Virus record (IMG/VR): IMGVR_UViG_3300041964_000072
Location: 1-64,000 of that record
Direction: 5' to 3' (one strand)
Length of the DNA: 64,000 nt
Source of the DNA: a virus
Below, piece by piece: positions 1-64,000 of this stretch. Made by a program: the position numbers and the translations under genes. The stretch's first letter is position 1. Each line of letters opens with the position of its first letter. The notes beneath the pieces were generated by a model. The model did no database searches, was not told the DNA's origin, and saw nothing but the letters and a program-made list of their open reading frames with translations.

Positions 1-617
1 GTTAGTGAAGCAGTCGCAACTGCCCCACCTTTGAAGGGGACTTTGACCCCAAGTTTATCCAATCCTATAGCTGCACTATTGCCTATACCCCATCCAAGGG
101 TATCGCTCTTGATTTCCTTCGTATAACCTTTTCCAATAGATTTCCTAAACCCCTGCTTTCGTTTGTCGATTATCTGCTTCTGCTTGCCTTTATCTAACTT
201 CAGAAAATTAGGATTCTTCTTAATTTTCCCTGCTGCAATACGGGCTTCTGTCCGGTCTAATATTTTCCGAGTCCCTACCGCTCCTGCCCAGTCCCCTGCC
301 AGGGCACCAGGCAAACCTCCCGCACCTCCAGCGGTACTACCTGCATAACCTCCAGCATTAACTATCCAATCTTTTGCACCACCTTTGTATGCTCCCGCTC
401 CTGCGGTTTTGGCAAGCATTCCTGTGGTCTTCCAGCGTCCTTTTCCCGTATGTGCTTTGTATGCCAGATTTGCTACTTTGTCCCGATGCATACCTTCTTT
501 AATTGCTTTTTTGGGATTCTTTATGAAAGCTTTTATCCCTTGTTTCGCTTCCTGTAAAAGCTGTTTTTTGCCAGGTAGCTGTTTGTTGATAAGAATTCTG
601 CCTATAAGGGAGGGCAT
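1..617 (-). CDS. Gly/Ala-rich basic protein, 3' end cut by window edge
   Basis: An open minus-strand frame starts with ATG at 617 and runs off the left edge (at least 205 residues, no stop). The N-terminal 60 residues are rich in Lys and Arg. A long Gly/Ala-rich, weakly hydrophobic stretch follows at about residues 70-120 and then another basic stretch. No enzyme motif is visible. The alternation of basic and glycine-zipper-like segments resembles the small virion-associated proteins encoded at 36-50 kb, but the N-terminal tag of that family is absent. It is separated from the next upstream minus gene by a terminator at 699-725 and has its own palindrome-containing upstream region, so it is probably transcribed alone. 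Function unknown. Confidence 0.6.
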   Translation of the reverse strand, partial: MPSLIGRILINKQLPGKKQLLQEAKQGIKAFIKNPKKAIKEGMHRDKVANLAYKAHTGKGRWKTTGMLAKTAGAGAYKGGAKDWIVNAGGYAGSTAGGAGGLPGALAGDWAGAVGTRKILDRTEARIAAGKIKKNPNFLKLDKGKQKQIIDKRKQGFRKSIGKGYTKEIKSDTLGWGIGNSAAIGLDKLGVKVPFKGGAVATASL

Positions 618-630
618 GATTATTTACACA

Positions 631-653
631 ATAGATAATTAATAGTTATCTAT
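631..653. promoter_or_regulatory. Palindrome upstream of the truncated gene
   Basis: Perfect 8-bp inverted arms ATAGATAA and TTATCTAT flank a 7-bp spacer, 14 bp upstream of the ATG at 617. Its place in the leader suggests an operator. An 11-bp palindrome, TACTATTAGTA, lies nearby at 682-692. Binding protein unknown. Confidence 0.35.
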
Positions 654-698
654 AATTGTAAATCACATCAATGAGGCTGTTTACTATTAGTAGACGCA

Positions 699-725
699 CG
701 AAAAGAAGGGCGTAAAACCCTTCTT
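699..725 (-). terminator. Rho-independent terminator after the 750-3686 operon
   Basis: On the minus strand, the arms AAGAAGGG and CCCTTCTT form a perfect 8-bp stem with a 7-base loop and run into TTTT. It lies 25 bp beyond the stop of the gene at 750-1025 and would end that operon. Confidence 0.7.
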
Positions 726-749
726 CAAGATGGTTATTTTACTGAGAAT

Positions 750-1025
750 TTACTTGGTAAAGGCACTCAGCAAAGTGCAAATGGTTGGTATTAGTGCAGG
801 GGGTATCTCCTCTGTGTAGTCATAGTAGCCAGAGAAAATGTCTCTTATTTCATCCTCCTTTTCGTCATCATCTATCTCCGGAGGTGCTGGGGGTCTTGGG
901 TAAGGAAATCCATTCGTAATCAACCATCGCTGTGCAGCTTCGCAAAGTTCATTCCTGGGATCGTCTGCGATCCGGTAGTAATGATTTAGAACGCCTGGGG
1001 TTGGGGGTGGAAAGTCACTGCTCAT
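750..1025 (-). CDS. Small acidic protein of unknown function
   Basis: A 91-residue acidic protein with a Pro-rich, Asp/Glu-rich centre (around residues 40-65). No domain recognised. Its start overlaps the stop of the upstream gene by 4 bases (ATGA), which indicates translational coupling. It is the last gene of the minus operon that begins at 3686. Confidence 0.6.
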   Translation of the reverse strand: MSSDFPPPTPGVLNHYYRIADDPRNELCEAAQRWLITNGFPYPRPPAPPEIDDDEKEDEIRDIFSGYYDYTEEIPPALIPTICTLLSAFTK

Positions 1026-1246
1026 ATTGGTTGTAATCCTGCTATACGACGGGCTTCATCTCTGGCTCTTTCGGCATCGGTCAACGCTTGTAGTACTCCT
1101 CCACTATGACCGTGTTTCTTGCAAAGGGCTTGGTGTTTTGCGAGTAATACATCAACCCTATCTTGTAACTCCGGTAGGCTTGCTAAGGCTTCTGATTGTT
1201 GTGTCTTAGCTTGTTCGTATTCCTGGATGCTTGGATAGTTCGGCAT
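1022..1246 (-). CDS. Small helical protein of unknown function
   Basis: A 74-residue, highly charged and probably all-helical protein with heptad-like spacing around residues 15-65, suggesting a short coiled coil. It lies between the 434-aa coiled-coil gene (16 bp upstream) and the 91-aa gene, which it overlaps by 4 bases. The operon position suggests a partner of one of these, but nothing identifies a function. Confidence 0.6.
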   Translation of the reverse strand: MPNYPSIQEYEQAKTQQSEALASLPELQDRVDVLLAKHQALCKKHGHSGGVLQALTDAERARDEARRIAGLQPI

Positions 1247-1262
1247 AATGTACCTGTGTTAA

Positions 1263-2567
1263 TTAGAAAAATGATTTTTGCTTGAAGTTTCCACCAGCAA
1301 GGATGGAAAATCCTTTGGAAATGCTATCAATTTCTTCCCTCTTTTTGCCACGTACTTGGATATACAACTGCTTGCTATTTTCAAAGTATTCAAGGGTAGC
1401 AATATGTCGATTCCCTTGATCATATATTTCTGCTCCAAATGGCTTGGTAAGGGTATTGCGGACTTCATATCCAATTGATTCGGCAGCAAACTGTGTGTCT
1501 CTTAGTAATGATTCACCAATGCTACTTGCAGGTATATTTCTTGTTGAAAATGGAACAACCTTTTGGGCTTCCAATACGTTCAACTTATCCATTAAGTTCC
1601 TGTTTGCCATTCTTAGATCAGCTATCTCCTTTTCACGATTCCGCTGTACTTCCATCCATTCTTGGCATTGAGCGAGATATTCATTCTGTTTCCGTTCTGC
1701 TACTTTCAACCGCTCTAATATTTCTCTGGTCTGTTCAGCTACAGCGCTCTCAATGCGCTTACTTACATCTTCAACAGTGAACAATTGTTGACGCTCCTTT
1801 TGAAGCGCTTGCTGCAAATCTTTCTGAGAATATCGGGGCATAGATACGATCGCCTCTTTCGCATCAGCCAAGCCAAACCCCATCTTCTTGGAAAGACTTG
1901 CAAACTCCTTGCTTGCTTGTTCCACCTCAACTTGCAAAGCATCCTTCTGTAACCCCTTTGCCTGGTCTAGCTGCCTTACAAGGGTCTGCATTCTCTCGTA
2001 GGAGGACGCAATATCTTGTAGAGTTACACGAGGCTGTTTGGGCTTGGGTGCAATACCTAGAGCTTTGCGAACAAAAGAGGCTGTCTTGTATCCCGCTCTG
2101 GAAAAATTCTTTAAAAGATCCTCACCCATCTTCGGCAATAGCCGCAACGCAGACAATGACCACTGGCTGAAGGTCTGCATAGAATTAGCAGATTTCAACT
2201 CAGTACGAAGGTTCTCAGGCAGCTCTCTATACCAGTTGGCTAGCTTCATGCAGGATTTTGCGAGATATTGAGAGCCTTCAAAGCCCTCACTAAGCCAAGT
2301 AGAAAATGCCTTCCGTCCCTTACGACTCCCTTCTTTCTTGCAATAAGCAGTTTCCAGCTTGAGGAGTCCATTCCCCAGTGACAGTAGATCAGCAAATGTG
2401 CGTTGAGCAAAACGCAACATCCTTATATTCAACTGCTGCTGCTTACTGGTGATGGACTTAGGAAGGGAAAGGTCTTGTGCTATCATTGTTTTTGCCTCTT
2501 GCATCCAATGGGTAAGCCCTCTACAGATAGGCGACGGTTTGAATGTGGTGCCTTCTGTAGGGGGCAA
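1263..2567 (-). CDS. 434-aa coiled-coil protein, putative DNA-associated regulator
   Basis: The N-terminal third (about 40-130) is helical, and the phrase around GSRKGRKAFSTWL recalls DUF3102-like regulators of mobile elements. A long Gln/Glu/Lys-rich coiled coil covers about 215-325. The C-terminal 80 residues are compact and end in a mixed strand-like segment. No catalytic motif is visible. It is the largest gene of the minus operon and is flanked by small helical proteins. A role in replication, partition or regulation is plausible for such an architecture but is only inferred. Confidence 0.6.
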   Translation of the reverse strand: MPPTEGTTFKPSPICRGLTHWMQEAKTMIAQDLSLPKSITSKQQQLNIRMLRFAQRTFADLLSLGNGLLKLETAYCKKEGSRKGRKAFSTWLSEGFEGSQYLAKSCMKLANWYRELPENLRTELKSANSMQTFSQWSLSALRLLPKMGEDLLKNFSRAGYKTASFVRKALGIAPKPKQPRVTLQDIASSYERMQTLVRQLDQAKGLQKDALQVEVEQASKEFASLSKKMGFGLADAKEAIVSMPRYSQKDLQQALQKERQQLFTVEDVSKRIESAVAEQTREILERLKVAERKQNEYLAQCQEWMEVQRNREKEIADLRMANRNLMDKLNVLEAQKVVPFSTRNIPASSIGESLLRDTQFAAESIGYEVRNTLTKPFGAEIYDQGNRHIATLEYFENSKQLYIQVRGKKREEIDSISKGFSILAGGNFKQKSFF

Positions 2568-2576
2568 AATCTTTAT

Positions 2577-2801
2577 TTAGTAGAGCTTTGCAGCCCTCAC
2601 TTGTTCACGGGTACGGGCATATTTGCTGATTGCAGATCCCGCACTATCTTCGGATTCCCATGCATTTAGGAATTCACGAATCGCTGCATAGTCCATTGAG
2701 AGAAACAAGGGTTCGAGCTGGCTTGCCCTCGCACTCGCTAACCGCTCAGCACTTGCTGATTGGTCTTCTAACTCTTGTCGCATCTTGTTTATGTCAGTCA
2801 T
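2577..2801 (-). CDS. Small helical protein of unknown function
   Basis: A 74-residue protein, charged and helix-favouring, with no recognised domain. It lies 9 bp upstream of the 434-aa gene and 3 bp downstream of the 49-aa gene, clearly within one transcription unit. The start ATG at 2801 is the only in-frame candidate that uses the full open frame. Confidence 0.55.
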   Translation of the reverse strand: MTDINKMRQELEDQSASAERLASARASQLEPLFLSMDYAAIREFLNAWESEDSAGSAISKYARTREQVRAAKLY

Positions 2802-2804
2802 AAT

Positions 2805-2954
2805 TTAGTCATCCAATAATTTGATAGCGTCTTCTATCCAGACTTTTTTTGGCTTAGATTCCGGTTTGGAAGCGACTACAATAACATCGGCACAAACCAC
2901 GAGTCCTAACCCCGTAGGTACACCTTTAATCTCCTTACTCACTAGACCCCCCAT
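2805..2954 (-). CDS. 49-aa small protein
   Basis: ATG at 2954, stop TAA at 2805-2807. An AGGAG ribosome site lies just upstream of the ATG, with a short spacing of about 3 bases; an internal GTG at 2942 is an alternative. The start lies inside the end of the upstream gene (20-bp overlap). Hydrophobic Val-rich middle, basic then acidic C-terminus. Function unknown. Confidence 0.5.
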   Translation of the reverse strand: MGGLVSKEIKGVPTGLGLVVCADVIVVASKPESKPKKVWIEDAIKLLDD

Positions 2955-3117
2955 TGGCTCCTTGTCGTACAGACTGCTGTAAAGCAGAGATGATTTTTTC
3001 AGTAACCCGAATTGCTTCAGGGTTTGCTGTTTTCTGGAACTCCCTCATCTCTGCAATCCCTTCTTCGATGTTTTGTGTGTTTGCAGGTTGGATGGAGTTC
3101 TTGTCAGGGCTGGACAT
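2935..3117 (-). CDS. 60-aa small protein of unknown function
   Basis: A 60-residue charged helical protein with no recognised domain. It overlaps the upstream gene by 14 bases and the downstream 49-aa gene by 20 bases, as expected in a tightly coupled operon. Confidence 0.5.
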   Translation of the reverse strand: MSSPDKNSIQPANTQNIEEGIAEMREFQKTANPEAIRVTEKIISALQQSVRQGANGGSSE

Positions 3118-3334
3118 TGTATTGACCCTTCAACTGAGCCAAGAGGTGTTGCCCTTGGGTTTGCATGGCTGTCTCTAAGCGATTCTTCTCTATGAGGTAG
3201 TTCAACATGAAGGCGTTCACCTCCTCAGTCGTTGAAAAATTTCGCCCTGCCATAGCTTCCCTGGCTTCCGCTGAGGTTCCCGCTGGAAGCCTTTGCAGAA
3301 AAGAGCGAAGTTCCTTTGCTAGTAGGCTGTTCAT
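3104..3334 (-). CDS. 76-aa small helical protein
   Basis: The ATG at 3334 is chosen over a longer open frame because it is preceded by AAGGAG with 5-base spacing and because the sequence becomes coherent there (MNSLLAKEL onward). The protein is amphipathic and helical and ends in a Gln-rich segment. Its first 110 bases overlap the end of the upstream gene in another frame. Function unknown. Confidence 0.55.
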   Translation of the reverse strand: MNSLLAKELRSFLQRLPAGTSAEAREAMAGRNFSTTEEVNAFMLNYLIEKNRLETAMQTQGQHLLAQLKGQYNVQP

Positions 3335-3686
3335 TTTGCTCCTTATGTATGACTTTGACCAGTCTTCCTGCCTTTGCTGCCTCAGACACCTGAATGTGTA
3401 GCAACTCCCTGGCGAGAGTCCTGCGATGATGGCTGGGCATTTTGGCATACTTCAGATCCTTGCTCCCGTACTGTCGAACAGTACTTAATTCCAAACCCAA
3501 AACCGCCATTAAAAGACGGTTGCACGCCACTTTATAGCCCTCAGTATTTTGCTCTCGCCTTTGTTCCTGGGGTGAAAGATGCCCTAGCAACACGGACATA
3601 CAAAAAAAATCCCCTCCGACCTCATTGTGAACAAAGATGAGATCGACGGGAACTGTCTTCTGTTTGGATACAGCAGAAAGTGGCAT
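3225..3686 (-). CDS. 153-aa basic protein, first gene of the minus operon
   Basis: A basic protein with several His and Arg residues at about 80-100 and no recognised domain. Its C-terminal 36 residues are Ser/Gly-rich and coded in the region that overlaps the next gene. This tail may be less constrained than the rest. It is the promoter-proximal gene of the operon and diverges from the RHH regulator at 3875, with about 190 bp between them holding the operator-like repeats. Confidence 0.55.
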   Translation of the reverse strand: MPLSAVSKQKTVPVDLIFVHNEVGGDFFCMSVLLGHLSPQEQRREQNTEGYKVACNRLLMAVLGLELSTVRQYGSKDLKYAKMPSHHRRTLARELLHIQVSEAAKAGRLVKVIHKEQNEQPTSKGTSLFSAKASSGNLSGSQGSYGRAKFFND

Positions 3687-3803
3687 AGTGGAATTAACTC
3701 CTTTTAAAGGAGGGGGAAGAGGCGATCGCAGTAGCTTGTCAGTCTGTGTGCGGTCGTCTCTTTAATACCTACAGGATTGAATTACCTCTAAGGCTATCAC
3801 AAA

Positions 3804-3850
3804 TTATCCAGTGGATAAACTATTCATCCTAGAAGTGCTATTATTTATCC
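3804..3850. promoter_or_regulatory. Operator-like repeats in the divergent intergenic region
   Basis: A palindrome TTATCC-AGT-GGATAA occupies 3804-3818 and a third TTATCC half-site lies at 3845-3850. The site sits between a divergent operon and a gene with a ribbon-helix-helix domain. RHH proteins usually bind short repeated operators and often control their own promoter, so this is a likely binding site. The pairing is inferred, not shown. Confidence 0.45.
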
Positions 3851-3874
3851 TCAAAGGGGGTTCTACGCTACTGT

Positions 3875-4447
3875 GTGTTGATAAAATTTAGGAAAAGGAA
3901 AAACACTTTGGCGAACAAGAAGGATGACAGGCGACGGACAGCGCTGCATCTGTCCCCTCCATTGTCCGATCGTATAAAAGAGTTAGCGGCAAAGGAAAAC
4001 CGCTCTGCTACAGGTCAAGCTCAACAATTGATAGAGGAGGCATTGGCTTATAGGGAAAAAGAATCTCAGCAGAATTCACTGGAAATTATATCCAGGTTGA
4101 TTCATCGGCTCAGTGCAATGGACATTGCCCAACTGATTCAGATGTTGGGCTATACGCTAAGAATGAAACTCCAAAAGGAGGTTAATTTGTGTAACACGCT
4201 GCCGAACAATCGTATCGCTCAGCTAGTGCGTGAGCATCATGACACTTGCTTACCATTCTTTCAGGGATGGGAGGGAGGGGAAGAAATGCTAAGGAGTATC
4301 AGTGAAGGGGGAAAGCCTGATCCTAGAACTATTCCTTTGCTAGTGTCTTGCCTTCCTATAAGTCAAGTCGAATTTGAGTCCTTGTATATTCAGGAGTTTG
4401 GATTTCATGACGAAAGCACAGCAGCTTGTCAAGGATGCGATGGCTAA
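3875..4447 (+). CDS. Ribbon-helix-helix (CopG/Arc-like) transcriptional regulator
   Basis: Residues about 19-60 fit the ribbon-helix-helix pattern: a basic arm, a short strand (RRTALHLS), then two helices with SDRIKELAAKENRS and GQAQQLIEEAL. The rest is helical and unassigned. Start is GTG at 3875, or TTG near 3908, which has a better purine-rich ribosome site. The family binds DNA as dimers and represses short operators. The palindrome just upstream and the divergent operon suggest local autoregulation. At 190 residues it is longer than a minimal RHH protein, so the C-terminus may be an effector or oligomerisation domain. Confidence 0.7.
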   Translation: MLIKFRKRKNTLANKKDDRRRTALHLSPPLSDRIKELAAKENRSATGQAQQLIEEALAYREKESQQNSLEIISRLIHRLSAMDIAQLIQMLGYTLRMKLQKEVNLCNTLPNNRIAQLVREHHDTCLPFFQGWEGGEEMLRSISEGGKPDPRTIPLLVSCLPISQVEFESLYIQEFGFHDESTAACQGCDG

Positions 4448-5135
4448 GGTCGTATCCCCAGTAGCTTGCCAATTATTCGCAAACAACTGTGGGATTGATT
4501 TAGGGGTGTATGGTATTGAGTTGACAGAAAAAGGCATCCACATACATGCTCCAGATGCGTCCAAAGCTGGAGAATTGTCCGTAACGAAAGGAGGTATCAT
4601 TGCAAGAAAATGTTGGGAATGGGGATACCCAAAAGTGGAAATATGGTGTTCATCCCCAAACCCAGTCCCAGTTTCTCTTAAAGCATCACCAACGAGTGAC
4701 ATACGATTTCAATTTCAATCAGGAGCATACAACATCATGAGTAATTCGGCATATATACTACCTGAGCAGGGGATTACCCTTGCTGATGCTTACGTCAATG
4801 AACTACCCGTATGGATCATAGAACAGGCTACCCAAAAAGTGTTGTTCGCCAATCCTGTAGCATTGGCAGCGAATGAGCGTCCCCCTGGAGACATTTTAGG
4901 TAGCGAGATTAACGCTTTATGGGAACAGGAAACATTGGAAGCATTGACACAATTAGTCAACGTAGATCGAGCAGTCTACAATCACACCAATACTGGTTAC
5001 AGGTGGAAGCGTGCTAAAAAAGGTGACATACTTTGGACACGAGAAAAAACAGAGTTCAACGTAGACTATTTCCTCACCACCTACCTAGGGGTGCCGTGCA
5101 GGTATGAGCTTGTTCGAGACGCTGTACCTGTCTAA
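4407..5135 (+). CDS. Protein with possible C-terminal PAS-like domain
   Basis: Start ATG 4407, preceded by AGGAG at about 10-base spacing and overlapping the regulator gene by 41 bases. The first 110 residues are unassigned. About residues 130-242 read like a PAS fold: a strand ending LPVWIIEQATQKVLFANPVA, a variable helical middle and a C-terminal pair of strands. PAS domains sense ligands or mediate protein contacts. No output domain follows. It probably works with the RHH regulator, with which it is cotranscribed. The PAS call is from pattern only. Confidence 0.5.
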   Translation: MTKAQQLVKDAMAKVVSPVACQLFANNCGIDLGVYGIELTEKGIHIHAPDASKAGELSVTKGGIIARKCWEWGYPKVEIWCSSPNPVPVSLKASPTSDIRFQFQSGAYNIMSNSAYILPEQGITLADAYVNELPVWIIEQATQKVLFANPVALAANERPPGDILGSEINALWEQETLEALTQLVNVDRAVYNHTNTGYRWKRAKKGDILWTREKTEFNVDYFLTTYLGVPCRYELVRDAVPV

Positions 5136-5162
5136 CTTTTCCCCTTAAAACAGAAAACACGC

Positions 5163-5196
5163 GATCGCATCCTTTAAGGGGTGCGATCATTTTTTT
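5163..5196 (+). terminator. HIP1-derived rho-independent terminator
   Basis: Arms GATCGCA and TGCGATC, extended by a wobble pair and two GC pairs, enclose a short loop and are followed by T8 interrupted once. The left arm lies in a GCGATCGC (HIP1) site. It follows the gene at 4407-5135. Confidence 0.8.
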
Positions 5197-5206
5197 AGGA
5201 GGTCAA

Positions 5207-5509
5207 TTGGAAGAGATAGAAAGACTAATAAACCAGGCAGAGCAAGATGCAGTCCAAGCCTCTGATGAGGCAATGAGACTTATGGTAGAGTTTGGTGATG
5301 ATACCCTATTGATGGGATTTGTCGGAACTGCAAACCAACTTAAGTTGGACGTAAGTAATTTCAGGGCAGGACTACATTCTATTAGACGGCAAGCCCAGTC
5401 ACCGGAAAGAAATGCTAGTATGCAGCTTTTAATGGTCGAGGCAAGGGACTTAGGAAGTAGAGCAAGTAAAATAAAGGAAACTGTACTGGAGATTAGCCGC
5501 AATGACTAA
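5207..5509 (+). CDS. 100-aa helical protein
   Basis: TTG start at 5207, decided by a perfect AGGAGG at 5197-5202. The protein is Glu/Asp-rich and helical, with coiled-coil-like stretches across about 1-35 and 60-95. No recognised domain. It overlaps the 42-aa gene by 8 bases. The pair sits between two near-identical terminators, so it forms a separate small transcription unit. Confidence 0.6.
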   Translation: MEEIERLINQAEQDAVQASDEAMRLMVEFGDDTLLMGFVGTANQLKLDVSNFRAGLHSIRRQAQSPERNASMQLLMVEARDLGSRASKIKETVLEISRND

Positions 5510-5630
5510 ACAGTTAACGGAAAGGCAAAAAGCTTTAATTCAAGAAGCCACTACTCAAGCAAGAGAGTGCATAGAGATAATTGCACGGATGAATCAAATA
5601 TTGGATGACATGGACAAGTCTGAACAATAA
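5502..5630 (+). CDS. 42-aa helical protein
   Basis: ATG at 5502, stop TAA at 5628-5630. The start overlaps the end of the 100-aa gene. The peptide is a single charged helix candidate (MTKQLTERQ onward) and resembles the 100-aa protein in its Gln/Glu-rich character, so the two may interact. A terminator follows 23 bp downstream. Confidence 0.5.
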   Translation: MTKQLTERQKALIQEATTQARECIEIIARMNQILDDMDKSEQ

Positions 5631-5653
5631 AATAAAACCTTGAACAAGCAAGC

Positions 5654-5686
5654 GATCGCATCCTTTAGGGGGTGCGATCATTTTTT
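5654..5686 (+). terminator. Second HIP1-derived terminator
   Basis: Nearly the same sequence as the terminator at 5163-5196: arms GATCGCA and TGCGATC followed by T6. The two flank the 100-aa/42-aa gene pair, as a duplicated cassette end would. Confidence 0.8.
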
Positions 5687-5730
5687 GTATATAACGTTTA
5701 CGCCACATCTAGACACAACACAGAGGCATT

Positions 5731-6480
5731 ATGACCACACAAGAACAAGTTCAAGATCGACAGTTCTCTGAAATTGACGTGAATCATCCTATCTATCAGG
5801 CGTTTTGCATGTTAGCGTCTCGAATTGCTGATCATGAAGATTATGGCGAATGCTACAACTACGAGAAGGAAATACAGGAGGACAACAAAAACTTAGATCA
5901 TCTGCTAGCTATTTCGGCAGATGACTTTATCGTGAATGCTTTTTCAGAAAAGCCAAATGCTATGGTGGAATTCAAATATGGGATTCTCCCCTTTGCAAAG
6001 ATAGGTAGTGAGGGGGAAGCGCACTGCCAAAAGATAGCCAAAGATCATGACTTGACACAGGGCTATATTTTATGCCTTGGACTTCTGGTAGAAAATTTAC
6101 CTGAACATTTAAAAGAAGGGCTTGCTAACACTACGGGCGTAGGACAGTTTTTCTGTTACATACCCTTCTCGAAATTAACCCCTACCCGCTTATCTCCGGA
6201 ACAGATTCGCAAGCGCCTGAACAGGATGAGGCAGTCTCAAGGGAATGATATCCTAATCCTCGATCCCATGCACCCCGATTACATGGGCGAAAATATGGAG
6301 ATGTGGCTTGTAGAATTGAGTGCTTTGAGGGCAAACAATCAGTTTGTACTCTACGCCATTAAGATCAACCAGGCTGACCGGGAAAAATACTTGCCGCTCA
6401 TCCTCAAGTACAAATGTGTAGCTATGCTGGAAGTCTGTGGTGATGAGGATGATTCTGAAACCGAGGTGACAGAAGAATAA
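5731..6480 (+). CDS. 249-aa protein of unknown function
   Basis: A soluble, acidic protein with no recognised domain, no signal peptide and no membrane segment. The C-terminus ends in an Asp/Glu-rich tail. A helical middle with basic residues (about 150-170) precedes alternating strand-like segments. Start ATG at 5731 in the phrase gcattATGACC has only a weak ribosome site. It is isolated between two HIP1-type terminators, so it is probably monocistronic. Confidence 0.55.
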   Translation: MTTQEQVQDRQFSEIDVNHPIYQAFCMLASRIADHEDYGECYNYEKEIQEDNKNLDHLLAISADDFIVNAFSEKPNAMVEFKYGILPFAKIGSEGEAHCQKIAKDHDLTQGYILCLGLLVENLPEHLKEGLANTTGVGQFFCYIPFSKLTPTRLSPEQIRKRLNRMRQSQGNDILILDPMHPDYMGENMEMWLVELSALRANNQFVLYAIKINQADREKYLPLILKYKCVAMLEVCGDEDDSETEVTEE

Positions 6481-6504
6481 GCTAAACGCTTCGAGAAGTG
6501 TGAG

Positions 6505-6534
6505 AGCGATCGCATAAAACGCGATCGCTTTTTT
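6505..6534 (+). terminator. Terminator made of two HIP1 octamers
   Basis: AGCGATCGC at 6505-6513 and GCGATCGCT at 6521-6529 form a perfect 9-bp stem with a 7-base loop, followed by T5. Each arm is a full HIP1 octamer. It follows the 249-aa gene by 24 bp. Confidence 0.85.
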
Positions 6535-6548
6535 CATGCCCAAAACAA

Positions 6549-6819
6549 AACCGCTGTTATAAGCGGTTCGTTCCGACAGTCATACGACTATCCACAGGCT
6601 AAGCCTATTTTTATTTTATCTTATTCATGAGGCATCCATGAGGCATGTCTCATCAGTGCCTCATGAAGGCAAAACCCTTGATTTATTTAGGCTTTCAGAC
6701 CGTGCATTAAAAAAAGATTACGGCTGGCTGTAATATCTATTGTTTCGTTCAAATCCCTTAGATAATCTGGTGAAGTTGAAGTGAAGAGGCAGTGATGAGA
6801 CGTGCATCATGACTGCCTC
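6549..6819. repeat. Repeat-rich intergenic control region (iteron- or operator-like)
   Basis: The 354-bp gap before the plus operon holds no gene. It contains a hairpin AACCGCT/AGCGGTT (6549-6555, 6562-6568) and two direct CATGAGGCAT copies with an 11-bp period (6626-6635, 6637-6646). It also has an inverted copy GTGCCTCATG (6656-6665) and an inverted pair GAGGCAGT/ACTGCCTC (6786-6793, 6812-6819). Repeats in phase with one DNA turn suggest cooperative protein binding, either as an operator for the operon or as origin iterons. A segment of about 110 bp between the repeat groups is AT-rich. Confidence 0.55.
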
Positions 6820-6834
6820 GTGAGGGAGGAATTG

Positions 6835-7149
6835 ATGACCTACGCTGTCCCCTGGTATGCCCAGGAAGCTGAATATGTCCAAGTCGTTGTTGACGGTGTT
6901 GCAAGGAAAACTCTTCGGAGTAACCTAGGCATCTCGAAAGCTCAGTTTGAGCGGTACTTAATCATTCTGCGAGAACACCCAAACACGAAAAGGCGATTTG
7001 ACTTTAAAAAAGGTCAGCAGCGATTTAACGATACCCAGTGCGAAATGCTATTCAAGCTTCGGAGTCTATTCCTTTCCGCCAATGAGGGGGGACAAGGCAT
7101 CCGAGGGTGGGATGCACTCAACGAATACCTAAACTATCCAGGGATTTGA
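6835..7149 (+). CDS. Small protein with helix-turn-helix-like segment
   Basis: ATG 6835 is chosen because GGAGG stands 5 bases upstream; the longer open frame would start inside the repeat region. Residues about 22-45 (LRSNLGISKAQFERYLIIL) look like an HTH, and the following basic residues could be a wing, as in MerR/excisionase-like small proteins. It is the first gene after the repeats and is a natural candidate to bind them and control the operon. Family assignment is tentative. Confidence 0.55.
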   Translation: MTYAVPWYAQEAEYVQVVVDGVARKTLRSNLGISKAQFERYLIILREHPNTKRRFDFKKGQQRFNDTQCEMLFKLRSLFLSANEGGQGIRGWDALNEYLNYPGI

Positions 7150-7152
7150 AAA

Positions 7153-7773
7153 ATGGACAAGACTCAGATTAAACAAATAAGCAATCAACTTGAAGTCGCA
7201 GAAGGTTTGATAGAATCCACAATCCTTGAGCTTCGAGCAAACAGTGTTCCTGAAGCATATCTCGGAGATTATGTCAATGCCGTTATTCAAAAAATAAAGT
7301 TAAGGCGATATTCTGTAGCTGAAGGTGTGGCAGAAGTTTTTGAGGAGCAGCGTGCCCAAAGTGTTGATCAGGAGATGGGTAATGCTGGTATGGCACTTGC
7401 TGTACTCGGAGTAGAAGCAGAAAAAATCACTGATGATGCATCAGAATCCTTGGCAGCAGGGATTATCGTGGGTACTCTGAGCAAGACCAGCAAACTTTTA
7501 CAAGGTCAAACAACATTTAAAAACCCAGCGCTTCAGCAAATTACTTCTCACGCAAAAAGCAGTTTTTTCGGGAGTCTGCGGACATCGGGGACAGGATTGA
7601 ATCCGGCACAATCAATGTTCGCCCTTCATCAGTCCCCGACTCCCCAGGAAGTTCCAGCTCTAGATCCATTGCAACCTCAGCCAGCGACCACCTTGGAAGT
7701 ATCTTCGCAGCCAGTATCCTCAACGAGCGAACCCGCACCCAAGCAACAGAACGGGAGAAAGCCCACCAGTTGA
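7153..7773 (+). CDS. 206-aa protein with likely -1 frameshift site
   Basis: The N-terminal 110 residues are helical and soluble. After a -1 slippery heptamer at 7563-7569 the in-frame tail (residues 140-206) is Pro/Ser/Gln-rich and low in complexity. The -1 frame is open from just upstream of the heptamer through to 7931 and would replace this tail with one ending in two membrane segments (259-aa fusion). It starts 3 bases after the upstream gene. Function unknown. A soluble and a membrane-anchored form of the same protein are the simplest reading. Confidence 0.6.
   Translation: MDKTQIKQISNQLEVAEGLIESTILELRANSVPEAYLGDYVNAVIQKIKLRRYSVAEGVAEVFEEQRAQSVDQEMGNAGMALAVLGVEAEKITDDASESLAAGIIVGTLSKTSKLLQGQTTFKNPALQQITSHAKSSFFGSLRTSGTGLNPAQSMFALHQSPTPQEVPALDPLQPQPATTLEVSSQPVSSTSEPAPKQQNGRKPTS
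7563..7644 (+). promoter_or_regulatory. Candidate programmed -1 frameshift signal
   Basis: T_TTT_TTC is in the right frame at 7563-7569. It is followed at once by a two-part stem: GGGAGT (7570-7575) with ACTCCC (7639-7644), and CGGGGAC (7586-7592) with GTCCCCG (7632-7638). The -1 frame has no ATG, GTG or TTG before 7770 yet stays open for about 400 bases. A single-base assembly error in the T6 run is the alternative. Confidence 0.55.
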
Positions 7774-7931
7774 TTATTGTTGCAGCAGCTTCCCCTATAG
7801 CGGGGGGAGTTGCGGGAAGTGCGATCGCTGCACGGTCAGGTTCCGATATTCCGACATTTACGCTCGGAGGAGCAATTATCTTTGCAGCGATCTTCGTCGG
7901 ACTTAGTAGGGTGCTTTTGGAGAACGGCTAA
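7770..7931 (+). CDS. 53-aa membrane protein, or membrane tail of the frameshift product
   Basis: TTG at 7770 overlaps the preceding stop (TTGA), with GGGAGAAAG upstream, and the stop TAA overlaps the next ATG (TAATG). The product has two hydrophobic segments (about 2-20 and 30-48) rich in Ala, Gly and Ile. The same frame extends upstream to the slippery heptamer at 7563. The segment may therefore be read separately, as the end of a 259-aa fusion, or both. Confidence 0.5.
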   Translation: MIIVAAASPIAGGVAGSAIAARSGSDIPTFTLGGAIIFAAIFVGLSRVLLENG

Positions 7932-8185
7932 TGGTTTTGGAAGAAGTATTGATGAGTGCTTCGATTGGGTATGTAGCTTCGGTTCCATGTGCAGGAGCAG
8001 TAGCTTTCCTCAATGCAGGGGCAGTAGCGGCAATGTCTGTGATATTCGCTCCAGCAACAGTTGCGTTTACAGCAGCGGTAGGGGTATTGGCATGGCAAGC
8101 CCTTAAGCAAGTTATGTCTGTAGAAGATCGATTCGCAGTAGAAGTTTGGAGGCGAGGCTATGCAAGGCAGCAGCCGATCACCTGA
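7931..8185 (+). CDS. 84-aa small membrane protein
   Basis: Start ATG overlaps the preceding TAA. Two Ala/Val-rich hydrophobic stretches lie at about 9-33 and 37-58, followed by a charged C-terminus. The form (short, two helices, Ala-rich) recalls small pilin-like or pore-like subunits of secretion systems, such as VirB2-type proteins. There is no signal peptidase site good enough to call this. It overlaps the next gene by 26 bases. Confidence 0.55.
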   Translation: MVLEEVLMSASIGYVASVPCAGAVAFLNAGAVAAMSVIFAPATVAFTAAVGVLAWQALKQVMSVEDRFAVEVWRRGYARQQPIT

Positions 8186-8939
8186 AGAGGAGCTAATTGA
8201 AAAGCTTTCGTCCTGTGCTGGCATGAAGCCCGTAACAAAAAATAGCAGACTATTTCCTACAGCAGTTATTACACTGTGCAGTGTCTTTGTGGTAGGAGTT
8301 TTTTCCTATGCTTCGTCGCAGATGTTCGCTGCAAACGAGGAAGTTCCAAACGAAGTTAGCGAATCCTACAAACTTGAGTTTCTTTCTGTGAAGGAATGGC
8401 TTGAGGAGATCAACCGAACTGACTATCGACCTATCCCCAAAAATCCTGGTGCAAGTCAACGACTAGCAATGTCTCTTGGAGGAGAAATCCGGCAAGACAT
8501 ACAAAAACAATTAGCGACGGATGGGCACCCGTGTAACAAAACCGGGGAGACGATCATTACTTGTGCATTACTTGCAGAGCTGGAACATGAGAGAGTTTTT
8601 CTTTATCCTGCAATGGCAGGAAAAAAATTCTTTATGACAGATGCGTGCCCACCTTCTCCTACTGGAAGTAAATATATTTGCCACGCACTAACCCAAGAGG
8701 AAGCCACTAACATGGCTTTATTTAAAACTCTAGGTTACGAGTATTCGAGTAGGGATTTTCTTGCCAATGTCGATATGTCCACGTTTCTGTTTGATCGAAA
8801 GCGTAGGGTTGTTTGGGACGCTAGGGCACGTAGGCTAGGGTATCAAGGAGAAGAAAGACCAGCAGAAATCATAAAACTACGGGAATCAACCATCCGTAGG
8901 TACGAAGATGCCAATAAGCCAGGAGGAGAGAAGAAATGA
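8160..8939 (+). CDS. Single-pass membrane protein with Cys-containing outer domain
   Basis: Start ATG 8160 has GGAGG 7 bases upstream. One membrane segment lies at about residues 31-52. The remaining 200 residues would face the periplasm and include four Cys (near CNKTGETIITC and DACPPSPTGSKYIC), consistent with disulfides. The C-terminus is very basic. No family recognised. It overlaps the ATPase gene by 4 bases (ATGA), which argues for production with it. It may be a bitopic partner of that ATPase. Confidence 0.55.
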   Translation: MQGSSRSPEEELIEKLSSCAGMKPVTKNSRLFPTAVITLCSVFVVGVFSYASSQMFAANEEVPNEVSESYKLEFLSVKEWLEEINRTDYRPIPKNPGASQRLAMSLGGEIRQDIQKQLATDGHPCNKTGETIITCALLAELEHERVFLYPAMAGKKFFMTDACPPSPTGSKYICHALTQEEATNMALFKTLGYEYSSRDFLANVDMSTFLFDRKRRVVWDARARRLGYQGEERPAEIIKLRESTIRRYEDANKPGGEKK

Positions 8940-10459
8940 CTCCCGCCAACCTAAACATGGCTAAGTGTTTGGGAGCTATGGGAGCAGGAGTACTTCTGGT
9001 CTGTGGAGCATTTTTCCCTCTTCCAGGGAAGTCCCTAGAGCAAGTAGAAATGGACTCATGGACAGGCACTCCCACTCCTCCATCTCCGATGTCTCACCCA
9101 TTGTCTCCAGTGATGGGGGTAGGTGGACTTGTACTGTTCTGCTGGGGGGCATATCGGTTTTATAAAGACGGTGAGTATACGGACATGGTGATAGATCCGA
9201 ATGCGGTTCGGACTATGTTGACAGCCGATGTCCCTACCCAACCTGCTCAGAATGATGTTGTTCCTGAATATATTCCCATAGACGCTAAAGTAGCACCTGT
9301 TCAAGACACGGTAGCTCAATCACTCTCTGCGTCACAGGCACCTGCGGTCAATATACAGGTTCCCCTCAATATTCAGGATAAGTCCGTACCAATTCATCAC
9401 CCCCAACAAACTCCCAACCTGTCAGCATCTATCCCAATGCCTACGATTCCGACATCGAATAATCTTTCTTATGACGATGATGAGGATAAGGAGGATGATG
9501 AGGATGAATATTTTGATGAGAACGATGACGACGATAACGAAATTCACAAAGGTTTTGACATGATGGATGATTTACCTGAGATTGATGACATTGATGGAGA
9601 AATCCTGATTGAGGATGTTAGTACCGCAATTATTAACCACCTAAGAGACATCTCTCCTGATTTACCTATCGAGAAAAAAAAGGAGCTGCTTTGGGAATTC
9701 CTTCTTTTAAATTTCCCGTTAATAATACGTCTTCTGAAAGCGTTACCTCTAATAGTTTGGGGGGCACAACGTAGCGGAAAGTCATCGTTCGTTAAGTTCC
9801 TCTGTATCTTGCGCCAGCTTTTTTTGGGTCACATCATCGAGGTGTGTACGCCTCATGCGACAAAAGACCCGAAGAATGAAGCTCTAGATTACTGGTTTCA
9901 CTTTACAAAGGTCTATGGATACAAGGGAGATTATGAGGCAATAGGACAAAGAATTGTTACCTATTACAACAGAATCAAAGCACCTGGCAAAGATCCTATA
10001 ACTTGTGTATGGGATGAATATTCTCAATATGTAGAGCGCATACAGATTTACGAGTCAGAATCTAAAAACAAGATATACATTGGGAACCTAATCAAGTCTT
10101 TTGGGTGTGAAGCTCAGAAAATGCAAAACTATCCGATCATCATCTCTCATGGAAATACAAGCACATTTACAGGGAATAGCACAGGAACAAAACAAACAAG
10201 AGAAGAAGGTTTTGTCAGTATTAAACTTTTACATCAACGCAATCCTTTAGGAGATATTTCTCCTGCTGGGAAAGGATTCGTCAAGGGATTGGAATACGAC
10301 AGGCACGGAAAGCCTGTTACTGTTCACTTCGATGTTCCAGAGTGGTTGCGTCCGGAGTACTTAATAGAAGTCTTCCCTGAACTCAATCAGATGGAACAGG
10401 CAAAAAATATTCCAATGCCTACGATTGATAGAACTGATCTTTGGGGGACAAATAATTGA
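8936..10459 (+). CDS. Membrane-anchored P-loop ATPase with acidic linker
   Basis: Two N-terminal membrane segments (about 9-29 and 58-76) are followed by a Pro/Gln-rich linker and an extreme Asp/Glu tract (180-227). The ATPase core has Walker A GAQRSGKSS at 276-284 and a Walker B-like strand ITCVWDE at 355-361. The arrangement (two helices, linker, cytoplasmic motor) is that of coupling proteins and FtsK/TraD-like or Zot-like motors that drive DNA or virions through membranes. It sits among small membrane proteins and two wall-cutting enzymes, which supports an envelope-crossing role. The exact family is not certain, and no FtsK gamma domain is visible. Confidence 0.6.
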   Translation: MTPANLNMAKCLGAMGAGVLLVCGAFFPLPGKSLEQVEMDSWTGTPTPPSPMSHPLSPVMGVGGLVLFCWGAYRFYKDGEYTDMVIDPNAVRTMLTADVPTQPAQNDVVPEYIPIDAKVAPVQDTVAQSLSASQAPAVNIQVPLNIQDKSVPIHHPQQTPNLSASIPMPTIPTSNNLSYDDDEDKEDDEDEYFDENDDDDNEIHKGFDMMDDLPEIDDIDGEILIEDVSTAIINHLRDISPDLPIEKKKELLWEFLLLNFPLIIRLLKALPLIVWGAQRSGKSSFVKFLCILRQLFLGHIIEVCTPHATKDPKNEALDYWFHFTKVYGYKGDYEAIGQRIVTYYNRIKAPGKDPITCVWDEYSQYVERIQIYESESKNKIYIGNLIKSFGCEAQKMQNYPIIISHGNTSTFTGNSTGTKQTREEGFVSIKLLHQRNPLGDISPAGKGFVKGLEYDRHGKPVTVHFDVPEWLRPEYLIEVFPELNQMEQAKNIPMPTIDRTDLWGTNN

Positions 10460-10827
10460 CTATGAGTGTTGGAAATCCTGTAGACTTCGCCTTGCTTCTA
10501 GAAGGTGCCGAAAAACTGAGCGATTTAAGACAAGAAACCTTAAAGGTAATTATTGAGGCTTGCCTCAAAGATCCCGAAGAGATTGACAGACTCAAGAAGC
10601 TTCTTGCTACAAACCCACACCTTCTTGAGGCAATTCTTTTTCAGATTCCTACGGCATTCAGAAAGCAGCCTAAAAGTTCCGTCCAGTTTATTTTTGCTTG
10701 TTTTGGTGTGGCATGTGCAACAGCACTCTTGTTTTTTCAGGTATTTAACCAGTCAAGAACTGGATACAGACCAGCATCAACAGGAGGTAGCTCGACATCA
10801 ATTCTTGATATAGAGATGAATCGCTGA
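10456..10827 (+). CDS. Small single-pass membrane protein
   Basis: Start is TTG 10456 (GGGGGA 7 bases upstream, overlapping the ATPase stop) or ATG 10462. The first 75 residues are soluble and helical. One membrane segment lies near residues 78-96 (FIFACFGVACATALLFF), with a short polar tail. The stop overlaps the next start (TGATG). Function unknown; its place right after the ATPase suggests a partner subunit. Confidence 0.55.
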   Translation: MTMSVGNPVDFALLLEGAEKLSDLRQETLKVIIEACLKDPEEIDRLKKLLATNPHLLEAILFQIPTAFRKQPKSSVQFIFACFGVACATALLFFQVFNQSRTGYRPASTGGSSTSILDIEMNR

Positions 10828-11054
10828 TGATTCGTTTTTCCCGGTTATCTAAAGGCTTAATGGGTGTTGCGGCAGCGTCGTTTGTCTCTAATGCCCTCAA
10901 GCCAGGAACGCTCACCTTTTTGGGTGAGCATTCCATAAAAGGGCATTTCGCAACATTACAAAAGGTAAGTAATGTAGGCAAGAAAGATACTGGCTTACCT
11001 AAGTGTAAAAAAACTCGCTATTCAGATATCCTTAATCTCCCATGCAGTAAATGA
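10827..11054 (+). CDS. 75-aa basic protein of unknown function
   Basis: A short basic protein with a weakly hydrophobic N-terminus (residues 7-22) and a Lys-rich, Cys-containing C-terminus. It is coupled to both neighbours by overlapping start and stop codons (TGATG upstream, ATGA downstream). This conserved-looking spacing is the main reason to accept it as a gene. Confidence 0.5.
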   Translation: MIRFSRLSKGLMGVAAASFVSNALKPGTLTFLGEHSIKGHFATLQKVSNVGKKDTGLPKCKKTRYSDILNLPCSK

Positions 11055-12241
11055 GAATTAAGTTTCGAGGGAATCTGGAGTTTGATATGGAGTCCGCTCC
11101 CCCAGTTATTCCTCCAGCTCCCCAGCCTTTACCTCCCATTCCTCAAGCGCCTCCTACCACTCCCCCACCAGCAGTATTGCCATCTCAATCGGCTCCTACA
11201 GTGGTAGAGAAGCCTCTTCCAAATATAGAGATGCAGTACAAGCGGGGTGCGATCGCATCTTCGGTAATTGTCTGCCTTCTTGTAGGCGTGCAAATTCATC
11301 GTCCTACATGGAATTGGATAGAAAGTCAACGTGTAGTAAAGGAATTTCAACAAATCTTCTACAAGCCTCCTGTACGGGCTGTAGGCACGTTGACTTCCCC
11401 TGCGCCTAGAAAGGGTCAAAGGATAGGAAAGTACACCGTAACGAGTGGCTGGGGATGGCGAGATACGAAGATACCGGGGGCTAGTACGTTTCACCGAGGT
11501 ATCGATCTTGACACCCCTTCCGGGACTGTGGTTTATGCGATCGCATTTCCTGGGGAGTCGGTAATGGTTCGTTGTTGGTGGGATGCACGGGGGGGTGGGA
11601 GGGTTGCATCCTGGTCGTCTCGCAAGTTAAGGAAAGGATTCGATTACCTTCATCTGAGTCAATGCCGTGCGGGAAAGCATACTAAAGGTTCGATCATTGG
11701 GAGAACCGGAGATACTGGAGTCGGTGCTGCACATTTTCACTTACAGCAGCGCAATGATCAAGGAAATCTAGAACCTCCAGAAAAGCATTATGTAGAACTT
11801 GCCCTAAAAGGAGTTCCGCCCACCTATATCAAGCCGACCACAGGAATACTGACCAGCGGCTATGGATATCGGGTTTGCAAGAATTCTCCTGAGATGACGG
11901 GAGAGCATCTAGGAGTTGATTGGGCAAATGCTGTAGGAACTCCAATAGTCGCCGCTGCTGGTGGGGAAGTGATCTTTGCTGGATGGGATGCTGATGGATT
12001 AGGGAATATGGTAGCGATTCGGCACCATAACGGCAGCATTACTCGCTACGGGCACAACCATAAGCTGTTAGTAAGTAAAGGGCAGTGGGTAAAACAAAGA
12101 CAGACTATTACAGAGATGGGATCGACTGGCAATAGTACGGGTTCCCATTTGCATTTTGAGTTGGAGCTGAAGGATAGGAGGTTAGTAGATCCCTTAAAGT
12201 ATCTACCAAAAACTTTAGAAAAAGGACAGTTTTTATGTTGA
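11051..12241 (+). CDS. Membrane-anchored double M23 peptidase
   Basis: A Pro-rich N-terminus (17-60), one membrane segment (about 65-82), then two LytM/M23-type domains. Domain 1 (about 125-245) has H148...D152, H201 and HFH at 228-230. Domain 2 (about 262-385) has H286...D290, YGH near 333-335 and HLH at 366-368. M23 enzymes are zinc peptidases that cut peptidoglycan cross-links; both domains keep the metal and catalytic histidines. It probably opens the wall locally for the apparatus encoded by this operon. Two intact M23 copies in one chain are uncommon. Confidence 0.85.
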   Translation: MRIKFRGNLEFDMESAPPVIPPAPQPLPPIPQAPPTTPPPAVLPSQSAPTVVEKPLPNIEMQYKRGAIASSVIVCLLVGVQIHRPTWNWIESQRVVKEFQQIFYKPPVRAVGTLTSPAPRKGQRIGKYTVTSGWGWRDTKIPGASTFHRGIDLDTPSGTVVYAIAFPGESVMVRCWWDARGGGRVASWSSRKLRKGFDYLHLSQCRAGKHTKGSIIGRTGDTGVGAAHFHLQQRNDQGNLEPPEKHYVELALKGVPPTYIKPTTGILTSGYGYRVCKNSPEMTGEHLGVDWANAVGTPIVAAAGGEVIFAGWDADGLGNMVAIRHHNGSITRYGHNHKLLVSKGQWVKQRQTITEMGSTGNSTGSHLHFELELKDRRLVDPLKYLPKTLEKGQFLC

Positions 12242-12609
12242 ATTCAGGTGACAAGTACAAACCGATTAGAACACAACACATCCAAAGAGAAGTTAAGTAT
12301 TACCATTCCGAAAATTACCTAATCATGAACCATCATCCAATGAGCAACGAAGAACTTACGGTTAAGGTGCGGTTTCAAGAAGAAGAAATCAAGGCACTGA
12401 GAAGGGAGTTGCGGCAAAAGAATACTCTGACCATATCTAAGTCCGCTGGAAACCTGTCTCATATAGGGTTAACGGCTTTGTTTGGAGGTGCGATCGCTGG
12501 ATTAATATTTCTGGTAATCAGACCTTCTTTGGTAGACAATGCCGCACTACTAGGGGCGTTAGCGGGAGGTACGTCAGCAGCACTAAGACAACGAGAAGAG
12601 AAGCAGTAA
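12235..12609 (+). CDS. Small membrane protein with coiled-coil start
   Basis: The ATG at 12235 overlaps the M23 stop; later starts at 12325 or 12340 are possible and would give a tighter protein. A charged helix (about 35-62) precedes two Gly/Ala-rich hydrophobic segments (75-96 and 101-115). It resembles small phage or plasmid membrane proteins of the holin or anchor type but has no diagnostic motif. It lies between two wall-degrading enzymes, so a holin-like role is possible. Confidence 0.5.
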   Translation: MLNSGDKYKPIRTQHIQREVKYYHSENYLIMNHHPMSNEELTVKVRFQEEEIKALRRELRQKNTLTISKSAGNLSHIGLTALFGGAIAGLIFLVIRPSLVDNAALLGALAGGTSAALRQREEKQ

Positions 12610-12615
12610 AGAGGC

Positions 12616-12915
12616 ATGGCAAAGGCAAATTTTAGTTGTAGTCATTGTGGTAGTGATAGAGTATCCGCAACAAATGAAGGGAAAAATGTAAATAGGGGTT
12701 ATTGCACTTTCTGTTTATCTAGCACAAGTGATACTGCTGGAACGATTTGGCATAAAACGCATTTACCTCCTGAGACGAGAACTTCTTTAACTGAAGCTTA
12801 CGAAGAAGGGCAAGGAGTACGCCAAGCAGCTCGTGAGATAGGAGTAAACAAGAACACCGTAAGTAAATGGTTTTCTCGTTTAAACACACAGAATACCCCA
12901 GACGAAAAAGCATGA
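12616..12915 (+). CDS. Zinc-ribbon plus helix-turn-helix protein
   Basis: Residues 8-33 hold a CxxC...CxxC zinc ribbon (CSHCGS and CTFC). Residues about 62-88 form an HTH (GQGVRQAAREIGVNKNTVSKW). This layout is that of IS1 InsA/transposase-like N-termini and of small phage regulators. No catalytic domain follows, so it is more likely a DNA-binding regulator than a transposase. Its stop overlaps the transglycosylase start (ATGA). Confidence 0.7.
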   Translation: MAKANFSCSHCGSDRVSATNEGKNVNRGYCTFCLSSTSDTAGTIWHKTHLPPETRTSLTEAYEEGQGVRQAAREIGVNKNTVSKWFSRLNTQNTPDEKA

Positions 12916-13457
12916 ACGCTCATGTAGTATCCATAGGAGCGCTGGGAGTATTGTTCTTAGCCTCCTCTAATTATCAGAATATCTCTACAGCAATATCTTC
13001 TGTTTCCACAGGATCATCCAAACCAGTGACAGGCAACATAGAAGCTCTCCGATATGCCATTATTGGGCAGGAGAGTGGCGGAAACCCCAAGATTCGTAAC
13101 TCGGATACTGGGGCAGCGGGACTAGGGCAAATCATGCCCTCGAACATTCCCAACTGGTCATATCAGGCGATTGGGCGAAGGTTGACTGTTAATCAGTTTT
13201 TGTCCAGTCCCCAGCTCCAGAAAACTATTATTGACCATAAACTTAATGAGTACTACCAAAGGGAACTTGTTAAAGCTAAGGGTGATGAGCGCTTGGCAGT
13301 GCGACGGGTAGCGTCTGCTTGGTATAGCGGGAATGCCAACTGGTATAAATCCACTAGACCCCAGTGCGAAAAATCCGGCAGGTGCTATCCAAGCATCCAG
13401 GATTACAGCCTAGCTATACTTAATCGCTATGAAAAAGAAAAAGCGAAGAACAAGTAA
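12912..13457 (+). CDS. Lytic transglycosylase (SLT family)
   Basis: The ATG at 12912 overlaps the preceding stop. An N-terminal hydrophobic segment (about 5-19) serves as signal or anchor. The SLT fold follows with catalytic Glu54 in GQESGGNP and the GAAGLGQIMP motif, the usual Ala-Gly-Leu-Gln-like signature. The enzyme cleaves glycan strands of peptidoglycan without water. Together with the M23 protein it gives the operon both wall-cutting activities. It could serve conjugation-like transfer, genome entry or lysis. Confidence 0.85.
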   Translation: MNAHVVSIGALGVLFLASSNYQNISTAISSVSTGSSKPVTGNIEALRYAIIGQESGGNPKIRNSDTGAAGLGQIMPSNIPNWSYQAIGRRLTVNQFLSSPQLQKTIIDHKLNEYYQRELVKAKGDERLAVRRVASAWYSGNANWYKSTRPQCEKSGRCYPSIQDYSLAILNRYEKEKAKNK

Positions 13458-14117
13458 TTCTTGGCGCTTTTCAATTCGATGCAACTGAAATGCCACTAGC
13501 CTACAAACATCTGTAACGTAGGCTAGGGTTCTATATGTACGAACATTCACCAAAAAATCAATAATGTAATCGCGTAAAAACAGTATGGCTGAGAGAGGAT
13601 CTAGTTCTACTAGAAGCAGCCAAAATTGAACCGGAACATAATGCCAAAATTTCTTATTTCTTTGTAATCGTCTCCCCAGGTTTTTCTGAACAGTTTGTAA
13701 AAAATCCTGTTCATCGGCATCATAAATATTATTGAATTTAGGGTAAAAATTTTCAAGCATGTGAACTTCAATAGGGTAAGGTGTGTAGTCGCTTGAATGC
13801 ATACAGTCAAATCCCAGCCACCAGTATTCTGTTTTATTAGGATCGATTGGATGACATATAGCATCATTCAATTCTTTGCCATAACCCCAAAAAGTAATGC
13901 CGTAGTGAGCAGCTACCCGTAGATTCTCATCAGCATGAGCGGGGTGCCCAGGCGGAACCCCCACATATCCGCACCACGTTCCTGGTATATATACTCTCCA
14001 TGCTATACAGGGATAGCCTGTTTCTTGATCTATCCAGGTCATGTAATCAGGCTCATCCGACCACTCACCCTCCTCCCAAGAAGACTTATCAATTAAGTTA
14101 TATGTAATCTCATCCAT
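13410..14117 (-). CDS. Phage-type conserved protein (CGYVGVP...GFDC motif family)
   Basis: ATG 14117 is chosen over an upstream TTG at 14138. The centre carries the CGYVGVPPGHP and WWLGFDCMHSSD phrases that mark a widespread but uncharacterised phage and plasmid protein family. The C-terminal third (about 165-235) is hydrophobic and Arg-rich, is unlike that family and may be an added segment. Its end overlaps the transglycosylase gene tail-to-tail by 48 bp. Function unknown. Confidence 0.6.
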   Translation of the reverse strand: MDEITYNLIDKSSWEEGEWSDEPDYMTWIDQETGYPCIAWRVYIPGTWCGYVGVPPGHPAHADENLRVAAHYGITFWGYGKELNDAICHPIDPNKTEYWWLGFDCMHSSDYTPYPIEVHMLENFYPKFNNIYDADEQDFLQTVQKNLGRRLQRNKKFWHYVPVQFWLLLVELDPLSAILFLRDYIIDFLVNVRTYRTLAYVTDVCRLVAFQLHRIEKRQELLVLRFFFFIAIKYS

Positions 14118-14203
14118 CGCTTTGCACCTGATCAGCAAAATAATGCTAGCTCAAAAATCCGCAAGTATTGGTAGAATAAGATATTAATTTTCCCTTTGAA
14201 GAA

Positions 14204-14431
14204 ATGACATTCCATCTATTCATGTCCGAGAACTGGGCAATCATCCTAGCAATGTCCGGAATGACTATCTACTACGCATCGGTAGCGATGGAAAGGCAGA
14301 ATATCTTAGAAATTGCAAATACAGCATTCATTACTGCATGTATTCTCCCTATATGGGGAGTTTTTTCAAGTCTGTCGTATCTAGGACTTTCCATCTTTTT
14401 TGTGCATAAAGAGAAGCCCAGGCGCTACTAA
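14204..14431 (+). CDS. Small two-helix membrane protein
   Basis: Starts at ATG 14204 or 14222. Two hydrophobic segments lie at about 10-27 and 42-66, with a basic C-terminus (KEKPRRY). The size and topology fit holins or small toxin-like membrane peptides, but no motif decides. A terminator about 105 bp downstream suggests a monocistronic unit. Confidence 0.45.
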   Translation: MTFHLFMSENWAIILAMSGMTIYYASVAMERQNILEIANTAFITACILPIWGVFSSLSYLGLSIFFVHKEKPRRY

Positions 14432-14536
14432 TTTATAAATTATTAATATTCTACCGAACTAGCTTCCTTCCTTATTTTTCTCTGCTAGTATAAAAATACG
14501 TTTAAAAAGCACCCTCTTTTTAAACGCACCGAACCG

Positions 14537-14567
14537 TAGGCGTGCCATAGGCACGTCTATTTTTTTT
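14537..14567 (+). terminator. Rho-independent terminator
   Basis: GCGTGCC and GGCACGT (one wobble pair) form a 7-bp stem with a 3-base loop at 14540-14556. An interrupted T8 run follows from 14558. Confidence 0.75.
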
Positions 14568-14599
14568 GTTTTGTATACATCAAACCTTTGGTAAACACC

Positions 14600-14797
14600 A
14601 TGAATTCAATCACCCCTGAATTGACCAAATCAGCTACAGAGATTGCAAAAATCAAGAATCCAGAAGCTCAGATAGTTTCCCGGTTGCTGCTCAATCTTTC
14701 CGAAAAATCTCAGGCTGAATTATTTGAGCTAGATGGACTACTCAACGACAAAAAAAGAAACTCAAGTGACGGAGACGTATGGTTATGCATGATCTGA
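14600..14797 (+). CDS. Small helical protein upstream of the methylase
   Basis: ATG 14600 is preferred to an upstream alternative at 14588. The protein has 65 residues and looks all-helical and charged, ending WLCMI. It overlaps the methylase start by about 19 bases, so the two are cotranscribed. No domain recognised. Confidence 0.5.
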   Translation: MNSITPELTKSATEIAKIKNPEAQIVSRLLLNLSEKSQAELFELDGLLNDKKRNSSDGDVWLCMI

Positions 14798-15420
14798 AAA
14801 AATCAAGTAACAAAGCGGACTTGTCCTCAAATACTGTTGAGTGGTATACCCCCTCACCTATTATTGAAGCCGCAAGAAGGGTATTGACCCGTGGTATAGA
14901 GTTGGATGCAGCGAGTTCTACGATCGCTAACAATGTTGTTCAAGCGGAACACATATTTACAGAAGCCGATGACGCTTTAAGCCGCTCTTGGAAACTAGGT
15001 GATCATGCCCCTAGCACATGGGTTAATCCCCCATCATCAAATTTGCGTAATAAGGTGCTTGGGACAAAATCTCAAGCATCTGCTTTTTGGAGGATGAATC
15101 TACAACAATATCTTCTGGGCAATATATTGGATGGTCTATATCTGGTAGTCAGCACCAAACTGATGAGCCTCAACTCATCCATGCTGGAATTTCCATACTG
15201 CCTATGCGATGGAAATGCGCGATCGCCTTTTGTGACGAGGCAAGGACGGATTAAATTTGTGTCGATGTTCGGGGACATCCAAAATCAACCTACTCAGTCA
15301 AATGCGATCATCCTCCTCCCTAACCCTGAGCAGCGGGAGTTTCAGATACAGAAATTCGTGGATTTCTTTGATGGCGAGTTCGGAACTGTGTACCAGTGCC
15401 GTCGCCTAAAACAAGGCTAG
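14779..15420 (+). CDS. Dam-like phage DNA N6-adenine methyltransferase, altered NPP motif
   Basis: Fits the phage Dam (PF05869) layout: WYTPSPIIEAAR at the N-terminus, ELDAAS as the cofactor-binding Asp motif, then a disordered linker and WVNPPSS at about 75-81. In the family the NPP motif is followed by an aromatic residue that flips adenine; here it is Ser. Start is ATG 14779 or 14785, with GGAG upstream. Such enzymes methylate phage DNA against restriction. The changed residue makes activity uncertain. Confidence 0.75.
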   Translation: MVMHDLKKSSNKADLSSNTVEWYTPSPIIEAARRVLTRGIELDAASSTIANNVVQAEHIFTEADDALSRSWKLGDHAPSTWVNPPSSNLRNKVLGTKSQASAFWRMNLQQYLLGNILDGLYLVVSTKLMSLNSSMLEFPYCLCDGNARSPFVTRQGRIKFVSMFGDIQNQPTQSNAIILLPNPEQREFQIQKFVDFFDGEFGTVYQCRRLKQG

Positions 15421-15762
15421 CTTTAATTGCTTTCCTTGTGGTTGTTGGGCAGACCATTTCCTGCTAGCTTTTCGGATGCGCTTTTTGACTTCAGCAATTT
15501 CTGATTCAAAAACGGTTTGATCATTTTCCAGGCATTTGCTGAATACTGCGCCATCTCTGCGGACTTCTAAAAACACATCTCCATAGGGAGCAGCAATAGT
15601 CCATCTACAGCAGCGATCAACGATGTAGCCAGTACCTTTGTCTCCATCACAGACAATTACCTCGTCGTCGCTGCCATCGTATCCGTAGCCATATTCTATG
15701 AGGCTACGACCAATAAATATATCCTTTCCTTTTAGCCAGCAAGGAAATGTACTTTTTTCCAT
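15406..15762 (-). CDS. 118-aa protein of unknown function
   Basis: A small protein with a strand-rich N-terminal 85 residues (aromatic, Gly/Asp-rich turns, several Cys) and a basic helical tail. No family recognised. It overlaps the methylase tail-to-tail by 15 bp and lies upstream of no other minus gene except the portal, whose stop is beyond it. Confidence 0.5.
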   Translation of the reverse strand: MEKSTFPCWLKGKDIFIGRSLIEYGYGYDGSDDEVIVCDGDKGTGYIVDRCCRWTIAAPYGDVFLEVRRDGAVFSKCLENDQTVFESEIAEVKKRIRKASRKWSAQQPQGKQLKLALF

Positions 15763-15809
15763 AGGTATACTTGTATGTCGAATAAATCATATATTACTAT
15801 TTTTCTAAA

Positions 15810-17117
15810 TTAAGGGTACTGCCCACTCATTTCCTCTTCTGGAGGAGGAGGGACTTCCGCTCCTGGCTGCGGTGCCCCTGCGGATATTGACTGAAGTTCC
15901 ATTTGCTGTAACATTTGTTTTTTCTTCGTCGTCATATCCATGTGTGGAAGGTCTAACCTATCCCGTAATTTATTCACGGCATCCATATCCGTTTGCCCGT
16001 CGATAATGCCCATACTCAGAGCATTAATTAACATCTGAGTATTCATCTGTTCGCTAGCTTCGTCCACCTCAGCGCTCACATCAAAAGTACCATAGGTACT
16101 GATTTTGCGTCCCCAATTTGCTTGGATTACAGGTTTAACTGCTTTTTCTATTAATTCGTCCCGGATTTGCTCAACAATTGCCTGAATTGTACTATCCATT
16201 AGGGAGACATGTTTTCCAGCAAGTGATGCAGGTTTTGTAAGAGAAGATGAACCTTCATTGAATACTAAATCAGGTACAGTAAAGCTTCTTTTGATATATA
16301 AATCAAACTGGTTTAACGACGATGCCCAGAACTGAGAACCATCCCCAACTTGCACAGAAAAAATATCATTGTTGCTATCCGTTACCATCCAGGAATTACT
16401 TTCTAGTCCCTCAAACTGACGAGCTAAAGCTTCACTGGCAGGCAGGGATTTTATCGGTCTTCCATTACGGTCATAAAGGTTTACGGTAGTGTCCGTAACC
16501 TTACCAACTAATATGCCTGTAGCCAAATTTTTGCCAGCGATAACCATATTGGACAAAAATGCATTCTTTGCCTTAATAAATGCCAAGGCGCTTTGCATTT
16601 CTGGATTACCAAAAGGGTCATCAAAATCAGTAGAAAATCCATTGACTACATGAATTACTTTCCAATAAGGAATCGGTTTTTTCTGGTTGTCCCTGTACAT
16701 TAAGTATCGAATTTGCCCATTCGATCCTTTAAAAGTAATATGTCGCTGGTCAAGGACATCCAAGGATTTCACAACCATTTTGCGATTCCTTAGTCCAAAC
16801 TCAATTTCCGCTGCACTAAAACCTAATGGCATAGCGCTAGCTAATTGAGCAATAACTTTACTTAGGGAACCTGAAATGTTTGCAAACATTTCCCTAATAA
16901 AAAACTGAACCTGCTTATCTTGATGCTCATAATCCCCTACCGTAATAGCTGCTCGAAGTGCTTTCAATTCACAGCAACTTCTAGCGATAGGGTCTTTCTT
17001 CATATACTTGATATATTCATCAAGACTTGCAGCATGTTCCCCACTGATTTCTTTCAGTGTTGTATCTGCTAAAGCACTAATTTTTGAGGCAATTTTTCCT
17101 GTAATGTCGTAAGGCAT
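15810..17117 (-). CDS. Portal protein, DUF935/Mu gp29-like
   Basis: A 435-residue protein with the features of Mu-type portals. An early helical region has a Cys/Leu phrase (RSCCELKALRAAITVGDYEH), a wing-like middle with RYLMYRDNQKKPIPYWKVIH, the long helix with EQIRDELIEKAVKPVIQANWG and an acidic Pro-rich C-terminus. The portal forms the dodecameric DNA gate at one capsid vertex and docks the terminase. It lies downstream of the fibre genes, some 40 kb from the terminase, which is an unusual place. A hairpin directly upstream (17120-17150) may affect its expression. Confidence 0.75.
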   Translation of the reverse strand: MPYDITGKIASKISALADTTLKEISGEHAASLDEYIKYMKKDPIARSCCELKALRAAITVGDYEHQDKQVQFFIREMFANISGSLSKVIAQLASAMPLGFSAAEIEFGLRNRKMVVKSLDVLDQRHITFKGSNGQIRYLMYRDNQKKPIPYWKVIHVVNGFSTDFDDPFGNPEMQSALAFIKAKNAFLSNMVIAGKNLATGILVGKVTDTTVNLYDRNGRPIKSLPASEALARQFEGLESNSWMVTDSNNDIFSVQVGDGSQFWASSLNQFDLYIKRSFTVPDLVFNEGSSSLTKPASLAGKHVSLMDSTIQAIVEQIRDELIEKAVKPVIQANWGRKISTYGTFDVSAEVDEASEQMNTQMLINALSMGIIDGQTDMDAVNKLRDRLDLPHMDMTTKKKQMLQQMELQSISAGAPQPGAEVPPPPEEEMSGQYP

Positions 17118-17119
17118 TA

Positions 17120-17150
17120 TTGAGCGTTTTTATAGTTTTGAAGCGCTCAA
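17120..17150. promoter_or_regulatory. Inverted repeat upstream of the portal gene
   Basis: TTGAGCG (17120-17126) and CGCTCAA (17144-17150) form a 7-bp stem in the 125-bp gap between the portal start and the divergent gene. It would lie in the portal leader, only 2 bases from its ATG, where it could hide the ribosome site. Confidence 0.4.
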
Positions 17151-17242
17151 ACCTTACGAAATACAATCAAAGGCACAAAGATTGTTTAGGTACGATAAAG
17201 AAGGGAGATTGTCCCTATTACCCTTATTTTAGGCGACTATAT

Positions 17243-18406
17243 ATGCAAGAAGAATTAATACAGAGAATTACATCAATAGCTACAAGTAGGAGAGGTATTT
17301 ATTCTGGGATATCCAATGCAGGAGGTACAGGAAATTTCATATCTGTGACTCTAGATAATGGATTATCCGTAGAGGCACGCAATATTAATATAGAGACTCC
17401 AGGTGTTCCAGTAGGGGTAGTTTTTGATAGTGTCAAGAAGGAGTACATAGCTTTTTCTGTAGAGAATCCAAGCCAACTTATCAATCAAACCCCTATTATC
17501 TCCAGGCAGAGAAGGGGAGGAATGAAACTCGACAGGATTAATATTACGGCATCTTATATTGGGGATGTCGGAGAGTCCCCCATAAACTTTAATCTTGATG
17601 TATATCCCTTCTTCAGTGAAGAGACTAAAAGTAATTTTCCAGATCCATTATTTTCATTAGGGAATTATGAGGTTCCTTTGTCAACAGAATCCGCTCCATC
17701 CGTGATTAAGAAATACCCTTTAAAAAGGAGCATACCTAGCGACTATAGAATAGCTGGAAAACCAGGAGAAAACCCAAAGCAACATACTTATTACGCACTC
17801 TTTGGAGACAATGTTTATACAACAGACTATAAGAACTCCAGTCGTAACAGATCGATTTATTCCTTGGCTTGTACTCCTTACATTGCTTACAAAATCATTA
17901 CTAATGGAGAAGTACAAGTTACCTATGATTTTGCACCTGCATTTAATGCTCTTTCACGATGCAAGCGTTTCAAAGTGGATTTAAAAATCAAAAATCCCGA
18001 AGTCAAAAAAATCTATGACACTATTGCAAAAAAGTACACAATAATGTGGCGACTCATAGAACAAAGGGATCTTACCTTTTATGCCTATGGGTATATTGAT
18101 GAAGATGGAAAAGCATTCTTGCTTAATAATGTTAGTCCAGAAGAATTTAATTGGGAAACAAAAATATTTACAAGCACCTACGACTATGATGGTCACATGT
18201 GCGTAGATGTCGGTATAGTACGACGTAGCCCCAACAGTATTTTTAATTATGAGACTGTATTTGAGGTAGGTAGAAGCCTACAGGGGAATAGGGAACCATT
18301 TTATCTAAGAACCCTCTTGAAAACAGATCCCAGCCTAAATGCTGCTCTTGTTGATCGTGTTCTTAATGTAAATGGGGTAGTGGATCAATTCTTTTTGGGC
18401 TACTAA
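17243..18406 (+). CDS. 387-aa protein of unknown function
   Basis: The ATG at 17243 gives a coherent protein (MQEELIQRI onward); the longer open frame back to 17120 reads like untranslated leader. Composition is strand-rich with many Tyr, Phe, Asn and Pro residues, like phage structural or adhesion proteins. It is followed 4 bases later by the 234-aa gene. The pair diverges from the portal. A virion role is possible but not shown. Confidence 0.55.
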   Translation: MQEELIQRITSIATSRRGIYSGISNAGGTGNFISVTLDNGLSVEARNINIETPGVPVGVVFDSVKKEYIAFSVENPSQLINQTPIISRQRRGGMKLDRINITASYIGDVGESPINFNLDVYPFFSEETKSNFPDPLFSLGNYEVPLSTESAPSVIKKYPLKRSIPSDYRIAGKPGENPKQHTYYALFGDNVYTTDYKNSSRNRSIYSLACTPYIAYKIITNGEVQVTYDFAPAFNALSRCKRFKVDLKIKNPEVKKIYDTIAKKYTIMWRLIEQRDLTFYAYGYIDEDGKAFLLNNVSPEEFNWETKIFTSTYDYDGHMCVDVGIVRRSPNSIFNYETVFEVGRSLQGNREPFYLRTLLKTDPSLNAALVDRVLNVNGVVDQFFLGY

Positions 18407-18410
18407 AAGT

Positions 18411-19115
18411 ATGCGCTTTACTCACATGCCTTTTGTATTTGATTTTAAGGGTAAGTCCTTTCTGGCAGGTTGTTCTTGTGAGGGTACACAGACAATCGAT
18501 CTTGTAGGCGTGGAATCCTTCGATCTATATCCCTGGAAGCTTTTCTTGAAAGACCTGGAATCTGATCAGATAGTATGCTTTTCGGAAATGCCCTTTGTCG
18601 TGGAATGTAGTCCCATCTATATGGATGGCTATCTTTCTTTTGCAGCAGGGGAAAACCAAGAAGATGACATCAGTTACGGTATTTATCAAATACCCCTAAC
18701 CGATTTTATACAACAAAAGACAGAGAATATTGTCAGAAGGCTTGATGCAAAGGTTGGATTTTATTTTCCGGGTACTTATGCAAAAGTGGTCAAGCACAAA
18801 AATTTCTTTATCAATGATGTGCTATACGCCTCCCCTTATCGGTTTATATATAGGATCGCTCCAGTACAGGAAAATATATACCTGATTACTGGAATGCGAG
18901 AAGGTACTTATGAAACAGTGGTTTTTGACGCTGATAAAGGACATGCAAGCTTAGCAATTCTCAATGAAGAAAGAGTAGATGTATACAAGTCATGTATATA
19001 CAAAAATGAGTTATTTTATACAATGAAACTTCCTGCGAAAACAGGGAGCGTCATTCAAAGGACTACTCGTTTCCATTACAAACCCGTCGATATTACATTC
19101 ACAAAATTATGCTGA
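18411..19115 (+). CDS. 234-aa beta-rich protein of unknown function
   Basis: Begins 4 bases after the preceding stop. Predominantly strand-forming, with Cys near 22-24 and repeated aromatic-Asp-Gly patterns. No signal peptide or membrane segment. It overlaps the DUF4326 gene by 7 bases, so the three plus-strand genes form an operon. Confidence 0.5.
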   Translation: MRFTHMPFVFDFKGKSFLAGCSCEGTQTIDLVGVESFDLYPWKLFLKDLESDQIVCFSEMPFVVECSPIYMDGYLSFAAGENQEDDISYGIYQIPLTDFIQQKTENIVRRLDAKVGFYFPGTYAKVVKHKNFFINDVLYASPYRFIYRIAPVQENIYLITGMREGTYETVVFDADKGHASLAILNEERVDVYKSCIYKNELFYTMKLPAKTGSVIQRTTRFHYKPVDITFTKLC

Positions 19116-19534
19116 TTGAAATCGCTTCCTTGCGAAACCTTTCCCAGTCCCTAGATACGGTTGATATCCTTTGCGATCGCTCCTACCTCTTAGGCAATCC
19201 TTTTGATCTCAGGCATGAAAAGGACAGAGATAAGGTGTGTGATGCGTTTGATGAGTGGTTAGAGACTAACCTCCGATACTACGACGGAGGCTTAAACAAG
19301 GTCGTCCCGCTCGATAAGTGGATAGAAGAGGGGATGATAATTGCCGCAACATTCAAAAACCCAAAACCTCAAGCAGTCTACAAGAAGCTTGAGGAGATAC
19401 TTTCTTATCTAATACAAGGCAAGAAAGTGCGGTTACTGTGCTGGTGTCACCCAAAGCGATGTCATACCTTATCAATAAAAAGGGTTCTAGAGTCAATGAT
19501 GGAAAAAGCAGTAACTAGAAAGCCACAGCCCTAA
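19109..19534 (+). CDS. DUF4326 family protein
   Basis: Shows the family signature: LGNPFDLRHEKDR near residue 29-41, a helical middle, and LLCWCHPKRCHTLSI near 110-124 with the CxCxPxxCH cluster. DUF4326 proteins are common in phages and mobile elements and have no settled function; the Cys/His cluster suggests metal binding. It overlaps the fibre-associated gene tail-to-tail by 20 bp. Confidence 0.8.
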   Translation: MLIEIASLRNLSQSLDTVDILCDRSYLLGNPFDLRHEKDRDKVCDAFDEWLETNLRYYDGGLNKVVPLDKWIEEGMIIAATFKNPKPQAVYKKLEEILSYLIQGKKVRLLCWCHPKRCHTLSIKRVLESMMEKAVTRKPQP

Positions 19535-20267
19535 TTTTACGAAGTGCTTTGTCCCAAGTGCAGCAGGTAATACGATGTTTAGCACTAGCGGCGTTGAATG
19601 CTAATAATCCAATACCAAAAAAATTAGCAGTTGGGATAGTAAATTTAAAACTGGACTTTCCGCTAGAAATATCCAAATCAATGATTCGGTTAATCCCTGC
19701 CCACGGTTCTGCTGCGGTCGTGGGAGGGCAGACAAAGGGCACTGACCAGTAATAAACCTTTAATGGTTGTGTTTTTACATTATCGTTGTTTAATGCCGTA
19801 CCCAAATCCACTTGAAATGTATACTCTTTCCCTGCCATATATTTGGGAAATTCAATAATTTTTCCTCCTGTACTGCAAATTCCACATCCTACGTTTTCGC
19901 TGAACGCCGATCGTCCAACCAAATGAGGTACGGTAATACTTTCTGAAACCTCTTCGCTATACAAGGTAACGCCTAGGTCAGCTACAATGTCTGGATTACC
20001 CGTAGCCAAGGCTTGTATGATAAGTGTGTCTCCTGCTCCAAGGGAACGCCCCCCTAGTGGGATTCGGTAGGGATTAGCGCCTAGGGGAATATCCTTAGCT
20101 AAAGAAAACACTTCCTTGTTAGGATCTTCTACCCAACAGTTAAAGACAACTGCATCAGCAGGATTTAACTTAACGACTGTTGCTTCAATTGCAAGGACAG
20201 GAAATTGAGTTGTATATACGGGCAAAACAAATCCGTCAAGATGTGATTTTATTGAAATGATAGCCAT
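19515..20267 (-). CDS. Tail-fibre-associated protein, last gene of the fibre operon
   Basis: A 250-residue strand-rich protein with four closely spaced Cys (CGICSTGG, ITCCTW) and no recognised domain. It abuts the LamG-like gene with a 1-base overlap and ends the fibre operon (23902 to 19515). A role as a fibre tip, fibre chaperone or host-recognition protein is inferred from position. Confidence 0.5.
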   Translation of the reverse strand: MAIISIKSHLDGFVLPVYTTQFPVLAIEATVVKLNPADAVVFNCWVEDPNKEVFSLAKDIPLGANPYRIPLGGRSLGAGDTLIIQALATGNPDIVADLGVTLYSEEVSESITVPHLVGRSAFSENVGCGICSTGGKIIEFPKYMAGKEYTFQVDLGTALNNDNVKTQPLKVYYWSVPFVCPPTTAAEPWAGINRIIDLDISSGKSSFKFTIPTANFFGIGLLAFNAASAKHRITCCTWDKALRKIRAVAF

Positions 20268-21001
20268 TAGGGAATGTTATACCTTGCTTTTAGTTTATTA
20301 AAAATATTGTTTTGAACCGTTAAATTATGTGCAATATTAGCCGTAGTAAGTCCCCAAAACCTGCCTGTAAATCCATTTATCCCTGAAGGACTCCCAAGCG
20401 TTACAAGATCAGTATAGGCAGATGGGACTGCGGTTTGAGTTGCACCAGTTCTAAAACTACTTGCTGTACCATTAACCGCAATAGTGAGTGTAGTTCCGCT
20501 AAACATACCCATGATTATGCATTTTCTAGGCAAAGGCGTTATTGATCGCTGAACACTATGTACAGTAGGTGATATAAAATACCAGTGTTGACTATTAGTA
20601 ACTGCTGTAGTTCCCGTGATATTAAATCCAAAATTATTTGCACTACTTCCAATAATGATATCTCCATCCTTGTGATTTAACTGGCTATTGACTGCCATAA
20701 GTTCGACAACAAGATAAAAAGTGTATCCTGTTGTAGTAAAAAGATCCGAATATCTAGCAGTTGTTTGAAAAGAATCTTGAGGAGTAAATAATAGTGCATC
20801 AGTATCCGTGTCGTGATATGTTTGACCGGACAGAAAATCTAAATGCCTACCAAAGGTACTCTGATCAATGATGCGTGTAACAAGACCTCCGGGTGACTCA
20901 ACTACGGTCTTATCAGAAAATCCAAAAAAAGTACAATTAGGTACATCTGTAGGTCTAAGGTCTAGTACACCTGACATAATCCCTGCTGGAAAAGAAAACA
21001 T
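20267..21001 (-). CDS. LamG/concanavalin-like fibre protein
   Basis: A 244-residue protein with the laminin-G/lectin-like beta-sandwich pattern. It has an opening that lists surface coordinates (SGVLDLRPTDV), central strands with GYTFYLVVEL and KCIIMGMFSGTTLTIAVNG, and the terminal phrase GINGFTGRFWGL. Phages use such domains as receptor-binding tips. It directly follows the 910-aa fibre gene. A protein with similar features ends the second fibre locus at 59311-60120. Confidence 0.65.
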   Translation of the reverse strand: MFSFPAGIMSGVLDLRPTDVPNCTFFGFSDKTVVESPGGLVTRIIDQSTFGRHLDFLSGQTYHDTDTDALLFTPQDSFQTTARYSDLFTTTGYTFYLVVELMAVNSQLNHKDGDIIIGSSANNFGFNITGTTAVTNSQHWYFISPTVHSVQRSITPLPRKCIIMGMFSGTTLTIAVNGTASSFRTGATQTAVPSAYTDLVTLGSPSGINGFTGRFWGLTTANIAHNLTVQNNIFNKLKARYNIP

Positions 21002-23734
21002 TTAAACAAATCCTTTTTTGATACCACAGAAACACAATTTACCCCCATAAACAACAAAACTTAGTATGTCAAATCGAGACGCTGTTGTTGTCAAGATAGG
21101 TGCCCCATCCACACCAAAATTAAAGTGTGTACTAGAGTAAGTTACGAGACGACTGCCGCTAGTATCTTGTCTTATTAAAAACATGTACGTGCTACCAGCA
21201 ACAATATTGGACACTATATTGAGTTGTGTATTGCCAGCAAGTTGTATAAAAAAGGTGTTGGCTAAAGAGCCATCTATATTAATAGTTGCTGCATAAGGAA
21301 TATCGACTACCGATACTCCCTGATTTCCTTTAAATGTGTTGGGTCTATCCAATGGAGCAAGTGTATATTCAATCCCGTTATTTGGGAGTCGATAAAGTAT
21401 TGCAGCGTCTTTGTTCCTTACCGCTATCTGAGTACTGGTAGTATCTGTAGGAGTTGAGGTATTTTCTAAAATAATCCCACTAGCGCTATTGACTGTACCA
21501 GCAGCTCCCCTTAAATTTCCTTGTTTCACCCAAGCATTATTGATTTTAAGGAGGTAGTCACTGGATATAGAATCAATAGCAAAATCATTATCTACTCCAA
21601 GAGAAGGGGGAGGAGTACCCGGAGAACTATAAATTCTAGAACCATCTTCACCCTTCAATTGATTAGTAAAAGCCATTATTAAGGGAATCATATCCATCCC
21701 TTGATCTTCCACAATCCAACGTCCAGGTTCACTATTTGTTAGGTCACTGGGCTTGAAAACCGTTGTCCCATTATGTGTATTGCTCAAAAATTTGTTGTAG
21801 TGAACACTCTTGAGTATGGCATCAGGAAGCTGTAGTTTTCGCTCTGCTCCATGAGGGATAAGTGTTGACGGAGTATTGATTATGTTTTGAGGTGTTACAG
21901 GCGATTGCCAGTATTTTAGTCCCTCTACTAGCTCTGGAAGGGAGATAGCAAGCTCTGCGACACAACCCCTTGTTACCTGATGGCTGATATCAGTTACTTG
22001 CCGTCCGGTGTAGAAGTAACTCATGCAGATACGGTATCGGGATTGCTCCAGTGATCCGCCTACATCCGATACTATTCCCGGAAGCCCAGGCGCATACAAT
22101 CCAAATGGGACTGATGGAATGGTAGTAGTAACAATACCGTCTTCCCATCGTGCAATCTCGATTAATTGGGTAGTTCGGGGAATAACAGGGAAAGTGAATT
22201 TTCGTATTTGCCCATCCAATTGCCGCTGCACATAGACCACAGCTTCACTAGGGTTGAATGCACCTTTAGGGTTTCCAGCGATCGCATCATCATAATCGCT
22301 TCGGACTGTTCCTAATCCTATGTCACTGCATGGATGATTAAGGGTGACTCTTATCTGGGAGTTTGAGGGTACATCCAGGTAATTTGACCATTCCGATGCA
22401 GCGGACTCTCCCGCCAACGTGCCCACAATCGCACGTATCGCGCAGTCTGCTGGCACAGTATTCGCCAGCGACATAAAACAATTCCCGTCCTTATTGATCA
22501 ACAACCACTGGTTAGCAGTGTCAGGGGATAAGCCTGTAACCAGATCTGCTGGAAGGGATGGAAACTGGTAGTTCTGGATTATTCCACTTCCAGGTAACGC
22601 CAGGACGCTCAAGCCAGAATCAGCCACCACTCTCCGTAGGTCATCATCCGGAAGAATGATACCTTGCCCAAACAAAGACCCTACTGGGCTGTAGACTCCA
22701 GCGCTAGCAGTAAAATTGGGCAGTATGCTGACAAAAGCACCTTCTGGGATAAACCCTTCCACCTCCTCACCAAAAAAAGCAAGGGAAACTTGTACGGCAT
22801 AAGCCTCGTTGCGGTCTAGGTCATCTTCTAGGATAAGATTGGGAATCGCAGCATTATAAAGATATTGAATCCCTACGGAATCCATTGGAGTTCCATCACT
22901 TAGGCTTGTCCTCAGATCGCCTGTGATGGTATTTGCAAACCCTAGTGGCTTAAGTAAAATCTTGCGGTCAAACAGCTTGGATTTGTTTTGCTCACCCAGT
23001 AGTACGGTGATATCTACCCGTGTCCCTCGATTGACAATGTTGCCAGAGTCGCTTTTAAGCCAAAAAGTAATTGATTGGCTAGAAATACCATTTGGGTTGT
23101 AGCGAGGTATGATCGCGTCACTCGGATCAATAAGACTGCGAATATCCTGGGAGCAACCATCATCATCGAAAATAGAGGCGATGTACGTGCTGAACGTTCC
23201 CCTCGCTCTCCAGGTTCCAACAGAAGCGGCAATAACCAAACGGTTGTCGGGAGTGGATGAGTCGAAGCGATTATATTCATAAATTAGCCCAGTGCCAGAA
23301 AATCCCCTCAACATCCCATTGATGAGTTGATTAGTAGGGAAGGCGCTTACTACGGCTTCTGTTTGTAGTTGAAAATCCTCTGTAATATCCAGCGTCAAAG
23401 GAAATGCTATCGTTGTCCCATCGGATTGTTGGACAACAGGAATTGCTGCAATCTGCCTAAAAGTAGTCGGATCATTACTTCTTGAAAGACCGATTACATA
23501 TTCAATCCAGCCCTCAGCAGACCTAAGAGCAGAAGAGTTAATTGTAATCGTAACTTTCTGTCCAGAAGTAATTGTAATTGCATTATTAATTAATAATAGG
23601 TTTTTACCAATTCGGTTCTTACCTTGTATTGAAAAAAAATAAGTCCCTGCCGATAAATTTCCACCAGCGGAAGTGGTAATAGCCCAGTCTGAAGCATCTA
23701 ACCGTTCTCTACCAGAAGAGAACAGTAAAGGCAT
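21002..23734 (-). CDS. Tail fibre/receptor-binding protein
   Basis: A 910-residue beta-rich protein. About residues 660-720 carry a tail-fibre segment of the type G-E-D-G...P-G-T-P-P-P...G-V-D-N-D-F-A-I, followed by NNAWVKQGNLRG, seen in many trimeric phage fibres. The far C-terminus is strand-rich and may be the receptor-facing tip. The N-terminal 600 residues have repeated strand-rich modules. It follows the 52-aa gene and precedes a LamG-like gene. It probably binds the cyanobacterial surface. Confidence 0.75.
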   Translation of the reverse strand: MPLLFSSGRERLDASDWAITTSAGGNLSAGTYFFSIQGKNRIGKNLLLINNAITITSGQKVTITINSSALRSAEGWIEYVIGLSRSNDPTTFRQIAAIPVVQQSDGTTIAFPLTLDITEDFQLQTEAVVSAFPTNQLINGMLRGFSGTGLIYEYNRFDSSTPDNRLVIAASVGTWRARGTFSTYIASIFDDDGCSQDIRSLIDPSDAIIPRYNPNGISSQSITFWLKSDSGNIVNRGTRVDITVLLGEQNKSKLFDRKILLKPLGFANTITGDLRTSLSDGTPMDSVGIQYLYNAAIPNLILEDDLDRNEAYAVQVSLAFFGEEVEGFIPEGAFVSILPNFTASAGVYSPVGSLFGQGIILPDDDLRRVVADSGLSVLALPGSGIIQNYQFPSLPADLVTGLSPDTANQWLLINKDGNCFMSLANTVPADCAIRAIVGTLAGESAASEWSNYLDVPSNSQIRVTLNHPCSDIGLGTVRSDYDDAIAGNPKGAFNPSEAVVYVQRQLDGQIRKFTFPVIPRTTQLIEIARWEDGIVTTTIPSVPFGLYAPGLPGIVSDVGGSLEQSRYRICMSYFYTGRQVTDISHQVTRGCVAELAISLPELVEGLKYWQSPVTPQNIINTPSTLIPHGAERKLQLPDAILKSVHYNKFLSNTHNGTTVFKPSDLTNSEPGRWIVEDQGMDMIPLIMAFTNQLKGEDGSRIYSSPGTPPPSLGVDNDFAIDSISSDYLLKINNAWVKQGNLRGAAGTVNSASGIILENTSTPTDTTSTQIAVRNKDAAILYRLPNNGIEYTLAPLDRPNTFKGNQGVSVVDIPYAATINIDGSLANTFFIQLAGNTQLNIVSNIVAGSTYMFLIRQDTSGSRLVTYSSTHFNFGVDGAPILTTTASRFDILSFVVYGGKLCFCGIKKGFV

Positions 23735-23743
23735 TGCTTAAAC

Positions 23744-23902
23744 TCAGCGACGAATAAGAGTAGTGCGATTTATAGTATTATTACTAGAGGAAGGTAATTG
23801 GAAACTAAAGTTATTTCCTTTTACTGTATTCCCTGAAACAGTGACTTCGTTAACATTGAGAATCCGGATGAGTCTCTGAAGAAGTTCTTCCTGAGATTGC
23901 AT
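23744..23902 (-). CDS. 52-aa protein at the head of the fibre operon
   Basis: ATG at 23902, stop TGA at 23744. The AAAGGAAAAGCT leader supports initiation. The first half is a helix (QEELLQRLIRILNV) and the second is Asn/Ser/Thr-rich and strand-like, with basic last residues. It could be a fibre assembly or attachment peptide; its function is unknown. Confidence 0.55.
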   Translation of the reverse strand: MQSQEELLQRLIRILNVNEVTVSGNTVKGNNFSFQLPSSSNNTINRTTLIRR

Positions 23903-23934
23903 AGCTTTTCCTTTAATTATATCAAGAGGGTTTT

Positions 23935-24942
23935 ATGAATAAGAAAACAATAGATGATTTGCGATACGCTGTTATCGAAACATTACTTCCAAAAACACAA
24001 AAATCCCCCTATTTTAAATCTTGTGCAAGGAATCGTTATCGGCGGACTAAGAATTATGTTTCCTGGGATGTTTTAGCGCTATCCTTGGCAGGGCAAATTG
24101 TTGTCGCAGAGGAGATGGGAAGCAAATTAGTCTCGAAAGATCAGGTACTAGCATCTACTACAGTATGTGGTTGGATTTTTGCCCATGAAGAGGTTCCAAT
24201 ATACTGCTTAGAGCCAGAACTGTACAAAGCTTTTCAGGTTACAGACTTACCCGCTGATATCGGCAAACTGGAAAGAGTATTGCCCTATGGAGTAATCCTG
24301 CTTCCCAATGGATTGATGAAAAATCCCGATGGGTACGCAGTCGATTGGATTATGTTTGAGCATGTTCTCAAGGATGAGGTATTTGACCCTATCCGTTTAA
24401 AGAAATTCTCCATCTTGGGAGAGCCAGCGGAAGCAAATAAAATAAGAATGGTTACTGTATCACTAAATGGATGCGCTTATTCCAGCGTTGTCGAACTTAG
24501 TGATCAATTGAAATATGGTGATCTGACCATTGCCGATAGTGTATATCGAGCAGGGACGAACACGGATGTAGACTTAGAGCAGCGCTTTACCCGTAAACTA
24601 TCTAATTTAGTATTTCAATTCTTATTGTTCCTGGATGGGTATCCAGGGCATACCGATGTAGAGAGTAGTGAAAAAACTAAGGTAAATCTAAAAGCGAAGA
24701 CCGGGGGATTTGGAGGCGGCAAGAATGCTCCTGCTGAGTACCAGAAAATTCCGATCCGGGTAGGAGTCAACTTCCAAGCTCCATCGGCTCCAAAGAATAC
24801 CTACCAAGGGGGAACCCATGCATCGCCTAGGTGTCATTGGCGGATGGGACATACAAGGAAGATTCGAGTACCCAATGAAGGTACGATTAGAGAAGTCAAA
24901 GTTAGACCAGCAATGGTTAATAAGTGGAATGTAAAGGAGTAA
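23935..24942 (+). CDS. AcrVA2-like phage protein
   Basis: A 335-residue protein with the C-terminal GGTHASPRCHWRMGHTRK phrase and RPAMVNKW ending. These match the (H-x-S-P-R-x-H-W-R-x-G-H) signature of a widespread phage family related to AcrVA2, a protein that blocks Cas12a by acting on its mRNA. Most members have no shown anti-CRISPR role. GAGGG lies 5 bases before the ATG. It sits as a plus-strand insert between tail fibre and tail tip genes. The family link is from recall of the motif and was not searched. Confidence 0.5.
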   Translation: MNKKTIDDLRYAVIETLLPKTQKSPYFKSCARNRYRRTKNYVSWDVLALSLAGQIVVAEEMGSKLVSKDQVLASTTVCGWIFAHEEVPIYCLEPELYKAFQVTDLPADIGKLERVLPYGVILLPNGLMKNPDGYAVDWIMFEHVLKDEVFDPIRLKKFSILGEPAEANKIRMVTVSLNGCAYSSVVELSDQLKYGDLTIADSVYRAGTNTDVDLEQRFTRKLSNLVFQFLLFLDGYPGHTDVESSEKTKVNLKAKTGGFGGGKNAPAEYQKIPIRVGVNFQAPSAPKNTYQGGTHASPRCHWRMGHTRKIRVPNEGTIREVKVRPAMVNKWNVKE

Positions 24943-24952
24943 AGATCCCCTG

Positions 24953-25315
24953 ATGAAATTCAACGAAGCTCCTACAACCCAGAACTTTCCAGATAAGCGT
25001 TGGGTGTCAGAGGAAGGTGTCTGGGAGATAGGTTTATATCCTATTGTCGGAGGGGAACGCCTTCGCCTTGGGAAGGTGGGCAATGGATGGCTCACAATCG
25101 ACTATCACACCGATGAGGACGATCCGGCAGGGGCGTTACTGTTGCTGTCACTGGTTACAGAAATTTTGAAATATTTTCCGGAAAGTTCCACGGAAAAAGA
25201 GATTGATGAGGTGTTCCCCAGCTACAGGTTGCAGAAGGAAGACCCCAAGAAATTCATGGAGGAATTGACTAATTTAGCGTCCGATATGATCAAGAGGAAT
25301 GGGGGGAGCTTGTGA
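24953..25315 (+). CDS. 120-aa protein of unknown function
   Basis: Follows the AcrVA2-like gene by 10 bases, probably in one transcript. The N-terminal half is strand-rich (WEIGLYPIVGGERLRLG) and the C-terminal half helical and Glu/Lys-rich. No domain recognised. It overlaps the next minus gene tail-to-tail by 42 bp. Confidence 0.5.
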   Translation: MKFNEAPTTQNFPDKRWVSEEGVWEIGLYPIVGGERLRLGKVGNGWLTIDYHTDEDDPAGALLLLSLVTEILKYFPESSTEKEIDEVFPSYRLQKEDPKKFMEELTNLASDMIKRNGGSL

Positions 25316-25648
25316 AATAGCATCCATGTATTCCACAATAGAGGGCTGAAGGAAGGGATTATATTTTATCAAGTACCAAGTAAGCTGTCCTTTGGGCAAG
25401 CTAAAAGCATCTTTGTACCAAAAACATTGCTCCGAAAAAAACTTTATGGAATAAAGTAGTGCTGTTAAATAGGTTTCTCTGCGACCTTTATCCCAGTAGG
25501 AATATGCCTGTCCTGCAAAGAATACACCTAAAAATGCATCTAATCCTCCTTTGATTGCATTGGAAAAGATGATCGCATCTATATATAGCAAGCAGAAATT
25601 TCCTAGGCTTGCGGACAATAAAAGTCCTATTACTAACCAATTTTTCAT
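25274..25648 (-). CDS. Small membrane protein after the tail tip gene
   Basis: A 124-residue protein with an N-terminal hydrophobic helix (about 4-24), a second weaker one near 31-52, and a soluble aromatic C-terminus. It is 6 bases downstream of the 903-aa tail gene and so shares its transcript. Membrane proteins are unusual among tail genes. It could serve in lysis, genome entry or superinfection exclusion; nothing decides. Confidence 0.5.
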   Translation of the reverse strand: MKNWLVIGLLLSASLGNFCLLYIDAIIFSNAIKGGLDAFLGVFFAGQAYSYWDKGRRETYLTALLYSIKFFSEQCFWYKDAFSLPKGQLTWYLIKYNPFLQPSIVEYMDAISQAPPIPLDHIGR

Positions 25649-25654
25649 AAAATC

Positions 25655-28366
25655 TTAAAAATTGCCTCGACTTGTTCCCGTAAATCTTACCAGTTCTCCT
25701 AAAATCTTACCTCGATAGTAAGTGAGTGGGATGGTAAGTTTTTGAGTATTTTTGTTCTCTGGTTCTTTGAGTACCTGGATCTCTTTGGATGTATCCTTCC
25801 CCATCGTGAGTTGAGTCAATCCTTTTGCTCGAAGCTCTCCCCCATAATCATGTCCCAAAATCGTAAATTGGGAAGTATTGCTTAGAATTCTGCCAGAGAA
25901 ATGCTCTACTGCAAAATCAAAATCAATTCGGGAACCCTCTTCTAAATAAGGGTTGAAAAATGTAGTTAAGGATATCGATCCCCTTTGCTGAACTGATTGC
26001 ATTTGGATTTGATTCTTTGCTGCTCGTAGCGCTTCATCATAAGTTTCTACGGCAAAATCCAGGCTTCCTTCAGGAGGTTCGTACCCTGTGTAAGGAGCAG
26101 TAAATAAGGTATATGTATTTGGATCTTTAAGGGGCTTTTTCTCTGTCTTAGTGGTACTTAATGTAATGGTGTAGCCGTTGGATGATTCTGGGGCATCCGC
26201 TTTCAAGACATATTTGGTAGGGCGTTTTAAGGCTTGAGGAGGTCTGCCAGAGTTCTCAGTAGTTTGAGTTTCTTCTCTGCTGTTTTGGAAACTAGCGTCT
26301 TGTGCAGACTGTGTTTTTGTGTAGGTTTTGTAGCGATCGCTGGCTACAAAATCTTCTCCAGCTACGGACTCCCCAAGTGAAGAAATGAAGTAATCTTCAA
26401 CTCCAGGAGGGACATTAAATAAAGTATTTTGGGACTGATAGATGGCGACTCGTGTGCGGATACGCCTTTCTTCACCAGTTGTTTTGGGAGGGAATAAAGG
26501 ATCTCCATTAGCAGTGTCTACGGTGCGGTTAAGGGGGTTCGGTATCCAAGCGAAACAATTAAAATAATCCTCCTCCTCTGCTACAAACCGAGGTTCCGTA
26601 AAGCGGGGATCTGCAATTGCAACCCTCATTAATTTTCCGCTGGGGGAACATTCTTCATAAAACAGTACTTGATCTTCGAGGGGGACTACATCTCGAAAAA
26701 CATCTCTGTATTGCACAAGCACAACTCGTTTTTGTCCTCGCACTGCGATATTTTTGAATTTAAAAGCGTTGAGTTCTGCTCCTGCATCAGGAGATGTTGC
26801 TGACTCTGCTTTTAAAAATACAGTTTCTAGCTGATCACTTTCTACGTCAAAGCGTCCTAACTTAGTACCTGAAGTATCTGTTCCTAGGAAATATCCTGTC
26901 AATTCATCGTAGATATGATCAATGCGAGTTCTCTCAATTTCTACCCAATGCCCTGCTCCTGATGCATTTATTGAGTCTCCTTTGAGGACATCTATTCCTA
27001 AATAAGCGTAGGAATATTGGATAGTTTCCTCCCTTACAATGGTGTCACCTTCATAATGAGTTATGGTTTTCACATGCCTTTGACCAGAACTATCGAAATT
27101 GAGGCTCATTGTTTGAATTCGTTTCAAGTCTGGGGGAGGGCTTGCAGGATTAGGATCACCTCCCACTACAGTACGTTTTGGAAAATCTAGGACTTTAAAC
27201 AAAGGTCGTTTGTTATATTTGTCTTCTTCTGACAGGTCGTTAAATTTTCCTCTCCATGTAAGTGTCGTTGGCGGGACAGTAAAGGGTTCGGTATTGGTCG
27301 ATAAATTAACGGTTTCGATTATCTCCTCAGCACCTAAAGGTACTGCTGCTGGAGGGGTATCCCAATGCCGTGTTCGGATTGCGGAAGCGTCTGAATATAA
27401 AGCATAAAGCCCATAGGCACTAAGGATTGGCTCAAACTGTTCTGCGAATGTGGTGGCTGCTCCGGCTGGGGTATCGTTTGAAAATTCAGCATAATGATCG
27501 TCTCCTAAATAAGTTATTCCTGCTCTTTGTGCAAGGGTGCTTAAGGCTACCTTAAACTTATTTTTTCCTGCTGGAATTTCTGGGGTGCTGCCTGTAGGTT
27601 TCCCCGCATAAGTACAGGCTGGGGATGTAAATCTATCTACAGCAGTAGAAAACGCATTACCTCGAATTGGGATCTTTTTGTTCAGTAACTTTACCCACCA
27701 ACCTTCAAAAGAGATTGATACTTGATAAAGCCCAAACGGGTGAGTAGTTCGGCTAAATATTGTTTCGCTATAGTTTTGTGCCCGAAAGGGAATGTTGTAC
27801 ATTATCCATTTGGTGTCATGATTCTGGAAAATAGTTCTAACTTCGTGGATTTTGCTGTAGTCCACGATTAAATTTAAAGACGTGGTGGGATGGCTGTTAA
27901 ACGCTCTCGTAATTGAAACCGTTCCTTCAATGGCATACTGCCTAATAAATCCTGGGATGTCGGTAACTATATCACTTCGAGATTGTAGCGCTGAGCCATA
28001 TATCTGTATTGGAAAGTTGGGGGGATAGTAACTTCCCTGATAAGGGAGAATTGTGATTGTATTGTCAATAGGATTATGATAAAAAGTACCTGGAGTCAGC
28101 AATGCTGAAGTTGGGACAGACGTGTACTTCTGTCCACCAATTACGGCACTGACCACTACACTGGTGCTAGTAGGGGCAGGAACCGTTATGGGGGTACCTT
28201 CTTGAATTGGTGTAGTCGGGGTGACTTGAGTAGCCGTGCTGGGCTTGCTGATGGGCTTGTAGGTGATTTCTGCAAGCCGAAGTGACTGCCTTGATGCGAC
28301 CTGTATGATCGGTAAAGCTGTGGGGTTTGTTAGGAATTTATTACCAGTACCAGTGATCGTGAACAT
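25655..28366 (-). CDS. Tail tip/baseplate hub-like protein
   Basis: A 903-residue strand-rich protein. It follows the tape measure and the 160-aa gene, the place of the tail hub (gpJ/Tal-like) in siphoviruses. The N-terminal 90 residues are Thr/Pro-rich, and the middle has many beta-type repeats with ERTRIDH and EEDYFN phrases. The C-terminal 150 residues contain a conserved-looking hub segment (GSRIDFDFAVEHFSGRI). No peptidase motif is seen. Identification rests mainly on order and size. Confidence 0.6.
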   Translation of the reverse strand: MFTITGTGNKFLTNPTALPIIQVASRQSLRLAEITYKPISKPSTATQVTPTTPIQEGTPITVPAPTSTSVVVSAVIGGQKYTSVPTSALLTPGTFYHNPIDNTITILPYQGSYYPPNFPIQIYGSALQSRSDIVTDIPGFIRQYAIEGTVSITRAFNSHPTTSLNLIVDYSKIHEVRTIFQNHDTKWIMYNIPFRAQNYSETIFSRTTHPFGLYQVSISFEGWWVKLLNKKIPIRGNAFSTAVDRFTSPACTYAGKPTGSTPEIPAGKNKFKVALSTLAQRAGITYLGDDHYAEFSNDTPAGAATTFAEQFEPILSAYGLYALYSDASAIRTRHWDTPPAAVPLGAEEIIETVNLSTNTEPFTVPPTTLTWRGKFNDLSEEDKYNKRPLFKVLDFPKRTVVGGDPNPASPPPDLKRIQTMSLNFDSSGQRHVKTITHYEGDTIVREETIQYSYAYLGIDVLKGDSINASGAGHWVEIERTRIDHIYDELTGYFLGTDTSGTKLGRFDVESDQLETVFLKAESATSPDAGAELNAFKFKNIAVRGQKRVVLVQYRDVFRDVVPLEDQVLFYEECSPSGKLMRVAIADPRFTEPRFVAEEEDYFNCFAWIPNPLNRTVDTANGDPLFPPKTTGEERRIRTRVAIYQSQNTLFNVPPGVEDYFISSLGESVAGEDFVASDRYKTYTKTQSAQDASFQNSREETQTTENSGRPPQALKRPTKYVLKADAPESSNGYTITLSTTKTEKKPLKDPNTYTLFTAPYTGYEPPEGSLDFAVETYDEALRAAKNQIQMQSVQQRGSISLTTFFNPYLEEGSRIDFDFAVEHFSGRILSNTSQFTILGHDYGGELRAKGLTQLTMGKDTSKEIQVLKEPENKNTQKLTIPLTYYRGKILGELVRFTGTSRGNF

Positions 28367-28367
28367 T

Positions 28368-28850
28368 TTAAATAAATCGCAAATCTCGTTCAGAGAAGGT
28401 AACGGAAAAACCTCCAGGTGTGAGAGTTACGCCTGTGGTGGGAAGGGTTATATTTCCTGCAAAAGTAATTGCTATCAGTGATCCTCTACGCTCAGTAAAA
28501 AGTTCGTGTTCTGGTTCAGGAGATACAAAGTCTCGAATGATTACATCCTGCTGACGGGACAGGGCAAACCCAGAGATTAGATGTACCGCTCGTTTTACAG
28601 CAGTTTCCGAATAATCCAGGTTAGCGGTGAAGCCTTTCCGCACTAAACTAATGGATTGAAAACTACCGTTACCCGTAGGTCTGTACTCAGCAGGAGAGCC
28701 GCTGGTTGTTGGCTGATATTTGGACTCCTCAACAAATAGGTTCAAAAACCCACCAACGATTAAATCTGGACGAATCTTCAAAAATGAAATATCTCTGTTG
28801 ATCTGGAGTTGAAGTAGTTTAAGGTACGGGGTTCCTAGGCAATCTGTCAT
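28368..28850 (-). CDS. Distal tail-like protein
   Basis: A 160-residue strand-rich protein between the tape measure (4-base ATGA overlap) and the hub-like gene. In long-tailed phages this is the place of distal tail (Dit) or tail-completion proteins. No motif beyond position and composition. Confidence 0.5.
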   Translation of the reverse strand: MTDCLGTPYLKLLQLQINRDISFLKIRPDLIVGGFLNLFVEESKYQPTTSGSPAEYRPTGNGSFQSISLVRKGFTANLDYSETAVKRAVHLISGFALSRQQDVIIRDFVSPEPEHELFTERRGSLIAITFAGNITLPTTGVTLTPGGFSVTFSERDLRFI

Positions 28851-31800
28851 AGTTTGACCCTCCTCTCAATCTCGATCGCTAAATTGTTCGCCCAAGTATT
28901 CATTTGTCGTCCTAAATCAAGGGCTACCTCTTCTTGTCCCTTGTCTTGGATTTCAATATTGATTGGAGAATCAATCCGAATCGTCACCGCTTGCGGTTTC
29001 TCCCTGGCAGCGGGAGCGATCGCCCCAATCTGGGTAGGGGTTGGTGTAAGCTGTCGAATCGCTGTCAAATCTTGAGGAGTTAAAGACATTATGGGAGCAG
29101 CGGCTACGGGAGGAGTGGCTTTTGTTGTAGGTGCGATTGCACCCTGGAGTGACTGGGCTAATGCCTGGTAGTCAATCGGTTGGATTTTTGCGATCGCATT
29201 TTCCAAATCCCTCTTTTTAGGAATTTCGGACATTTGGAAATTATTGAACTCTTGAAGTGTCTGCTGCTGGTCTGCTAGTGCTTGGTTGCGTACACGAGAA
29301 TCATCCCTTGCCCCACGAGTGCTTTTAGCGATCTCAGCCTGGGCTTGCAGTCGTTCAGTCCGCTGGGTTCGCGCAAAGTTCAGTACATCAATTTTTTGAT
29401 TGCGCTCATTGTCAACTACTTTTTGGCGTGTCAGTTCCCCAACTTCTCTGGTCAACGCAAGTTCATCCCGACTACTCTGGACTGCCAGCAATGCGCTTTT
29501 CTTCTCTTCCTCCGATGCTTCCCGACTTGCAAGAATCCGTCTTGCTTCTGTTTCGGTACGGATAAGCTCTACCTCTTTCCGCTTTTCTGCAATGCGAGAT
29601 TCAATCAACTCTCTCTGGAGAGCCATTTTTACCTGCCTTTGTTGCATCTCCAAAATATCTCTGTCGATAGCTTGCTGCTTCGTAAGGATTTCCATCCGAA
29701 GCTGATTTTCTTTTCGTTGTGCCCTAACTTGCCCGTTCTGGGAGGTTGTCAAATCCCGAACAATACCCATTTGGGTAGTTAAGGTATTCGTGATGTTACT
29801 GAATACCTCTTTCTGCTTATCTATGATGGAAAGCTGTTTTTCGTAGCTTTTGGATACTCGCTCTATTTGACTAATTTGTGTAGAAGAGGCTGTTTCTAAT
29901 TCCTTTACTCGGAGATCAGCTTGAGCGACCTGCTTTTCATACTGAGCGGTGATTAACTGCTCTTTTGCCAGCTCCAGGTCTAAGATGCCGTTGGCTTTCG
30001 ATAACTCACGTCTCTTTTCAACAAGTGCAGATTGTGCCTTGAATACTTTTTCTTCTTGATCAATGCGCTTATCGAGAAGGGTATTTTGGTTATTGAGTTG
30101 ATCACGCTGCAAGTCAAGGTTCTCAAGTTGCAGTTCTAAGGTGCGTAGTGATTCCTGTGATTCATTATTCAATCGAGCAATACTAAGCTGAGTGCGTAAA
30201 GTAGCCTCTTGCTCGTCAAGCTTCAGCCTATTGATTCGGATTTGAATCTTTTCTCGCTCTAGGTTTGCTTTGTTTGTTTCAAGCTGTAGTTTCTGGCTAT
30301 CCATTTCCAGATCAAACTCCTCGGTCTGGAGTTTTACTTGACGCTCAGTAATTTGATAATTAATGCGTGCCTTTTCAATAATGTCGCCAGTACGTTTGAG
30401 TTGATTTTCTAAAACATTGCGCTCATAGTCCGCCTGGGCTTTTGTTAAATCCAGGTTGCTTTTACGGATATCCAGCTCTGCTTGTAAGGAATCTTGATTA
30501 AGTTGCTGATTGGAAAGCTGTCGTTCCAAATCTTGTACGGCTTCTGCTGTATTATTTTTTGCTTTTTCTAGAGAATCGTTTAACTGCCGAACTGCTTCCC
30601 CTGTGACATTTTTTTGAAACTCTAGTTGAATTTGGGATAATTCATTAAGCTTTTGAATATATTCCAGACTATTCTTGTCAAGCCCCTTCAACTCTTCTTG
30701 GGTAATTTTTTGGCGTAGCAACACCATTTTCTGAGTAGTTTGGTATGACTGCTGTTCGTAAGCCTCACGAGAAATCCCATTTCTTGCAAATAATAGTTCT
30801 TGATCTGTTTGGTTTTTTGTAATAAGAGCCGTCTCTTGCTCCCCTTCACGCTGCCTGAGTTCCTGTCTATCCTTAATTGCTTTTTCTGCAATTTGGAATT
30901 CTACATCAGCAAGTTGTTTTGCTACTTCTTCCCGGTTCTTGGAACCTTCCTTATATAGTTTTAGCTGTTCTTGTAGGCTATTGCGCTGCAATTCTAATCG
31001 CTTCGATTCTAGCGACTGGGCTTGCTTGAATTCAGGAAGGGCAGTGCCGTCTAATTGTGAGCGTCGGTTAGCCTGTTCTAGCTTGGCTAATCCCTCCTCC
31101 TGTTGGACAAATCTTGCTTCAATAAGAGATTTCTCTTCATTGAGCATTTGCTCTTTATGATCTCGGAGTAGCTTTTGATAAGTTTGGTAAGCTTCTTTGT
31201 AGCTGGCACTGTTTTTACCGTTTTGGGTTTCTATTAGTGCCAGATATTCTTCTTGGGCTTTTATCTCAGCCTTTCGACGTTCAGTATTATTTTTCTTCTG
31301 TTGCTCTAGGACATCTTTTGCTGATGCCTGACCTGTACGCAACTGGCTATCAAGAATTTCATTGAGGCGATCGTAAGGCTTGACTGTATTTGCTAAATCC
31401 TCTTGTACAAGTTCTTTTTTGATTTCCAGTACTTCTTGTAGCTGCTCAGGTGCTAGTAATTTGAGCAATGATTCTTTGACAGCTTTCCCGGATTCATCCT
31501 TGAATTCAAAGTCACTGGTATCCAAGAACTTTAGGATTTCCTTGGATAATGTGGAGTCTCCAAACATTTCCGATATTTCACCACCTTTCTGGATTAAAGA
31601 ATCAATGGCGTTGCGAATTGCATCCGGGTCTACGTTTTCACTATTAAGGGTCTGAATCAACTCATTAACAGTTCCGATAGTGGAGTTGATTGACCGTGTT
31701 TGTAATTCGTTTAGGTTTCCGCCAGCATCTCGATATTTATCACCCATGCTGGTGACACTTTCCATCAAAGTTTTGGCGGACTCAGCAGTACTCTTCTGGG

Positions 31801-34800
31801 TGTTGGCGAGGGACGCTTGTACTTTGTCGGCTCCTTTGGCTGCTGTATCTGCTTGAGCAAGAACACTTTCAATAGTTCCTTTCACTTCGGCACTACCGAT
31901 CGCATCCCTCAAAGATTCACGAATATCTTTGCTTGCGCCTTGGATTTGCGTGCGGAAGGAGTAGAGTTTTTGGATGCGTGCATTTGTTTCCTCGTTATTT
32001 TTTTCTATCGCTGCATTTTCCTTCTCCTTAATATCTACTTGTAATTGGGTAGCATCTGCTAATTCTAATTTTCCTGCTTCTCGGTATGCTTTGACTTGAT
32101 TTTTGAGTTCCTTGATAACTATTTTGTTATCTTCTATAAAAGACTGTGCGGCTAGTTTATTGGCATTAATTCTGGTTTCAACTTGTTTTTGAGTCAAACT
32201 GGTTTGTTGACCAGAGATTTCGGTAACTTCCTTATCAAGTACCTTTAATTCCTGTACTTTTTTGCGCTGCTCGTCTAGACTCCCTTCAATTCTTTTCCGC
32301 TCCAATTCATCTGTGCGATTATTTCCAAGTTTTTTCATTCGTTTCAAAGCCTCATCTTCCATGTCTTTTAGTTTTTGCAATTGCCTTTGGTAAGCGTCAT
32401 CAACAATACTGCCTCCCTCTTTGATCTGCTTATTCAGAGATAAAGTTTCTTGGGATATTTTATTTAAGGCTGTGAGTTGACTTTCATATTGATCCAATAA
32501 GGAAGAGTCTATTGAAGACTGAACACTTTCTTTTAGGTTGGTAAAATAATCATTAATCAGATTAGTAGAAGCCTCTTTCCAGTCCTCAGTGTCTTTTATA
32601 CTTTTATCGAGACTTTCCTTCATTTTTGCAGCATTTTCCCTACCCGCTGCGCCTCCTACATTAAAGAATTCAGCAAGGTTCGCCCCTAAATCCTGACCAA
32701 ACCCGAACATCCGCTTAAGGAAGCCCTCAATGTTAGGTATGAAGTCCCCAAAGAAATTTGCCAGGGCATTTAAAGGACGTAGTACCCAATTGTTGATAAA
32801 ACCATCAAATTTCTTGGTGCTTTTCTCGGTATCGTCTAGAGATTTACCAAAACTATCTATCGCTGCCTTAGCAGCGTAGGAAGAGTCATTCAAGTCAATA
32901 AAACTTTGAGCCAACTTCCTGGACTTGTCTGTAGCCCCTCCTAATCCCGGTATTAAGTCTCGTAGAGCTAAACCGATACCTACAAGTATTGCTACTAATC
33001 CCCCTACGATAGAGATAGGGGACATCAGTATAGAAAAAAATCCGGCTGCAACTTTGCCAACAGCTAGAAAGATTCCTCCCAATCCCTTCGCTCCCATTCC
33101 TAGCGCCTTAAAGACACCTTTGAAGAACTCTCCTTTTTTGGCAGATTCAAGGAAGTTCCTGCCCATCTCTCTACTAGCTTTAGATAAGTCCTTCCAGTTG
33201 TCAGCGGTAATTAAGGACATGAATGCACTGCGCTTGTTGGTATTGGTCAGGGCATCAGTACTGTCTGCGGCAAAAAGCAATCCTCCAGAATATTTGTTTA
33301 GAACATCCTTAGTTCCACCCAATACGTCTTTAAAGGTTTGGGTAAAATCTCCTAATTTGGAAGTGGCTTGAGTATAATCGGTGCTAAGTCCAAACATTCC
33401 TCTCAGCGCTCCATTGACACCAAAAAGAATGCGCTGTATTGTACTTAGGTTTTTAACCTGCTCAGCACCAAAAGCTAGTCGAAATCCGTTAATAATGTCC
33501 GTAAAACGGAAGGCTACTAATACACCTACAAGCAGTCCTGCAAGTTTAAGAATTTCTCCTACAACGCCTTTGGTGGTTTCTAGTCCATAGTTGAAAACAA
33601 TAAACCCACCAATTACTTTCTGTACCCATTCAGGCATATTCTGGAAGTAGTCCAGTAGCTTCTCTACTGCATCCAATCCCTTGTCAAATAAGCCGGAATT
33701 CATAATCTTTTCCCCAGCAGAAGCGAATACTTCAGCAAAACCATTTGAAATTGCCTGGGAACGCTGTTTGATACTTTGTTGAGATCGGTCAAACATTTCT
33801 TCAATCCTGCCAGAGGCATTGTCTGCAAGCCCAGTAAATACGGCATCTGCATCTTCAACAGAAGTGTTCATCAGTGACAATGCACCTCTAAAAGCAATAC
33901 TTTCTGGAATGATTTCTCGTAGTGCTTCAGTATTGCCTTGAGTCGCATTTTTTAATTTCTGCATGGTTTTGTAAAGACCATCAGTTTTCAAAGTTTGTTC
34001 GTTAATAACTACACCAAACTCAGCAAGTTTTGCTTTGGATTGAGGTGCCATCGAAGAGAAACTTTCAATTAGTCGTTGCATTGCAATATAGGCATCAGCA
34101 CCTAAAGTTTTTGTACTGATGGCAACGGCACCTAAAAGGTCTTTTAAACTAATACTTGTACTTGCTGCAACAGCCGCAACAGAACCAATATTTGCTGACA
34201 GTTCACTAGCGTTTGTGATCCCCTGCTGCACTACGCCATCCAATAAAGCCATAGTTTCTTTGGCTTCTGATGCTTTCAGGTTGTAGGCTTGTGATGTAAA
34301 AATCAGTGCTTGTTGAATAGATTCAAGATTACCTCCTGTTGAAATCGCATATTTAGCAGCGACTTCCGAGACTTCCAATGCATCTTGAATCTGTCCTTTT
34401 GCCGCACCAATACCAGCAGAGAGGTTATTGTAGACACTAATACCAAGTTCGGCTGAACTGATAGCATTTCCTAGTCCATCCGTTGCTAGTGTTTGAAGGG
34501 ATTTGGTCAAATCTGTTGTCGCATAAGCAGCACCAACACTTAGCGTTTGCAGGTATTTTACAGAATCTTCTAACCGACCAAATTCACTAACTGCGGTAGA
34601 AACAAATTGCTTTGTTGCATCAATATTGAAAAGAAGGTTTTCCCCAAAAGACCCCATCGAAACTGCCATTTGAGCTAGAGTAGTATCTACCCCAACCATG
34701 CTCATTGTTTCGAGTCCTCGATAGAATTCCTTTGCCTGTCTATCGAGTTCTATAAAGCCACTAATAAGGGGATTGATTGCACCAATAAGTGTTGTTATTC

Positions 34801-35641
34801 CATACAAAGGTGCTTTCCAAACACCTGCTGCGAGTGTTTGAGTAAGACCTTTTGTAGTGCGAGTAAGGACAAGTGCGGTGAGGTTGAGCTTGGTTACGTT
34901 ATCAAGGATTCCGCCAGCAACTCCGGCAAAAGGAGCGGCACTAGCAGCGGTTTCTGACAATGCTCCAGAGATGTTTGAAATTGCCTCTCCAGTGCCCTCA
35001 ACGACATCCTTGATGTCCTCGATTTTATCTACAATTCCTACCAAAGCAGCCCCTTTATCAAGGCTTTTGGTAATACCATCAATAACTTTTGCTACCTGTT
35101 CTCCCTGTGTACCAAGTTTAGATACTTGAACAGAAATATCTTTTAAAAAATTAGACGTGAAACGCAAACCTTTCTCAAGTTTGCCTCCAGTATTAAATAT
35201 TTGAATCCCCTCTGTGAATTTGTCAAAGGCTTTTTCCTTTGACAAAATACGCTCAGTTGTTGATGTGAATTGATCCAAAACATCAACAACAGGTAATGCT
35301 GCTTTATTGACTCCCGTTAAGCGTCCAGCAAGCCTCTCATTTGTAACGGCAAGTTCATCTGAAAGAGCGACTTGAGTACTGTAGCGAGACTCAAGCCCAT
35401 CTAGGCTGCGGATTGTATTGAGAGCAGATCCTTCGAGTCCAACAATACTGCTATTAAGGTTTCCAATACTATTGGCAGATGTTGATATTGTCTGACTAAA
35501 TGTTTCTGTACTGGCTCCTAATTTACCGACAGAACTATTAACCAAGTCAAAACTGGTAGCCGCACGTTTTGCCCCTTCTTCTACGCCACGGCTATCCAAG
35601 GTTAGATTAAATTGTGCTTCTCTGGTCTGATTTCCGAGCAT
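28847..35641 (-). CDS. Tail tape measure protein
   Basis: At 2264 residues this is the longest gene in the window. The region about 280-620 fits the TP901-type tape measure core (repeated GI/GVV/LQTLA helical phrases ending in RGALSLM). Two hydrophobic patches lie near 680-720 and 860-920. From about 1100 to 2150 the chain is an almost unbroken Gln/Glu/Lys/Leu coiled coil. It sets tail length and leaves with the DNA. The usual 0.15 nm per residue predicts a tail near 340 nm, which is very long. No lytic domain was seen. Confidence 0.95.
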   Translation of the reverse strand: MLGNQTREAQFNLTLDSRGVEEGAKRAATSFDLVNSSVGKLGASTETFSQTISTSANSIGNLNSSIVGLEGSALNTIRSLDGLESRYSTQVALSDELAVTNERLAGRLTGVNKAALPVVDVLDQFTSTTERILSKEKAFDKFTEGIQIFNTGGKLEKGLRFTSNFLKDISVQVSKLGTQGEQVAKVIDGITKSLDKGAALVGIVDKIEDIKDVVEGTGEAISNISGALSETAASAAPFAGVAGGILDNVTKLNLTALVLTRTTKGLTQTLAAGVWKAPLYGITTLIGAINPLISGFIELDRQAKEFYRGLETMSMVGVDTTLAQMAVSMGSFGENLLFNIDATKQFVSTAVSEFGRLEDSVKYLQTLSVGAAYATTDLTKSLQTLATDGLGNAISSAELGISVYNNLSAGIGAAKGQIQDALEVSEVAAKYAISTGGNLESIQQALIFTSQAYNLKASEAKETMALLDGVVQQGITNASELSANIGSVAAVAASTSISLKDLLGAVAISTKTLGADAYIAMQRLIESFSSMAPQSKAKLAEFGVVINEQTLKTDGLYKTMQKLKNATQGNTEALREIIPESIAFRGALSLMNTSVEDADAVFTGLADNASGRIEEMFDRSQQSIKQRSQAISNGFAEVFASAGEKIMNSGLFDKGLDAVEKLLDYFQNMPEWVQKVIGGFIVFNYGLETTKGVVGEILKLAGLLVGVLVAFRFTDIINGFRLAFGAEQVKNLSTIQRILFGVNGALRGMFGLSTDYTQATSKLGDFTQTFKDVLGGTKDVLNKYSGGLLFAADSTDALTNTNKRSAFMSLITADNWKDLSKASREMGRNFLESAKKGEFFKGVFKALGMGAKGLGGIFLAVGKVAAGFFSILMSPISIVGGLVAILVGIGLALRDLIPGLGGATDKSRKLAQSFIDLNDSSYAAKAAIDSFGKSLDDTEKSTKKFDGFINNWVLRPLNALANFFGDFIPNIEGFLKRMFGFGQDLGANLAEFFNVGGAAGRENAAKMKESLDKSIKDTEDWKEASTNLINDYFTNLKESVQSSIDSSLLDQYESQLTALNKISQETLSLNKQIKEGGSIVDDAYQRQLQKLKDMEDEALKRMKKLGNNRTDELERKRIEGSLDEQRKKVQELKVLDKEVTEISGQQTSLTQKQVETRINANKLAAQSFIEDNKIVIKELKNQVKAYREAGKLELADATQLQVDIKEKENAAIEKNNEETNARIQKLYSFRTQIQGASKDIRESLRDAIGSAEVKGTIESVLAQADTAAKGADKVQASLANTQKSTAESAKTLMESVTSMGDKYRDAGGNLNELQTRSINSTIGTVNELIQTLNSENVDPDAIRNAIDSLIQKGGEISEMFGDSTLSKEILKFLDTSDFEFKDESGKAVKESLLKLLAPEQLQEVLEIKKELVQEDLANTVKPYDRLNEILDSQLRTGQASAKDVLEQQKKNNTERRKAEIKAQEEYLALIETQNGKNSASYKEAYQTYQKLLRDHKEQMLNEEKSLIEARFVQQEEGLAKLEQANRRSQLDGTALPEFKQAQSLESKRLELQRNSLQEQLKLYKEGSKNREEVAKQLADVEFQIAEKAIKDRQELRQREGEQETALITKNQTDQELLFARNGISREAYEQQSYQTTQKMVLLRQKITQEELKGLDKNSLEYIQKLNELSQIQLEFQKNVTGEAVRQLNDSLEKAKNNTAEAVQDLERQLSNQQLNQDSLQAELDIRKSNLDLTKAQADYERNVLENQLKRTGDIIEKARINYQITERQVKLQTEEFDLEMDSQKLQLETNKANLEREKIQIRINRLKLDEQEATLRTQLSIARLNNESQESLRTLELQLENLDLQRDQLNNQNTLLDKRIDQEEKVFKAQSALVEKRRELSKANGILDLELAKEQLITAQYEKQVAQADLRVKELETASSTQISQIERVSKSYEKQLSIIDKQKEVFSNITNTLTTQMGIVRDLTTSQNGQVRAQRKENQLRMEILTKQQAIDRDILEMQQRQVKMALQRELIESRIAEKRKEVELIRTETEARRILASREASEEEKKSALLAVQSSRDELALTREVGELTRQKVVDNERNQKIDVLNFARTQRTERLQAQAEIAKSTRGARDDSRVRNQALADQQQTLQEFNNFQMSEIPKKRDLENAIAKIQPIDYQALAQSLQGAIAPTTKATPPVAAAPIMSLTPQDLTAIRQLTPTPTQIGAIAPAAREKPQAVTIRIDSPINIEIQDKGQEEVALDLGRQMNTWANNLAIEIERRVKL

Positions 35642-35647
35642 AGAATT

Positions 35648-35665
35648 GGGGCATAAAATGTCCCC
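35648..35665 (-). promoter_or_regulatory. Hairpin just upstream of the tape measure start
   Basis: GGGGCAT and ATGTCCCC (one bulge) form a tight hairpin ending 7 bases before the tape measure ATG. No ribosome site is visible there. It may limit or time translation of the tape measure. Confidence 0.4.
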
Positions 35666-35702
35666 GTTCTAAGCTGGGAATATATATTCAAAATAGATAT
35701 AT

Positions 35703-36152
35703 TCAGTTTTCTGGTGTCTTATTCAAATCACTTTGAACAATTTGGATTAATTCCAGGAATACATCATCCTTCAACTCACAGATATTCATTAAAGGGAAGC
35801 ATTCGGAAAGACATTTCTGGATAGCAACAATAGCGCTTGGTTTGGTCATGGCAAGTCCTAGAATTGCCATTTGCTGCATTTCGCTGGTGTTTTTTGAAAG
35901 TTCTGTGACGGCTTTCAGGCAACGATCTAGGATTTGGTCATCCTTAAGGTTTTCCTGTTCAGTCTTAGTAAGTACATGGTCTTTGAACCCATTCAAATAA
36001 AATTCCTTGATGTACCCAATTTGCTGAAGTCCTGGTCGAATATAAGCGACCAATAAGCCATTGGCGGACTTTACTGAGACTTGCTCACATTTTCTGTAAA
36101 GATTTTCGTTGCCAGAATTGTAATTTATTTCGTTTGGAGTCTCTGTGTACAT
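35703..36152 (-). CDS. 149-aa protein upstream of the tape measure
   Basis: A soluble helical protein with no recognised domain. It directly precedes the tape measure. It is not the frameshifting chaperone, which lies further upstream at 37065-37765, but it may be a second tail-assembly factor. Its last codons show no convincing slippery site. Confidence 0.5.
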   Translation of the reverse strand: MYTETPNEINYNSGNENLYRKCEQVSVKSANGLLVAYIRPGLQQIGYIKEFYLNGFKDHVLTKTEQENLKDDQILDRCLKAVTELSKNTSEMQQMAILGLAMTKPSAIVAIQKCLSECFPLMNICELKDDVFLELIQIVQSDLNKTPEN

Positions 36153-36190
36153 AAACTGGAAATGGATAAAAGATTTGTTATATGCAGAAA

Positions 36191-36589
36191 TTATTTTCTT
36201 CTTATTAGTCTAACAAGTCCTTTATTCAATGCGTATTTAACTGCCCCTAATTTTTGGGACACAGGTTTAACAACAGTATCTCGTACTGCCCTTCTTCCTG
36301 CACCAGCTTTACGTCCTAAAGGAGTGTTCCCTATTTTATTTTTTACACCAATTCCTGTTAATATAGCTGTTTGTCCTGCCCTAGTATTAGCTGCTCTATT
36401 TACCCAATAGGCTGCACCAGTACCTATTAATCCTGCTTGCAATCCTTTCTGGACATCTAATGAATAGGTTGTTTTGCCAATCTTGGCTCTAGGATTGTTT
36501 CCGTGTCCATAGTAATAAGTTTTCCCGTTGATTGTTGCACTATTGCGCCTAGAGAAAGCAGCTAAAGATTCTTGATAAGAGTATTTCAT
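36191..36589 (-). CDS. Small basic Gly-rich protein with tag motif
   Basis: Member of the scattered basic family. It starts MKYSYQESLAAFSRRNS, so an aromatic/Ser run ends in AAF then RR. A glycine-rich weakly hydrophobic segment (about 50-85) and a strongly basic C-terminus (VRLIRRK) follow. It lies between tail genes. Probably a virion-associated or ejected protein; function inferred from the family pattern. Confidence 0.6.
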   Translation of the reverse strand: MKYSYQESLAAFSRRNSATINGKTYYYGHGNNPRAKIGKTTYSLDVQKGLQAGLIGTGAAYWVNRAANTRAGQTAILTGIGVKNKIGNTPLGRKAGAGRRAVRDTVVKPVSQKLGAVKYALNKGLVRLIRRK

Positions 36590-36603
36590 AAATAATGATT
36601 AGG

Positions 36604-36780
36604 CTATCGGCTAGCCCAATCTATAATACGGTTGCCAAGTCCTATTCCAGCAAGATTTACGTTCCTACGTCTTGACTTTTTAGCACCAATGATCATTGGA
36701 GATTTCTTGAATTTCATAGGAGTGCTATTGAACCTCAAAGAACTGCTGCGACCTTTGGCAAAAGTGGAGTAATAATTCAT
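36604..36780 (-). CDS. 58-aa basic protein of the tag family
   Basis: ATG at 36780, stop TAG at 36604. It begins MNYYSTFAKGRSSS, like the S-x-F tag of its neighbours, and is very basic in the middle (KKSRRRN). It sits 6 bases after the end of the 89-aa gene. The composition and position support a real gene despite its size. Confidence 0.55.
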   Translation of the reverse strand: MNYYSTFAKGRSSSLRFNSTPMKFKKSPMIIGAKKSRRRNVNLAGIGLGNRIIDWASR

Positions 36781-36786
36781 AGGTAA

Positions 36787-37056
36787 TTACCGGAAACGAG
36801 ACAAAAATAACTTACCACGGGCAACGTCTCGTTTGAGATTTGCTTTAAGGGCACCTCTCCGTACATACGTTGCTCCCAATAATCCCGCTCCTGCGATAGC
36901 TCCCCCCACTTTGACAATATTCTTTTTCCGCTGAAGTTCTCCTGGTTTCAAATATCGGACTGTTTTGCTACCTACCCTTACTCTTTGCTTTTTGAGATCT
37001 ACCGATGCAGGACTCTTATAAAAGTCAGCGTGTGCAAGAAATTTCTTTATTAACAT
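36787..37056 (-). CDS. 89-aa basic Gly-zipper protein of the tag family
   Basis: N-terminus MLIKKFLAHADFYKS carries the ADFY form of the family tag, also found at 48.7-51.4 kb. A glycine-zipper segment (about 50-67, VKVGGAIAGAGLLGATYV) follows, then a basic C-terminus. It lies between the tail chaperone and tape measure genes. Confidence 0.6.
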   Translation of the reverse strand: MLIKKFLAHADFYKSPASVDLKKQRVRVGSKTVRYLKPGELQRKKNIVKVGGAIAGAGLLGATYVRRGALKANLKRDVARGKLFLSRFR

Positions 37057-37064
37057 AGTTCGTT

Positions 37065-37367
37065 TTATTGCGGTATTGCTCCTAAATTAAAGTTGTAGTC
37101 TTGCAAAGCCTGTTCCAAAGCATTATCATACTTAGCCCTTTCTTCATCCGGAGGTGAGGGAGATTCCTTCGGGGAATGCAGCTTGTTGCGATGTTTGATC
37201 GTAACCTCTGCCATAGCATCAATGGTTTGATAATCCAGGGTTTTGGCTAAGTCAAGGGCATTGGGATACAACTCAGTAATTAAAGCAAAATTGTAGGCAA
37301 ATCCATTTAAGCATTCATTTCGCTCACTGCTTTGTGTCGCTCCTCGATCATCTCCCCCAATATCTCG
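37065..37367 (-). CDS. Tail assembly chaperone, -1 frameshift extension (gpT-like)
   Basis: The segment is open in the -1 frame of the upstream chaperone from the slippery site to the TAA at 37065. No ATG precedes it; the only apparent start (TTG 37271) is internal. Read through the slip it adds 100 residues, giving a 233-aa fusion. The extension is helical with a Pro/Ser-rich patch, as in gpT-type domains. In lambda-like phages the G and GT forms recruit tail tube subunits onto the tape measure. Confidence 0.75.
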   Translation of the reverse strand, partial: RDIGGDDRGATQSSERNECLNGFAYNFALITELYPNALDLAKTLDYQTIDAMAEVTIKHRNKLHSPKESPSPPDEERAKYDNALEQALQDYNFNLGAIPQ

Positions 37368-37765
37368 AAAAAATCCAAACCATGTATCACACTTATATAG
37401 CTAGGTGAAAGGCTTCCGGATTCAGGTGTTGTCCATCCTGTTACCTCTGTCGTAGCATCTGTCGTTGTAATAAAGATATGCTTTAAGTCCTCAAAGTCGT
37501 GAATCTTTTCAACATCTAGAGGAATATCATCAACGGTAGGAAGAAGTTTAATTAACTGCTTAATTAGACTCCACGCTTTGCGATTTTTCTTCCTAAAAAA
37601 AGCGCCTATCGCTCCCTTTGATTCAATATATTGAGACAGAAGTTCTTTCTGCAAGTCTGCGACATCATCAAGTTTTATCCAAGCAACAGGCTTGATCATG
37701 CAAATACTTTCGTCGTTATATACAATACGAATTTTGCGCCGATCTTCTGTGAGATTAGCTGTCAT
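37307..37765 (-). CDS. Tail assembly chaperone (gpG-like)
   Basis: A 152-residue helical protein between the tail tube gene and the tape measure, which is the canonical place of gpG. Its 3' part contains T_TTT_TTC at 37367-37373 in the correct frame, 20 codons before the stop. The short form and the longer frameshifted form are both expected. Confidence 0.75.
   Translation of the reverse strand: MTANLTEDRRKIRIVYNDESICMIKPVAWIKLDDVADLQKELLSQYIESKGAIGAFFRKKNRKAWSLIKQLIKLLPTVDDIPLDVEKIHDFEDLKHIFITTTDATTEVTGWTTPESGSLSPSYISVIHGLDFFEILGEMIEERHKAVSEMNA
37367..37373 (-). promoter_or_regulatory. Programmed -1 frameshift heptamer
   Basis: GAT TTT TTC GAG in the chaperone frame gives T_TTT_TTC; slipping back one base continues TTT TTT CGA into the open -1 frame. 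The same heptamer occurs at 7563-7569 in another gene. Confidence 0.75.
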
Positions 37766-37837
37766 TTATCTGCAATAGTGAGTGACTGATGTATAGCTCA
37801 GATCTATAAATACTGAGATTATAAGTCAAAAAAGTAA

Positions 37838-38632
37838 TTAGCACACTACGCTAAAATCCGTTTCTAGAAGATCAAAAGCAGTGCATCGACCAGGAGGAGT
37901 AAGCATTGTAAACATCATTTCAAGACCCTCAGCGTTGGCATCCAAAGCATTGTTTGAAGGGTCAATCAATGCGCTTGGAACATGTAAAAGTGTGATTTTG
38001 TTGAGGGAGTTTACGAGGGCACAATCAATAACAACTTCGCCTACAAGAATCTCAGAAATTGTACTGCCTGTAATTGTTGCCGGAATAACAACAGTAACAA
38101 TTTTTCCTACTAGATTGTTACTAAATGCGATCGCTCCATCGGCACCGATCGCAAAGTTATTTAAGGTAGTTCTCCAGGTTGCATGACCTTCAAAAGTGTT
38201 TTGGGTTAGGGGAGTAATGTTACCTGTTTCACTGGTAGATGCATACGCAGTAGCATTAGCAGTGATGCCCTTACCAAGTACATTAGTTCCGGTAGCAGCG
38301 GGAATAATACCACTATCAGGTACTCGTACAATTTTTGGAATTGCCATTTGGAGGGTATCTTTCTCCATCAAATAGCCACCTTGGAAAGCAAAAAGTTCTG
38401 GCTGAACTGACGCAAAAGAAACGGACATTGTAGGCATACGACTGGTCGTATACTTACCCACCAAGACTTGCTCTCCAAGCTCAGAGCGAGACATAATATT
38501 GCGCTGTTCTTGAGGATTGTTCAAAACCATTCCGCTTGGTTTCGGGAAGTTAAATACTAGGTTATCCGCAATCCGACGAATGGAAAGATTCGAGATACCC
38601 TTGAATGATCTGTTCTGAATTAATAAGGACAT
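37838..38632 (-). CDS. Major tail tube protein
   Basis: A 264-residue strand-rich protein just upstream of the chaperone pair. It is preceded by a terminator and a fresh leader, as expected for a strongly expressed structural gene. Order in the cluster (tail terminator, tube, chaperones, tape measure) and size identify it. No sequence motif is diagnostic. Confidence 0.7.
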   Translation of the reverse strand: MSLLIQNRSFKGISNLSIRRIADNLVFNFPKPSGMVLNNPQEQRNIMSRSELGEQVLVGKYTTSRMPTMSVSFASVQPELFAFQGGYLMEKDTLQMAIPKIVRVPDSGIIPAATGTNVLGKGITANATAYASTSETGNITPLTQNTFEGHATWRTTLNNFAIGADGAIAFSNNLVGKIVTVVIPATITGSTISEILVGEVVIDCALVNSLNKITLLHVPSALIDPSNNALDANAEGLEMMFTMLTPPGRCTAFDLLETDFSVVC

Positions 38633-38685
38633 TAATGTATTCCTTGTATTAGGAAATTAGTCGATAGGCATGTCCTCCAAAAGAC

Positions 38686-38721
38686 AAAAAAAATAGGAGC
38701 CGAAGTAATACTTCTAGCTCC
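38686..38721 (-). terminator. Rho-independent terminator upstream of the tail tube gene
   Basis: On the minus strand GGAGC...GCTCC with an inner GAAGT...ACTTC stem is followed by an interrupted T9 run. It separates the head/connector transcript from the tube gene, whose own promoter would have to lie in the 53 bp beyond it or be read through. Confidence 0.75.
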
Positions 38722-38778
38722 AAACTGCCACTATAATGTCGAAATATTCAATTGTTAATACTACGTTTATTATATCTT

Positions 38779-39246
38779 TTACTCTTCTATGCTTGTCATC
38801 CAGCGTAAAAAAGGAGTGGTTTCTTGGGTAAAAGAATTATATAAAAGACGGTATTCGGTGTTCTGTGGTAACATCCTCAATTTGTAATCATAGGGCATAC
38901 ATTCTTCATCGAATTGCCAATTGATCAAAGCGTTCATCATGTGATAGTCAATAAAATTTAGTAAACCGGGGACAGCTTTTAGGTGGGGATAAGAAAGGCT
39001 ATATGTAAGTGCAATCATTGAAGTCCGTAGACTAAGATCTCGCTTGTACTGACTACTTAATCTATATAGTTTCAAAACAGGATATTCTGTTAATGGGACA
39101 TTCATGTAATCGGCAGTCATTGTAGTTCGGACTGCTAATATTCCCTTAGTCTTTAAATCTTCCGGAACAGCTTTGTTTAAATAGGTTTTTAAATATAGAG
39201 CAATCTTTTCTAAGGTTTCGTCAACAAGAATATTTGGTACTAGCAT
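38779..39246 (-). CDS. Tail terminator-like protein
   Basis: A 155-residue protein upstream of the tail tube, in the place of gpU/tail terminator genes. Its layout (short helix, strands, long Tyr/Leu-rich helices) is compatible. No firm motif; position is the evidence. Confidence 0.55.
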   Translation of the reverse strand: MLVPNILVDETLEKIALYLKTYLNKAVPEDLKTKGILAVRTTMTADYMNVPLTEYPVLKLYRLSSQYKRDLSLRTSMIALTYSLSYPHLKAVPGLLNFIDYHMMNALINWQFDEECMPYDYKLRMLPQNTEYRLLYNSFTQETTPFLRWMTSIEE

Positions 39247-39293
39247 AAATAGATTTGTTACTAGGTGTCCAAGTTTCGAGAAACAAATGAAAA

Positions 39294-39779
39294 CTAAACG
39301 GCTACGGCTATGCCATAACTCTCTGGAATTTCACTACTGGAAATATAGTCGAGGCAGAGCATTTCCATTTGATTTACCAGTATTTCATGTAGGTAAAGAA
39401 AGGGACGCAATTCGTCTTGTTCGGGAGCGTATTCTAATGATGTTCCAAAATCTAATCCTGTATCGGTATAAACTAAATAACTGTTGGCTGCATTTTCATA
39501 GATTAAGCTATCTCGTAGCGCTCCTGTGTCAATAAGCTGTTGCCCATTACGACGATTTGGAAATTTAGCAAGGTACGATTCACTAAGTTCTTTCCAGTAG
39601 TACTCCCCTGGATGAGGGTATCCCCCAGTTGAGGTAGTCGGAGATGTTAAAAATCGCTGCTCAATATCTTTTTGAAGTAATTTTACAATTGCTTTTTTTA
39701 GGGTCAGTAAGTCGATACTCTGTAATTTGGCAAGATATTCACGCTGATCGTCCAAGCCTTCAATAGTCAGTTTTAGCAT
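39294..39779 (-). CDS. Head-tail connector, virion morphogenesis protein (gp10/Mu gpG-like)
   Basis: A 161-residue protein with the LIDTGALRDSL motif (about 85-95), a hallmark of the phage virion morphogenesis / HK97-gp10-like family. A strand-rich end with ...FYLHEI follows. These proteins join the head to the tail. It overlaps the HNH-like gene by 20 bases. Confidence 0.75.
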   Translation of the reverse strand: MLKLTIEGLDDQREYLAKLQSIDLLTLKKAIVKLLQKDIEQRFLTSPTTSTGGYPHPGEYYWKELSESYLAKFPNRRNGQQLIDTGALRDSLIYENAANSYLVYTDTGLDFGTSLEYAPEQDELRPFLYLHEILVNQMEMLCLDYISSSEIPESYGIAVAV

Positions 39780-40134
39780 TACGGATTACTTGAAGTTCTG
39801 TTTCTGAGAAAGTGATGGCATCTAATAAGTCAGGTAATAAGTCAAATACAATCTTATCTTTTCGCTTGCGATTGCTTTTTCCTTCCTCCAGAAAAAGGTT
39901 GTGATAGGAAGTGAGTAAGTCCCGTCGCTTAATTTTTTCTAGGAGGGATACCGGAATAATGTGAGATAAATCCGTAGTATCGTTGAGGGACAGTGTTTTT
40001 TTAGTAACTGGACATTGATAGCGCTGTAGTCGTAACAAGAGAGCTTTAAGTTCAAAACAGGCTGTCGATTTCTTGAAACTGGCGAATTGCTGGCGATATG
40101 TTTGCTTGAATTCTGAATATTCTTCGTTGTCCAT
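39760..40134 (-). CDS. HNH-type endonuclease-like protein with tag-like start
   Basis: ATG 40134 is chosen (40146 possible). It starts MDNEEYSEFKQTYRQQ, resembling the family tag. The core has CPVTKKTLSLND, DLSHIIPVS and YHNLFLEEGKSNRKRK, an H-N-N arrangement of the HNH fold with only one Cys of the usual pairs. HNH proteins often help terminase cutting, but they usually lie near it. Here the gene lies among connector genes. Activity is uncertain. Confidence 0.55.
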   Translation of the reverse strand: MDNEEYSEFKQTYRQQFASFKKSTACFELKALLLRLQRYQCPVTKKTLSLNDTTDLSHIIPVSLLEKIKRRDLLTSYHNLFLEEGKSNRKRKDKIVFDLLPDLLDAITFSETELQVIRNAKTDY

Positions 40135-40172
40135 GACAAGCATCACTAAATGATGTTGTATTGGTCAAACAT

Positions 40173-40589
40173 TTAGAAATTATCAGTAGAACTTGCAATC
40201 GTAGTATATCCGGCAGCTCCTACTCCTCCGGCAACAGCGGCTCTACGCCCATACTTTATACCTCTTTGCTTCCAAGTTATTTTAGGGTTTGCAGCAGCTT
40301 GCATCTGTCGAGCAGTCCGAATTTTCCGGATGTTCTTAAGTCGCTTCATAGCTCCTTTGCTTGCTGTTACCGTCCTTAATCCCGTTTTAAGTTTTACTCC
40401 TCCTTGGGAGGCGAGTGTACCGACAGGAGTATTTAGTGTTCTGGCAAGATTTCTGCTACCTGTCATCCTTCCAATTTTGGTAACAGCCTTTCCCAAGAAT
40501 TGACGACCAAAGGCATATTCTGCGTACAAATCATCGGACTGAGCAATTGTGAATTCTGATAGTAAAGCGGGGGATGATAGGGGCTTCAT
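40173..40589 (-). CDS. Basic tag-family protein
   Basis: Starts MKPLSSPALLSEFTIAQSDD and continues LYAEYAFGRQF, so it holds both the LLSEF tag and a YAEY form. The middle is very basic (about 70-100), and a Gly/Ala segment lies near 115-130. It sits between the head-completion gene (1-base overlap) and the HNH-like gene. Confidence 0.6.
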   Translation of the reverse strand: MKPLSSPALLSEFTIAQSDDLYAEYAFGRQFLGKAVTKIGRMTGSRNLARTLNTPVGTLASQGGVKLKTGLRTVTASKGAMKRLKNIRKIRTARQMQAAANPKITWKQRGIKYGRRAAVAGGVGAAGYTTIASSTDNF

Positions 40590-41173
40590 TACAATGGCAT
40601 CTCCTGCCCAAGCTGTCTATTATGTGAATTGAATGGATCGTCAAAATCAATTATTTTAGGATCTAATCTCCGAGTTCCAATTACGGTGTTCGCATTAATC
40701 CCGATGTTTGGTCTTTGCCCTTGAATCTGAGTTTCCCCAGGTAGCAGGATGGCTTGAATATGCATTCGTTCCTTTGGTTCTAAGGGAAGTCCAGGGATTG
40801 CAACCGGAAGGGGATAGGTGAGGCAGCGAATGAATTGATAAGCGTCCATTCGCAGAGCAGCGACTATTGGGCTATTCGCATCCATCCCAGCGTGAGGAAA
40901 ATGCGCTACTAATAAGTCAGCTATTGTCAAATTGTCAACTATTTTTCTTAAGATAGGATGCTCAAAAGCAAGTGGTACAACATAAACCAGGCGTAAATAA
41001 ATATCGAGTAAATCTTCTGCTTCCTCCAAAATCTCGGTAAAAAATAAATCATTCACATCCTGGGAAATAAGCATTGGATTGTTTCCGCCAAAACCTCCCC
41101 CCATAAATGCGAGTCGAGATTGTAGCTTGCTTTGAATAGATTCAAGAGTTGTATAGCGAGGAATATAAGACAC
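40589..41173 (-). CDS. Head-completion/head-tail adaptor protein (gp36-like)
   Basis: A 194-residue protein with the gp36/DUF1320-like centre: EEAEDLLDIYLRLVYVVPLAF, then a helix with LTIADLLVAHFP. These connector proteins build the ring between the portal and the tail. Position downstream of the capsid genes and upstream of the gp10-like and tail terminator genes agrees. Confidence 0.65.
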   Translation of the reverse strand: MSYIPRYTTLESIQSKLQSRLAFMGGGFGGNNPMLISQDVNDLFFTEILEEAEDLLDIYLRLVYVVPLAFEHPILRKIVDNLTIADLLVAHFPHAGMDANSPIVAALRMDAYQFIRCLTYPLPVAIPGLPLEPKERMHIQAILLPGETQIQGQRPNIGINANTVIGTRRLDPKIIDFDDPFNSHNRQLGQEMPL

Positions 41174-41505
41174 TACCGAAGCAATGATTTGATACGGGAA
41201 GCCGTTTCTAAGCCATCCCTACGCTTGCGATTGGAGCCTTTATATCTTGCTCCTGTAATGTCTCTACCCAAGTTAATTAATCCTCGTAATTCTCGTACAG
41301 CCGAAGCAGTAGGCGAGACATAGTTGCGAAAGGCTTTGCTTCTTAACTCAGTTTCTCGTATACGAACAGATGTCCTAGGTTGTTGTCTATCTTGCTCTTG
41401 CTTTCTGTTTTTTAAGGCTAGACTAATTTTTTTGCGAGTGACAGGAGATTGGGAGCGTCCTCGACGCTTCTTTTTTGTAAATTCAGATAAAAGATTCATG
41501 TTCAT
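41173..41505 (-). CDS. Basic tag-family protein
   Basis: Starts MNMNLLSEFTKKKRRGRSQ, the clearest form of the tag (LLSEF then KKKRRGR). The whole 110 residues are strongly basic and Arg/Lys-rich with no membrane-like part. A DNA-packaging or internal head protein is plausible. Coupled by 1-base overlaps on both sides. Confidence 0.6.
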   Translation of the reverse strand: MNMNLLSEFTKKKRRGRSQSPVTRKKISLALKNRKQEQDRQQPRTSVRIRETELRSKAFRNYVSPTASAVRELRGLINLGRDITGARYKGSNRKRRDGLETASRIKSLLR

Positions 41506-42197
41506 TAGCGCTTCCTCTTGCGTCCATCACGGACACCCCGACGAACTCCATAGGTAGCGGCTCCAAGTATTGTTCCCTTTATCGCTCCATCAATTCCCCC
41601 AATCGCTGCGGCTGCTGGTATGACGGCTGGAATGGGGGATGCTGCTAGAGCGGATAGTGTTCCCCCTCCTACTGCTCCATACGTTGCCCCTTTCGCAATG
41701 TGACCCCCAAGGGAAAGTTTGCGCTTCCAGCTCAATCGTCCAGGCGACTGCTTTCCACGTTTACGACCTGTATCACTGCGCTTTTTCCTGAACTCAGAAA
41801 TAAGACTAGGATTTGCAGAGTAGTTTCCCCCAAGCACACCTCTTACCCTTCGTGTAACAGGTAGGTCACGCCTCCGGTTTATGGCGAGATCGGCACCAAC
41901 AGTCATAGATGCGACGGTAGCAGCAGGAAGAACAACAGCAGCGGCACGATGACTCCCTTCTCTGGTCAGTGCTTTTACAGCAGCTCTATCCCCTGCATTT
42001 TTAAAATAGTTCGGTAAGTAGCCTCTCCGGACTAATGCCCGTGAACCTAAAGCCCCTGCTGCAATCAGTCCACCACCAACCGCAATTTGAGTACCACGCT
42101 TGGCAATGCCTCCAGCAGTATTAATCGCTGTTTGATACTTGCCTCTCTTTTTTCCTTTATCTCTTCGGGTACGCCGAAATTCTGATATTGAGTTCAT
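41505..42197 (-). CDS. Basic protein made of two tag-family units
   Basis: The N-terminal half begins NSISEFRRTRRDKGKKRG, and residue about 134 onward begins LISEFRKKRSDTGRKRG; each is followed by a glycine-zipper hydrophobic stretch. The protein therefore reads as two family members fused in one chain of 230 residues. The family resemblance of the two halves supports a real shared tag. It lies beside the kinase-like genes. Confidence 0.65.
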   Translation of the reverse strand: MNSISEFRRTRRDKGKKRGKYQTAINTAGGIAKRGTQIAVGGGLIAAGALGSRALVRRGYLPNYFKNAGDRAAVKALTREGSHRAAAVVLPAATVASMTVGADLAINRRRDLPVTRRVRGVLGGNYSANPSLISEFRKKRSDTGRKRGKQSPGRLSWKRKLSLGGHIAKGATYGAVGGGTLSALAASPIPAVIPAAAAIGGIDGAIKGTILGAATYGVRRGVRDGRKRKR

Positions 42198-42454
42198 TCA
42201 TTTAGCAGTAATACTCCGGTTTTTAAATCTTCCAGTTCAGTAAAATTCTTAGTCGATTGGGAATATCGGATTAGAGAATTTTCTCTAAATTCGTCAGGAT
42301 AATAATTACAGTAGTTTTGCAAATAATCGCTCAATTGATCAAAAGGGATTTCTATAAAGGCTTTGTTTTTAATGACAAATAGTTTGTCCCTAATTACATG
42401 ATAAATGTTTTTAATAATTCCGTTTTCAACGATTGCGACTTTGACGCTCATCAA
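42194..42454 (-). CDS. 86-aa acidic-start protein of unknown function
   Basis: Small soluble protein with strand-forming N-terminus and acidic C-terminus. It overlaps the kinase-like gene by 29 bases and the tag-fusion gene by 4 bases. It may act as partner or regulator of the kinase-like protein. No domain recognised. Confidence 0.5.
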   Translation of the reverse strand: MMSVKVAIVENGIIKNIYHVIRDKLFVIKNKAFIEIPFDQLSDYLQNYCNYYPDEFRENSLIRYSQSTKNFTELEDLKTGVLLLNE

Positions 42455-43679
42455 TCCAGTCCACCATACTTTTAGCCTGATCGTAATTGTATTTATAGAT
42501 TACTTTTTTCCGCTCCAAGTTGAGCAGTGCTTGTTGTCGCTCATACGGACTGGTCTTGCTGCCTAAAGCTTGTTCAAAATAATAGTCCAGTTTTTGACTT
42601 ACCCGTTCTGGAGGTTCTTTGTCAACGATGGTTTTTAGGGTATTTTTGAAAACATTGAGGTTTCTTCGCTGCCTTGGGGTAAAGGCTTCCAGTTCATTAT
42701 CTATTGCCCCTTTTATGCCGCTGAAGTCGTTAGCAAAGTTCAGTGATTCGCCTTGATCAATCAAGGTAAAGCGTCCCTTGTTGTACCAGATGTTATCGCC
42801 ATGCATATCAAAATTTGATGTCGTTAATCCATAAGCCAATATCTTGGATAAATCTGAATTATCTAATGCAGTCCGTATTTTTTCTCCTGCTGCAAAATAC
42901 TTTCCTGTTCGTCTATCTTCTTTAGGGTTAAACTTGAAACTCACATTAAACTTCTTGTTTAATTGCCCTTTTTGGACTGCACTAAATAGGCTTTGACCCG
43001 GAAGGAATTTATGTAGAGAATAAACATTACTACTATTCGTTAAAGGATGCTTGATTCCTTTTGGAATCAGTATAGTTTCTTGAGTGCGTACTCCAACTTC
43101 TTTAGCCATGTCTGAAAGCAGCGCTTCCGTAATGGGCATATTTATATTTCGTTCATAGCCTAGTCCTAATTTTTGGGCTAGAGGTTCTTTTACTCTAAAA
43201 AGAGAAGAGGCTTTCATAACGTATCTATTCCCTAATCGATCCTTGACAACTCTAGTAAGATTTGCGGATGCAGTTAAGGAAGCATTGGATATTTCCAAGT
43301 TGTCCAAAAAGTCACTTCCTCGAATTTTGCTGTTAGGCAAATCTAGTTTTCCTTGAACCTGTTTCCAGAATCCCTGGACATTGAACGTCTTTCCTTCCCG
43401 CCTACGCTGAAAAGGTTTTATGAATATACGTTTTGTGGTTTCAACTCTCTGGGACTGTTGGATAGCCCCTTCCAATGCTAAAAGTCGTTGTTTGGAAGTA
43501 GCCTTATCAAGACTATCCCCAATAGTTTGTCTCGCCCTATTATTCAGCCTTCCTGCAACAAGACCTATAGCTTTTCGATTTCCTCTAAGAGCCTTTCGGA
43601 ATTTTTTTCTTTTTTGCTGCTGCTTGTATTTGTCTATACGTCTCTGGAAAAAATTCTTGTCCTTTCTACCCAGTATCAT
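42426..43679 (-). CDS. Kinase-fold protein (HipA/PI3K-like) in the head cluster
   Basis: A 417-residue protein. The first 100 residues are basic and helical. Then a kinase-like core follows: strand Lys YVMKAS (K156), an alpha-C-like helix with Glu185, the catalytic phrase SNFDMHGDN (D291, H293, D295, N296) and the metal-binding ID at 307-308. This is the H-x-D-N...I-D arrangement of HipA and PI3/4-kinase-like enzymes. No such enzyme is a standard head protein. It may modify virion or host proteins and could be packaged. The fold call is fairly good; the substrate is unknown. Confidence 0.6.
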   Translation of the reverse strand: MILGRKDKNFFQRRIDKYKQQQKRKKFRKALRGNRKAIGLVAGRLNNRARQTIGDSLDKATSKQRLLALEGAIQQSQRVETTKRIFIKPFQRRREGKTFNVQGFWKQVQGKLDLPNSKIRGSDFLDNLEISNASLTASANLTRVVKDRLGNRYVMKASSLFRVKEPLAQKLGLGYERNINMPITEALLSDMAKEVGVRTQETILIPKGIKHPLTNSSNVYSLHKFLPGQSLFSAVQKGQLNKKFNVSFKFNPKEDRRTGKYFAAGEKIRTALDNSDLSKILAYGLTTSNFDMHGDNIWYNKGRFTLIDQGESLNFANDFSGIKGAIDNELEAFTPRQRRNLNVFKNTLKTIVDKEPPERVSQKLDYYFEQALGSKTSPYERQQALLNLERKKVIYKYNYDQAKSMVDWIDERQSRNR

Positions 43680-43681
43680 CG

Positions 43682-44107
43682 CTACCCTCCTTTGTATAGA
43701 GGGTATTTAATAGGTAAAGGATTTCCCGTCGAAAGCCGTGCCCAGCGCTGCCGAACTGCGTTTATATCTTTTCTCGCGTATCTTCCTGTAGCCGTTAAGG
43801 TATTATCAACATAGCGCTTTGCAACACTGATTCGGCTTGGTTTGACTGTACTTACGCTTGCATTAATATTTTTTAATTGTTTTCCAGTGCGACGAATACC
43901 GCTACGCAGCCCCTTGCCACCATACTTCAAGGCAGCGAGAGACGCTGCTCCTAAAACAATGGCTTCTGCTGGATTTATTTTTGCCCAATTTTTGACTCTA
44001 GAAGTTCTGCTCTTTTTCCGATCCCAGAACATTAACTTCCTCTTTACATAGTTGCGTTTAAATTCAGCAAAATCAGGGCTGCTTAATAAAGTAATCGAAT
44101 TATCCAT
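43682..44107 (-). CDS. Basic tag-family protein
   Basis: Begins MDNSITLLSSPDFAEFKRNYVKRK, with F-A-E-F then KR. A glycine/alanine segment (about 45-75) and a basic Arg/Lys tail follow. It is next to the kinase-like gene (2-bp gap) and overlaps the 92-aa gene by 8 bp. Confidence 0.6.
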   Translation of the reverse strand: MDNSITLLSSPDFAEFKRNYVKRKLMFWDRKKSRTSRVKNWAKINPAEAIVLGAASLAALKYGGKGLRSGIRRTGKQLKNINASVSTVKPSRISVAKRYVDNTLTATGRYARKDINAVRQRWARLSTGNPLPIKYPLYKGG

Positions 44108-44378
44108 AAATTTCCTTAAGCGCTTTTCGTTTTATAGGGTTGCGTTCTCTGGAGCGCTGCTGGTATTGCACCTTTGTCGCGTAAAGCCCTCCAAGTCCTC
44201 CTGCCAAAGCTCCCCACTTAGCTGCTCGAATCGGACTACGCTTCCGGGAAAGTGCCCCTAACATTAAAACACTAGCCCCTCCACTACTACCTACAGCAGT
44301 ATTTAACAAGGTTTCTTTGGTACGCCTTGCCTTTTGTGCTTTTCGCTGTGCAAGGCTAAAAGTGGAGAGTAAATTCAC
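44100..44378 (-). CDS. Basic glycine-zipper tag-family protein
   Basis: Starts MNLLSTFSLAQRKAQKARR (LLSTF then basic). A Gly/Ser/Ala hydrophobic segment at about 26-68 contains repeated GG and GA pairs typical of a glycine zipper. The C-terminus is basic. Translationally coupled to the next gene. Confidence 0.6.
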   Translation of the reverse strand: MNLLSTFSLAQRKAQKARRTKETLLNTAVGSSGGASVLMLGALSRKRSPIRAAKWGALAGGLGGLYATKVQYQQRSRERNPIKRKALKEIYG

Positions 44379-44446
44379 AATAATAAATTTGAATAATATA
44401 GGTCAGTAAATCTAAGCTTTTACTGATTAGCGATTCAAATAAGAGA

Positions 44447-44908
44447 TTAAACCGTGACGCTACCGTTACCTACCCAGCTTTCGGAACCCTTGATTCGCTC
44501 TTTCACATCATCAATGGATTCAAAGGGCTTCTCTTTCCGCAAAGAGATAATTTTGGGGATATGCTTTTCATCAATCCCCTCGATGGTTTTCAATGTCGCC
44601 TCATCTGCTGTGTTGAGGTTGATTGCCTTTTCCTGGAGCGCTGAAGGAATGAGGTGCTGAGTTTGTTCCTGTGGCGCTACGGGGGTCAACGGCATAGTGG
44701 TGGGATCTTTTGGCAGAGCATCCACTTGATCCGGTGAGCGGACATAAAAGCGGTTTTCCCGAATTTCTTCAGGAAGGGCTTCTTTGGCATAGTCCCCAGG
44801 CAAGTATTGATTTCCGGTTTTTGGCTGCACGTAATGTTTGATTAAAACAACCGTTTCCGGAGTGGGTTCTGTTTTCTTTTCTGTGGTTGGCTGTGCTTGT
44901 TCAGGCAT
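44447..44908 (-). CDS. Helix-hairpin-helix protein next to the capsid gene
   Basis: A Pro/Glu/Thr-rich N-terminal 90 residues is followed by a ComEA-like helix-hairpin-helix unit at about 95-140 (INLNTADEATLKTIEGIDE, then KPFESIDDVKER). HhH units bind DNA backbones without sequence preference. It is the first gene after the major capsid protein. A head-DNA contact role, or a head-neck role as in some capsid operons, is possible. Confidence 0.65.
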   Translation of the reverse strand: MPEQAQPTTEKKTEPTPETVVLIKHYVQPKTGNQYLPGDYAKEALPEEIRENRFYVRSPDQVDALPKDPTTMPLTPVAPQEQTQHLIPSALQEKAINLNTADEATLKTIEGIDEKHIPKIISLRKEKPFESIDDVKERIKGSESWVGNGSVTV

Positions 44909-44974
44909 AATGGATTTGATTATTAAAAGGTTTCTACTCTTATTTTAATTGATCAAAAATTATGGAAATCCCTA

Positions 44975-45013
44975 CTATTTAGGGGTCACAGGAATACTGC
45001 AACCCCTAAATAG
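44975..45013 (-). terminator. Perfect 12-bp hairpin downstream of the capsid gene
   Basis: CTATTTAGGGGT (44975-44986) and ACCCCTAAATAG (45002-45013) form a 12-bp stem with a 15-base loop just after the capsid stop. There is no immediate T tract, so it is better read as an mRNA-stabilising, processing or attenuating element than as a strict terminator. Confidence 0.5.
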
Positions 45014-45031
45014 TTTAGTTCTAAAAAAGAT

Positions 45032-46195
45032 TTAATTAACGGTCTGAGCGTAGAGTAGCTTGGGATTCAAGAACACGGGAAGAAAAGTCATAACTGTCAA
45101 CGTCTCATCGAGTGGCGGTTGCTTTTGCTTCTCATGAGTGAGGACGTATACGCCTGTTTTTGGCATAGGCATACTGCCGTCACCAACAATAGTAGATGAG
45201 CTTTCCATAGTTACACCAATAGCTCGAATACCCGATTCTTTCTTGATAAATACAAACGTATTGTCGTTAAGGAATCTGGCATTGATGATGTTTTTGTTCT
45301 CATCTTCCAGGTTGTAGCGGTCATCCACAATCTTGATATTAGGAATTCCTCTTGCTTCAAGAATGGAATTCAACATATCAACGGATACCGTTCCTACGGA
45401 CGATCCACGCACAGAAGTCGCTGCATCTTTGGTGGATTTTTGTTGCATCAAATGGTTGTGAAGTTTCCGGGACATAACAATATAGTCCGGAGGAAAACCG
45501 TTTGTGTCTATATAATTGTCGATGGCATTGTAGAGTACTTGGATACCATTTGCATGTTCATAATCCGACCAGCGATTGAGGGTGCCGTCAGCATTTCCTT
45601 TAGCAATTAATGCTCCTGGAAAATGATTATAAGTTGCTAACGGATTCTTATAATCTAGACGTAGATTCATCTGGGTTCGAGGGTCACGACCTAAATCTAC
45701 CCCACCCGTTTGAAGCACTTGCCAAGTCATGCTGTCAGCCCGATCCATTACTGACATTACAAGCTTTTTAACACTTCCAAAAAGGAACATTGCAAGGTCA
45801 TTATTTGCACCATTGACAACATTTCCGTTTGCATCTCTCTGGTCTTGAACTGTTACACCTTTGAGGTTTGCTAGTTGCATCGCCTCGTACATTTGCCACT
45901 GCAAATTCTCATCATAGAGGCGAGAAACACCGATTTTCGCCATCTCTGCGGTGACTTTTTTGAACTCACCAAATCCGACAGTTGGAATCTCTTGTCCATA
46001 GGCAACAAGACTCGCAACAGGATTTACATCATTAGCAAGTAGTCCTAAAAAGTTACGTGAAGAGTACTCCTTTACTGGAGCAGCATCCCCCAAAACATTA
46101 GAGCGAGTACGCAATTGTACAAGTGTTTCGTCTACAATAGCGTCTGTTTGTTTAGATACGAGTCGATCGTTTAAATATGATGCAATTAATGCCAT
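45032..46195 (-). CDS. Major capsid protein (lambda gpE-like)
   Basis: MALIASYLND at 46195 is preferred over the longer open frame to 46228. The protein (387 residues) has the gpE/PF03864 character: an N-arm with FGEFKKVTAEM, the long spine helix, YEAMQLANLKGV, DRADSMTWQVLQTG, and an E-loop-like stretch around PPDYIVMSRKLHNHL. Bounded by hairpins on both sides, which fits a strongly expressed gene. No N-terminal scaffold domain is fused, so scaffolding must come from another gene. Confidence 0.8.
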   Translation of the reverse strand: MALIASYLNDRLVSKQTDAIVDETLVQLRTRSNVLGDAAPVKEYSSRNFLGLLANDVNPVASLVAYGQEIPTVGFGEFKKVTAEMAKIGVSRLYDENLQWQMYEAMQLANLKGVTVQDQRDANGNVVNGANNDLAMFLFGSVKKLVMSVMDRADSMTWQVLQTGGVDLGRDPRTQMNLRLDYKNPLATYNHFPGALIAKGNADGTLNRWSDYEHANGIQVLYNAIDNYIDTNGFPPDYIVMSRKLHNHLMQQKSTKDAATSVRGSSVGTVSVDMLNSILEARGIPNIKIVDDRYNLEDENKNIINARFLNDNTFVFIKKESGIRAIGVTMESSSTIVGDGSMPMPKTGVYVLTHEKQKQPPLDETLTVMTFLPVFLNPKLLYAQTVN

Positions 46196-46245
46196 GATTG
46201 AATAGCTTTTTGTATGTTTAAAGCGCATTCAAATCACGCTGAGAA

Positions 46246-46277
46246 TAGAGCCTTGGAAGGTTAATTCTTTGGCTCTA
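46246..46277 (-). promoter_or_regulatory. Hairpin in the capsid leader
   Basis: TAGAGCC (46246-46252) and GGCTCTA (46271-46277) form a 7-bp stem in the 116-bp gap upstream of the capsid gene. It resembles the hairpin at 47171-47202. Confidence 0.45.
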
Positions 46278-46311
46278 AACTAGGCTTTCTATCTCTAAAG
46301 AAACTGAAAAA

Positions 46312-47166
46312 TTAGAAGCGGTATTGAACCTGGAGATTTGGTAAATCTTCAAGAATTGATTCATCCCAGTAAGGGAGACTACCTTGATATACAGACCCTT
46401 CCGTACCCAGACCCAAAGAAACAGAGTCACGAGCATTTGTTACATCAAACGATGATTCCAAAAGCCCATATACTCGCTCCACAGGAACGCCAACATTGAA
46501 GCCTACTGGAACTGCTACAGCAGCATTAGCATCAAGGACAATCTCTTCTTTTTCACCGTCTACAAAAAGAACCTTTCCAATTGGAGTTGGATTAGGAACT
46601 GTCGTAGCAGGGATAGTACCAAAAGCACCAGAGGGGGTAATTTGATAGGGAGTGTAGCCGTCTTTGACAATCACATAAAGAATGTTGCCCTCAGCCAAGA
46701 AACGGAAGATACGGCTAAGGTATGGAGAGCTGTTAAAGTACTCAGAAAAAGCAAGAGCCGCTTCTTGAGGGGTGCCGACTCCAGTAGGAGTAAATGTCAC
46801 ACTCCGTCCGTTAACCCTTAAGCCACCTTGACCCGTACCAGTAATAGTAAATTGGGCAAAAGCTTCATGGATCGTAAGCTCATCACCAGCGACAAACACA
46901 TAGGGGTAGCCCACCTTGAAACGGTTTGTCGTAAGGGTTACTGGAGTGGACACTTTTCCACGAGGAAGTAAGCGCTCTACCAACTCCCCAGTAATTGTTT
47001 TGATATGCGCTCCAAACATTCCAGCGGGAACCGCTTTGCTACCATTTTTATCAGCCGAAATAAATTTTCGATCAATAGTGATGCTATTGGGGTGCCGAAT
47101 TCCGTGGCTAAATGCCCAGATAGGTTTTTGGGAGTTATATGAATCGTGAATAGTAAAATGAGGCAT
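46312..47166 (-). CDS. Capsid accessory (decoration or head-stabilising) protein candidate
   Basis: A 284-residue strand-rich protein between the acidic scaffold candidate and the capsid gene. Phage decoration proteins often occupy this place. It has TxTxGTG-type turns around 107-130 and strand-rich modules. No diagnostic motif. Tail tube or spike assignment is less likely given position. Confidence 0.5.
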   Translation of the reverse strand: MPHFTIHDSYNSQKPIWAFSHGIRHPNSITIDRKFISADKNGSKAVPAGMFGAHIKTITGELVERLLPRGKVSTPVTLTTNRFKVGYPYVFVAGDELTIHEAFAQFTITGTGQGGLRVNGRSVTFTPTGVGTPQEAALAFSEYFNSSPYLSRIFRFLAEGNILYVIVKDGYTPYQITPSGAFGTIPATTVPNPTPIGKVLFVDGEKEEIVLDANAAVAVPVGFNVGVPVERVYGLLESSFDVTNARDSVSLGLGTEGSVYQGSLPYWDESILEDLPNLQVQYRF

Positions 47167-47170
47167 AAGT

Positions 47171-47202
47171 TTAGAGCAAAAAAGAAGGAATTAAAGCTCT
47201 AA
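47171..47202 (-). promoter_or_regulatory. Hairpin between head genes
   Basis: TTAGAGC (47171-47177) and GCTCTAA (47196-47202) form a 7-bp stem upstream of the accessory protein gene, very like the hairpin in the capsid leader (TAGAGC core shared). Confidence 0.45.
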
Positions 47203-47236
47203 TTATTGCTTTGCCTATACTTCAATAAAAGGTGGA

Positions 47237-48268
47237 TTAATTAAGGAAACCTTGCTCTTTGTAGAGTTCCATGTTGCGACGGGCTTGCTCCTCAAGGCTG
47301 TCAGAAAACTCAGCCTCTTCATACAGTTCTGGAGATTCATGTGAAAGTTGCCCATTAGGAAAGATTTCACCACGAGAGCCGAGTACCTTTAAAGCGTACT
47401 GGATGCACATTAAATGTGTATCAATGTCCATATCGTTGGACTCAGTAGCGGCTGCAAACAGTCCGATCTTATCTCTATCAAGAGCATCAGGTAAGTCACC
47501 AAATAAAGCATCGAATTCTACAGGAAACATCAACCGTGCTTCAACCATATCTTCGGCATGTTGCACAAGTTCATCAAGCTGATCTTTTACTGCTTGTTGT
47601 ACCTGAAATTCTGCTAGTTGATTCTGTACTTCCATCAACTCGCTACGATATTGAGCGGTTTCGTCGTCTTCAACAAGGACATATTCATCCTCGTCATCGA
47701 ACTCCTCATCACCCATGTCCTCGTCATATTCTGCCTCGAATTCGTCTTCATAATCATCAGAAATCTCGAATAGATCATCGAGATATTCAATTTCATCTTC
47801 TGATTCAGCAAGATCATTACGGGCTTCAAGAGCTAAGGTTTGGAATCCGATATAAGCATCTTCATCCTCTGAAGTAGCTTCAAAGGCAGAAGCTAGTTGA
47901 TCTACCAATTCTGCATCGGGAATAACTTCACCTGTGACCAATGCCAAGATAGCTTCTGGCTCATATCCGGTAATTTCGGATAAGGCGAGGACTCCTTCCT
48001 CACTATCTTCGTATTCCTCTTCAATCAGGCTTCCTAGTGAATGCCCAAAAGCGTTAGTTGCTGTGGCAGTAAATTCGGCAATATTTAGCATAGATTCGTT
48101 AAAATTAATGTCTTCAGGAGGTATTCTTTCGTTTAAATCAGTATGGGCTTGTAGCCGATATTCTTTAGCCGACACTGCATCTAAAATACCCCTTTGCTCA
48201 GCTAAATTGATATTACTTAAAGTTGTGTTGAAAAGTTCTTGATGATATTCTGGAGAGTTGATTTCCAT
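47237..48268 (-). CDS. Acidic scaffold-like protein
   Basis: A 343-residue, extremely acidic protein; about 165-215 is nearly all Asp, Glu and Tyr. The rest is helical with coiled-coil character (about 210-250). It sits between the protease region and the capsid gene, where scaffolds lie, and scaffold proteins are typically acidic and helical. It could instead buffer the basic tag-family proteins. Confidence 0.55.
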   Translation of the reverse strand: MEINSPEYHQELFNTTLSNINLAEQRGILDAVSAKEYRLQAHTDLNERIPPEDINFNESMLNIAEFTATATNAFGHSLGSLIEEEYEDSEEGVLALSEITGYEPEAILALVTGEVIPDAELVDQLASAFEATSEDEDAYIGFQTLALEARNDLAESEDEIEYLDDLFEISDDYEDEFEAEYDEDMGDEEFDDEDEYVLVEDDETAQYRSELMEVQNQLAEFQVQQAVKDQLDELVQHAEDMVEARLMFPVEFDALFGDLPDALDRDKIGLFAAATESNDMDIDTHLMCIQYALKVLGSRGEIFPNGQLSHESPELYEEAEFSDSLEEQARRNMELYKEQGFLN

Positions 48269-48314
48269 GAATTTCCTATTAATTTAATTTTATTATAATG
48301 AAGCGCTATTTGGC

Positions 48315-48692
48315 TTATTTTGTCTTATTTTTTAGTCTTTTTCTAATCTTATTTGCTGCTGTAGCTCCTAATCCTAAGCCCAATCCAGTGATAGCTAACT
48401 TGCTTTGTAGGGGGGTATTTAGGTTTAAAGCGATTCCTTTTTTCAATGCTCTAGACTGTTTTCCAATATTGCCAACTAGTCGATTATTGAACAATTTACT
48501 CTTACTGCTATCAGCAAATTTTTTTGCAGCTCTTGGAGTTTTTGCTGAACTTAGGATTGGGATTGTTGCCCCTATACCTGCTCCGGTTAACCCACCTAAC
48601 ATTAAGTCCGAAGAGGTTTTTACTGAAGCTGGTATATTACTTTTTTTGTTATCAGACTTTCGTATAAGGCGGAACTCGGAGAGTATATGCAT
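48315..48692 (-). CDS. Basic tag-family protein
   Basis: Starts MHILSEFRLIRKSDNKKS (ILSEF then basic). A glycine-rich hydrophobic segment (about 32-48) is followed by a very basic Lys/Arg tail (KIRKRLKNKTK). It lies next to the scaffold-like gene. Confidence 0.6.
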   Translation of the reverse strand: MHILSEFRLIRKSDNKKSNIPASVKTSSDLMLGGLTGAGIGATIPILSSAKTPRAAKKFADSSKSKLFNNRLVGNIGKQSRALKKGIALNLNTPLQSKLAITGLGLGLGATAANKIRKRLKNKTK

Positions 48693-48746
48693 GGGGAAAG
48701 TAGATGTGTTATAGAAAAAATCAAACCTTAACCATATCTTTTGAAA

Positions 48747-49265
48747 TTACTTTTTTTGATACATCTTTGCTTTCTTGGCTGCTTCTCTTTGTGCCCGTTT
48801 TGCTGCGGCTTCAGCCTTCTTCTGTTTATTATTCTTGCTCAATAGGGAAGTAGAAGATTTCTTACTGGACGCTGGTGCTACCACGGCTACCGTTGGCTTA
48901 GCTGATGGTGTAGGTTTAGGGGCACCCATAACCATGTTCCAGCCTTTATTCCCCATTGGAGTATTCATAGGAACAGTTCCACCAGGACTGTTACCGAAAG
49001 TCATGTTCCAACCCTTGTTACCTCCCATAGGGACAGTAATAGGAGTTGGAGGAGCCGCTTTTTTGGCTCTCCGACCTATCTTAGAAAGCGCTCCTAAAAT
49101 AGCACCTCTATTTCTGTAGCCTAATGCACCGACTCCGGCTACTCCTCCTACGACACCAGCAGCAGTTATACCTTTGCGAACAGCACGTTTACGTTTATCT
49201 TTCGATCCTTTGCGCCGAAAAAAGTCTGCGTAGGAATCAGAGTATGAGTAAGTTAAGTCAGCCAT
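48747..49265 (-). CDS. Tag-family protein with GWN repeats
   Basis: ATG at 49265 is preferred to 49295. The start YSYSDSYADFFRRKG gives the ADF tag, then a basic arm and a glycine-zipper segment (about 33-58). Two copies of the G-N-K-G-W-N motif (about 80-91 and 104-114) follow in a Pro-rich stretch, and the C-terminus is Lys/Ala-rich. About residues 49-70 match the 137-aa neighbour closely (YRNRGAILGALSKIGRRAK), so the two are paralogues. Confidence 0.65.
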   Translation of the reverse strand: MADLTYSYSDSYADFFRRKGSKDKRKRAVRKGITAAGVVGGVAGVGALGYRNRGAILGALSKIGRRAKKAAPPTPITVPMGGNKGWNMTFGNSPGGTVPMNTPMGNKGWNMVMGAPKPTPSAKPTVAVVAPASSKKSSTSLLSKNNKQKKAEAAAKRAQREAAKKAKMYQKK

Positions 49266-49336
49266 AATTGCAGTGAATAAATTAATGTATGTCACTACAA
49301 TCTAAGAATTAGTGAAATATGTTTTCTAACTAAGTT

Positions 49337-49750
49337 TTATCGTCCCATCGTGACATTCCAGCCACGATTGCCCATCATGTTATTCATAGATGTAGAAGGT
49401 CTTGCCCCTCCCATTGAAACATTCCATCCTTTAGATCCCATCATTGTATTTGTGGAAGTAGATGGAGGATTTCCACTGGTTCTGTTACTGGGCTTCCCAC
49501 TGATATTAACGTTAGATTTTTTGGAGCCTTTCTTACCTCTTTTCATAGCGTTTCTTGCCTTCCGACCAAGCTTAGAAAGGGCACCAGAAATAGCGCCTCT
49601 ATTTTTATAAGCGGCAACTCCGGCAAGTCCAGCTAATGCACCACCACCAGCGATCCCTACCCCTGTTCGGATATTCCGATTTCTGCGCTGCTTGTCTCTG
49701 GCTCCTTTGGTACGGTAAAAATCTGCGTATGCGTCTGCGTAAGTATACAT
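49337..49750 (-). CDS. Tag-family protein with GWN repeats, paralogue of the neighbour
   Basis: Starts MYTYADAYADFYRTKGARDK. A glycine-zipper (about 29-58), basic core and Ser-rich linker follow, with two M-G-x-K/R-G-W-N copies at about 103-114 and 125-136; the second is the very C-terminus. The zipper block is a clear paralogue of that in the 48747-49265 gene. Confidence 0.65.
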   Translation of the reverse strand: MYTYADAYADFYRTKGARDKQRRNRNIRTGVGIAGGGALAGLAGVAAYKNRGAISGALSKLGRKARNAMKRGKKGSKKSNVNISGKPSNRTSGNPPSTSTNTMMGSKGWNVSMGGARPSTSMNNMMGNRGWNVTMGR

Positions 49751-49815
49751 AAGTGATTGTGTGAATAGGTTGATGAATTAATCTAATGGTTGTTATTTAT
49801 CCAAAGGGAATTGTT

Positions 49816-51414
49816 TTATTCCAAGTTTTTATTTTTCTTAGGTCTACCTCGCTTCTTTTTAGGAGCAGGAGCGGGAGCGGGAGGAGTTCCCATAGTGGTA
49901 TTCCATCCACGACTACCCATTTGCATAGGAGCGGGTGCTGGTGTGGCAACAGCTATTGGCTTGGAAGGTGCCCTAGCTGGAGTAGGTGCTGCTGGGGGTT
50001 TACCCATAGTCATGTTCCATCCCCGATTGCCCATAGCCGTAGGAGCGGGAGGCGCTACTGGAGATTGCCCCATATTTACGTTCCAGCCTTTATTCCCCAT
50101 AGCTGTAGGAGTGGCGGGAGCGAGAGCAGCAGGAGCAGCGGGGTTAGCTCTTATTTTGCGTCCTCTTCCAGATGGAGTGCTTTTCTTGCCTCTCAATAAC
50201 TGTTTTCCTCGTACAAGGTCTTTTCGGAGGGTTCGATTAGCCTGGAATCCACCCCCCTTTACTGCATTCGCACCAGCTCCAAGCGAACCAAGTACCCCTG
50301 TCCCCGACTTCCTTGCACCTTGAAAACCTGTTTTTGCTAGTCCTGCTGATTTTGCGATCGCTTTACCAATCCCGTAGCGACCTCCAAGACCGATCGCAGC
50401 AGCTCCCAGTCCTACACCAGCAGCTACTTTTGCAGCATTGCCTACAACACTACTTTTTTTCCTCCGCTGCCACGGAAACTCATAGAAGTCTGCATAATAC
50501 AGATCTTCGATTTCATCCATTGTGAAAGCGGCTAAGACTTGATCATTTTGAGAGAATCTTCCTTGATATGCCATAGGTGAGGGAGGTTGGTTTATAGGGG
50601 TTTGCATCTGTTGTTGCATTTCCTGCTCATAATCAGCATCTCTTTGCAAGGGAAGGTATTCGGGTAGAGTTTCTTGGAATTCGTTTAGCACTTGTTGGTA
50701 GTAGATTTCTCTGCTTTGTCCTTGCAATTCTTGATCAGAGAGATTAGTAATGTTATCTACTACGTCATATAAAGTGTCTAGTAGTTTATGACCTTCCTCC
50801 CTCATCCCATCAAGCTCAGCAGATTCGGCAAGAGCGTCTGATAAAGTCAGTGCGCTCATAAAGTGGGCTAACTGCTCCTTACGCCTGGAAAATAGAGTTG
50901 CTTGAGATAATGCGCCAATCCCTACCAAAGATAACTCTCTGATAACATTTTGGGCAAAATCTACACCACAAGATACTGTTTTTCCAATACCATTTTTAAG
51001 TTTTTGTATTACGGCAGGGTCTTTGATTTTGGCAGCATTACAGAAGATTCCATAACGTCCGATTAAATTTTTTAATTTAGGCTTTTGAGCGACATCATAT
51101 TCATTGATAATCCTAGCTTCCAATGGTTCATCAATAATGCCGACAGCGCTATCAATATCTTTCTGATGTTCCTTAAAAATACTGATGTCGGATTCTTCAA
51201 GAAATTCATTTGTATTCTCTACTATTTCTTGAATATCATCAGCAGTTACAATCCAAGTCCTACCTTTAGAATCCTTGTGTCCGACATCATCGCTTTCATA
51301 AAAAATAAGACCTGACTGGACAAGTTCTTCAGGACTTTCTTCAACAGTAGTAGCAAATGAGGCGCATTGTAATGGTTGTATTTGGGCTACGGGGACGTGT
51401 CTTCGTTTTGCCAT
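49816..51414 (-). CDS. Mu I-like prohead protease fused to basic DNA-binding-like tail
   Basis: Residues about 35-175 fit the phage I-type protease: GRTWIVTADDIQEIV, a catalytic His in KEHQKDID (H83), and the strand KTVSCGVD...LSLVGIGAL. A helical linker holds the ADFY tag at 308-311. The last 215 residues are basic and Gly/Ala/Pro-rich with three G-W-N motifs (439-449, 461-471, 499-509) and an AT-hook-like RGRPKK near 522-527. Such a tail is not normal for a protease or its scaffold. It suggests that the protease is packaged or that the tail is cleaved off. It may also process neighbours sharing the same motifs. Confidence 0.65.
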   Translation of the reverse strand: MAKRRHVPVAQIQPLQCASFATTVEESPEELVQSGLIFYESDDVGHKDSKGRTWIVTADDIQEIVENTNEFLEESDISIFKEHQKDIDSAVGIIDEPLEARIINEYDVAQKPKLKNLIGRYGIFCNAAKIKDPAVIQKLKNGIGKTVSCGVDFAQNVIRELSLVGIGALSQATLFSRRKEQLAHFMSALTLSDALAESAELDGMREEGHKLLDTLYDVVDNITNLSDQELQGQSREIYYQQVLNEFQETLPEYLPLQRDADYEQEMQQQMQTPINQPPSPMAYQGRFSQNDQVLAAFTMDEIEDLYYADFYEFPWQRRKKSSVVGNAAKVAAGVGLGAAAIGLGGRYGIGKAIAKSAGLAKTGFQGARKSGTGVLGSLGAGANAVKGGGFQANRTLRKDLVRGKQLLRGKKSTPSGRGRKIRANPAAPAALAPATPTAMGNKGWNVNMGQSPVAPPAPTAMGNRGWNMTMGKPPAAPTPARAPSKPIAVATPAPAPMQMGSRGWNTTMGTPPAPAPAPKKKRGRPKKNKNLE

Positions 51415-51420
51415 AAGTGC

Positions 51421-53064
51421 TTAAGGTAATGGCACTCGATAGTTTCCCGTGAAAACATTTGGTTTGCTTCGGTGCTTTTGTTTTTTATATGCAGAAAATA
51501 ATACTAAGCTATCTGATTTCAATTCTATATCTTTTATAAGGTTTATGGGGTACTTACTAAACTGTCCTTTACGCTGTTTTTCTAATAATCTTTGTTCTAG
51601 ACTTTTATTTAATTCTTTAATGTCTTTTCTGAGCTTAGCCTGTTTTTCAGCGATTTCTCTTTGAGATAAGGTGTTGCCTTTTCCTACCTCTTTTTCTATT
51701 GTCGCAATCTGTTTTTTGATAGCCTCTTGAGTAAGTTCGATACTCTCTTTTGCTTGAGGTGTTTTTGCTTTTTGTGCGGCAAGTTCTAGATTACCAAGGG
51801 TTCTATCCCAACGAAAAACATCTTTATTGTTTAGTTGTCCTAATTCTTTTCGCTTCTTGACAATATCTTTGTAAATCTGCATTTTTCTGATCATATTACC
51901 TCTCGATGCATTGATCTGTCGGGTAACATTCTCTCGATAATTCCGAGAACGATCATTGATCAGAGGTATAACCGATGCTTTCTCTTTGGCTGTGATTAGT
52001 TTTGTATGCTTTAGCCGATCATGGATAGGTACATCGGATACATACGATTTCAAACCTCTACCCAAACGTCGATATACACCGACACCATCGGTACGGTAGG
52101 AAGCCTCGGATAATAGTTTGCTGTATTTTCGTTTATCATCTTTGGAGATATTGGTCAAATCCATGATCTCCAGATGCTTGTCAAACCCTTGGTCGTAATT
52201 TACATTACCCTTTTTTTGACTTGTTCTGGGTGGGTTTTGTAATGGGTTTCCGCTAACATCTCGGATAATACGTCCTCTGGAATCCCGATAAATATCTGGA
52301 ACGTTCTCATCTAAGGTTTCAAACAATTGATTTGCCTTGGCTTCTAGTTTTTTGGCTTCTGCTTGAAGGGCTTTTCTTTGTCCATAAGTAATGTTTGGGT
52401 CTTGAAGAATATTCCCAATCTCCCCTGCTCGTTCTTGCAGCTCTGATAGTTCCTTACTCAGAACCTTTGTTTTGCCTTCAGGAGTCCTGGGAGTCCGCTT
52501 GGGGGGAGGAGAGATAACTGGAGAAGAGGGGATCGCCTCAATCGCTGACGTAGGGGCAACCGGAGTAGGAGCAGTGCTGACTTCCGGGATCTCGTTTATT
52601 ACCTTTTGGAGGTTCGGGGTAGGCGTACTTGGCGTACCTTTGTTAACTGTAATAATTCGAGGTTTGCCTCTCCTAGCTTTTGCCGCTGCTGGTGCTACAG
52701 GCACTCTAGGCACAGGAGAAGGTGATGGAGGTAGATTTATGGCAGGAGGAGCTGACGGAGGTAAGTTAATAACAGGAGAAGTTACACGCACATTTACAGC
52801 AGGTGTAGGAAGTGCCTGTAGTATCGCTGCGGTTTCTTTTTTTGATACATTCTGCGATCGCCTCAATACCGAAGCGGCTTGTTTGAAGCCCTTTCTGCTT
52901 CCCAGTAAATATGCTCCGGTTATACCTGTTCCGACAAGTCCAGTAACTCCCGCTCCGAGAAGAAAACCCTTTTTTCTGTCATTAGCTCTACGGGAATGTC
53001 TCCTAACAGTAGAAAATCCTTTTCCAGTGCGACGGAGATAGGACTTTACTTCCTTTTTATTCAT
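51421..53064 (-). CDS. Basic coiled-coil head-associated protein
   Basis: A 547-residue protein that opens with a very basic arm (RRTGKGFSTVRRHSRRANDRKK), then a glycine-zipper segment (about 34-55) and a Pro-rich linker (about 85-180). The rest is long Lys/Glu-rich coiled coil and a basic end. It lies between the gp7-like gene and the protease fusion, 4-6 bp from each. Composition suggests a DNA-binding or internal head protein. No domain recognised. Confidence 0.55.
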   Translation of the reverse strand: MNKKEVKSYLRRTGKGFSTVRRHSRRANDRKKGFLLGAGVTGLVGTGITGAYLLGSRKGFKQAASVLRRSQNVSKKETAAILQALPTPAVNVRVTSPVINLPPSAPPAINLPPSPSPVPRVPVAPAAAKARRGKPRIITVNKGTPSTPTPNLQKVINEIPEVSTAPTPVAPTSAIEAIPSSPVISPPPKRTPRTPEGKTKVLSKELSELQERAGEIGNILQDPNITYGQRKALQAEAKKLEAKANQLFETLDENVPDIYRDSRGRIIRDVSGNPLQNPPRTSQKKGNVNYDQGFDKHLEIMDLTNISKDDKRKYSKLLSEASYRTDGVGVYRRLGRGLKSYVSDVPIHDRLKHTKLITAKEKASVIPLINDRSRNYRENVTRQINASRGNMIRKMQIYKDIVKKRKELGQLNNKDVFRWDRTLGNLELAAQKAKTPQAKESIELTQEAIKKQIATIEKEVGKGNTLSQREIAEKQAKLRKDIKELNKSLEQRLLEKQRKGQFSKYPINLIKDIELKSDSLVLFSAYKKQKHRSKPNVFTGNYRVPLP

Positions 53065-53068
53065 AATT

Positions 53069-55144
53069 TTAATGCTTTACTGTTAATATTTTAGCTTTCC
53101 TGAATAGGGCTAAATTGGGATAATTTCTTTGTAAATTAGCGTCACCTTCAGTAGATGCTCGAATCAAGTCAACAAGTCGTTTCTGTTGCCTAGCCTTTAC
53201 TTTGAGATTCATTTTTTTGTATCTTTGAGTTATGTAAAAAACCTTATTTGGATTATATTTTGTACCATTTATAGAGAGGCTATAAGTGGGATAAGCCCTA
53301 CTTACTTGTTCAAACAATCCCTGAATATTTCGGATAAATGGACTATCTTCCTGCAATAAAGAATCCATTTCGTCTACATCCCGGATAGTCTGGATGATGC
53401 GATTATTTAAAATATCAGATTCGCCTATCAAGTTTCCTGCTGTAGGATCGTCTATCATCGACATTAAGCGATTAGTCTTCCGGGCAACCCCTGTCAGCTC
53501 AGCATTAATAAGTAAAAATTGATTTTCCATATTCAAGAGCCGTTGAAGCTCTCTACGCAATTCCGCCAACAACGGTTTTGCCGACTGCCTTGCGGCTAAT
53601 AGCTGTTGCTGTTGTTGTACTTGCTGTTGTACTGCTGGAGACTCTATCGCTTTTTGGGTAGCCTCTACCTCTGGCTCAGCAATAGGTGAAATCAAGTCCT
53701 CTACTGTTTTAACGCCCGGAACAAATTCAAGTATTTCAGACATAACTCTTTCCTTAATCTCTTTGACATATTCTGGATGAGACTTGAGGTAAAAGTAGTA
53801 CATCAAGCCAATCGACAATATAGAGGTTGTGACAAAGAGTAGTTTTAAGCGTTCCTGGTCTTCCTGTTGTTTTTTGAGTTCTTGTAGTTGATAATATAGG
53901 CTTAACGTTTCATAGGTATTTGGGTTTAACATCAATAATGCTTCCTGAGTAAGAAAGGAAGTTATTGCTTTACCTACCACACCCTTAATAATGCCTTGCT
54001 TTTGCTGTGCAACACCTCCCTGCAAAGTGTTGCGAATACGCTCAATCTCATCTTCTGGTGTCTTTCCTGCTGCAATTAATCGTTCAAGATCTTTTTGGTT
54101 TCGGATTGGCTCTAGAAAGCAGTCACAAAAAGGATGGACTGGCGGATAAGGATGGGTGGTTTGTCTTTGTGCAGGTTTTTTGGTATCAACTCTACGGAAG
54201 TCTGTAAAAAAATAACTCTTCAAATCTGGGACAAGGCTTACTAAGCGCCCATCCATGCTCGTACACAACTCGCACGTCTCTCGCCCAGACATCCTCCAAA
54301 TAAAATCCGACACCCCTCTTGATAGAAATCGGTCTGCACGTCCTAGATTATAGGCGGCGTTAATCTCTGTTTGTGCAATACGATCAATCCTATTGATCGG
54401 ATTAATTTTATAGAAAGCGCTGTCATAGGATTCGGGGTCAGATGCGATCGCATCTTTCAAACCATACGTTCCTTTAATCTGTTTCAAACGATCAGGGTTG
54501 ACGTTCTTTTGGATTTCAGATAACTGACGCTGGTTTAGTAGGGGTAAGAGTTCCTTTCGCTCTGCTGGGGTCAAGTCCGTGAACCGCTTAAAGCTGAGCC
54601 TATTGATTAAGGTACGTTCCTTGTTGGTAGTCAAGCCTACGTTTACATCGGATTTGATATAACGGCTGATTGAGTCTCTAATTTTGCGAGTATATTCATT
54701 GGTAAAAGATCTCGCAATCACGTTATTACGTTCATTCAGGTATATTTGCCCAAACTCCGTTGTAGCAATTGGAGTCCTACCTTCATACTGAATAGTACGT
54801 CGCTTCTCTCGTCCTGATCTCGTTTTGATGCGAGAAGCTGCTTCATCTTTGCTTAGGTTGTCTGCCAGAAACTCAGCAATATCAGTAGATTCATTGAATT
54901 TCGCAAGTGATTCCTGCCCATAGGAAAAGCCCTGATTCCAAAGACCTGTCAGCTCTCCTTTAAGTATGGATGTGAAAGGAATATCAATCCTTTCTAGGAC
55001 TTTTGGATCTTTGTCTATGAGAGGTTTTATGTTCTTTTTTAACCACTGCTCATAAGCGTTGTTGATTTTGGTAAATGTCCTTTGTACAAACTGATTTTTA
55101 TAATTTACTCGCTGGGAATTGCTGAATAAAGAGTCATATTTCAT
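53069..55144 (-). CDS. Head morphogenesis protein (SPP1 gp7/Mu gpF-like), with added C-terminal half
   Basis: The minor head domain is clear: TEINAAYNLGRADRF (259-273), then W...CELC (291, 294), DGRLVSL and the Cys/His end P-V-H-P-F-C-D-C (335-342). In its family the Cys pairs bind zinc and the protein contacts the portal and DNA. From about 375 on an unusual extension has a membrane-like helix near 433-455 and long Gln/Arg coiled coil. The size (691) is well above the normal 300-450. Confidence 0.8.
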   Translation of the reverse strand: MKYDSLFSNSQRVNYKNQFVQRTFTKINNAYEQWLKKNIKPLIDKDPKVLERIDIPFTSILKGELTGLWNQGFSYGQESLAKFNESTDIAEFLADNLSKDEAASRIKTRSGREKRRTIQYEGRTPIATTEFGQIYLNERNNVIARSFTNEYTRKIRDSISRYIKSDVNVGLTTNKERTLINRLSFKRFTDLTPAERKELLPLLNQRQLSEIQKNVNPDRLKQIKGTYGLKDAIASDPESYDSAFYKINPINRIDRIAQTEINAAYNLGRADRFLSRGVSDFIWRMSGRETCELCTSMDGRLVSLVPDLKSYFFTDFRRVDTKKPAQRQTTHPYPPVHPFCDCFLEPIRNQKDLERLIAAGKTPEDEIERIRNTLQGGVAQQKQGIIKGVVGKAITSFLTQEALLMLNPNTYETLSLYYQLQELKKQQEDQERLKLLFVTTSILSIGLMYYFYLKSHPEYVKEIKERVMSEILEFVPGVKTVEDLISPIAEPEVEATQKAIESPAVQQQVQQQQQLLAARQSAKPLLAELRRELQRLLNMENQFLLINAELTGVARKTNRLMSMIDDPTAGNLIGESDILNNRIIQTIRDVDEMDSLLQEDSPFIRNIQGLFEQVSRAYPTYSLSINGTKYNPNKVFYITQRYKKMNLKVKARQQKRLVDLIRASTEGDANLQRNYPNLALFRKAKILTVKH

Positions 55145-55473
55145 CGCTTACTTCCCAGATTAAATTCATTAATTACGGCAAGGTGATCCTTATTTAAGCA
55201 CTGGCAATCACTGGCGATAGCAAGGGTACACCTCCCTATCAACATCACACACCAATCAATAAGCCCAGAATCAACAAGCTCACAAATAGCAGGTGATGGC
55301 AAATCCTTTATATTAAAGACAACGACCTTATCAGCCAATGATGTGGTGTCTACCTCAATTTCCATCAAGTATTGGAACTTGGAAAGTGATGTCTCTATAG
55401 ATGCGATTAATTTATTATGATCTTGGTATTTATAATGTCTGCACAGATAGTCAATAAATTCGAGCGGAGTCAT
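55141..55473 (-). CDS. Small protein upstream of the gp7-like gene
   Basis: A 110-residue soluble protein with a helical first third and a hydrophobic, Cys-containing end. It overlaps the gp7-like start by 4 bases. It diverges from the HU-like gene across a 140-bp region that probably carries promoters for both directions. Function unknown. Confidence 0.5.
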   Translation of the reverse strand: MTPLEFIDYLCRHYKYQDHNKLIASIETSLSKFQYLMEIEVDTTSLADKVVVFNIKDLPSPAICELVDSGLIDWCVMLIGRCTLAIASDCQCLNKDHLAVINEFNLGSKR

Positions 55474-55613
55474 TCTTGAGGGGTAGGCGTTTTGGGAGTT
55501 TGATGTATATATCTATTCTAGGCAAATTTGTATTGTCGAAAGGTTTTTTGTTGGCTAGAATAAAAACATATAACTACTGCATATAACAACCTGTTAACCA
55601 AATCTCTCACTGT

Positions 55614-55937
55614 ATGACATTACGTTTTTCTCGTCCCGAAACTATTGAAGCAATCAAGCAAGAGCTGGGTGATAGTGCCAGCAAAGATCTTATCTCGAAG
55701 GTCATTACATCCTACGATAAAGTGGTAGCGACCGCACTTGTCCAGGGAAATACTGTACAGACCAAATTAGGAGTGTATCAACTGTACCAGACTAAATCTA
55801 CCTTCCGACGCGATCCCCGCACCGGAGATCCGATTCATGTCCCTGCAAAAAACAGGGTGAGATATACTCCTAACGCTAAACTGCGTCAAGAGGTAGAATC
55901 ACTGCCTGTCCAAGACACCGAACTCGTAGCAGCCTAA
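55614..55937 (+). CDS. HU/IHF-like DNA-binding protein
   Basis: A 107-residue protein with the HU-type C-terminal strand pair: GVYQLYQTKSTFRRDPRTGDP and PAKNRVRYTPNAKLR. The N-terminal helices fit HU folds. Such proteins bend and compact DNA. This copy begins the plus-strand island between the terminase and the head genes. Confidence 0.75.
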   Translation: MTLRFSRPETIEAIKQELGDSASKDLISKVITSYDKVVATALVQGNTVQTKLGVYQLYQTKSTFRRDPRTGDPIHVPAKNRVRYTPNAKLRQEVESLPVQDTELVAA

Positions 55938-55948
55938 GCTGTCGATTT

Positions 55949-56374
55949 ATGGAAATTAACTTAGATGCTGTAAAAGCGCTGCTCGATTGGTTGGACAGCA
56001 GCCCTACAGATTGCGACGGCTTCAGTAACTTGGCTTATGCTGCACTCCTGGAAGCTGAAGTCCCTTCCGAACTGATGATTGGGTGTGTCACTATTTTTGA
56101 GGAAGACTTTGCCCCGCATTATTGGGTACAGCTTCAGCTAGATGCTGAATATATTGTGGATTACCGTAGCCATCGCTGGGTAAGTCCAGAACCGCTACCC
56201 GTTATCCCTCGTGGAATATTTCGAGCAGAGGATTATCCTGAAGTCATATACGCTGGAATGACTTTACCTATCCAGGAAGCCCATAAAAAAGAATATGCGT
56301 TTTTGATGCGATCGCTCCTCACCCATTCGTTTGAGATGGATCTCTATCTCAACAAACATCTGTATGGCTCTTAA
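55949..56374 (+). CDS. Transglutaminase/papain-like Cys-His-Asp protein
   Basis: A 141-residue protein with a catalytic-like triad: Cys22 in CDGFSNLAYAAL, His in FAPHYWVQL and Asp in YIVDYR. This order and spacing are those of transglutaminase-like or NlpC-like cysteine hydrolases. No signal peptide. It could cut a host or virion peptide; no substrate is indicated. Family call from pattern only. Confidence 0.5.
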   Translation: MEINLDAVKALLDWLDSSPTDCDGFSNLAYAALLEAEVPSELMIGCVTIFEEDFAPHYWVQLQLDAEYIVDYRSHRWVSPEPLPVIPRGIFRAEDYPEVIYAGMTLPIQEAHKKEYAFLMRSLLTHSFEMDLYLNKHLYGS

Positions 56375-56789
56375 TTTTGGCGAACAAGTACGATTGATGC
56401 AATCAGGGGAGTTCAACGATATGATCGGAAAACTCCTAATCAAATACTCTATTCGTACCTTGCGAGAGGCGGCAAAAACTCCGGGGTCAGTTCCTCCAGA
56501 GAAGCTTGCTTTAGCACGCTCTGTCGAAAAACAAGAGAACCCTAGTTATGCTATGCGTGTCGTTGCATTTGTGGCATTAACTTCGGATGAAATCTTTTCC
56601 GAATATGATGCTGCTGAACGGATTATTGAGGGATTTAAAGACAATAGTTTGGTCGGAAAAATCTTCTCTGTCTTCGATAGTTCCTGGAAGATATTTGCTC
56701 CAGAACCCCCTCCAGAGCAACCCACTACATCACCGAAACCTGCGACCTCTCCAACCCCCCTCACAACGACAACTGCGGTGAGACTCTAG
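56364..56789 (+). CDS. Helical protein with Pro/Thr-rich tail
   Basis: ATG 56364 is preferred to the upstream open start. The first 100 residues are helical and the last 35 are Pro/Thr/Ser-rich. It overlaps the preceding gene by 11 bases. A coupled helper of the transglutaminase-like protein is possible. No domain recognised. Confidence 0.5.
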   Translation: MALNFGEQVRLMQSGEFNDMIGKLLIKYSIRTLREAAKTPGSVPPEKLALARSVEKQENPSYAMRVVAFVALTSDEIFSEYDAAERIIEGFKDNSLVGKIFSVFDSSWKIFAPEPPPEQPTTSPKPATSPTPLTTTTAVRL

Positions 56790-56828
56790 ATTCCGAATAT
56801 TTCAGTAATTTTTCTAAATCAATAATCC

Positions 56829-57395
56829 ATGTCTCCGGCTAAAATCTTTTATGATTTTGAGTTTGCAGAGAATGGTTCGATTATCCTTCCTATTTCTTTA
56901 GGATTGGTTGCTGAGGATAACAATGAGATTTATTTGGTAAACGAGTCCTTTGATCCCGCTGATGCGAATGATTGGGTAAGGGATAATGTATTGCCCTACC
57001 TTTATTCTGTCGAGTGCAAAGATACTCAAACCGTACCATTTGCAAAGATGGGGAGTGTTGTCTATGAATGGCTTTCTCAATATATTAGGGATGAAGATTT
57101 AGGGTTAATCGGCTATTACGCTGACTATGATCATGTCTCGCTATGTCAGCTCTGGGGAAGGATGATAGACTTACCTCCCAAAATACCGATGTGGACACGG
57201 GACATTAAACAATGGGCATCAGACCTGGGCAACCCCCAGTTACCGGAAACTGGTAAGGAGGGAACAGAAGGGAATCCACATCACGGACTGGTAGGGGCAC
57301 GCTGGAACAAAAGCGCCTACCGTTGGTTAGTTACTAATTTCGATCATCCTGCATGGAGTGGGCAGTATATGCAAAAAAGTAGTTGTCTAGCGTAA
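56829..57395 (+). CDS. DEDDh 3'-5' exoribonuclease-like protein lacking the last Asp
   Basis: Fits the Rv2179c-like (PF16473) exonuclease family: FYDFEF at 8-13 supplies the first Asp-x-Glu, a later YADYDHVSLCQLWG the second Asp, and TRDIKQW another shared segment. In active members the terminal motif is H-x-A-L-x-D-A-R; here it reads HHGLVGARW, with Gly at the metal-binding Asp. Catalysis is therefore doubtful and a binding-only role is possible. Confidence 0.7.
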   Translation: MSPAKIFYDFEFAENGSIILPISLGLVAEDNNEIYLVNESFDPADANDWVRDNVLPYLYSVECKDTQTVPFAKMGSVVYEWLSQYIRDEDLGLIGYYADYDHVSLCQLWGRMIDLPPKIPMWTRDIKQWASDLGNPQLPETGKEGTEGNPHHGLVGARWNKSAYRWLVTNFDHPAWSGQYMQKSSCLA

Positions 57396-57401
57396 AAAAT
57401 C

Positions 57402-57713
57402 ATGACTGATACCCTTGTCTTTGAGATCTTGAAAATGTGTCTAGGACAAAAAGCGGTAGTAGATATCTATACCCCGTCAGACATGTTCATTGACGCTCAC
57501 TTAGTTAAATTGTCCGACGAGTATGTAGTCTTTACGAGTACCGAGCTAGATTTTCAGCCTGAAGACTTACTGGCAAGCGTGGGTTGTTCTGGCAATTTGA
57601 AAGAATCCCTTCCTAAAGGAGATAGCAAAATTAAGCAGTTTTGCTGGAAGATATCCGATATTAATGGAGTTAGCCACACACTCGCTACCTTCCCATCCGA
57701 TACGGATAATTAG
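57402..57713 (+). CDS. 103-aa protein of unknown function
   Basis: Small soluble mixed alpha/beta protein after the exonuclease-like gene, 6 bases from its stop. No recognised domain. It overlaps the terminase stop region tail-to-tail by 4 bp. Last gene of the plus-strand island. Confidence 0.45.
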   Translation: MTDTLVFEILKMCLGQKAVVDIYTPSDMFIDAHLVKLSDEYVVFTSTELDFQPEDLLASVGCSGNLKESLPKGDSKIKQFCWKISDINGVSHTLATFPSDTDN

Positions 57714-59266
57714 CCAAACAACTGCCTAAAGTATGTGGTAGTTGTGGGGATTTGATACTGAGCGGGAATCTCAAATAACTTCTTGGCTTCAGCCGTTTCA
57801 TTGAAGCTATTAGTCCCCATAACAACTGATGATGTATTTCGTTCTAGAGTAAGGTAATTGATGCCCTGTGCGATCGCATCTACCTGATCATCATATTTCC
57901 CATTGGGGAAGGCTAATAATTCTGCAATCAATTCTTGTACCCACGGATATCGCTGGGGATTTGGAAAATAAATATTACCACTGGTGAAAAAAGGGAGTGA
58001 AGCGAGAAGCCGCTCCTCTTTGCTTTTGGTAGGGCTTACTGCATGAATGCCTGGTATTTGATTTTCAAGCATTTGAATAAGTGGACTACCATTTGATTTC
58101 CGCTCAACAATCTTTGCTCGTACTGGGAATGTGTGGCAAAGCTGTTTGAAGAGGTTGATTTGAGCAGGGAAATCTATCTGCCCACGCACGGCATGGAAGA
58201 CATAGATATTAGCAAGAATACGCCCAAGGATAATGAACGAGCTGTAGTTTGATTCCTGTGTGGATTCTGTTGCTAAATCGACGGTGAGAATAACATCATT
58301 GCATAGGCTAATATCGGGTAAATTATCAGTGAATTTTAAGTATTCTGTCTTGACATAAGCACCGTCAGAACCCGATGGATTTTGCTGGTAAATCGCTTGC
58401 CAAGTTAGCGGGTTTTTCTTTTCAATATGATAGTAATCGCCATCAAAACGACTTGGACAGATTAAATCCCCTTCCTTCTTTCTGGGATCATTTCGCCCAA
58501 TCGGTGATGCAATCATCAATTTGGGTTCGTATTCTGCGGGAAGGATTACTTGTGTCCAACCTGGCTCATTTTCAAGCACATAATCCGTAATATCTCCATT
58601 CGCTAGTCGCTGCTGAATTAAAAGTTTTCTGGCTGTTCTTGAATTATTTGCACGATTTCGGAGTACATTTTTGTAGAAATTTACTGCCTTAATAATTGCC
58701 GCTTGGGAATAAATGGCATCTGAAGAGTTAAGGTCATCCATTATCAAACTGGTGTAACCCAAACCTAATATCTGAGTGGTTGGTGTCACTCCAAGTCGGT
58801 AGCCTTTTTCGTTGTTATCGAAGCGTAATTTTGTGTTGCTATCAGAAGTCAATCTGAATCGCTTGTGCTTATCAATCCAATGCGTTTTGTACCAATTGCT
58901 TGTAATTAATGAACGACATTTAATGGAGAGGTCAACCACTAAGCGCTCAGTATGGCTTGCTGCCATAATCTTTTCAGAAGGATTACGCAGCCATAGCCAT
59001 GCCGGATAAACAACGCTACATAGTAGTGACTTACCTAGTCGGGGATGTAGATTGATAATTAAGTTTTGGCAATGAGGATCACCTTTTGCTTGAGCAGTCA
59101 GATGATCTGCAATAAGGTCTAGATGCCAGCAACTTAGGTATTTTTCGGATTCAATCTCATTCCATGCTCTGATGAAAAAATGCCTAAGACTTTCCTCTGC
59201 CAACTTATAATCTTCATCAATAAGTTGGCGTTCAAGATCGAGTAGTTTTTGTGAGTTAGATGGCAT
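57710..59266 (-). CDS. Terminase large subunit
   Basis: ATG 59266 is chosen; TTG at 59293 is an alternative (residue numbers here are counted from that TTG). ATPase motifs: HPRLGKS at 83-89 (Walker A) and LIMDD at 183-187 (Walker B). The C-terminal nuclease shows VDLATE and KYDDQVDAI, the Asp residues of an RNase H-like fold. It cuts and pumps phage DNA into the head. The gene lies upstream of the head cluster, but a plus-strand island separates it from the gp7-like gene. No small subunit was recognised. Confidence 0.85.
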   Translation of the reverse strand: MPSNSQKLLDLERQLIDEDYKLAEESLRHFFIRAWNEIESEKYLSCWHLDLIADHLTAQAKGDPHCQNLIINLHPRLGKSLLCSVVYPAWLWLRNPSEKIMAASHTERLVVDLSIKCRSLITSNWYKTHWIDKHKRFRLTSDSNTKLRFDNNEKGYRLGVTPTTQILGLGYTSLIMDDLNSSDAIYSQAAIIKAVNFYKNVLRNRANNSRTARKLLIQQRLANGDITDYVLENEPGWTQVILPAEYEPKLMIASPIGRNDPRKKEGDLICPSRFDGDYYHIEKKNPLTWQAIYQQNPSGSDGAYVKTEYLKFTDNLPDISLCNDVILTVDLATESTQESNYSSFIILGRILANIYVFHAVRGQIDFPAQINLFKQLCHTFPVRAKIVERKSNGSPLIQMLENQIPGIHAVSPTKSKEERLLASLPFFTSGNIYFPNPQRYPWVQELIAELLAFPNGKYDDQVDAIAQGINYLTLERNTSSVVMGTNSFNETAEAKKLFEIPAQYQIPTTTTYFRQLFG

Positions 59267-59310
59267 TAAAAAGGGACAAGAATCCCCTTTCAAAACACAG
59301 GTTTTTTATG

Positions 59311-60120
59311 TTAAACGTTGCGCTCAAAAGCAGTCATGAGGTTGTTCACTAAGTTTGTGTAATTAGTTACTTGTGCTGCCGTAAGCCCTCTTTGAATCGA
59401 AGCACATCCAATACTCTTACTTGTTAGTGCTGATAGTACTTCTGAGTTTGGTAAAGAGCCTCCAGCAAGCATATTACTTGCTACTGGTGTCCCTCTAATA
59501 TATAAGCTGTGAGTTGAACTAACTCGTGAAGTACAAACCCAACCAATACAACTTGTTGGAGTGTTTGTAAGTGTTGTTGTTTGATCTAGAGCGGTTGCAT
59601 ACATAACATTATCTGACCAGCGAAGATACAATGAAAGGCTAGCGCTTTCACTGGTTTCCGAAAAAATATCACTACTTTCTCCAGATGGTATGTCAGTCCT
59701 GCAATATAGTCCCAATCCCACACCAGTAGCAGCAAGATTTAGGGAAGGATTGAAGCCAGTACCTAGTGATTTTCCGGCTCCTCCTTTGAGTCCTGTCGTT
59801 CTTGAATAGTCGGACTCCACAAACCCAGTGGCAGTATTAATTTCTTTACTGCCAGCGGTTTGAGCGGGATACCAAAGATTTGCTAAAGCAGCTTTTAAGT
59901 TGTTCCCTGCATACGGGCAAAAATAACGAATAAGGCTATTGCTTACGGTTGTTGCATTACGAAGTCCAGCCGCATAAATTGCTTTTACGAAGGTATCTAC
60001 AGCTTTTATATCATCGTGCGTAATTGACCCCCCATTCGTGTTGATTCGATTGAGATAACTGAGTGTGTCATTGTGCAAATTCGTAATTGTCAAACCTATT
60101 CCAGGATTACTTTTCAGCAT
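59311..60120 (-). CDS. Fibre tip-like protein of second fibre locus
   Basis: A 269-residue protein with a helical start (about 1-60) and a lectin-like strand-rich second half (LGLYCRTDIPSG, SLYIRGTPVAS, then QRGLTAAQVTNYTNLVNNLM). The end phrase is typical of the beta-sandwich proteins found as phage fibre tips. It overlaps the repeat-fibre gene by 1 base. Similar in place and form to the LamG-like protein at 20267. Confidence 0.55.
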   Translation of the reverse strand: MLKSNPGIGLTITNLHNDTLSYLNRINTNGGSITHDDIKAVDTFVKAIYAAGLRNATTVSNSLIRYFCPYAGNNLKAALANLWYPAQTAGSKEINTATGFVESDYSRTTGLKGGAGKSLGTGFNPSLNLAATGVGLGLYCRTDIPSGESSDIFSETSESASLSLYLRWSDNVMYATALDQTTTLTNTPTSCIGWVCTSRVSSTHSLYIRGTPVASNMLAGGSLPNSEVLSALTSKSIGCASIQRGLTAAQVTNYTNLVNNLMTAFERNV

Positions 60121-62783
60121 TATGCCTCCTGCACAAAAAGGACAACACCGCTGGTTATAATCCCTGCACTAAGGTTGATTACGAAACTCTCCCCTACTCC
60201 CCCTTCAAGCCAGTGATATCCCACAATTGCTTGTGGTAGCACAAAACCATTACCTTTGGAGGCTAATGGCATAATTCCTGTTAGGTTTGATGTTCCTGAT
60301 TTAAGAATTACAGAAACATCACCATTAACAATTAAAAATAGTCCAAGGATTTTGATTCTTTGACCTGCAACACCAGTAATTACAGGGTTATCACCACTAG
60401 TAGAAAGTGAAATGCCTTGTCTCCGGATGTTTATAGGGGCAACAGCCATCCGTGGATCTACAAGAGTTCCACCAACGTTGACGGCTACATCAAGTGACCT
60501 CCGGGTATTTGCGAGGTTTGTGCTAATCCCGTTTCCAGCAGAGTCAAAAAGACGTGCGTTTACGTTACCTGTGATTGGCTGTGTAACGGCTGAGCCGTCT
60601 ACCCTGAAGCCACCACTTGCCGCTAATGTTTGTGGAAAAAGATTAGTTAAAAACGAGATCTTTGTTTGTAATCTTTTGAAAAAACCGATGATACTAGAAT
60701 CTTCAGTATCAGTATTAGGTGCTGGATCGGCTTTTGTTCCTACAGATGTAGCCAGGACTCCATCTGACGCAAGTGTTACAGGAAAGGAGGCTGATGCAGG
60801 TTTCGATCCTACTGATATAGGTAAGCGATCGCGTATTCCCTCAACATCTATTTGTCTCGAAGCTCCCGTAGGTAATGGAAGTACTTCAGCGGACACCCCT
60901 TGGATGGCAGGGAAGTTAGACACCGCAACTGAGCCGGATACAGCCTGGGTAGCGGGAAAGTTATTGATTCCTACGTTGCCTGAAACTGGTTGAGTAGCGG
61001 GGAAGTTTGCAACTGAAACTGTTCCGGTTACTGCTTGACTCGTAGGAGAACTAATCTTGAGGTTTCCATTAGCATCGAATGCAAAATTAGGTTGATTCGA
61101 TACTGCAACACTTCCTGAAATAGGTTGGTTAGCTGGAAAATTACTTACTGCAACCGATCCTGCAACAGTTTGGGTGGCAGGGAAATTGTTGATCCCTACA
61201 TTACCTGAAACCGCTTGTGTCGCTGGAAAGTTGTTAATTCCCACGCTACCTGAAACTGGTTGAGTAGCGGGAAAATTGGAAACGGATACTGTTCCTGTTA
61301 CGGCTTGTGATACTGGATTACTAACTTTGAGATTTCCATTGGCATCGAATGTGAAAGCAGGTTGATTCGAGATGGATAGTGAGCCAGATACAGGTTGAAC
61401 AGCAGGGAAATTTACTCTAAGATTTCCGTTAGCATCGAACACAAATGGAGGTTGATTGTTTACAGCTACACTGCCTGAAATTGCCTGGTTTGCAGGGAAG
61501 TTTGAAACGGATACCGCACCAGTAATCGTTTGAGTGGCAGGAAAATTGGTAATCCCTACACTTCCACTTACTTGTTGTGTGGTTGGAAAGTTTGATACTG
61601 AAACAGTTCCCGTTACCGATTGAGTATTGGGAGAACTTACCTTGAGATTTCCATTGGCATCGAATGCGAGGGCAGGTTGATTGCTGATAGCTACCGTACC
61701 TGATACGGGCTGAACGGTAGGGAAGTTTCCAACATTAAGAGTTCCACTAATTTGCTGGGTTGCAGGAAAATTAGAAACCGAGACTAATGCTTGGTTGCTG
61801 TTATTTAGCGCTAAAGGACGAAGCTGGTTACTTGCATTACGTCCTAATGCTGCAATACCTACTGCTGTAGATGGAGTTGAACCTTCTGCATATTCAGTAT
61901 TAGGAACAGAAGTCCCTGAAGTAGTTCCTCCTGATGTTCCACTGACCCGAAGGTTTCCCGATTCATCAAACACAAAGGGAGGTTGGTTGTTGATATTTAC
62001 GCTTCCACTAATCTGCTGGGAAGTCGGAAACTGAACATCAACTTTAAAGCGATCATTTACTAAGGTAGTAGGAAGTCTTTGCACGATTGCAATGACGTGC
62101 CCCATCAGCCCTTTTACAAAGCCTATGAGTCCGCCTGTCCCACTGTCGGAATAAACTGCCGGATCGTTGGGTTTGCCAAGTGCTTGAAAAAGTGTAGAAT
62201 CTTTCGCTGCATCCGCTGGTAAAGGTAGCGAAGCAACACTTATCGCTTGTGTGGTTGGGAAGTTAGTAACTACTACACTGCCCGTAACGGACTGGGATGC
62301 TGGAAACTGAACATCAACTTTAAGTCGATCATTCAGCAATGCAGAAGGTAGCCTGGTGAGGAGATTTATAAGAGTATCTTCTCTTGCGGCTCCAGTGGGG
62401 AGAGGGAGAGCGCTTGCCGCAATTTGCTGGATGGCAGGGAAGTTACTGATTCCAACTTGCCCTAGGTCGTTAATTGCTAGCTTTAGATTAGGATTTATTC
62501 GATCAGCAATAGTTACAATTCCACTATTGCTACTGGTTGTGCCTCCAGTGATGCCAGATATTTTAAGGTTGCCATCAGCATCAAAGGCAAAAGCCGGAAA
62601 ATTAGTGACACTTACCTTTTGAATGTCGGGAAAGGTAACGGAAACATCACCAATAGTTGCGGCTGAACCTAATGAATTAGCGGAAGCTACCCAAACAAAT
62701 TCCCTAGGTACTTCATGGAATTGGAAATTCGTGTCAAATATTGTATTGTAAGCATCAGCAATACTCTGCTTCGTTAATGCCAT
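60120..62783 (-). CDS. 887-aa repeat fibre/adhesin with NFPATQ-type repeats
   Basis: The N-terminal 90 residues are mixed and could attach to the tail or base. From about 100 to 640 the chain is built of many short repeats of the type VxNFPATQxVSGxV with interleaved FDANGNLKxS phrases, a pattern of long trimeric fibres in phages. The last 130 residues are non-repeating and strand-rich, and could be the tip attachment. It is likely a long host-binding fibre. Repeat number may vary among relatives. Confidence 0.7.
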   Translation of the reverse strand: MALTKQSIADAYNTIFDTNFQFHEVPREFVWVASANSLGSAATIGDVSVTFPDIQKVSVTNFPAFAFDADGNLKISGITGGTTSSNSGIVTIADRINPNLKLAINDLGQVGISNFPAIQQIAASALPLPTGAAREDTLINLLTRLPSALLNDRLKVDVQFPASQSVTGSVVVTNFPTTQAISVASLPLPADAAKDSTLFQALGKPNDPAVYSDSGTGGLIGFVKGLMGHVIAIVQRLPTTLVNDRFKVDVQFPTSQQISGSVNINNQPPFVFDESGNLRVSGTSGGTTSGTSVPNTEYAEGSTPSTAVGIAALGRNASNQLRPLALNNSNQALVSVSNFPATQQISGTLNVGNFPTVQPVSGTVAISNQPALAFDANGNLKVSSPNTQSVTGTVSVSNFPTTQQVSGSVGITNFPATQTITGAVSVSNFPANQAISGSVAVNNQPPFVFDANGNLRVNFPAVQPVSGSLSISNQPAFTFDANGNLKVSNPVSQAVTGTVSVSNFPATQPVSGSVGINNFPATQAVSGNVGINNFPATQTVAGSVAVSNFPANQPISGSVAVSNQPNFAFDANGNLKISSPTSQAVTGTVSVANFPATQPVSGNVGINNFPATQAVSGSVAVSNFPAIQGVSAEVLPLPTGASRQIDVEGIRDRLPISVGSKPASASFPVTLASDGVLATSVGTKADPAPNTDTEDSSIIGFFKRLQTKISFLTNLFPQTLAASGGFRVDGSAVTQPITGNVNARLFDSAGNGISTNLANTRRSLDVAVNVGGTLVDPRMAVAPINIRRQGISLSTSGDNPVITGVAGQRIKILGLFLIVNGDVSVILKSGTSNLTGIMPLASKGNGFVLPQAIVGYHWLEGGVGESFVINLSAGIITSGVVLFVQEA

Positions 62784-62870
62784 TTATATAGGACTATATG
62801 TATATCACCTCCTTTCTAAGTTGGGTTTTTGTCGAGTATTTAATACTTTAATTCTATCAACTGCTAGTCT

Positions 62871-63485
62871 CTAGGGTCTGTTGATTTTGTGAAACCCTTT
62901 GTTATCCGGATCAGCTACAACCTCTTGTCTTTCCTTTAGGGTGTGAATTGCTGTACTGACTCTATCCCTCATAGTGGCAGCAATCTTTGGGTCTTCAATG
63001 ATTCCATATAATTCACGTACAATTATGTTTGTATGTACATATTCCTCGAACCTCTCGAACACTTGTACTATAGCTCTGTAACGACTCATTCCCTTAAATT
63101 GAGGGAGCATAGGAGCATCTAGACCTCCCCCAGGCTTTTTTTTGATTTTTGCTTTTGGATATTCCTTTTCCTTGTCCTCCTCAAATATCTCTGACTTGGA
63201 TTCCTTGGCAGAAATTGCATTACCTACTCCGGAAGGAATAATTAAGGGTTTTGTGCTGTAATTGGATACGGGTTCAGGTGCTAGATATTGTTTTGGGAAT
63301 TTAAAATGGGGGTTTGGCTTAGACGACATCCCTACCAATAGGGATCGAATATGATGCTGTTGATTGCGAAGATACTGAATTGTATTTTGCAGTTCTTCAA
63401 TCTCTCCCTCATATTTTGCATCTAGTTGGATAAGCATTTCTTCTACAGAAGCGGTAAGCTGATTGCTAGAGTTAAATTGATCCAT
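62871..63485 (-). CDS. Coiled-coil protein with possible C-terminal winged-helix
   Basis: ATG 63485 is preferred; the open frame to 63596 runs across the divergent gene. About 11-52 is a coiled coil (VEEMLIQLDAKYEGEIEEL), the middle is Lys/Glu-rich and Pro-rich, and the end (about 135-200) is a helix-rich segment like a winged helix. It could be a small terminase or DNA-binding regulator, but no motif decides. It diverges from the zinc-ribbon gene, with 21 bp between starts. Confidence 0.5.
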   Translation of the reverse strand: MDQFNSSNQLTASVEEMLIQLDAKYEGEIEELQNTIQYLRNQQHHIRSLLVGMSSKPNPHFKFPKQYLAPEPVSNYSTKPLIIPSGVGNAISAKESKSEIFEEDKEKEYPKAKIKKKPGGGLDAPMLPQFKGMSRYRAIVQVFERFEEYVHTNIIVRELYGIIEDPKIAATMRDRVSTAIHTLKERQEVVADPDNKGFHKINRP

Positions 63486-63506
63486 AGATTTAGAAAGGGT
63501 TGAAAA

Positions 63507-63785
63507 ATGGCGGAAGTAAACAGAGAGCCAGGGCGACGACCAAAAACCGTGAGGGTTCGGCAACATGATCGTACAATACGAAGCAAGATCTACCATTTCA
63601 TCTGCGAGAAATGTAATAGAGGTGTCAGGAGGGAGACATACTCCCCCCGTTGCCCTCTATATTGCCACGATTGCGGAAATGGGAAATCTACTGCTATATC
63701 GGAGGAGTACACGACAAAAAAAACACGTCAACCTTTAACTATCGTACAGACAAGAGAAGTAGCGGAAGTAGTGGTAAGCCGATAA
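63507..63785 (+). CDS. Zinc-ribbon protein
   Basis: AAGGG precedes the ATG by 6 bases. A basic arm (REPGRRPKTVRVRQHDR) is followed by a CEKC...CPLYCHDC zinc ribbon at about 33-56 and a Thr/Lys-rich end. This is typical of small DNA- or RNA-binding phage proteins. It lies tail-to-tail with the truncated gene at 63787, 1 bp apart. Confidence 0.6.
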   Translation: MAEVNREPGRRPKTVRVRQHDRTIRSKIYHFICEKCNRGVRRETYSPRCPLYCHDCGNGKSTAISEEYTTKKTRQPLTIVQTREVAEVVVSR

Positions 63786-63786
63786 A

Positions 63787-64000
63787 TTACCAAAGATCTT
63801 CCCTTGCCCAGCGGTTCGCACTTAGGGGGTTATCCCGTGTTGGATTTCCTTGTTTGTCCACGATTCCGGCACTTCGCGTCAGGTAATTAGTACGCCGCTT
63901 CTGGGATCTGTGTACATACTTTCCTCCGGAACCCCCATAATTCTTATATCCAGAATGTCCATAATGTACGGTCTTTTTCTGTCCAGTCTTTAAATTTTCG
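63787..64000 (-). CDS. C-terminal part of basic protein, 5' end cut by window edge
   Basis: Stop TAA is at 63787-63789 and the frame is open to the right edge (70 codons). The visible part is basic and aromatic: KTVHYGHSGYKNYGG, then RRTNYLTRSAG and DNPLSANRWAREDLW. The closing S-A-N-R-W...D-L-W phrase with a YLTR-type segment recalls short basic proteins of phages and large viruses that end in a Trp-Leu-Trp-like motif. Function unknown. The start lies outside the window. Confidence 0.55.
   Translation of the reverse strand, partial: ENLKTGQKKTVHYGHSGYKNYGGSGGKYVHRSQKRRTNYLTRSAGIVDKQGNPTRDNPLSANRWAREDLW

What the first reader, a model, noticed from the sequence alone, without database searches (positions are those of the whole stretch)
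36191..51414. Scattered family of small basic glycine-zipper proteins sharing an (L/I/Y)-(S/A)-(E/D)-F tag
About a dozen genes between the head and tail genes begin with, or contain, the same kind of short tag followed by Lys/Arg: LLSEF (40589, 41505), ISEF (42197, twice), ILSEF (48692), FAEF (44107), YADF (49265, 49750, 51414 internal) and ADFY (37056). Most then have a Gly/Ala-rich hydrophobic zipper and a basic tail. T4 marks its internal head proteins with a short N-terminal capsid-targeting sequence ending near an (L/I)-x-E cleavage site, and L-S-E/F fits that form. Seen: tag, zipper, basic tail, positions. Inferred: a packaged or ejected protein set, perhaps forming a channel in the thylakoid-rich host envelope. 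I know of no described family with this pattern.
Basis: partly seen in the sequence, partly recalled or inferred. Interest (0 to 1): 0.9.

Follow-up and report, generated by a model that had tools for sequence, protein, structure and literature searches.

The report
Processing code for cyanophage head proteins
A large, probably cyanobacterial, virus marks about a dozen small basic proteins, its assembly scaffold and its own capsid-maturing protease with the same short (Ala/Ser)-x-Phe tag, which looks like the recognition site that lets the protease load and trim a cargo of proteins inside the virus head.

Summary
All 11 strongly basic proteins there carry the looser [AS]xF tag near the N-terminus, against 1 of 13 others.

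The interpretation needs correcting. In relatives (Pseudanabaena phages PA-SR01 and Pam2, and two IMG/VR lineages) the Glu is not kept (ANF, ASF, AQF, ADF); Ala/Ser and Phe are. This is therefore not a T4-type (L/I)-x-E site. The same [AS]xF recurs at a position invariant in the scaffold across all lineages (A-x-F-S), in the protease, and at module boundaries in relatives where the genes are fused into polyproteins. Gene 49816-51414 encodes the prohead protease, by homology and fold.

Best reading: [AS]xF is the load-and-cleave signal of this phage group's prohead protease. It marks a set of basic, mostly glycine-zipper, internal head proteins and the acidic scaffold. It would work like the T4 and phiKZ/SPN3US systems with Phe in place of Glu at P1. 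Cleavage and packaging are inferred; no virion proteomics could be read. A membrane channel is not supported beyond hydrophobic Gly-rich stretches.

The parts
36191..36589 (-). basic internal-head candidate, 132 aa, tag LAAF at 36554-36565
   Evidence: net +22, tag residues 9-12; Gly/Ala stretch GLIGTGAAYW
36604..36780 (-). basic candidate, 58 aa, tag YSTF at 36760-36771
   Evidence: net +12
36787..37056 (-). basic candidate, 89 aa, tag HADF at 37021-37032, Gly zipper GGAIAGAGLLGA
39760..40146 (-). HNH-like protein with tag YSEF at 40108-40119
   Evidence: (HNH_4, E 0.1, below cut-off)
40173..40589 (-). basic candidate, 138 aa, tag LSEF at 40551-40562
   Evidence: tagged genes also lie just before the gp36-like adaptor gene in the relatives
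41173..41505 (-). basic candidate, 110 aa, tag LSEF at 41479-41490
   Evidence: net +22, no clear Gly zipper
41505..42197 (-). two-module basic Gly-zipper protein, 230 aa: ISEF at 42177-42188 and again at 41790-41801, each followed by a similar Arg/Lys-rich stretch (RRTRRDKGKKRGK, RKKRSDTGRKRGK)
43682..44107 (-). basic candidate, 141 aa, tag FAEF at 44060-44071
44100..44378 (-). basic Gly-zipper candidate, 92 aa, tag LSTF at 44358-44369
45032..46228 (-). major capsid protein (lambda E-like); no tag
   Evidence: phrog_29 4e-26, Phage_cap_E; 32% to PA-SR01 MCP
47237..48268 (-). acidic scaffold candidate (net -78, gene two upstream of the MCP) with several AxF sites, among them EAEF|S at 47306-47317 and LAEF at 47606-47617
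   Evidence: A319-x-F321-S322 invariant over 7 sequences of the window and the relative lineages; net charge
48315..48692 (-). basic candidate, 125 aa, tag LSEF at 48672-48683
   Evidence: sequence and tag; not in the table because a longer overlapping ORF on the other strand was chosen there
48747..49295 (-). basic Gly-zipper protein (ATG at 49265), tag YADF at 49221-49232, two MG-x-x-GWN repeats
49337..49750 (-). basic Gly-zipper protein, 137 aa, tag YADF at 49718-49729, two MG-x-x-GWN repeats
49816..51414 (-). prohead protease (about residues 30-170; candidate catalytic His83, Ser148) fused to a tagged Gly-zipper module; CASF 51355-51366, LAHF 50860-50871, YADF 50485-50496, three GWN repeats
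   Evidence: homolog of PA-SR01 'Mu-like prophage I protein'; phrog_976 head maturation protease for relatives; fold match to viral capsid maturation proteases; H83, S148, F20 invariant
51421..53064 (-). 547-aa protein with basic N-terminus and Gly zipper but no [AS]xF tag at its start

Best explanation
The tag (Ala/Ser)-x-Phe is the recognition signal of this phage's prohead protease. The scaffold (acidic), the protease and a dozen small basic proteins carry it, so they are gathered into the assembling prohead. Once the shell is complete the protease is activated and cuts after the Phe: the scaffold and the short N-terminal propeptides are chopped and leave, and the basic, mostly glycine-zipper proteins stay inside with the DNA and are probably delivered with it. 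In relatives the cargo is fused into polyproteins, and the same sites would release the modules. Shown: tag, its statistics, its conservation, the protease identity, the association of tag with basic charge, and tag-bounded modules. Inferred: cleavage, the exact bond, packaging and ejection.
For: 1) Tag enrichment and its near-perfect link to the basic proteins. 2) In the scaffold the site A-x-F-S is invariant over the window and all relative lineages (AEFS, ANFS, ASFS) and a second site keeps its Phe with S/A/G at P3, while the scaffolds share only 26-31% identity with the window's. 3) The protease carries an aligned Phe (Phe20) before its domain, in [AS]xF in five of six sequences, a site after the domain (AHF/ANF/ASF; missing in L050) and one near the C-terminus in PA-SR01 and L050, or before the added module in the window. 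4) In PA-SR01, Pam2 and IMG/VR relatives single ORFs hold several internal tags, each before a new module; the module QDPATIQ... follows at least six unrelated sequences, with similarity starting at the tag; sharp similarity boundaries fall at tags 18/77 against 8.3 expected, p=0.001. 5) Eleven Gly-zipper modules from two relative lineages share an invariant tag Phe. 6) Gene 49816 is a prohead protease by homology and fold. 7) Known precedents use the same layout and a P3-x-P1 rule (PMC5694885, PMC10052503).
Against: No peptide data for the window or a relative could be read. No [AS]xF tag begins the 547-aa zipper gene 51421-53064. The L049/L050 head genes taken whole show only weak [AS]xF excess (27 vs 22.5 and 29 vs 24.1 expected). 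A first, looser junction test was negative (13/74 vs 10.2). In the relatives' capsid protein an A-[DE]-F motif sits 2-3 residues from the end in the L008/L050 type, where cutting would do little, so the motif may also be a docking site. Phe at P1 is not known to me for this protease fold.
Confidence: 0.66

Rival explanations
1. The tag is a docking (capsid- or scaffold-binding) motif that loads proteins into the prohead but is not itself cut.
For: Tags sit at extreme N-termini, where a cut removes only about 5-25 residues; an A-[DE]-F motif lies almost at the C-terminus of the capsid protein in some relatives.
Against: Several sites per scaffold, sites flanking the protease domain, and one site per module in fused polyproteins fit cutting better than docking.
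Confidence: 0.17
2. The basic glycine-zipper proteins are part of the temporary assembly core and are digested and expelled, rather than being kept and delivered to the cell. (A variant of the best explanation: same tag and protease, different fate of the cargo.)
For: Their genes flank the acidic scaffold (net -78) and would pair with it electrostatically; the sites allow cutting.
Against: Modules between tags are long and keep Gly-zipper patterns over lineages, and most window proteins have no internal sites, unlike the scaffold.
Confidence: 0.25
3. The genes are recent paralogs and the tag is only inherited sequence with no role.
For: 49337 and 48747 are clearly related to each other and to the end of 49816 (shared GWN repeats).
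Against: The other proteins are not alike outside the tag, the tag codons differ, and unrelated proteins (scaffold, protease, HNH-like) carry it.
Confidence: 0.05
4. The proteins form a channel or pore in the host membrane, as ejected or lysis-related proteins.
For: Gly/Ala-rich stretches with hydropathy of about 1.2-1.75 in several proteins; a low-confidence all-helical model of a related module.
Against: Hydropathy is borderline, the model is poor (pLDDT 59), and the phage has a long-tail module with a tape measure. Compatible with, not exclusive of, the best explanation.
Confidence: 0.15

Closest known systems
T4 internal proteins (IPI, IPIII, Alt) with capsid targeting sequence and protease gp21
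   Same: short N-terminal signal shared by otherwise unlike, basic, packaged proteins; signal tied to the prohead protease and acidic core
   Different: T4 and its analogues cut after Glu (PMC5694885); here Glu is not conserved and Phe is; lambda E-like capsid; no sequence relation found
phiKZ / 201phi2-1 / SPN3US head processing (S/A/G-x-E or A-x-E)
   Same: P3 small residue, free P2, fixed P1; many head and ejected proteins processed; several sites per propeptide; protease processes itself (PMC5694885, PMC10052503)
   Different: P1 Phe instead of Glu; small Gly-zipper cargo; siphovirus-type capsid and tail genes; propeptides mostly much shorter
Mu I protein / phrog_976 head maturation proteases
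   Same: protease followed by a scaffold-like region in one protein; phrog_976 matches the relatives' proteases
   Different: here a tagged Gly-zipper module is fused on, and a separate acidic scaffold gene exists
Pseudanabaena phages PA-SR01 and Pam2
   Same: same gene order, homologous capsid, scaffold and protease, same [AS]xF sites
   Different: cargo fused into few polyproteins with KSANF-type tags; window has mostly one gene per module; MCP only about 32% identical

Membership tests
T4 capsid-targeting sequence / internal proteins | short shared N-terminal signal on otherwise unlike basic head proteins | tested here: met
   11 of 11 strongly basic proteins tagged (with 48315-48692)
T4 capsid-targeting sequence / internal proteins | cleavage site with Glu at P1, (L/I)-x-E | tested here: not met
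   Glu replaced by N, S, Q, D, T, A, H in relatives and within the window, Phe kept
T4 capsid-targeting sequence / internal proteins | proteins found in virions and ejected | not testable with these tools
Prohead (capsid maturation) protease | sequence or fold relation to known head maturation proteases | tested here: met
   relatives match phrog_976, best 4.9e-8; window model matches BFVD capsid maturation proteases, e.g. 3.6 A over 146 columns; window protein itself has no direct HMM hit and no PDB match
Prohead (capsid maturation) protease | conserved catalytic His and Ser | tested here: met
   H83 and S148 invariant over 6 sequences; assignment as catalytic is inferred
Prohead (capsid maturation) protease | proteolytic activity at [AS]xF | not testable with these tools
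   needs biochemistry
Pfam glycine-zipper families | score above the curated cut-off | tested here: not met
   only Gly-zipper_Omp 23.8 bits against cut-off 25, in one PA-SR01 protein; none for the window proteins scanned

The most novel reading that the evidence does not exclude
A previously undescribed prohead processing code with Phe at P1, (Ala/Ser)-x-Phe, that also serves as a recombination boundary: glycine-zipper cargo modules are shuffled between genes at the cleavage tags, giving either free-standing tagged proteins (window) or polyproteins cut inside the head (PA-SR01 group), to arm the head with an exchangeable set of injected proteins.
Probability: 0.42. Interest if true: 0.78.

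Novelty: new variant of a known kind. Interest (0 to 1): 0.62.

Why it matters
It would give a readable sequence rule for finding which unknown proteins of this phage group are packaged and processed, in phages where most head genes are unnamed; it would widen the known specificity of prohead proteases from Glu to Phe; and it offers a likely packaging signal for carrying foreign proteins in a cyanophage head. Mass-spectrometry data on Pam2 already exist and could test it directly.

Tried and rejected
T4-type (L/I)-x-E cleavage after Glu: rejected, Glu not conserved. Chance: rejected. Near relatives of the window itself in IMG/VR by MCP: none. Cellular homologs by MCP in genome contigs: none. 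PDB sequence and fold search of the protease: no match, but viral predicted structures match. First BLAST-based junction test: negative (13/74 vs 10.2), because low-identity alignments ran through the boundaries; a stricter ungapped test with a redefined window gave 18/77 vs 8.3, p=0.001, though many of those boundaries look like simple indels and several rows are the same module counted at slightly different positions. Unbiased pair scan: A.F ranks 8th of about 2000 gapped pairs over four genomes (G...G is first), so it is among, not alone at, the top. AlphaFold of a Gly-zipper module: low confidence (pLDDT 59), not used further. [AS]xF in Nodularia phage kac65v151: no enrichment (24 vs 26.5), so the code is not general to cyanophages.
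Full report
Setting. The window is bases 1-64000 of a 132,738-base virus record. The capsid protein at 45032-46228 is lambda E-like, TerL is at 57710-59293, a likely tape measure at 28847-35641 (by length and position). The nearest isolates are Pseudanabaena phages PA-SR01 and Pam2, with capsid proteins about 32% identical. The host of the window phage is not known; a cyanobacterium is likely from these relatives.

Observation. All listed tags exist, and four more N-terminal ones were missed. The table lists ten small proteins with net charge of at least +13 per 100 residues, all with [AS]xF within the first 25 residues; the eleventh, 48315-48692 (MHILSEF...), was left out of that automatic table because a longer overlapping ORF on the other strand was chosen. 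Of the other 13 genes only the HNH-like one has an N-terminal tag of that spacing, apart from CASF at residues 17-20 of the protease, which the 11-against-1 count did not score; scoring it would make the comparison 11/11 against 2/13. The scaffold candidate is extremely acidic (net -78). About 8 of the 11 have a clear Gly/Ala-rich stretch. Tag codons vary synonymously.

Relatives. Scans of IMG/VR gave about 30 PA-SR01-type loci and a further lineage (L008/L048, L049, L050) with capsid proteins about 56% identical to PA-SR01 and 36% to the window. The loci read in full keep the order protease, module genes, scaffold, capsid-adjacent gene, capsid. In PA-SR01, Pam2 and their kin the module genes are long ORFs with repeated internal tags such as IRKSANF, RKAANF, KAEF and RKSASF, each starting a new module. 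L049 and L050 have DTAQF, DTANF, IASF, KYSNF, MADF. So the constant part is Ala/Ser, any residue, Phe; Glu or Asp in the middle is a habit of the window phage.

Why a processing site. First, it occurs where prohead proteases are expected to cut: the scaffold (A319-x-F321-S322 invariant over seven sequences, the relatives sharing only 26-31% identity with the window's; a second invariant Phe271 preceded two residues before by A, S or G) and the protease itself, before and after the catalytic domain. Second, one tag stands before each module whether the module is a gene of its own or part of a fusion. Third, the module QDPATIQRLIQ... follows at least six unrelated sequences, ending in KSANF, KAANF or AVA(D/E)F, with similarity starting at the tag; over all sharp similarity boundaries, 18 of 77 lie at tags against 8.3 expected. 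A looser test was negative, so this line is supportive, not decisive. Fourth, the enzyme is there: gene 49816-51414 is homologous to the PA-SR01 protein that its authors matched by HHpred to Mu protein I (PMC10286775); five of six aligned homologs match phrog_976, head maturation protease, best 4.9e-8; the AlphaFold model of the window's own domain (core pLDDT mostly 70-92) matches viral capsid maturation proteases, for example S-CBWM1 peptidase at 3.6 A over 146 columns; His83 and Ser148 are invariant.

Comparison. T4, phiKZ, 201phi2-1 and SPN3US proteases all cut after Glu, with rules such as A-x-E or S/A/G-x-E (PMC5694885; PMC10052503), and T4 internal proteins are diverse with only the targeting sequence conserved (PMC3012670). 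The present system has the same architecture and the same P3-x-P1 logic with Phe as the fixed last residue. It works like those systems but is not a member of the T4 family, since the Glu feature was tested and not met.

Limits. Cutting, its exact bond, packaging and ejection are inferred. The [AS]xF excess over all head genes of L049 and L050 is weak. The A-[DE]-F near the capsid C-terminus in relatives may mean docking as well. The channel idea rests only on borderline hydropathy and a poor model.

Verdict. A real, conserved, protein-level signal; most likely a load-and-cleave tag of a prohead protease with a new specificity. New variant of a known kind.

Noticed in passing
48747-49295, 49337-49750, 49816-51414: Seven copies of a short repeat MG(N/S/G)(K/R)GWN(M/V/T)xMG in three neighbouring proteins; not found in the fetched relatives. 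Role unknown.
   Followed up: partly
L062 (Nodularia phage vB_NspS-kac65v151), 8801-23394: Its head genes, including a named prohead scaffold/peptidase, lack [AS]xF enrichment but show [AVLI][DE]F 21 times against 5.7 expected (0 of 500 shuffles) and three LF-x-NL N-termini: perhaps a second, different Phe-type code. Motif chosen after looking.
   Followed up: partly
42426-43679: 417-aa basic protein with NFDMHGDNIWYNKGRFTLIDQG, reminiscent of a kinase-like catalytic loop; no Pfam hit above cut-off; no N-terminal tag. Could be a packaged kinase-like enzyme.
   Followed up: no
39760-40146: HNH-like protein (HNH_4, E 0.1) with a YSEF tag among the neck genes; possibly a packaged nuclease.
   Followed up: no
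L008:970-2139, L049:10001-11173, L050:10001-11170, L002:18813-20063: Capsid protein C-termini of relatives end in or near NLADF/HLEDF/NVADF/NLAEF; the window capsid protein lacks this.
   Followed up: partly
ON014754.1 2064-3905 (L003 start): A Pam2 gene is labelled 'botulinum neurotoxin type B' in the record, among structural genes; very probably an annotation artefact, not examined.
   Followed up: no
44447-44908: Helix-hairpin-helix protein next to the capsid gene, apparently conserved at the same place in relatives.
   Followed up: no
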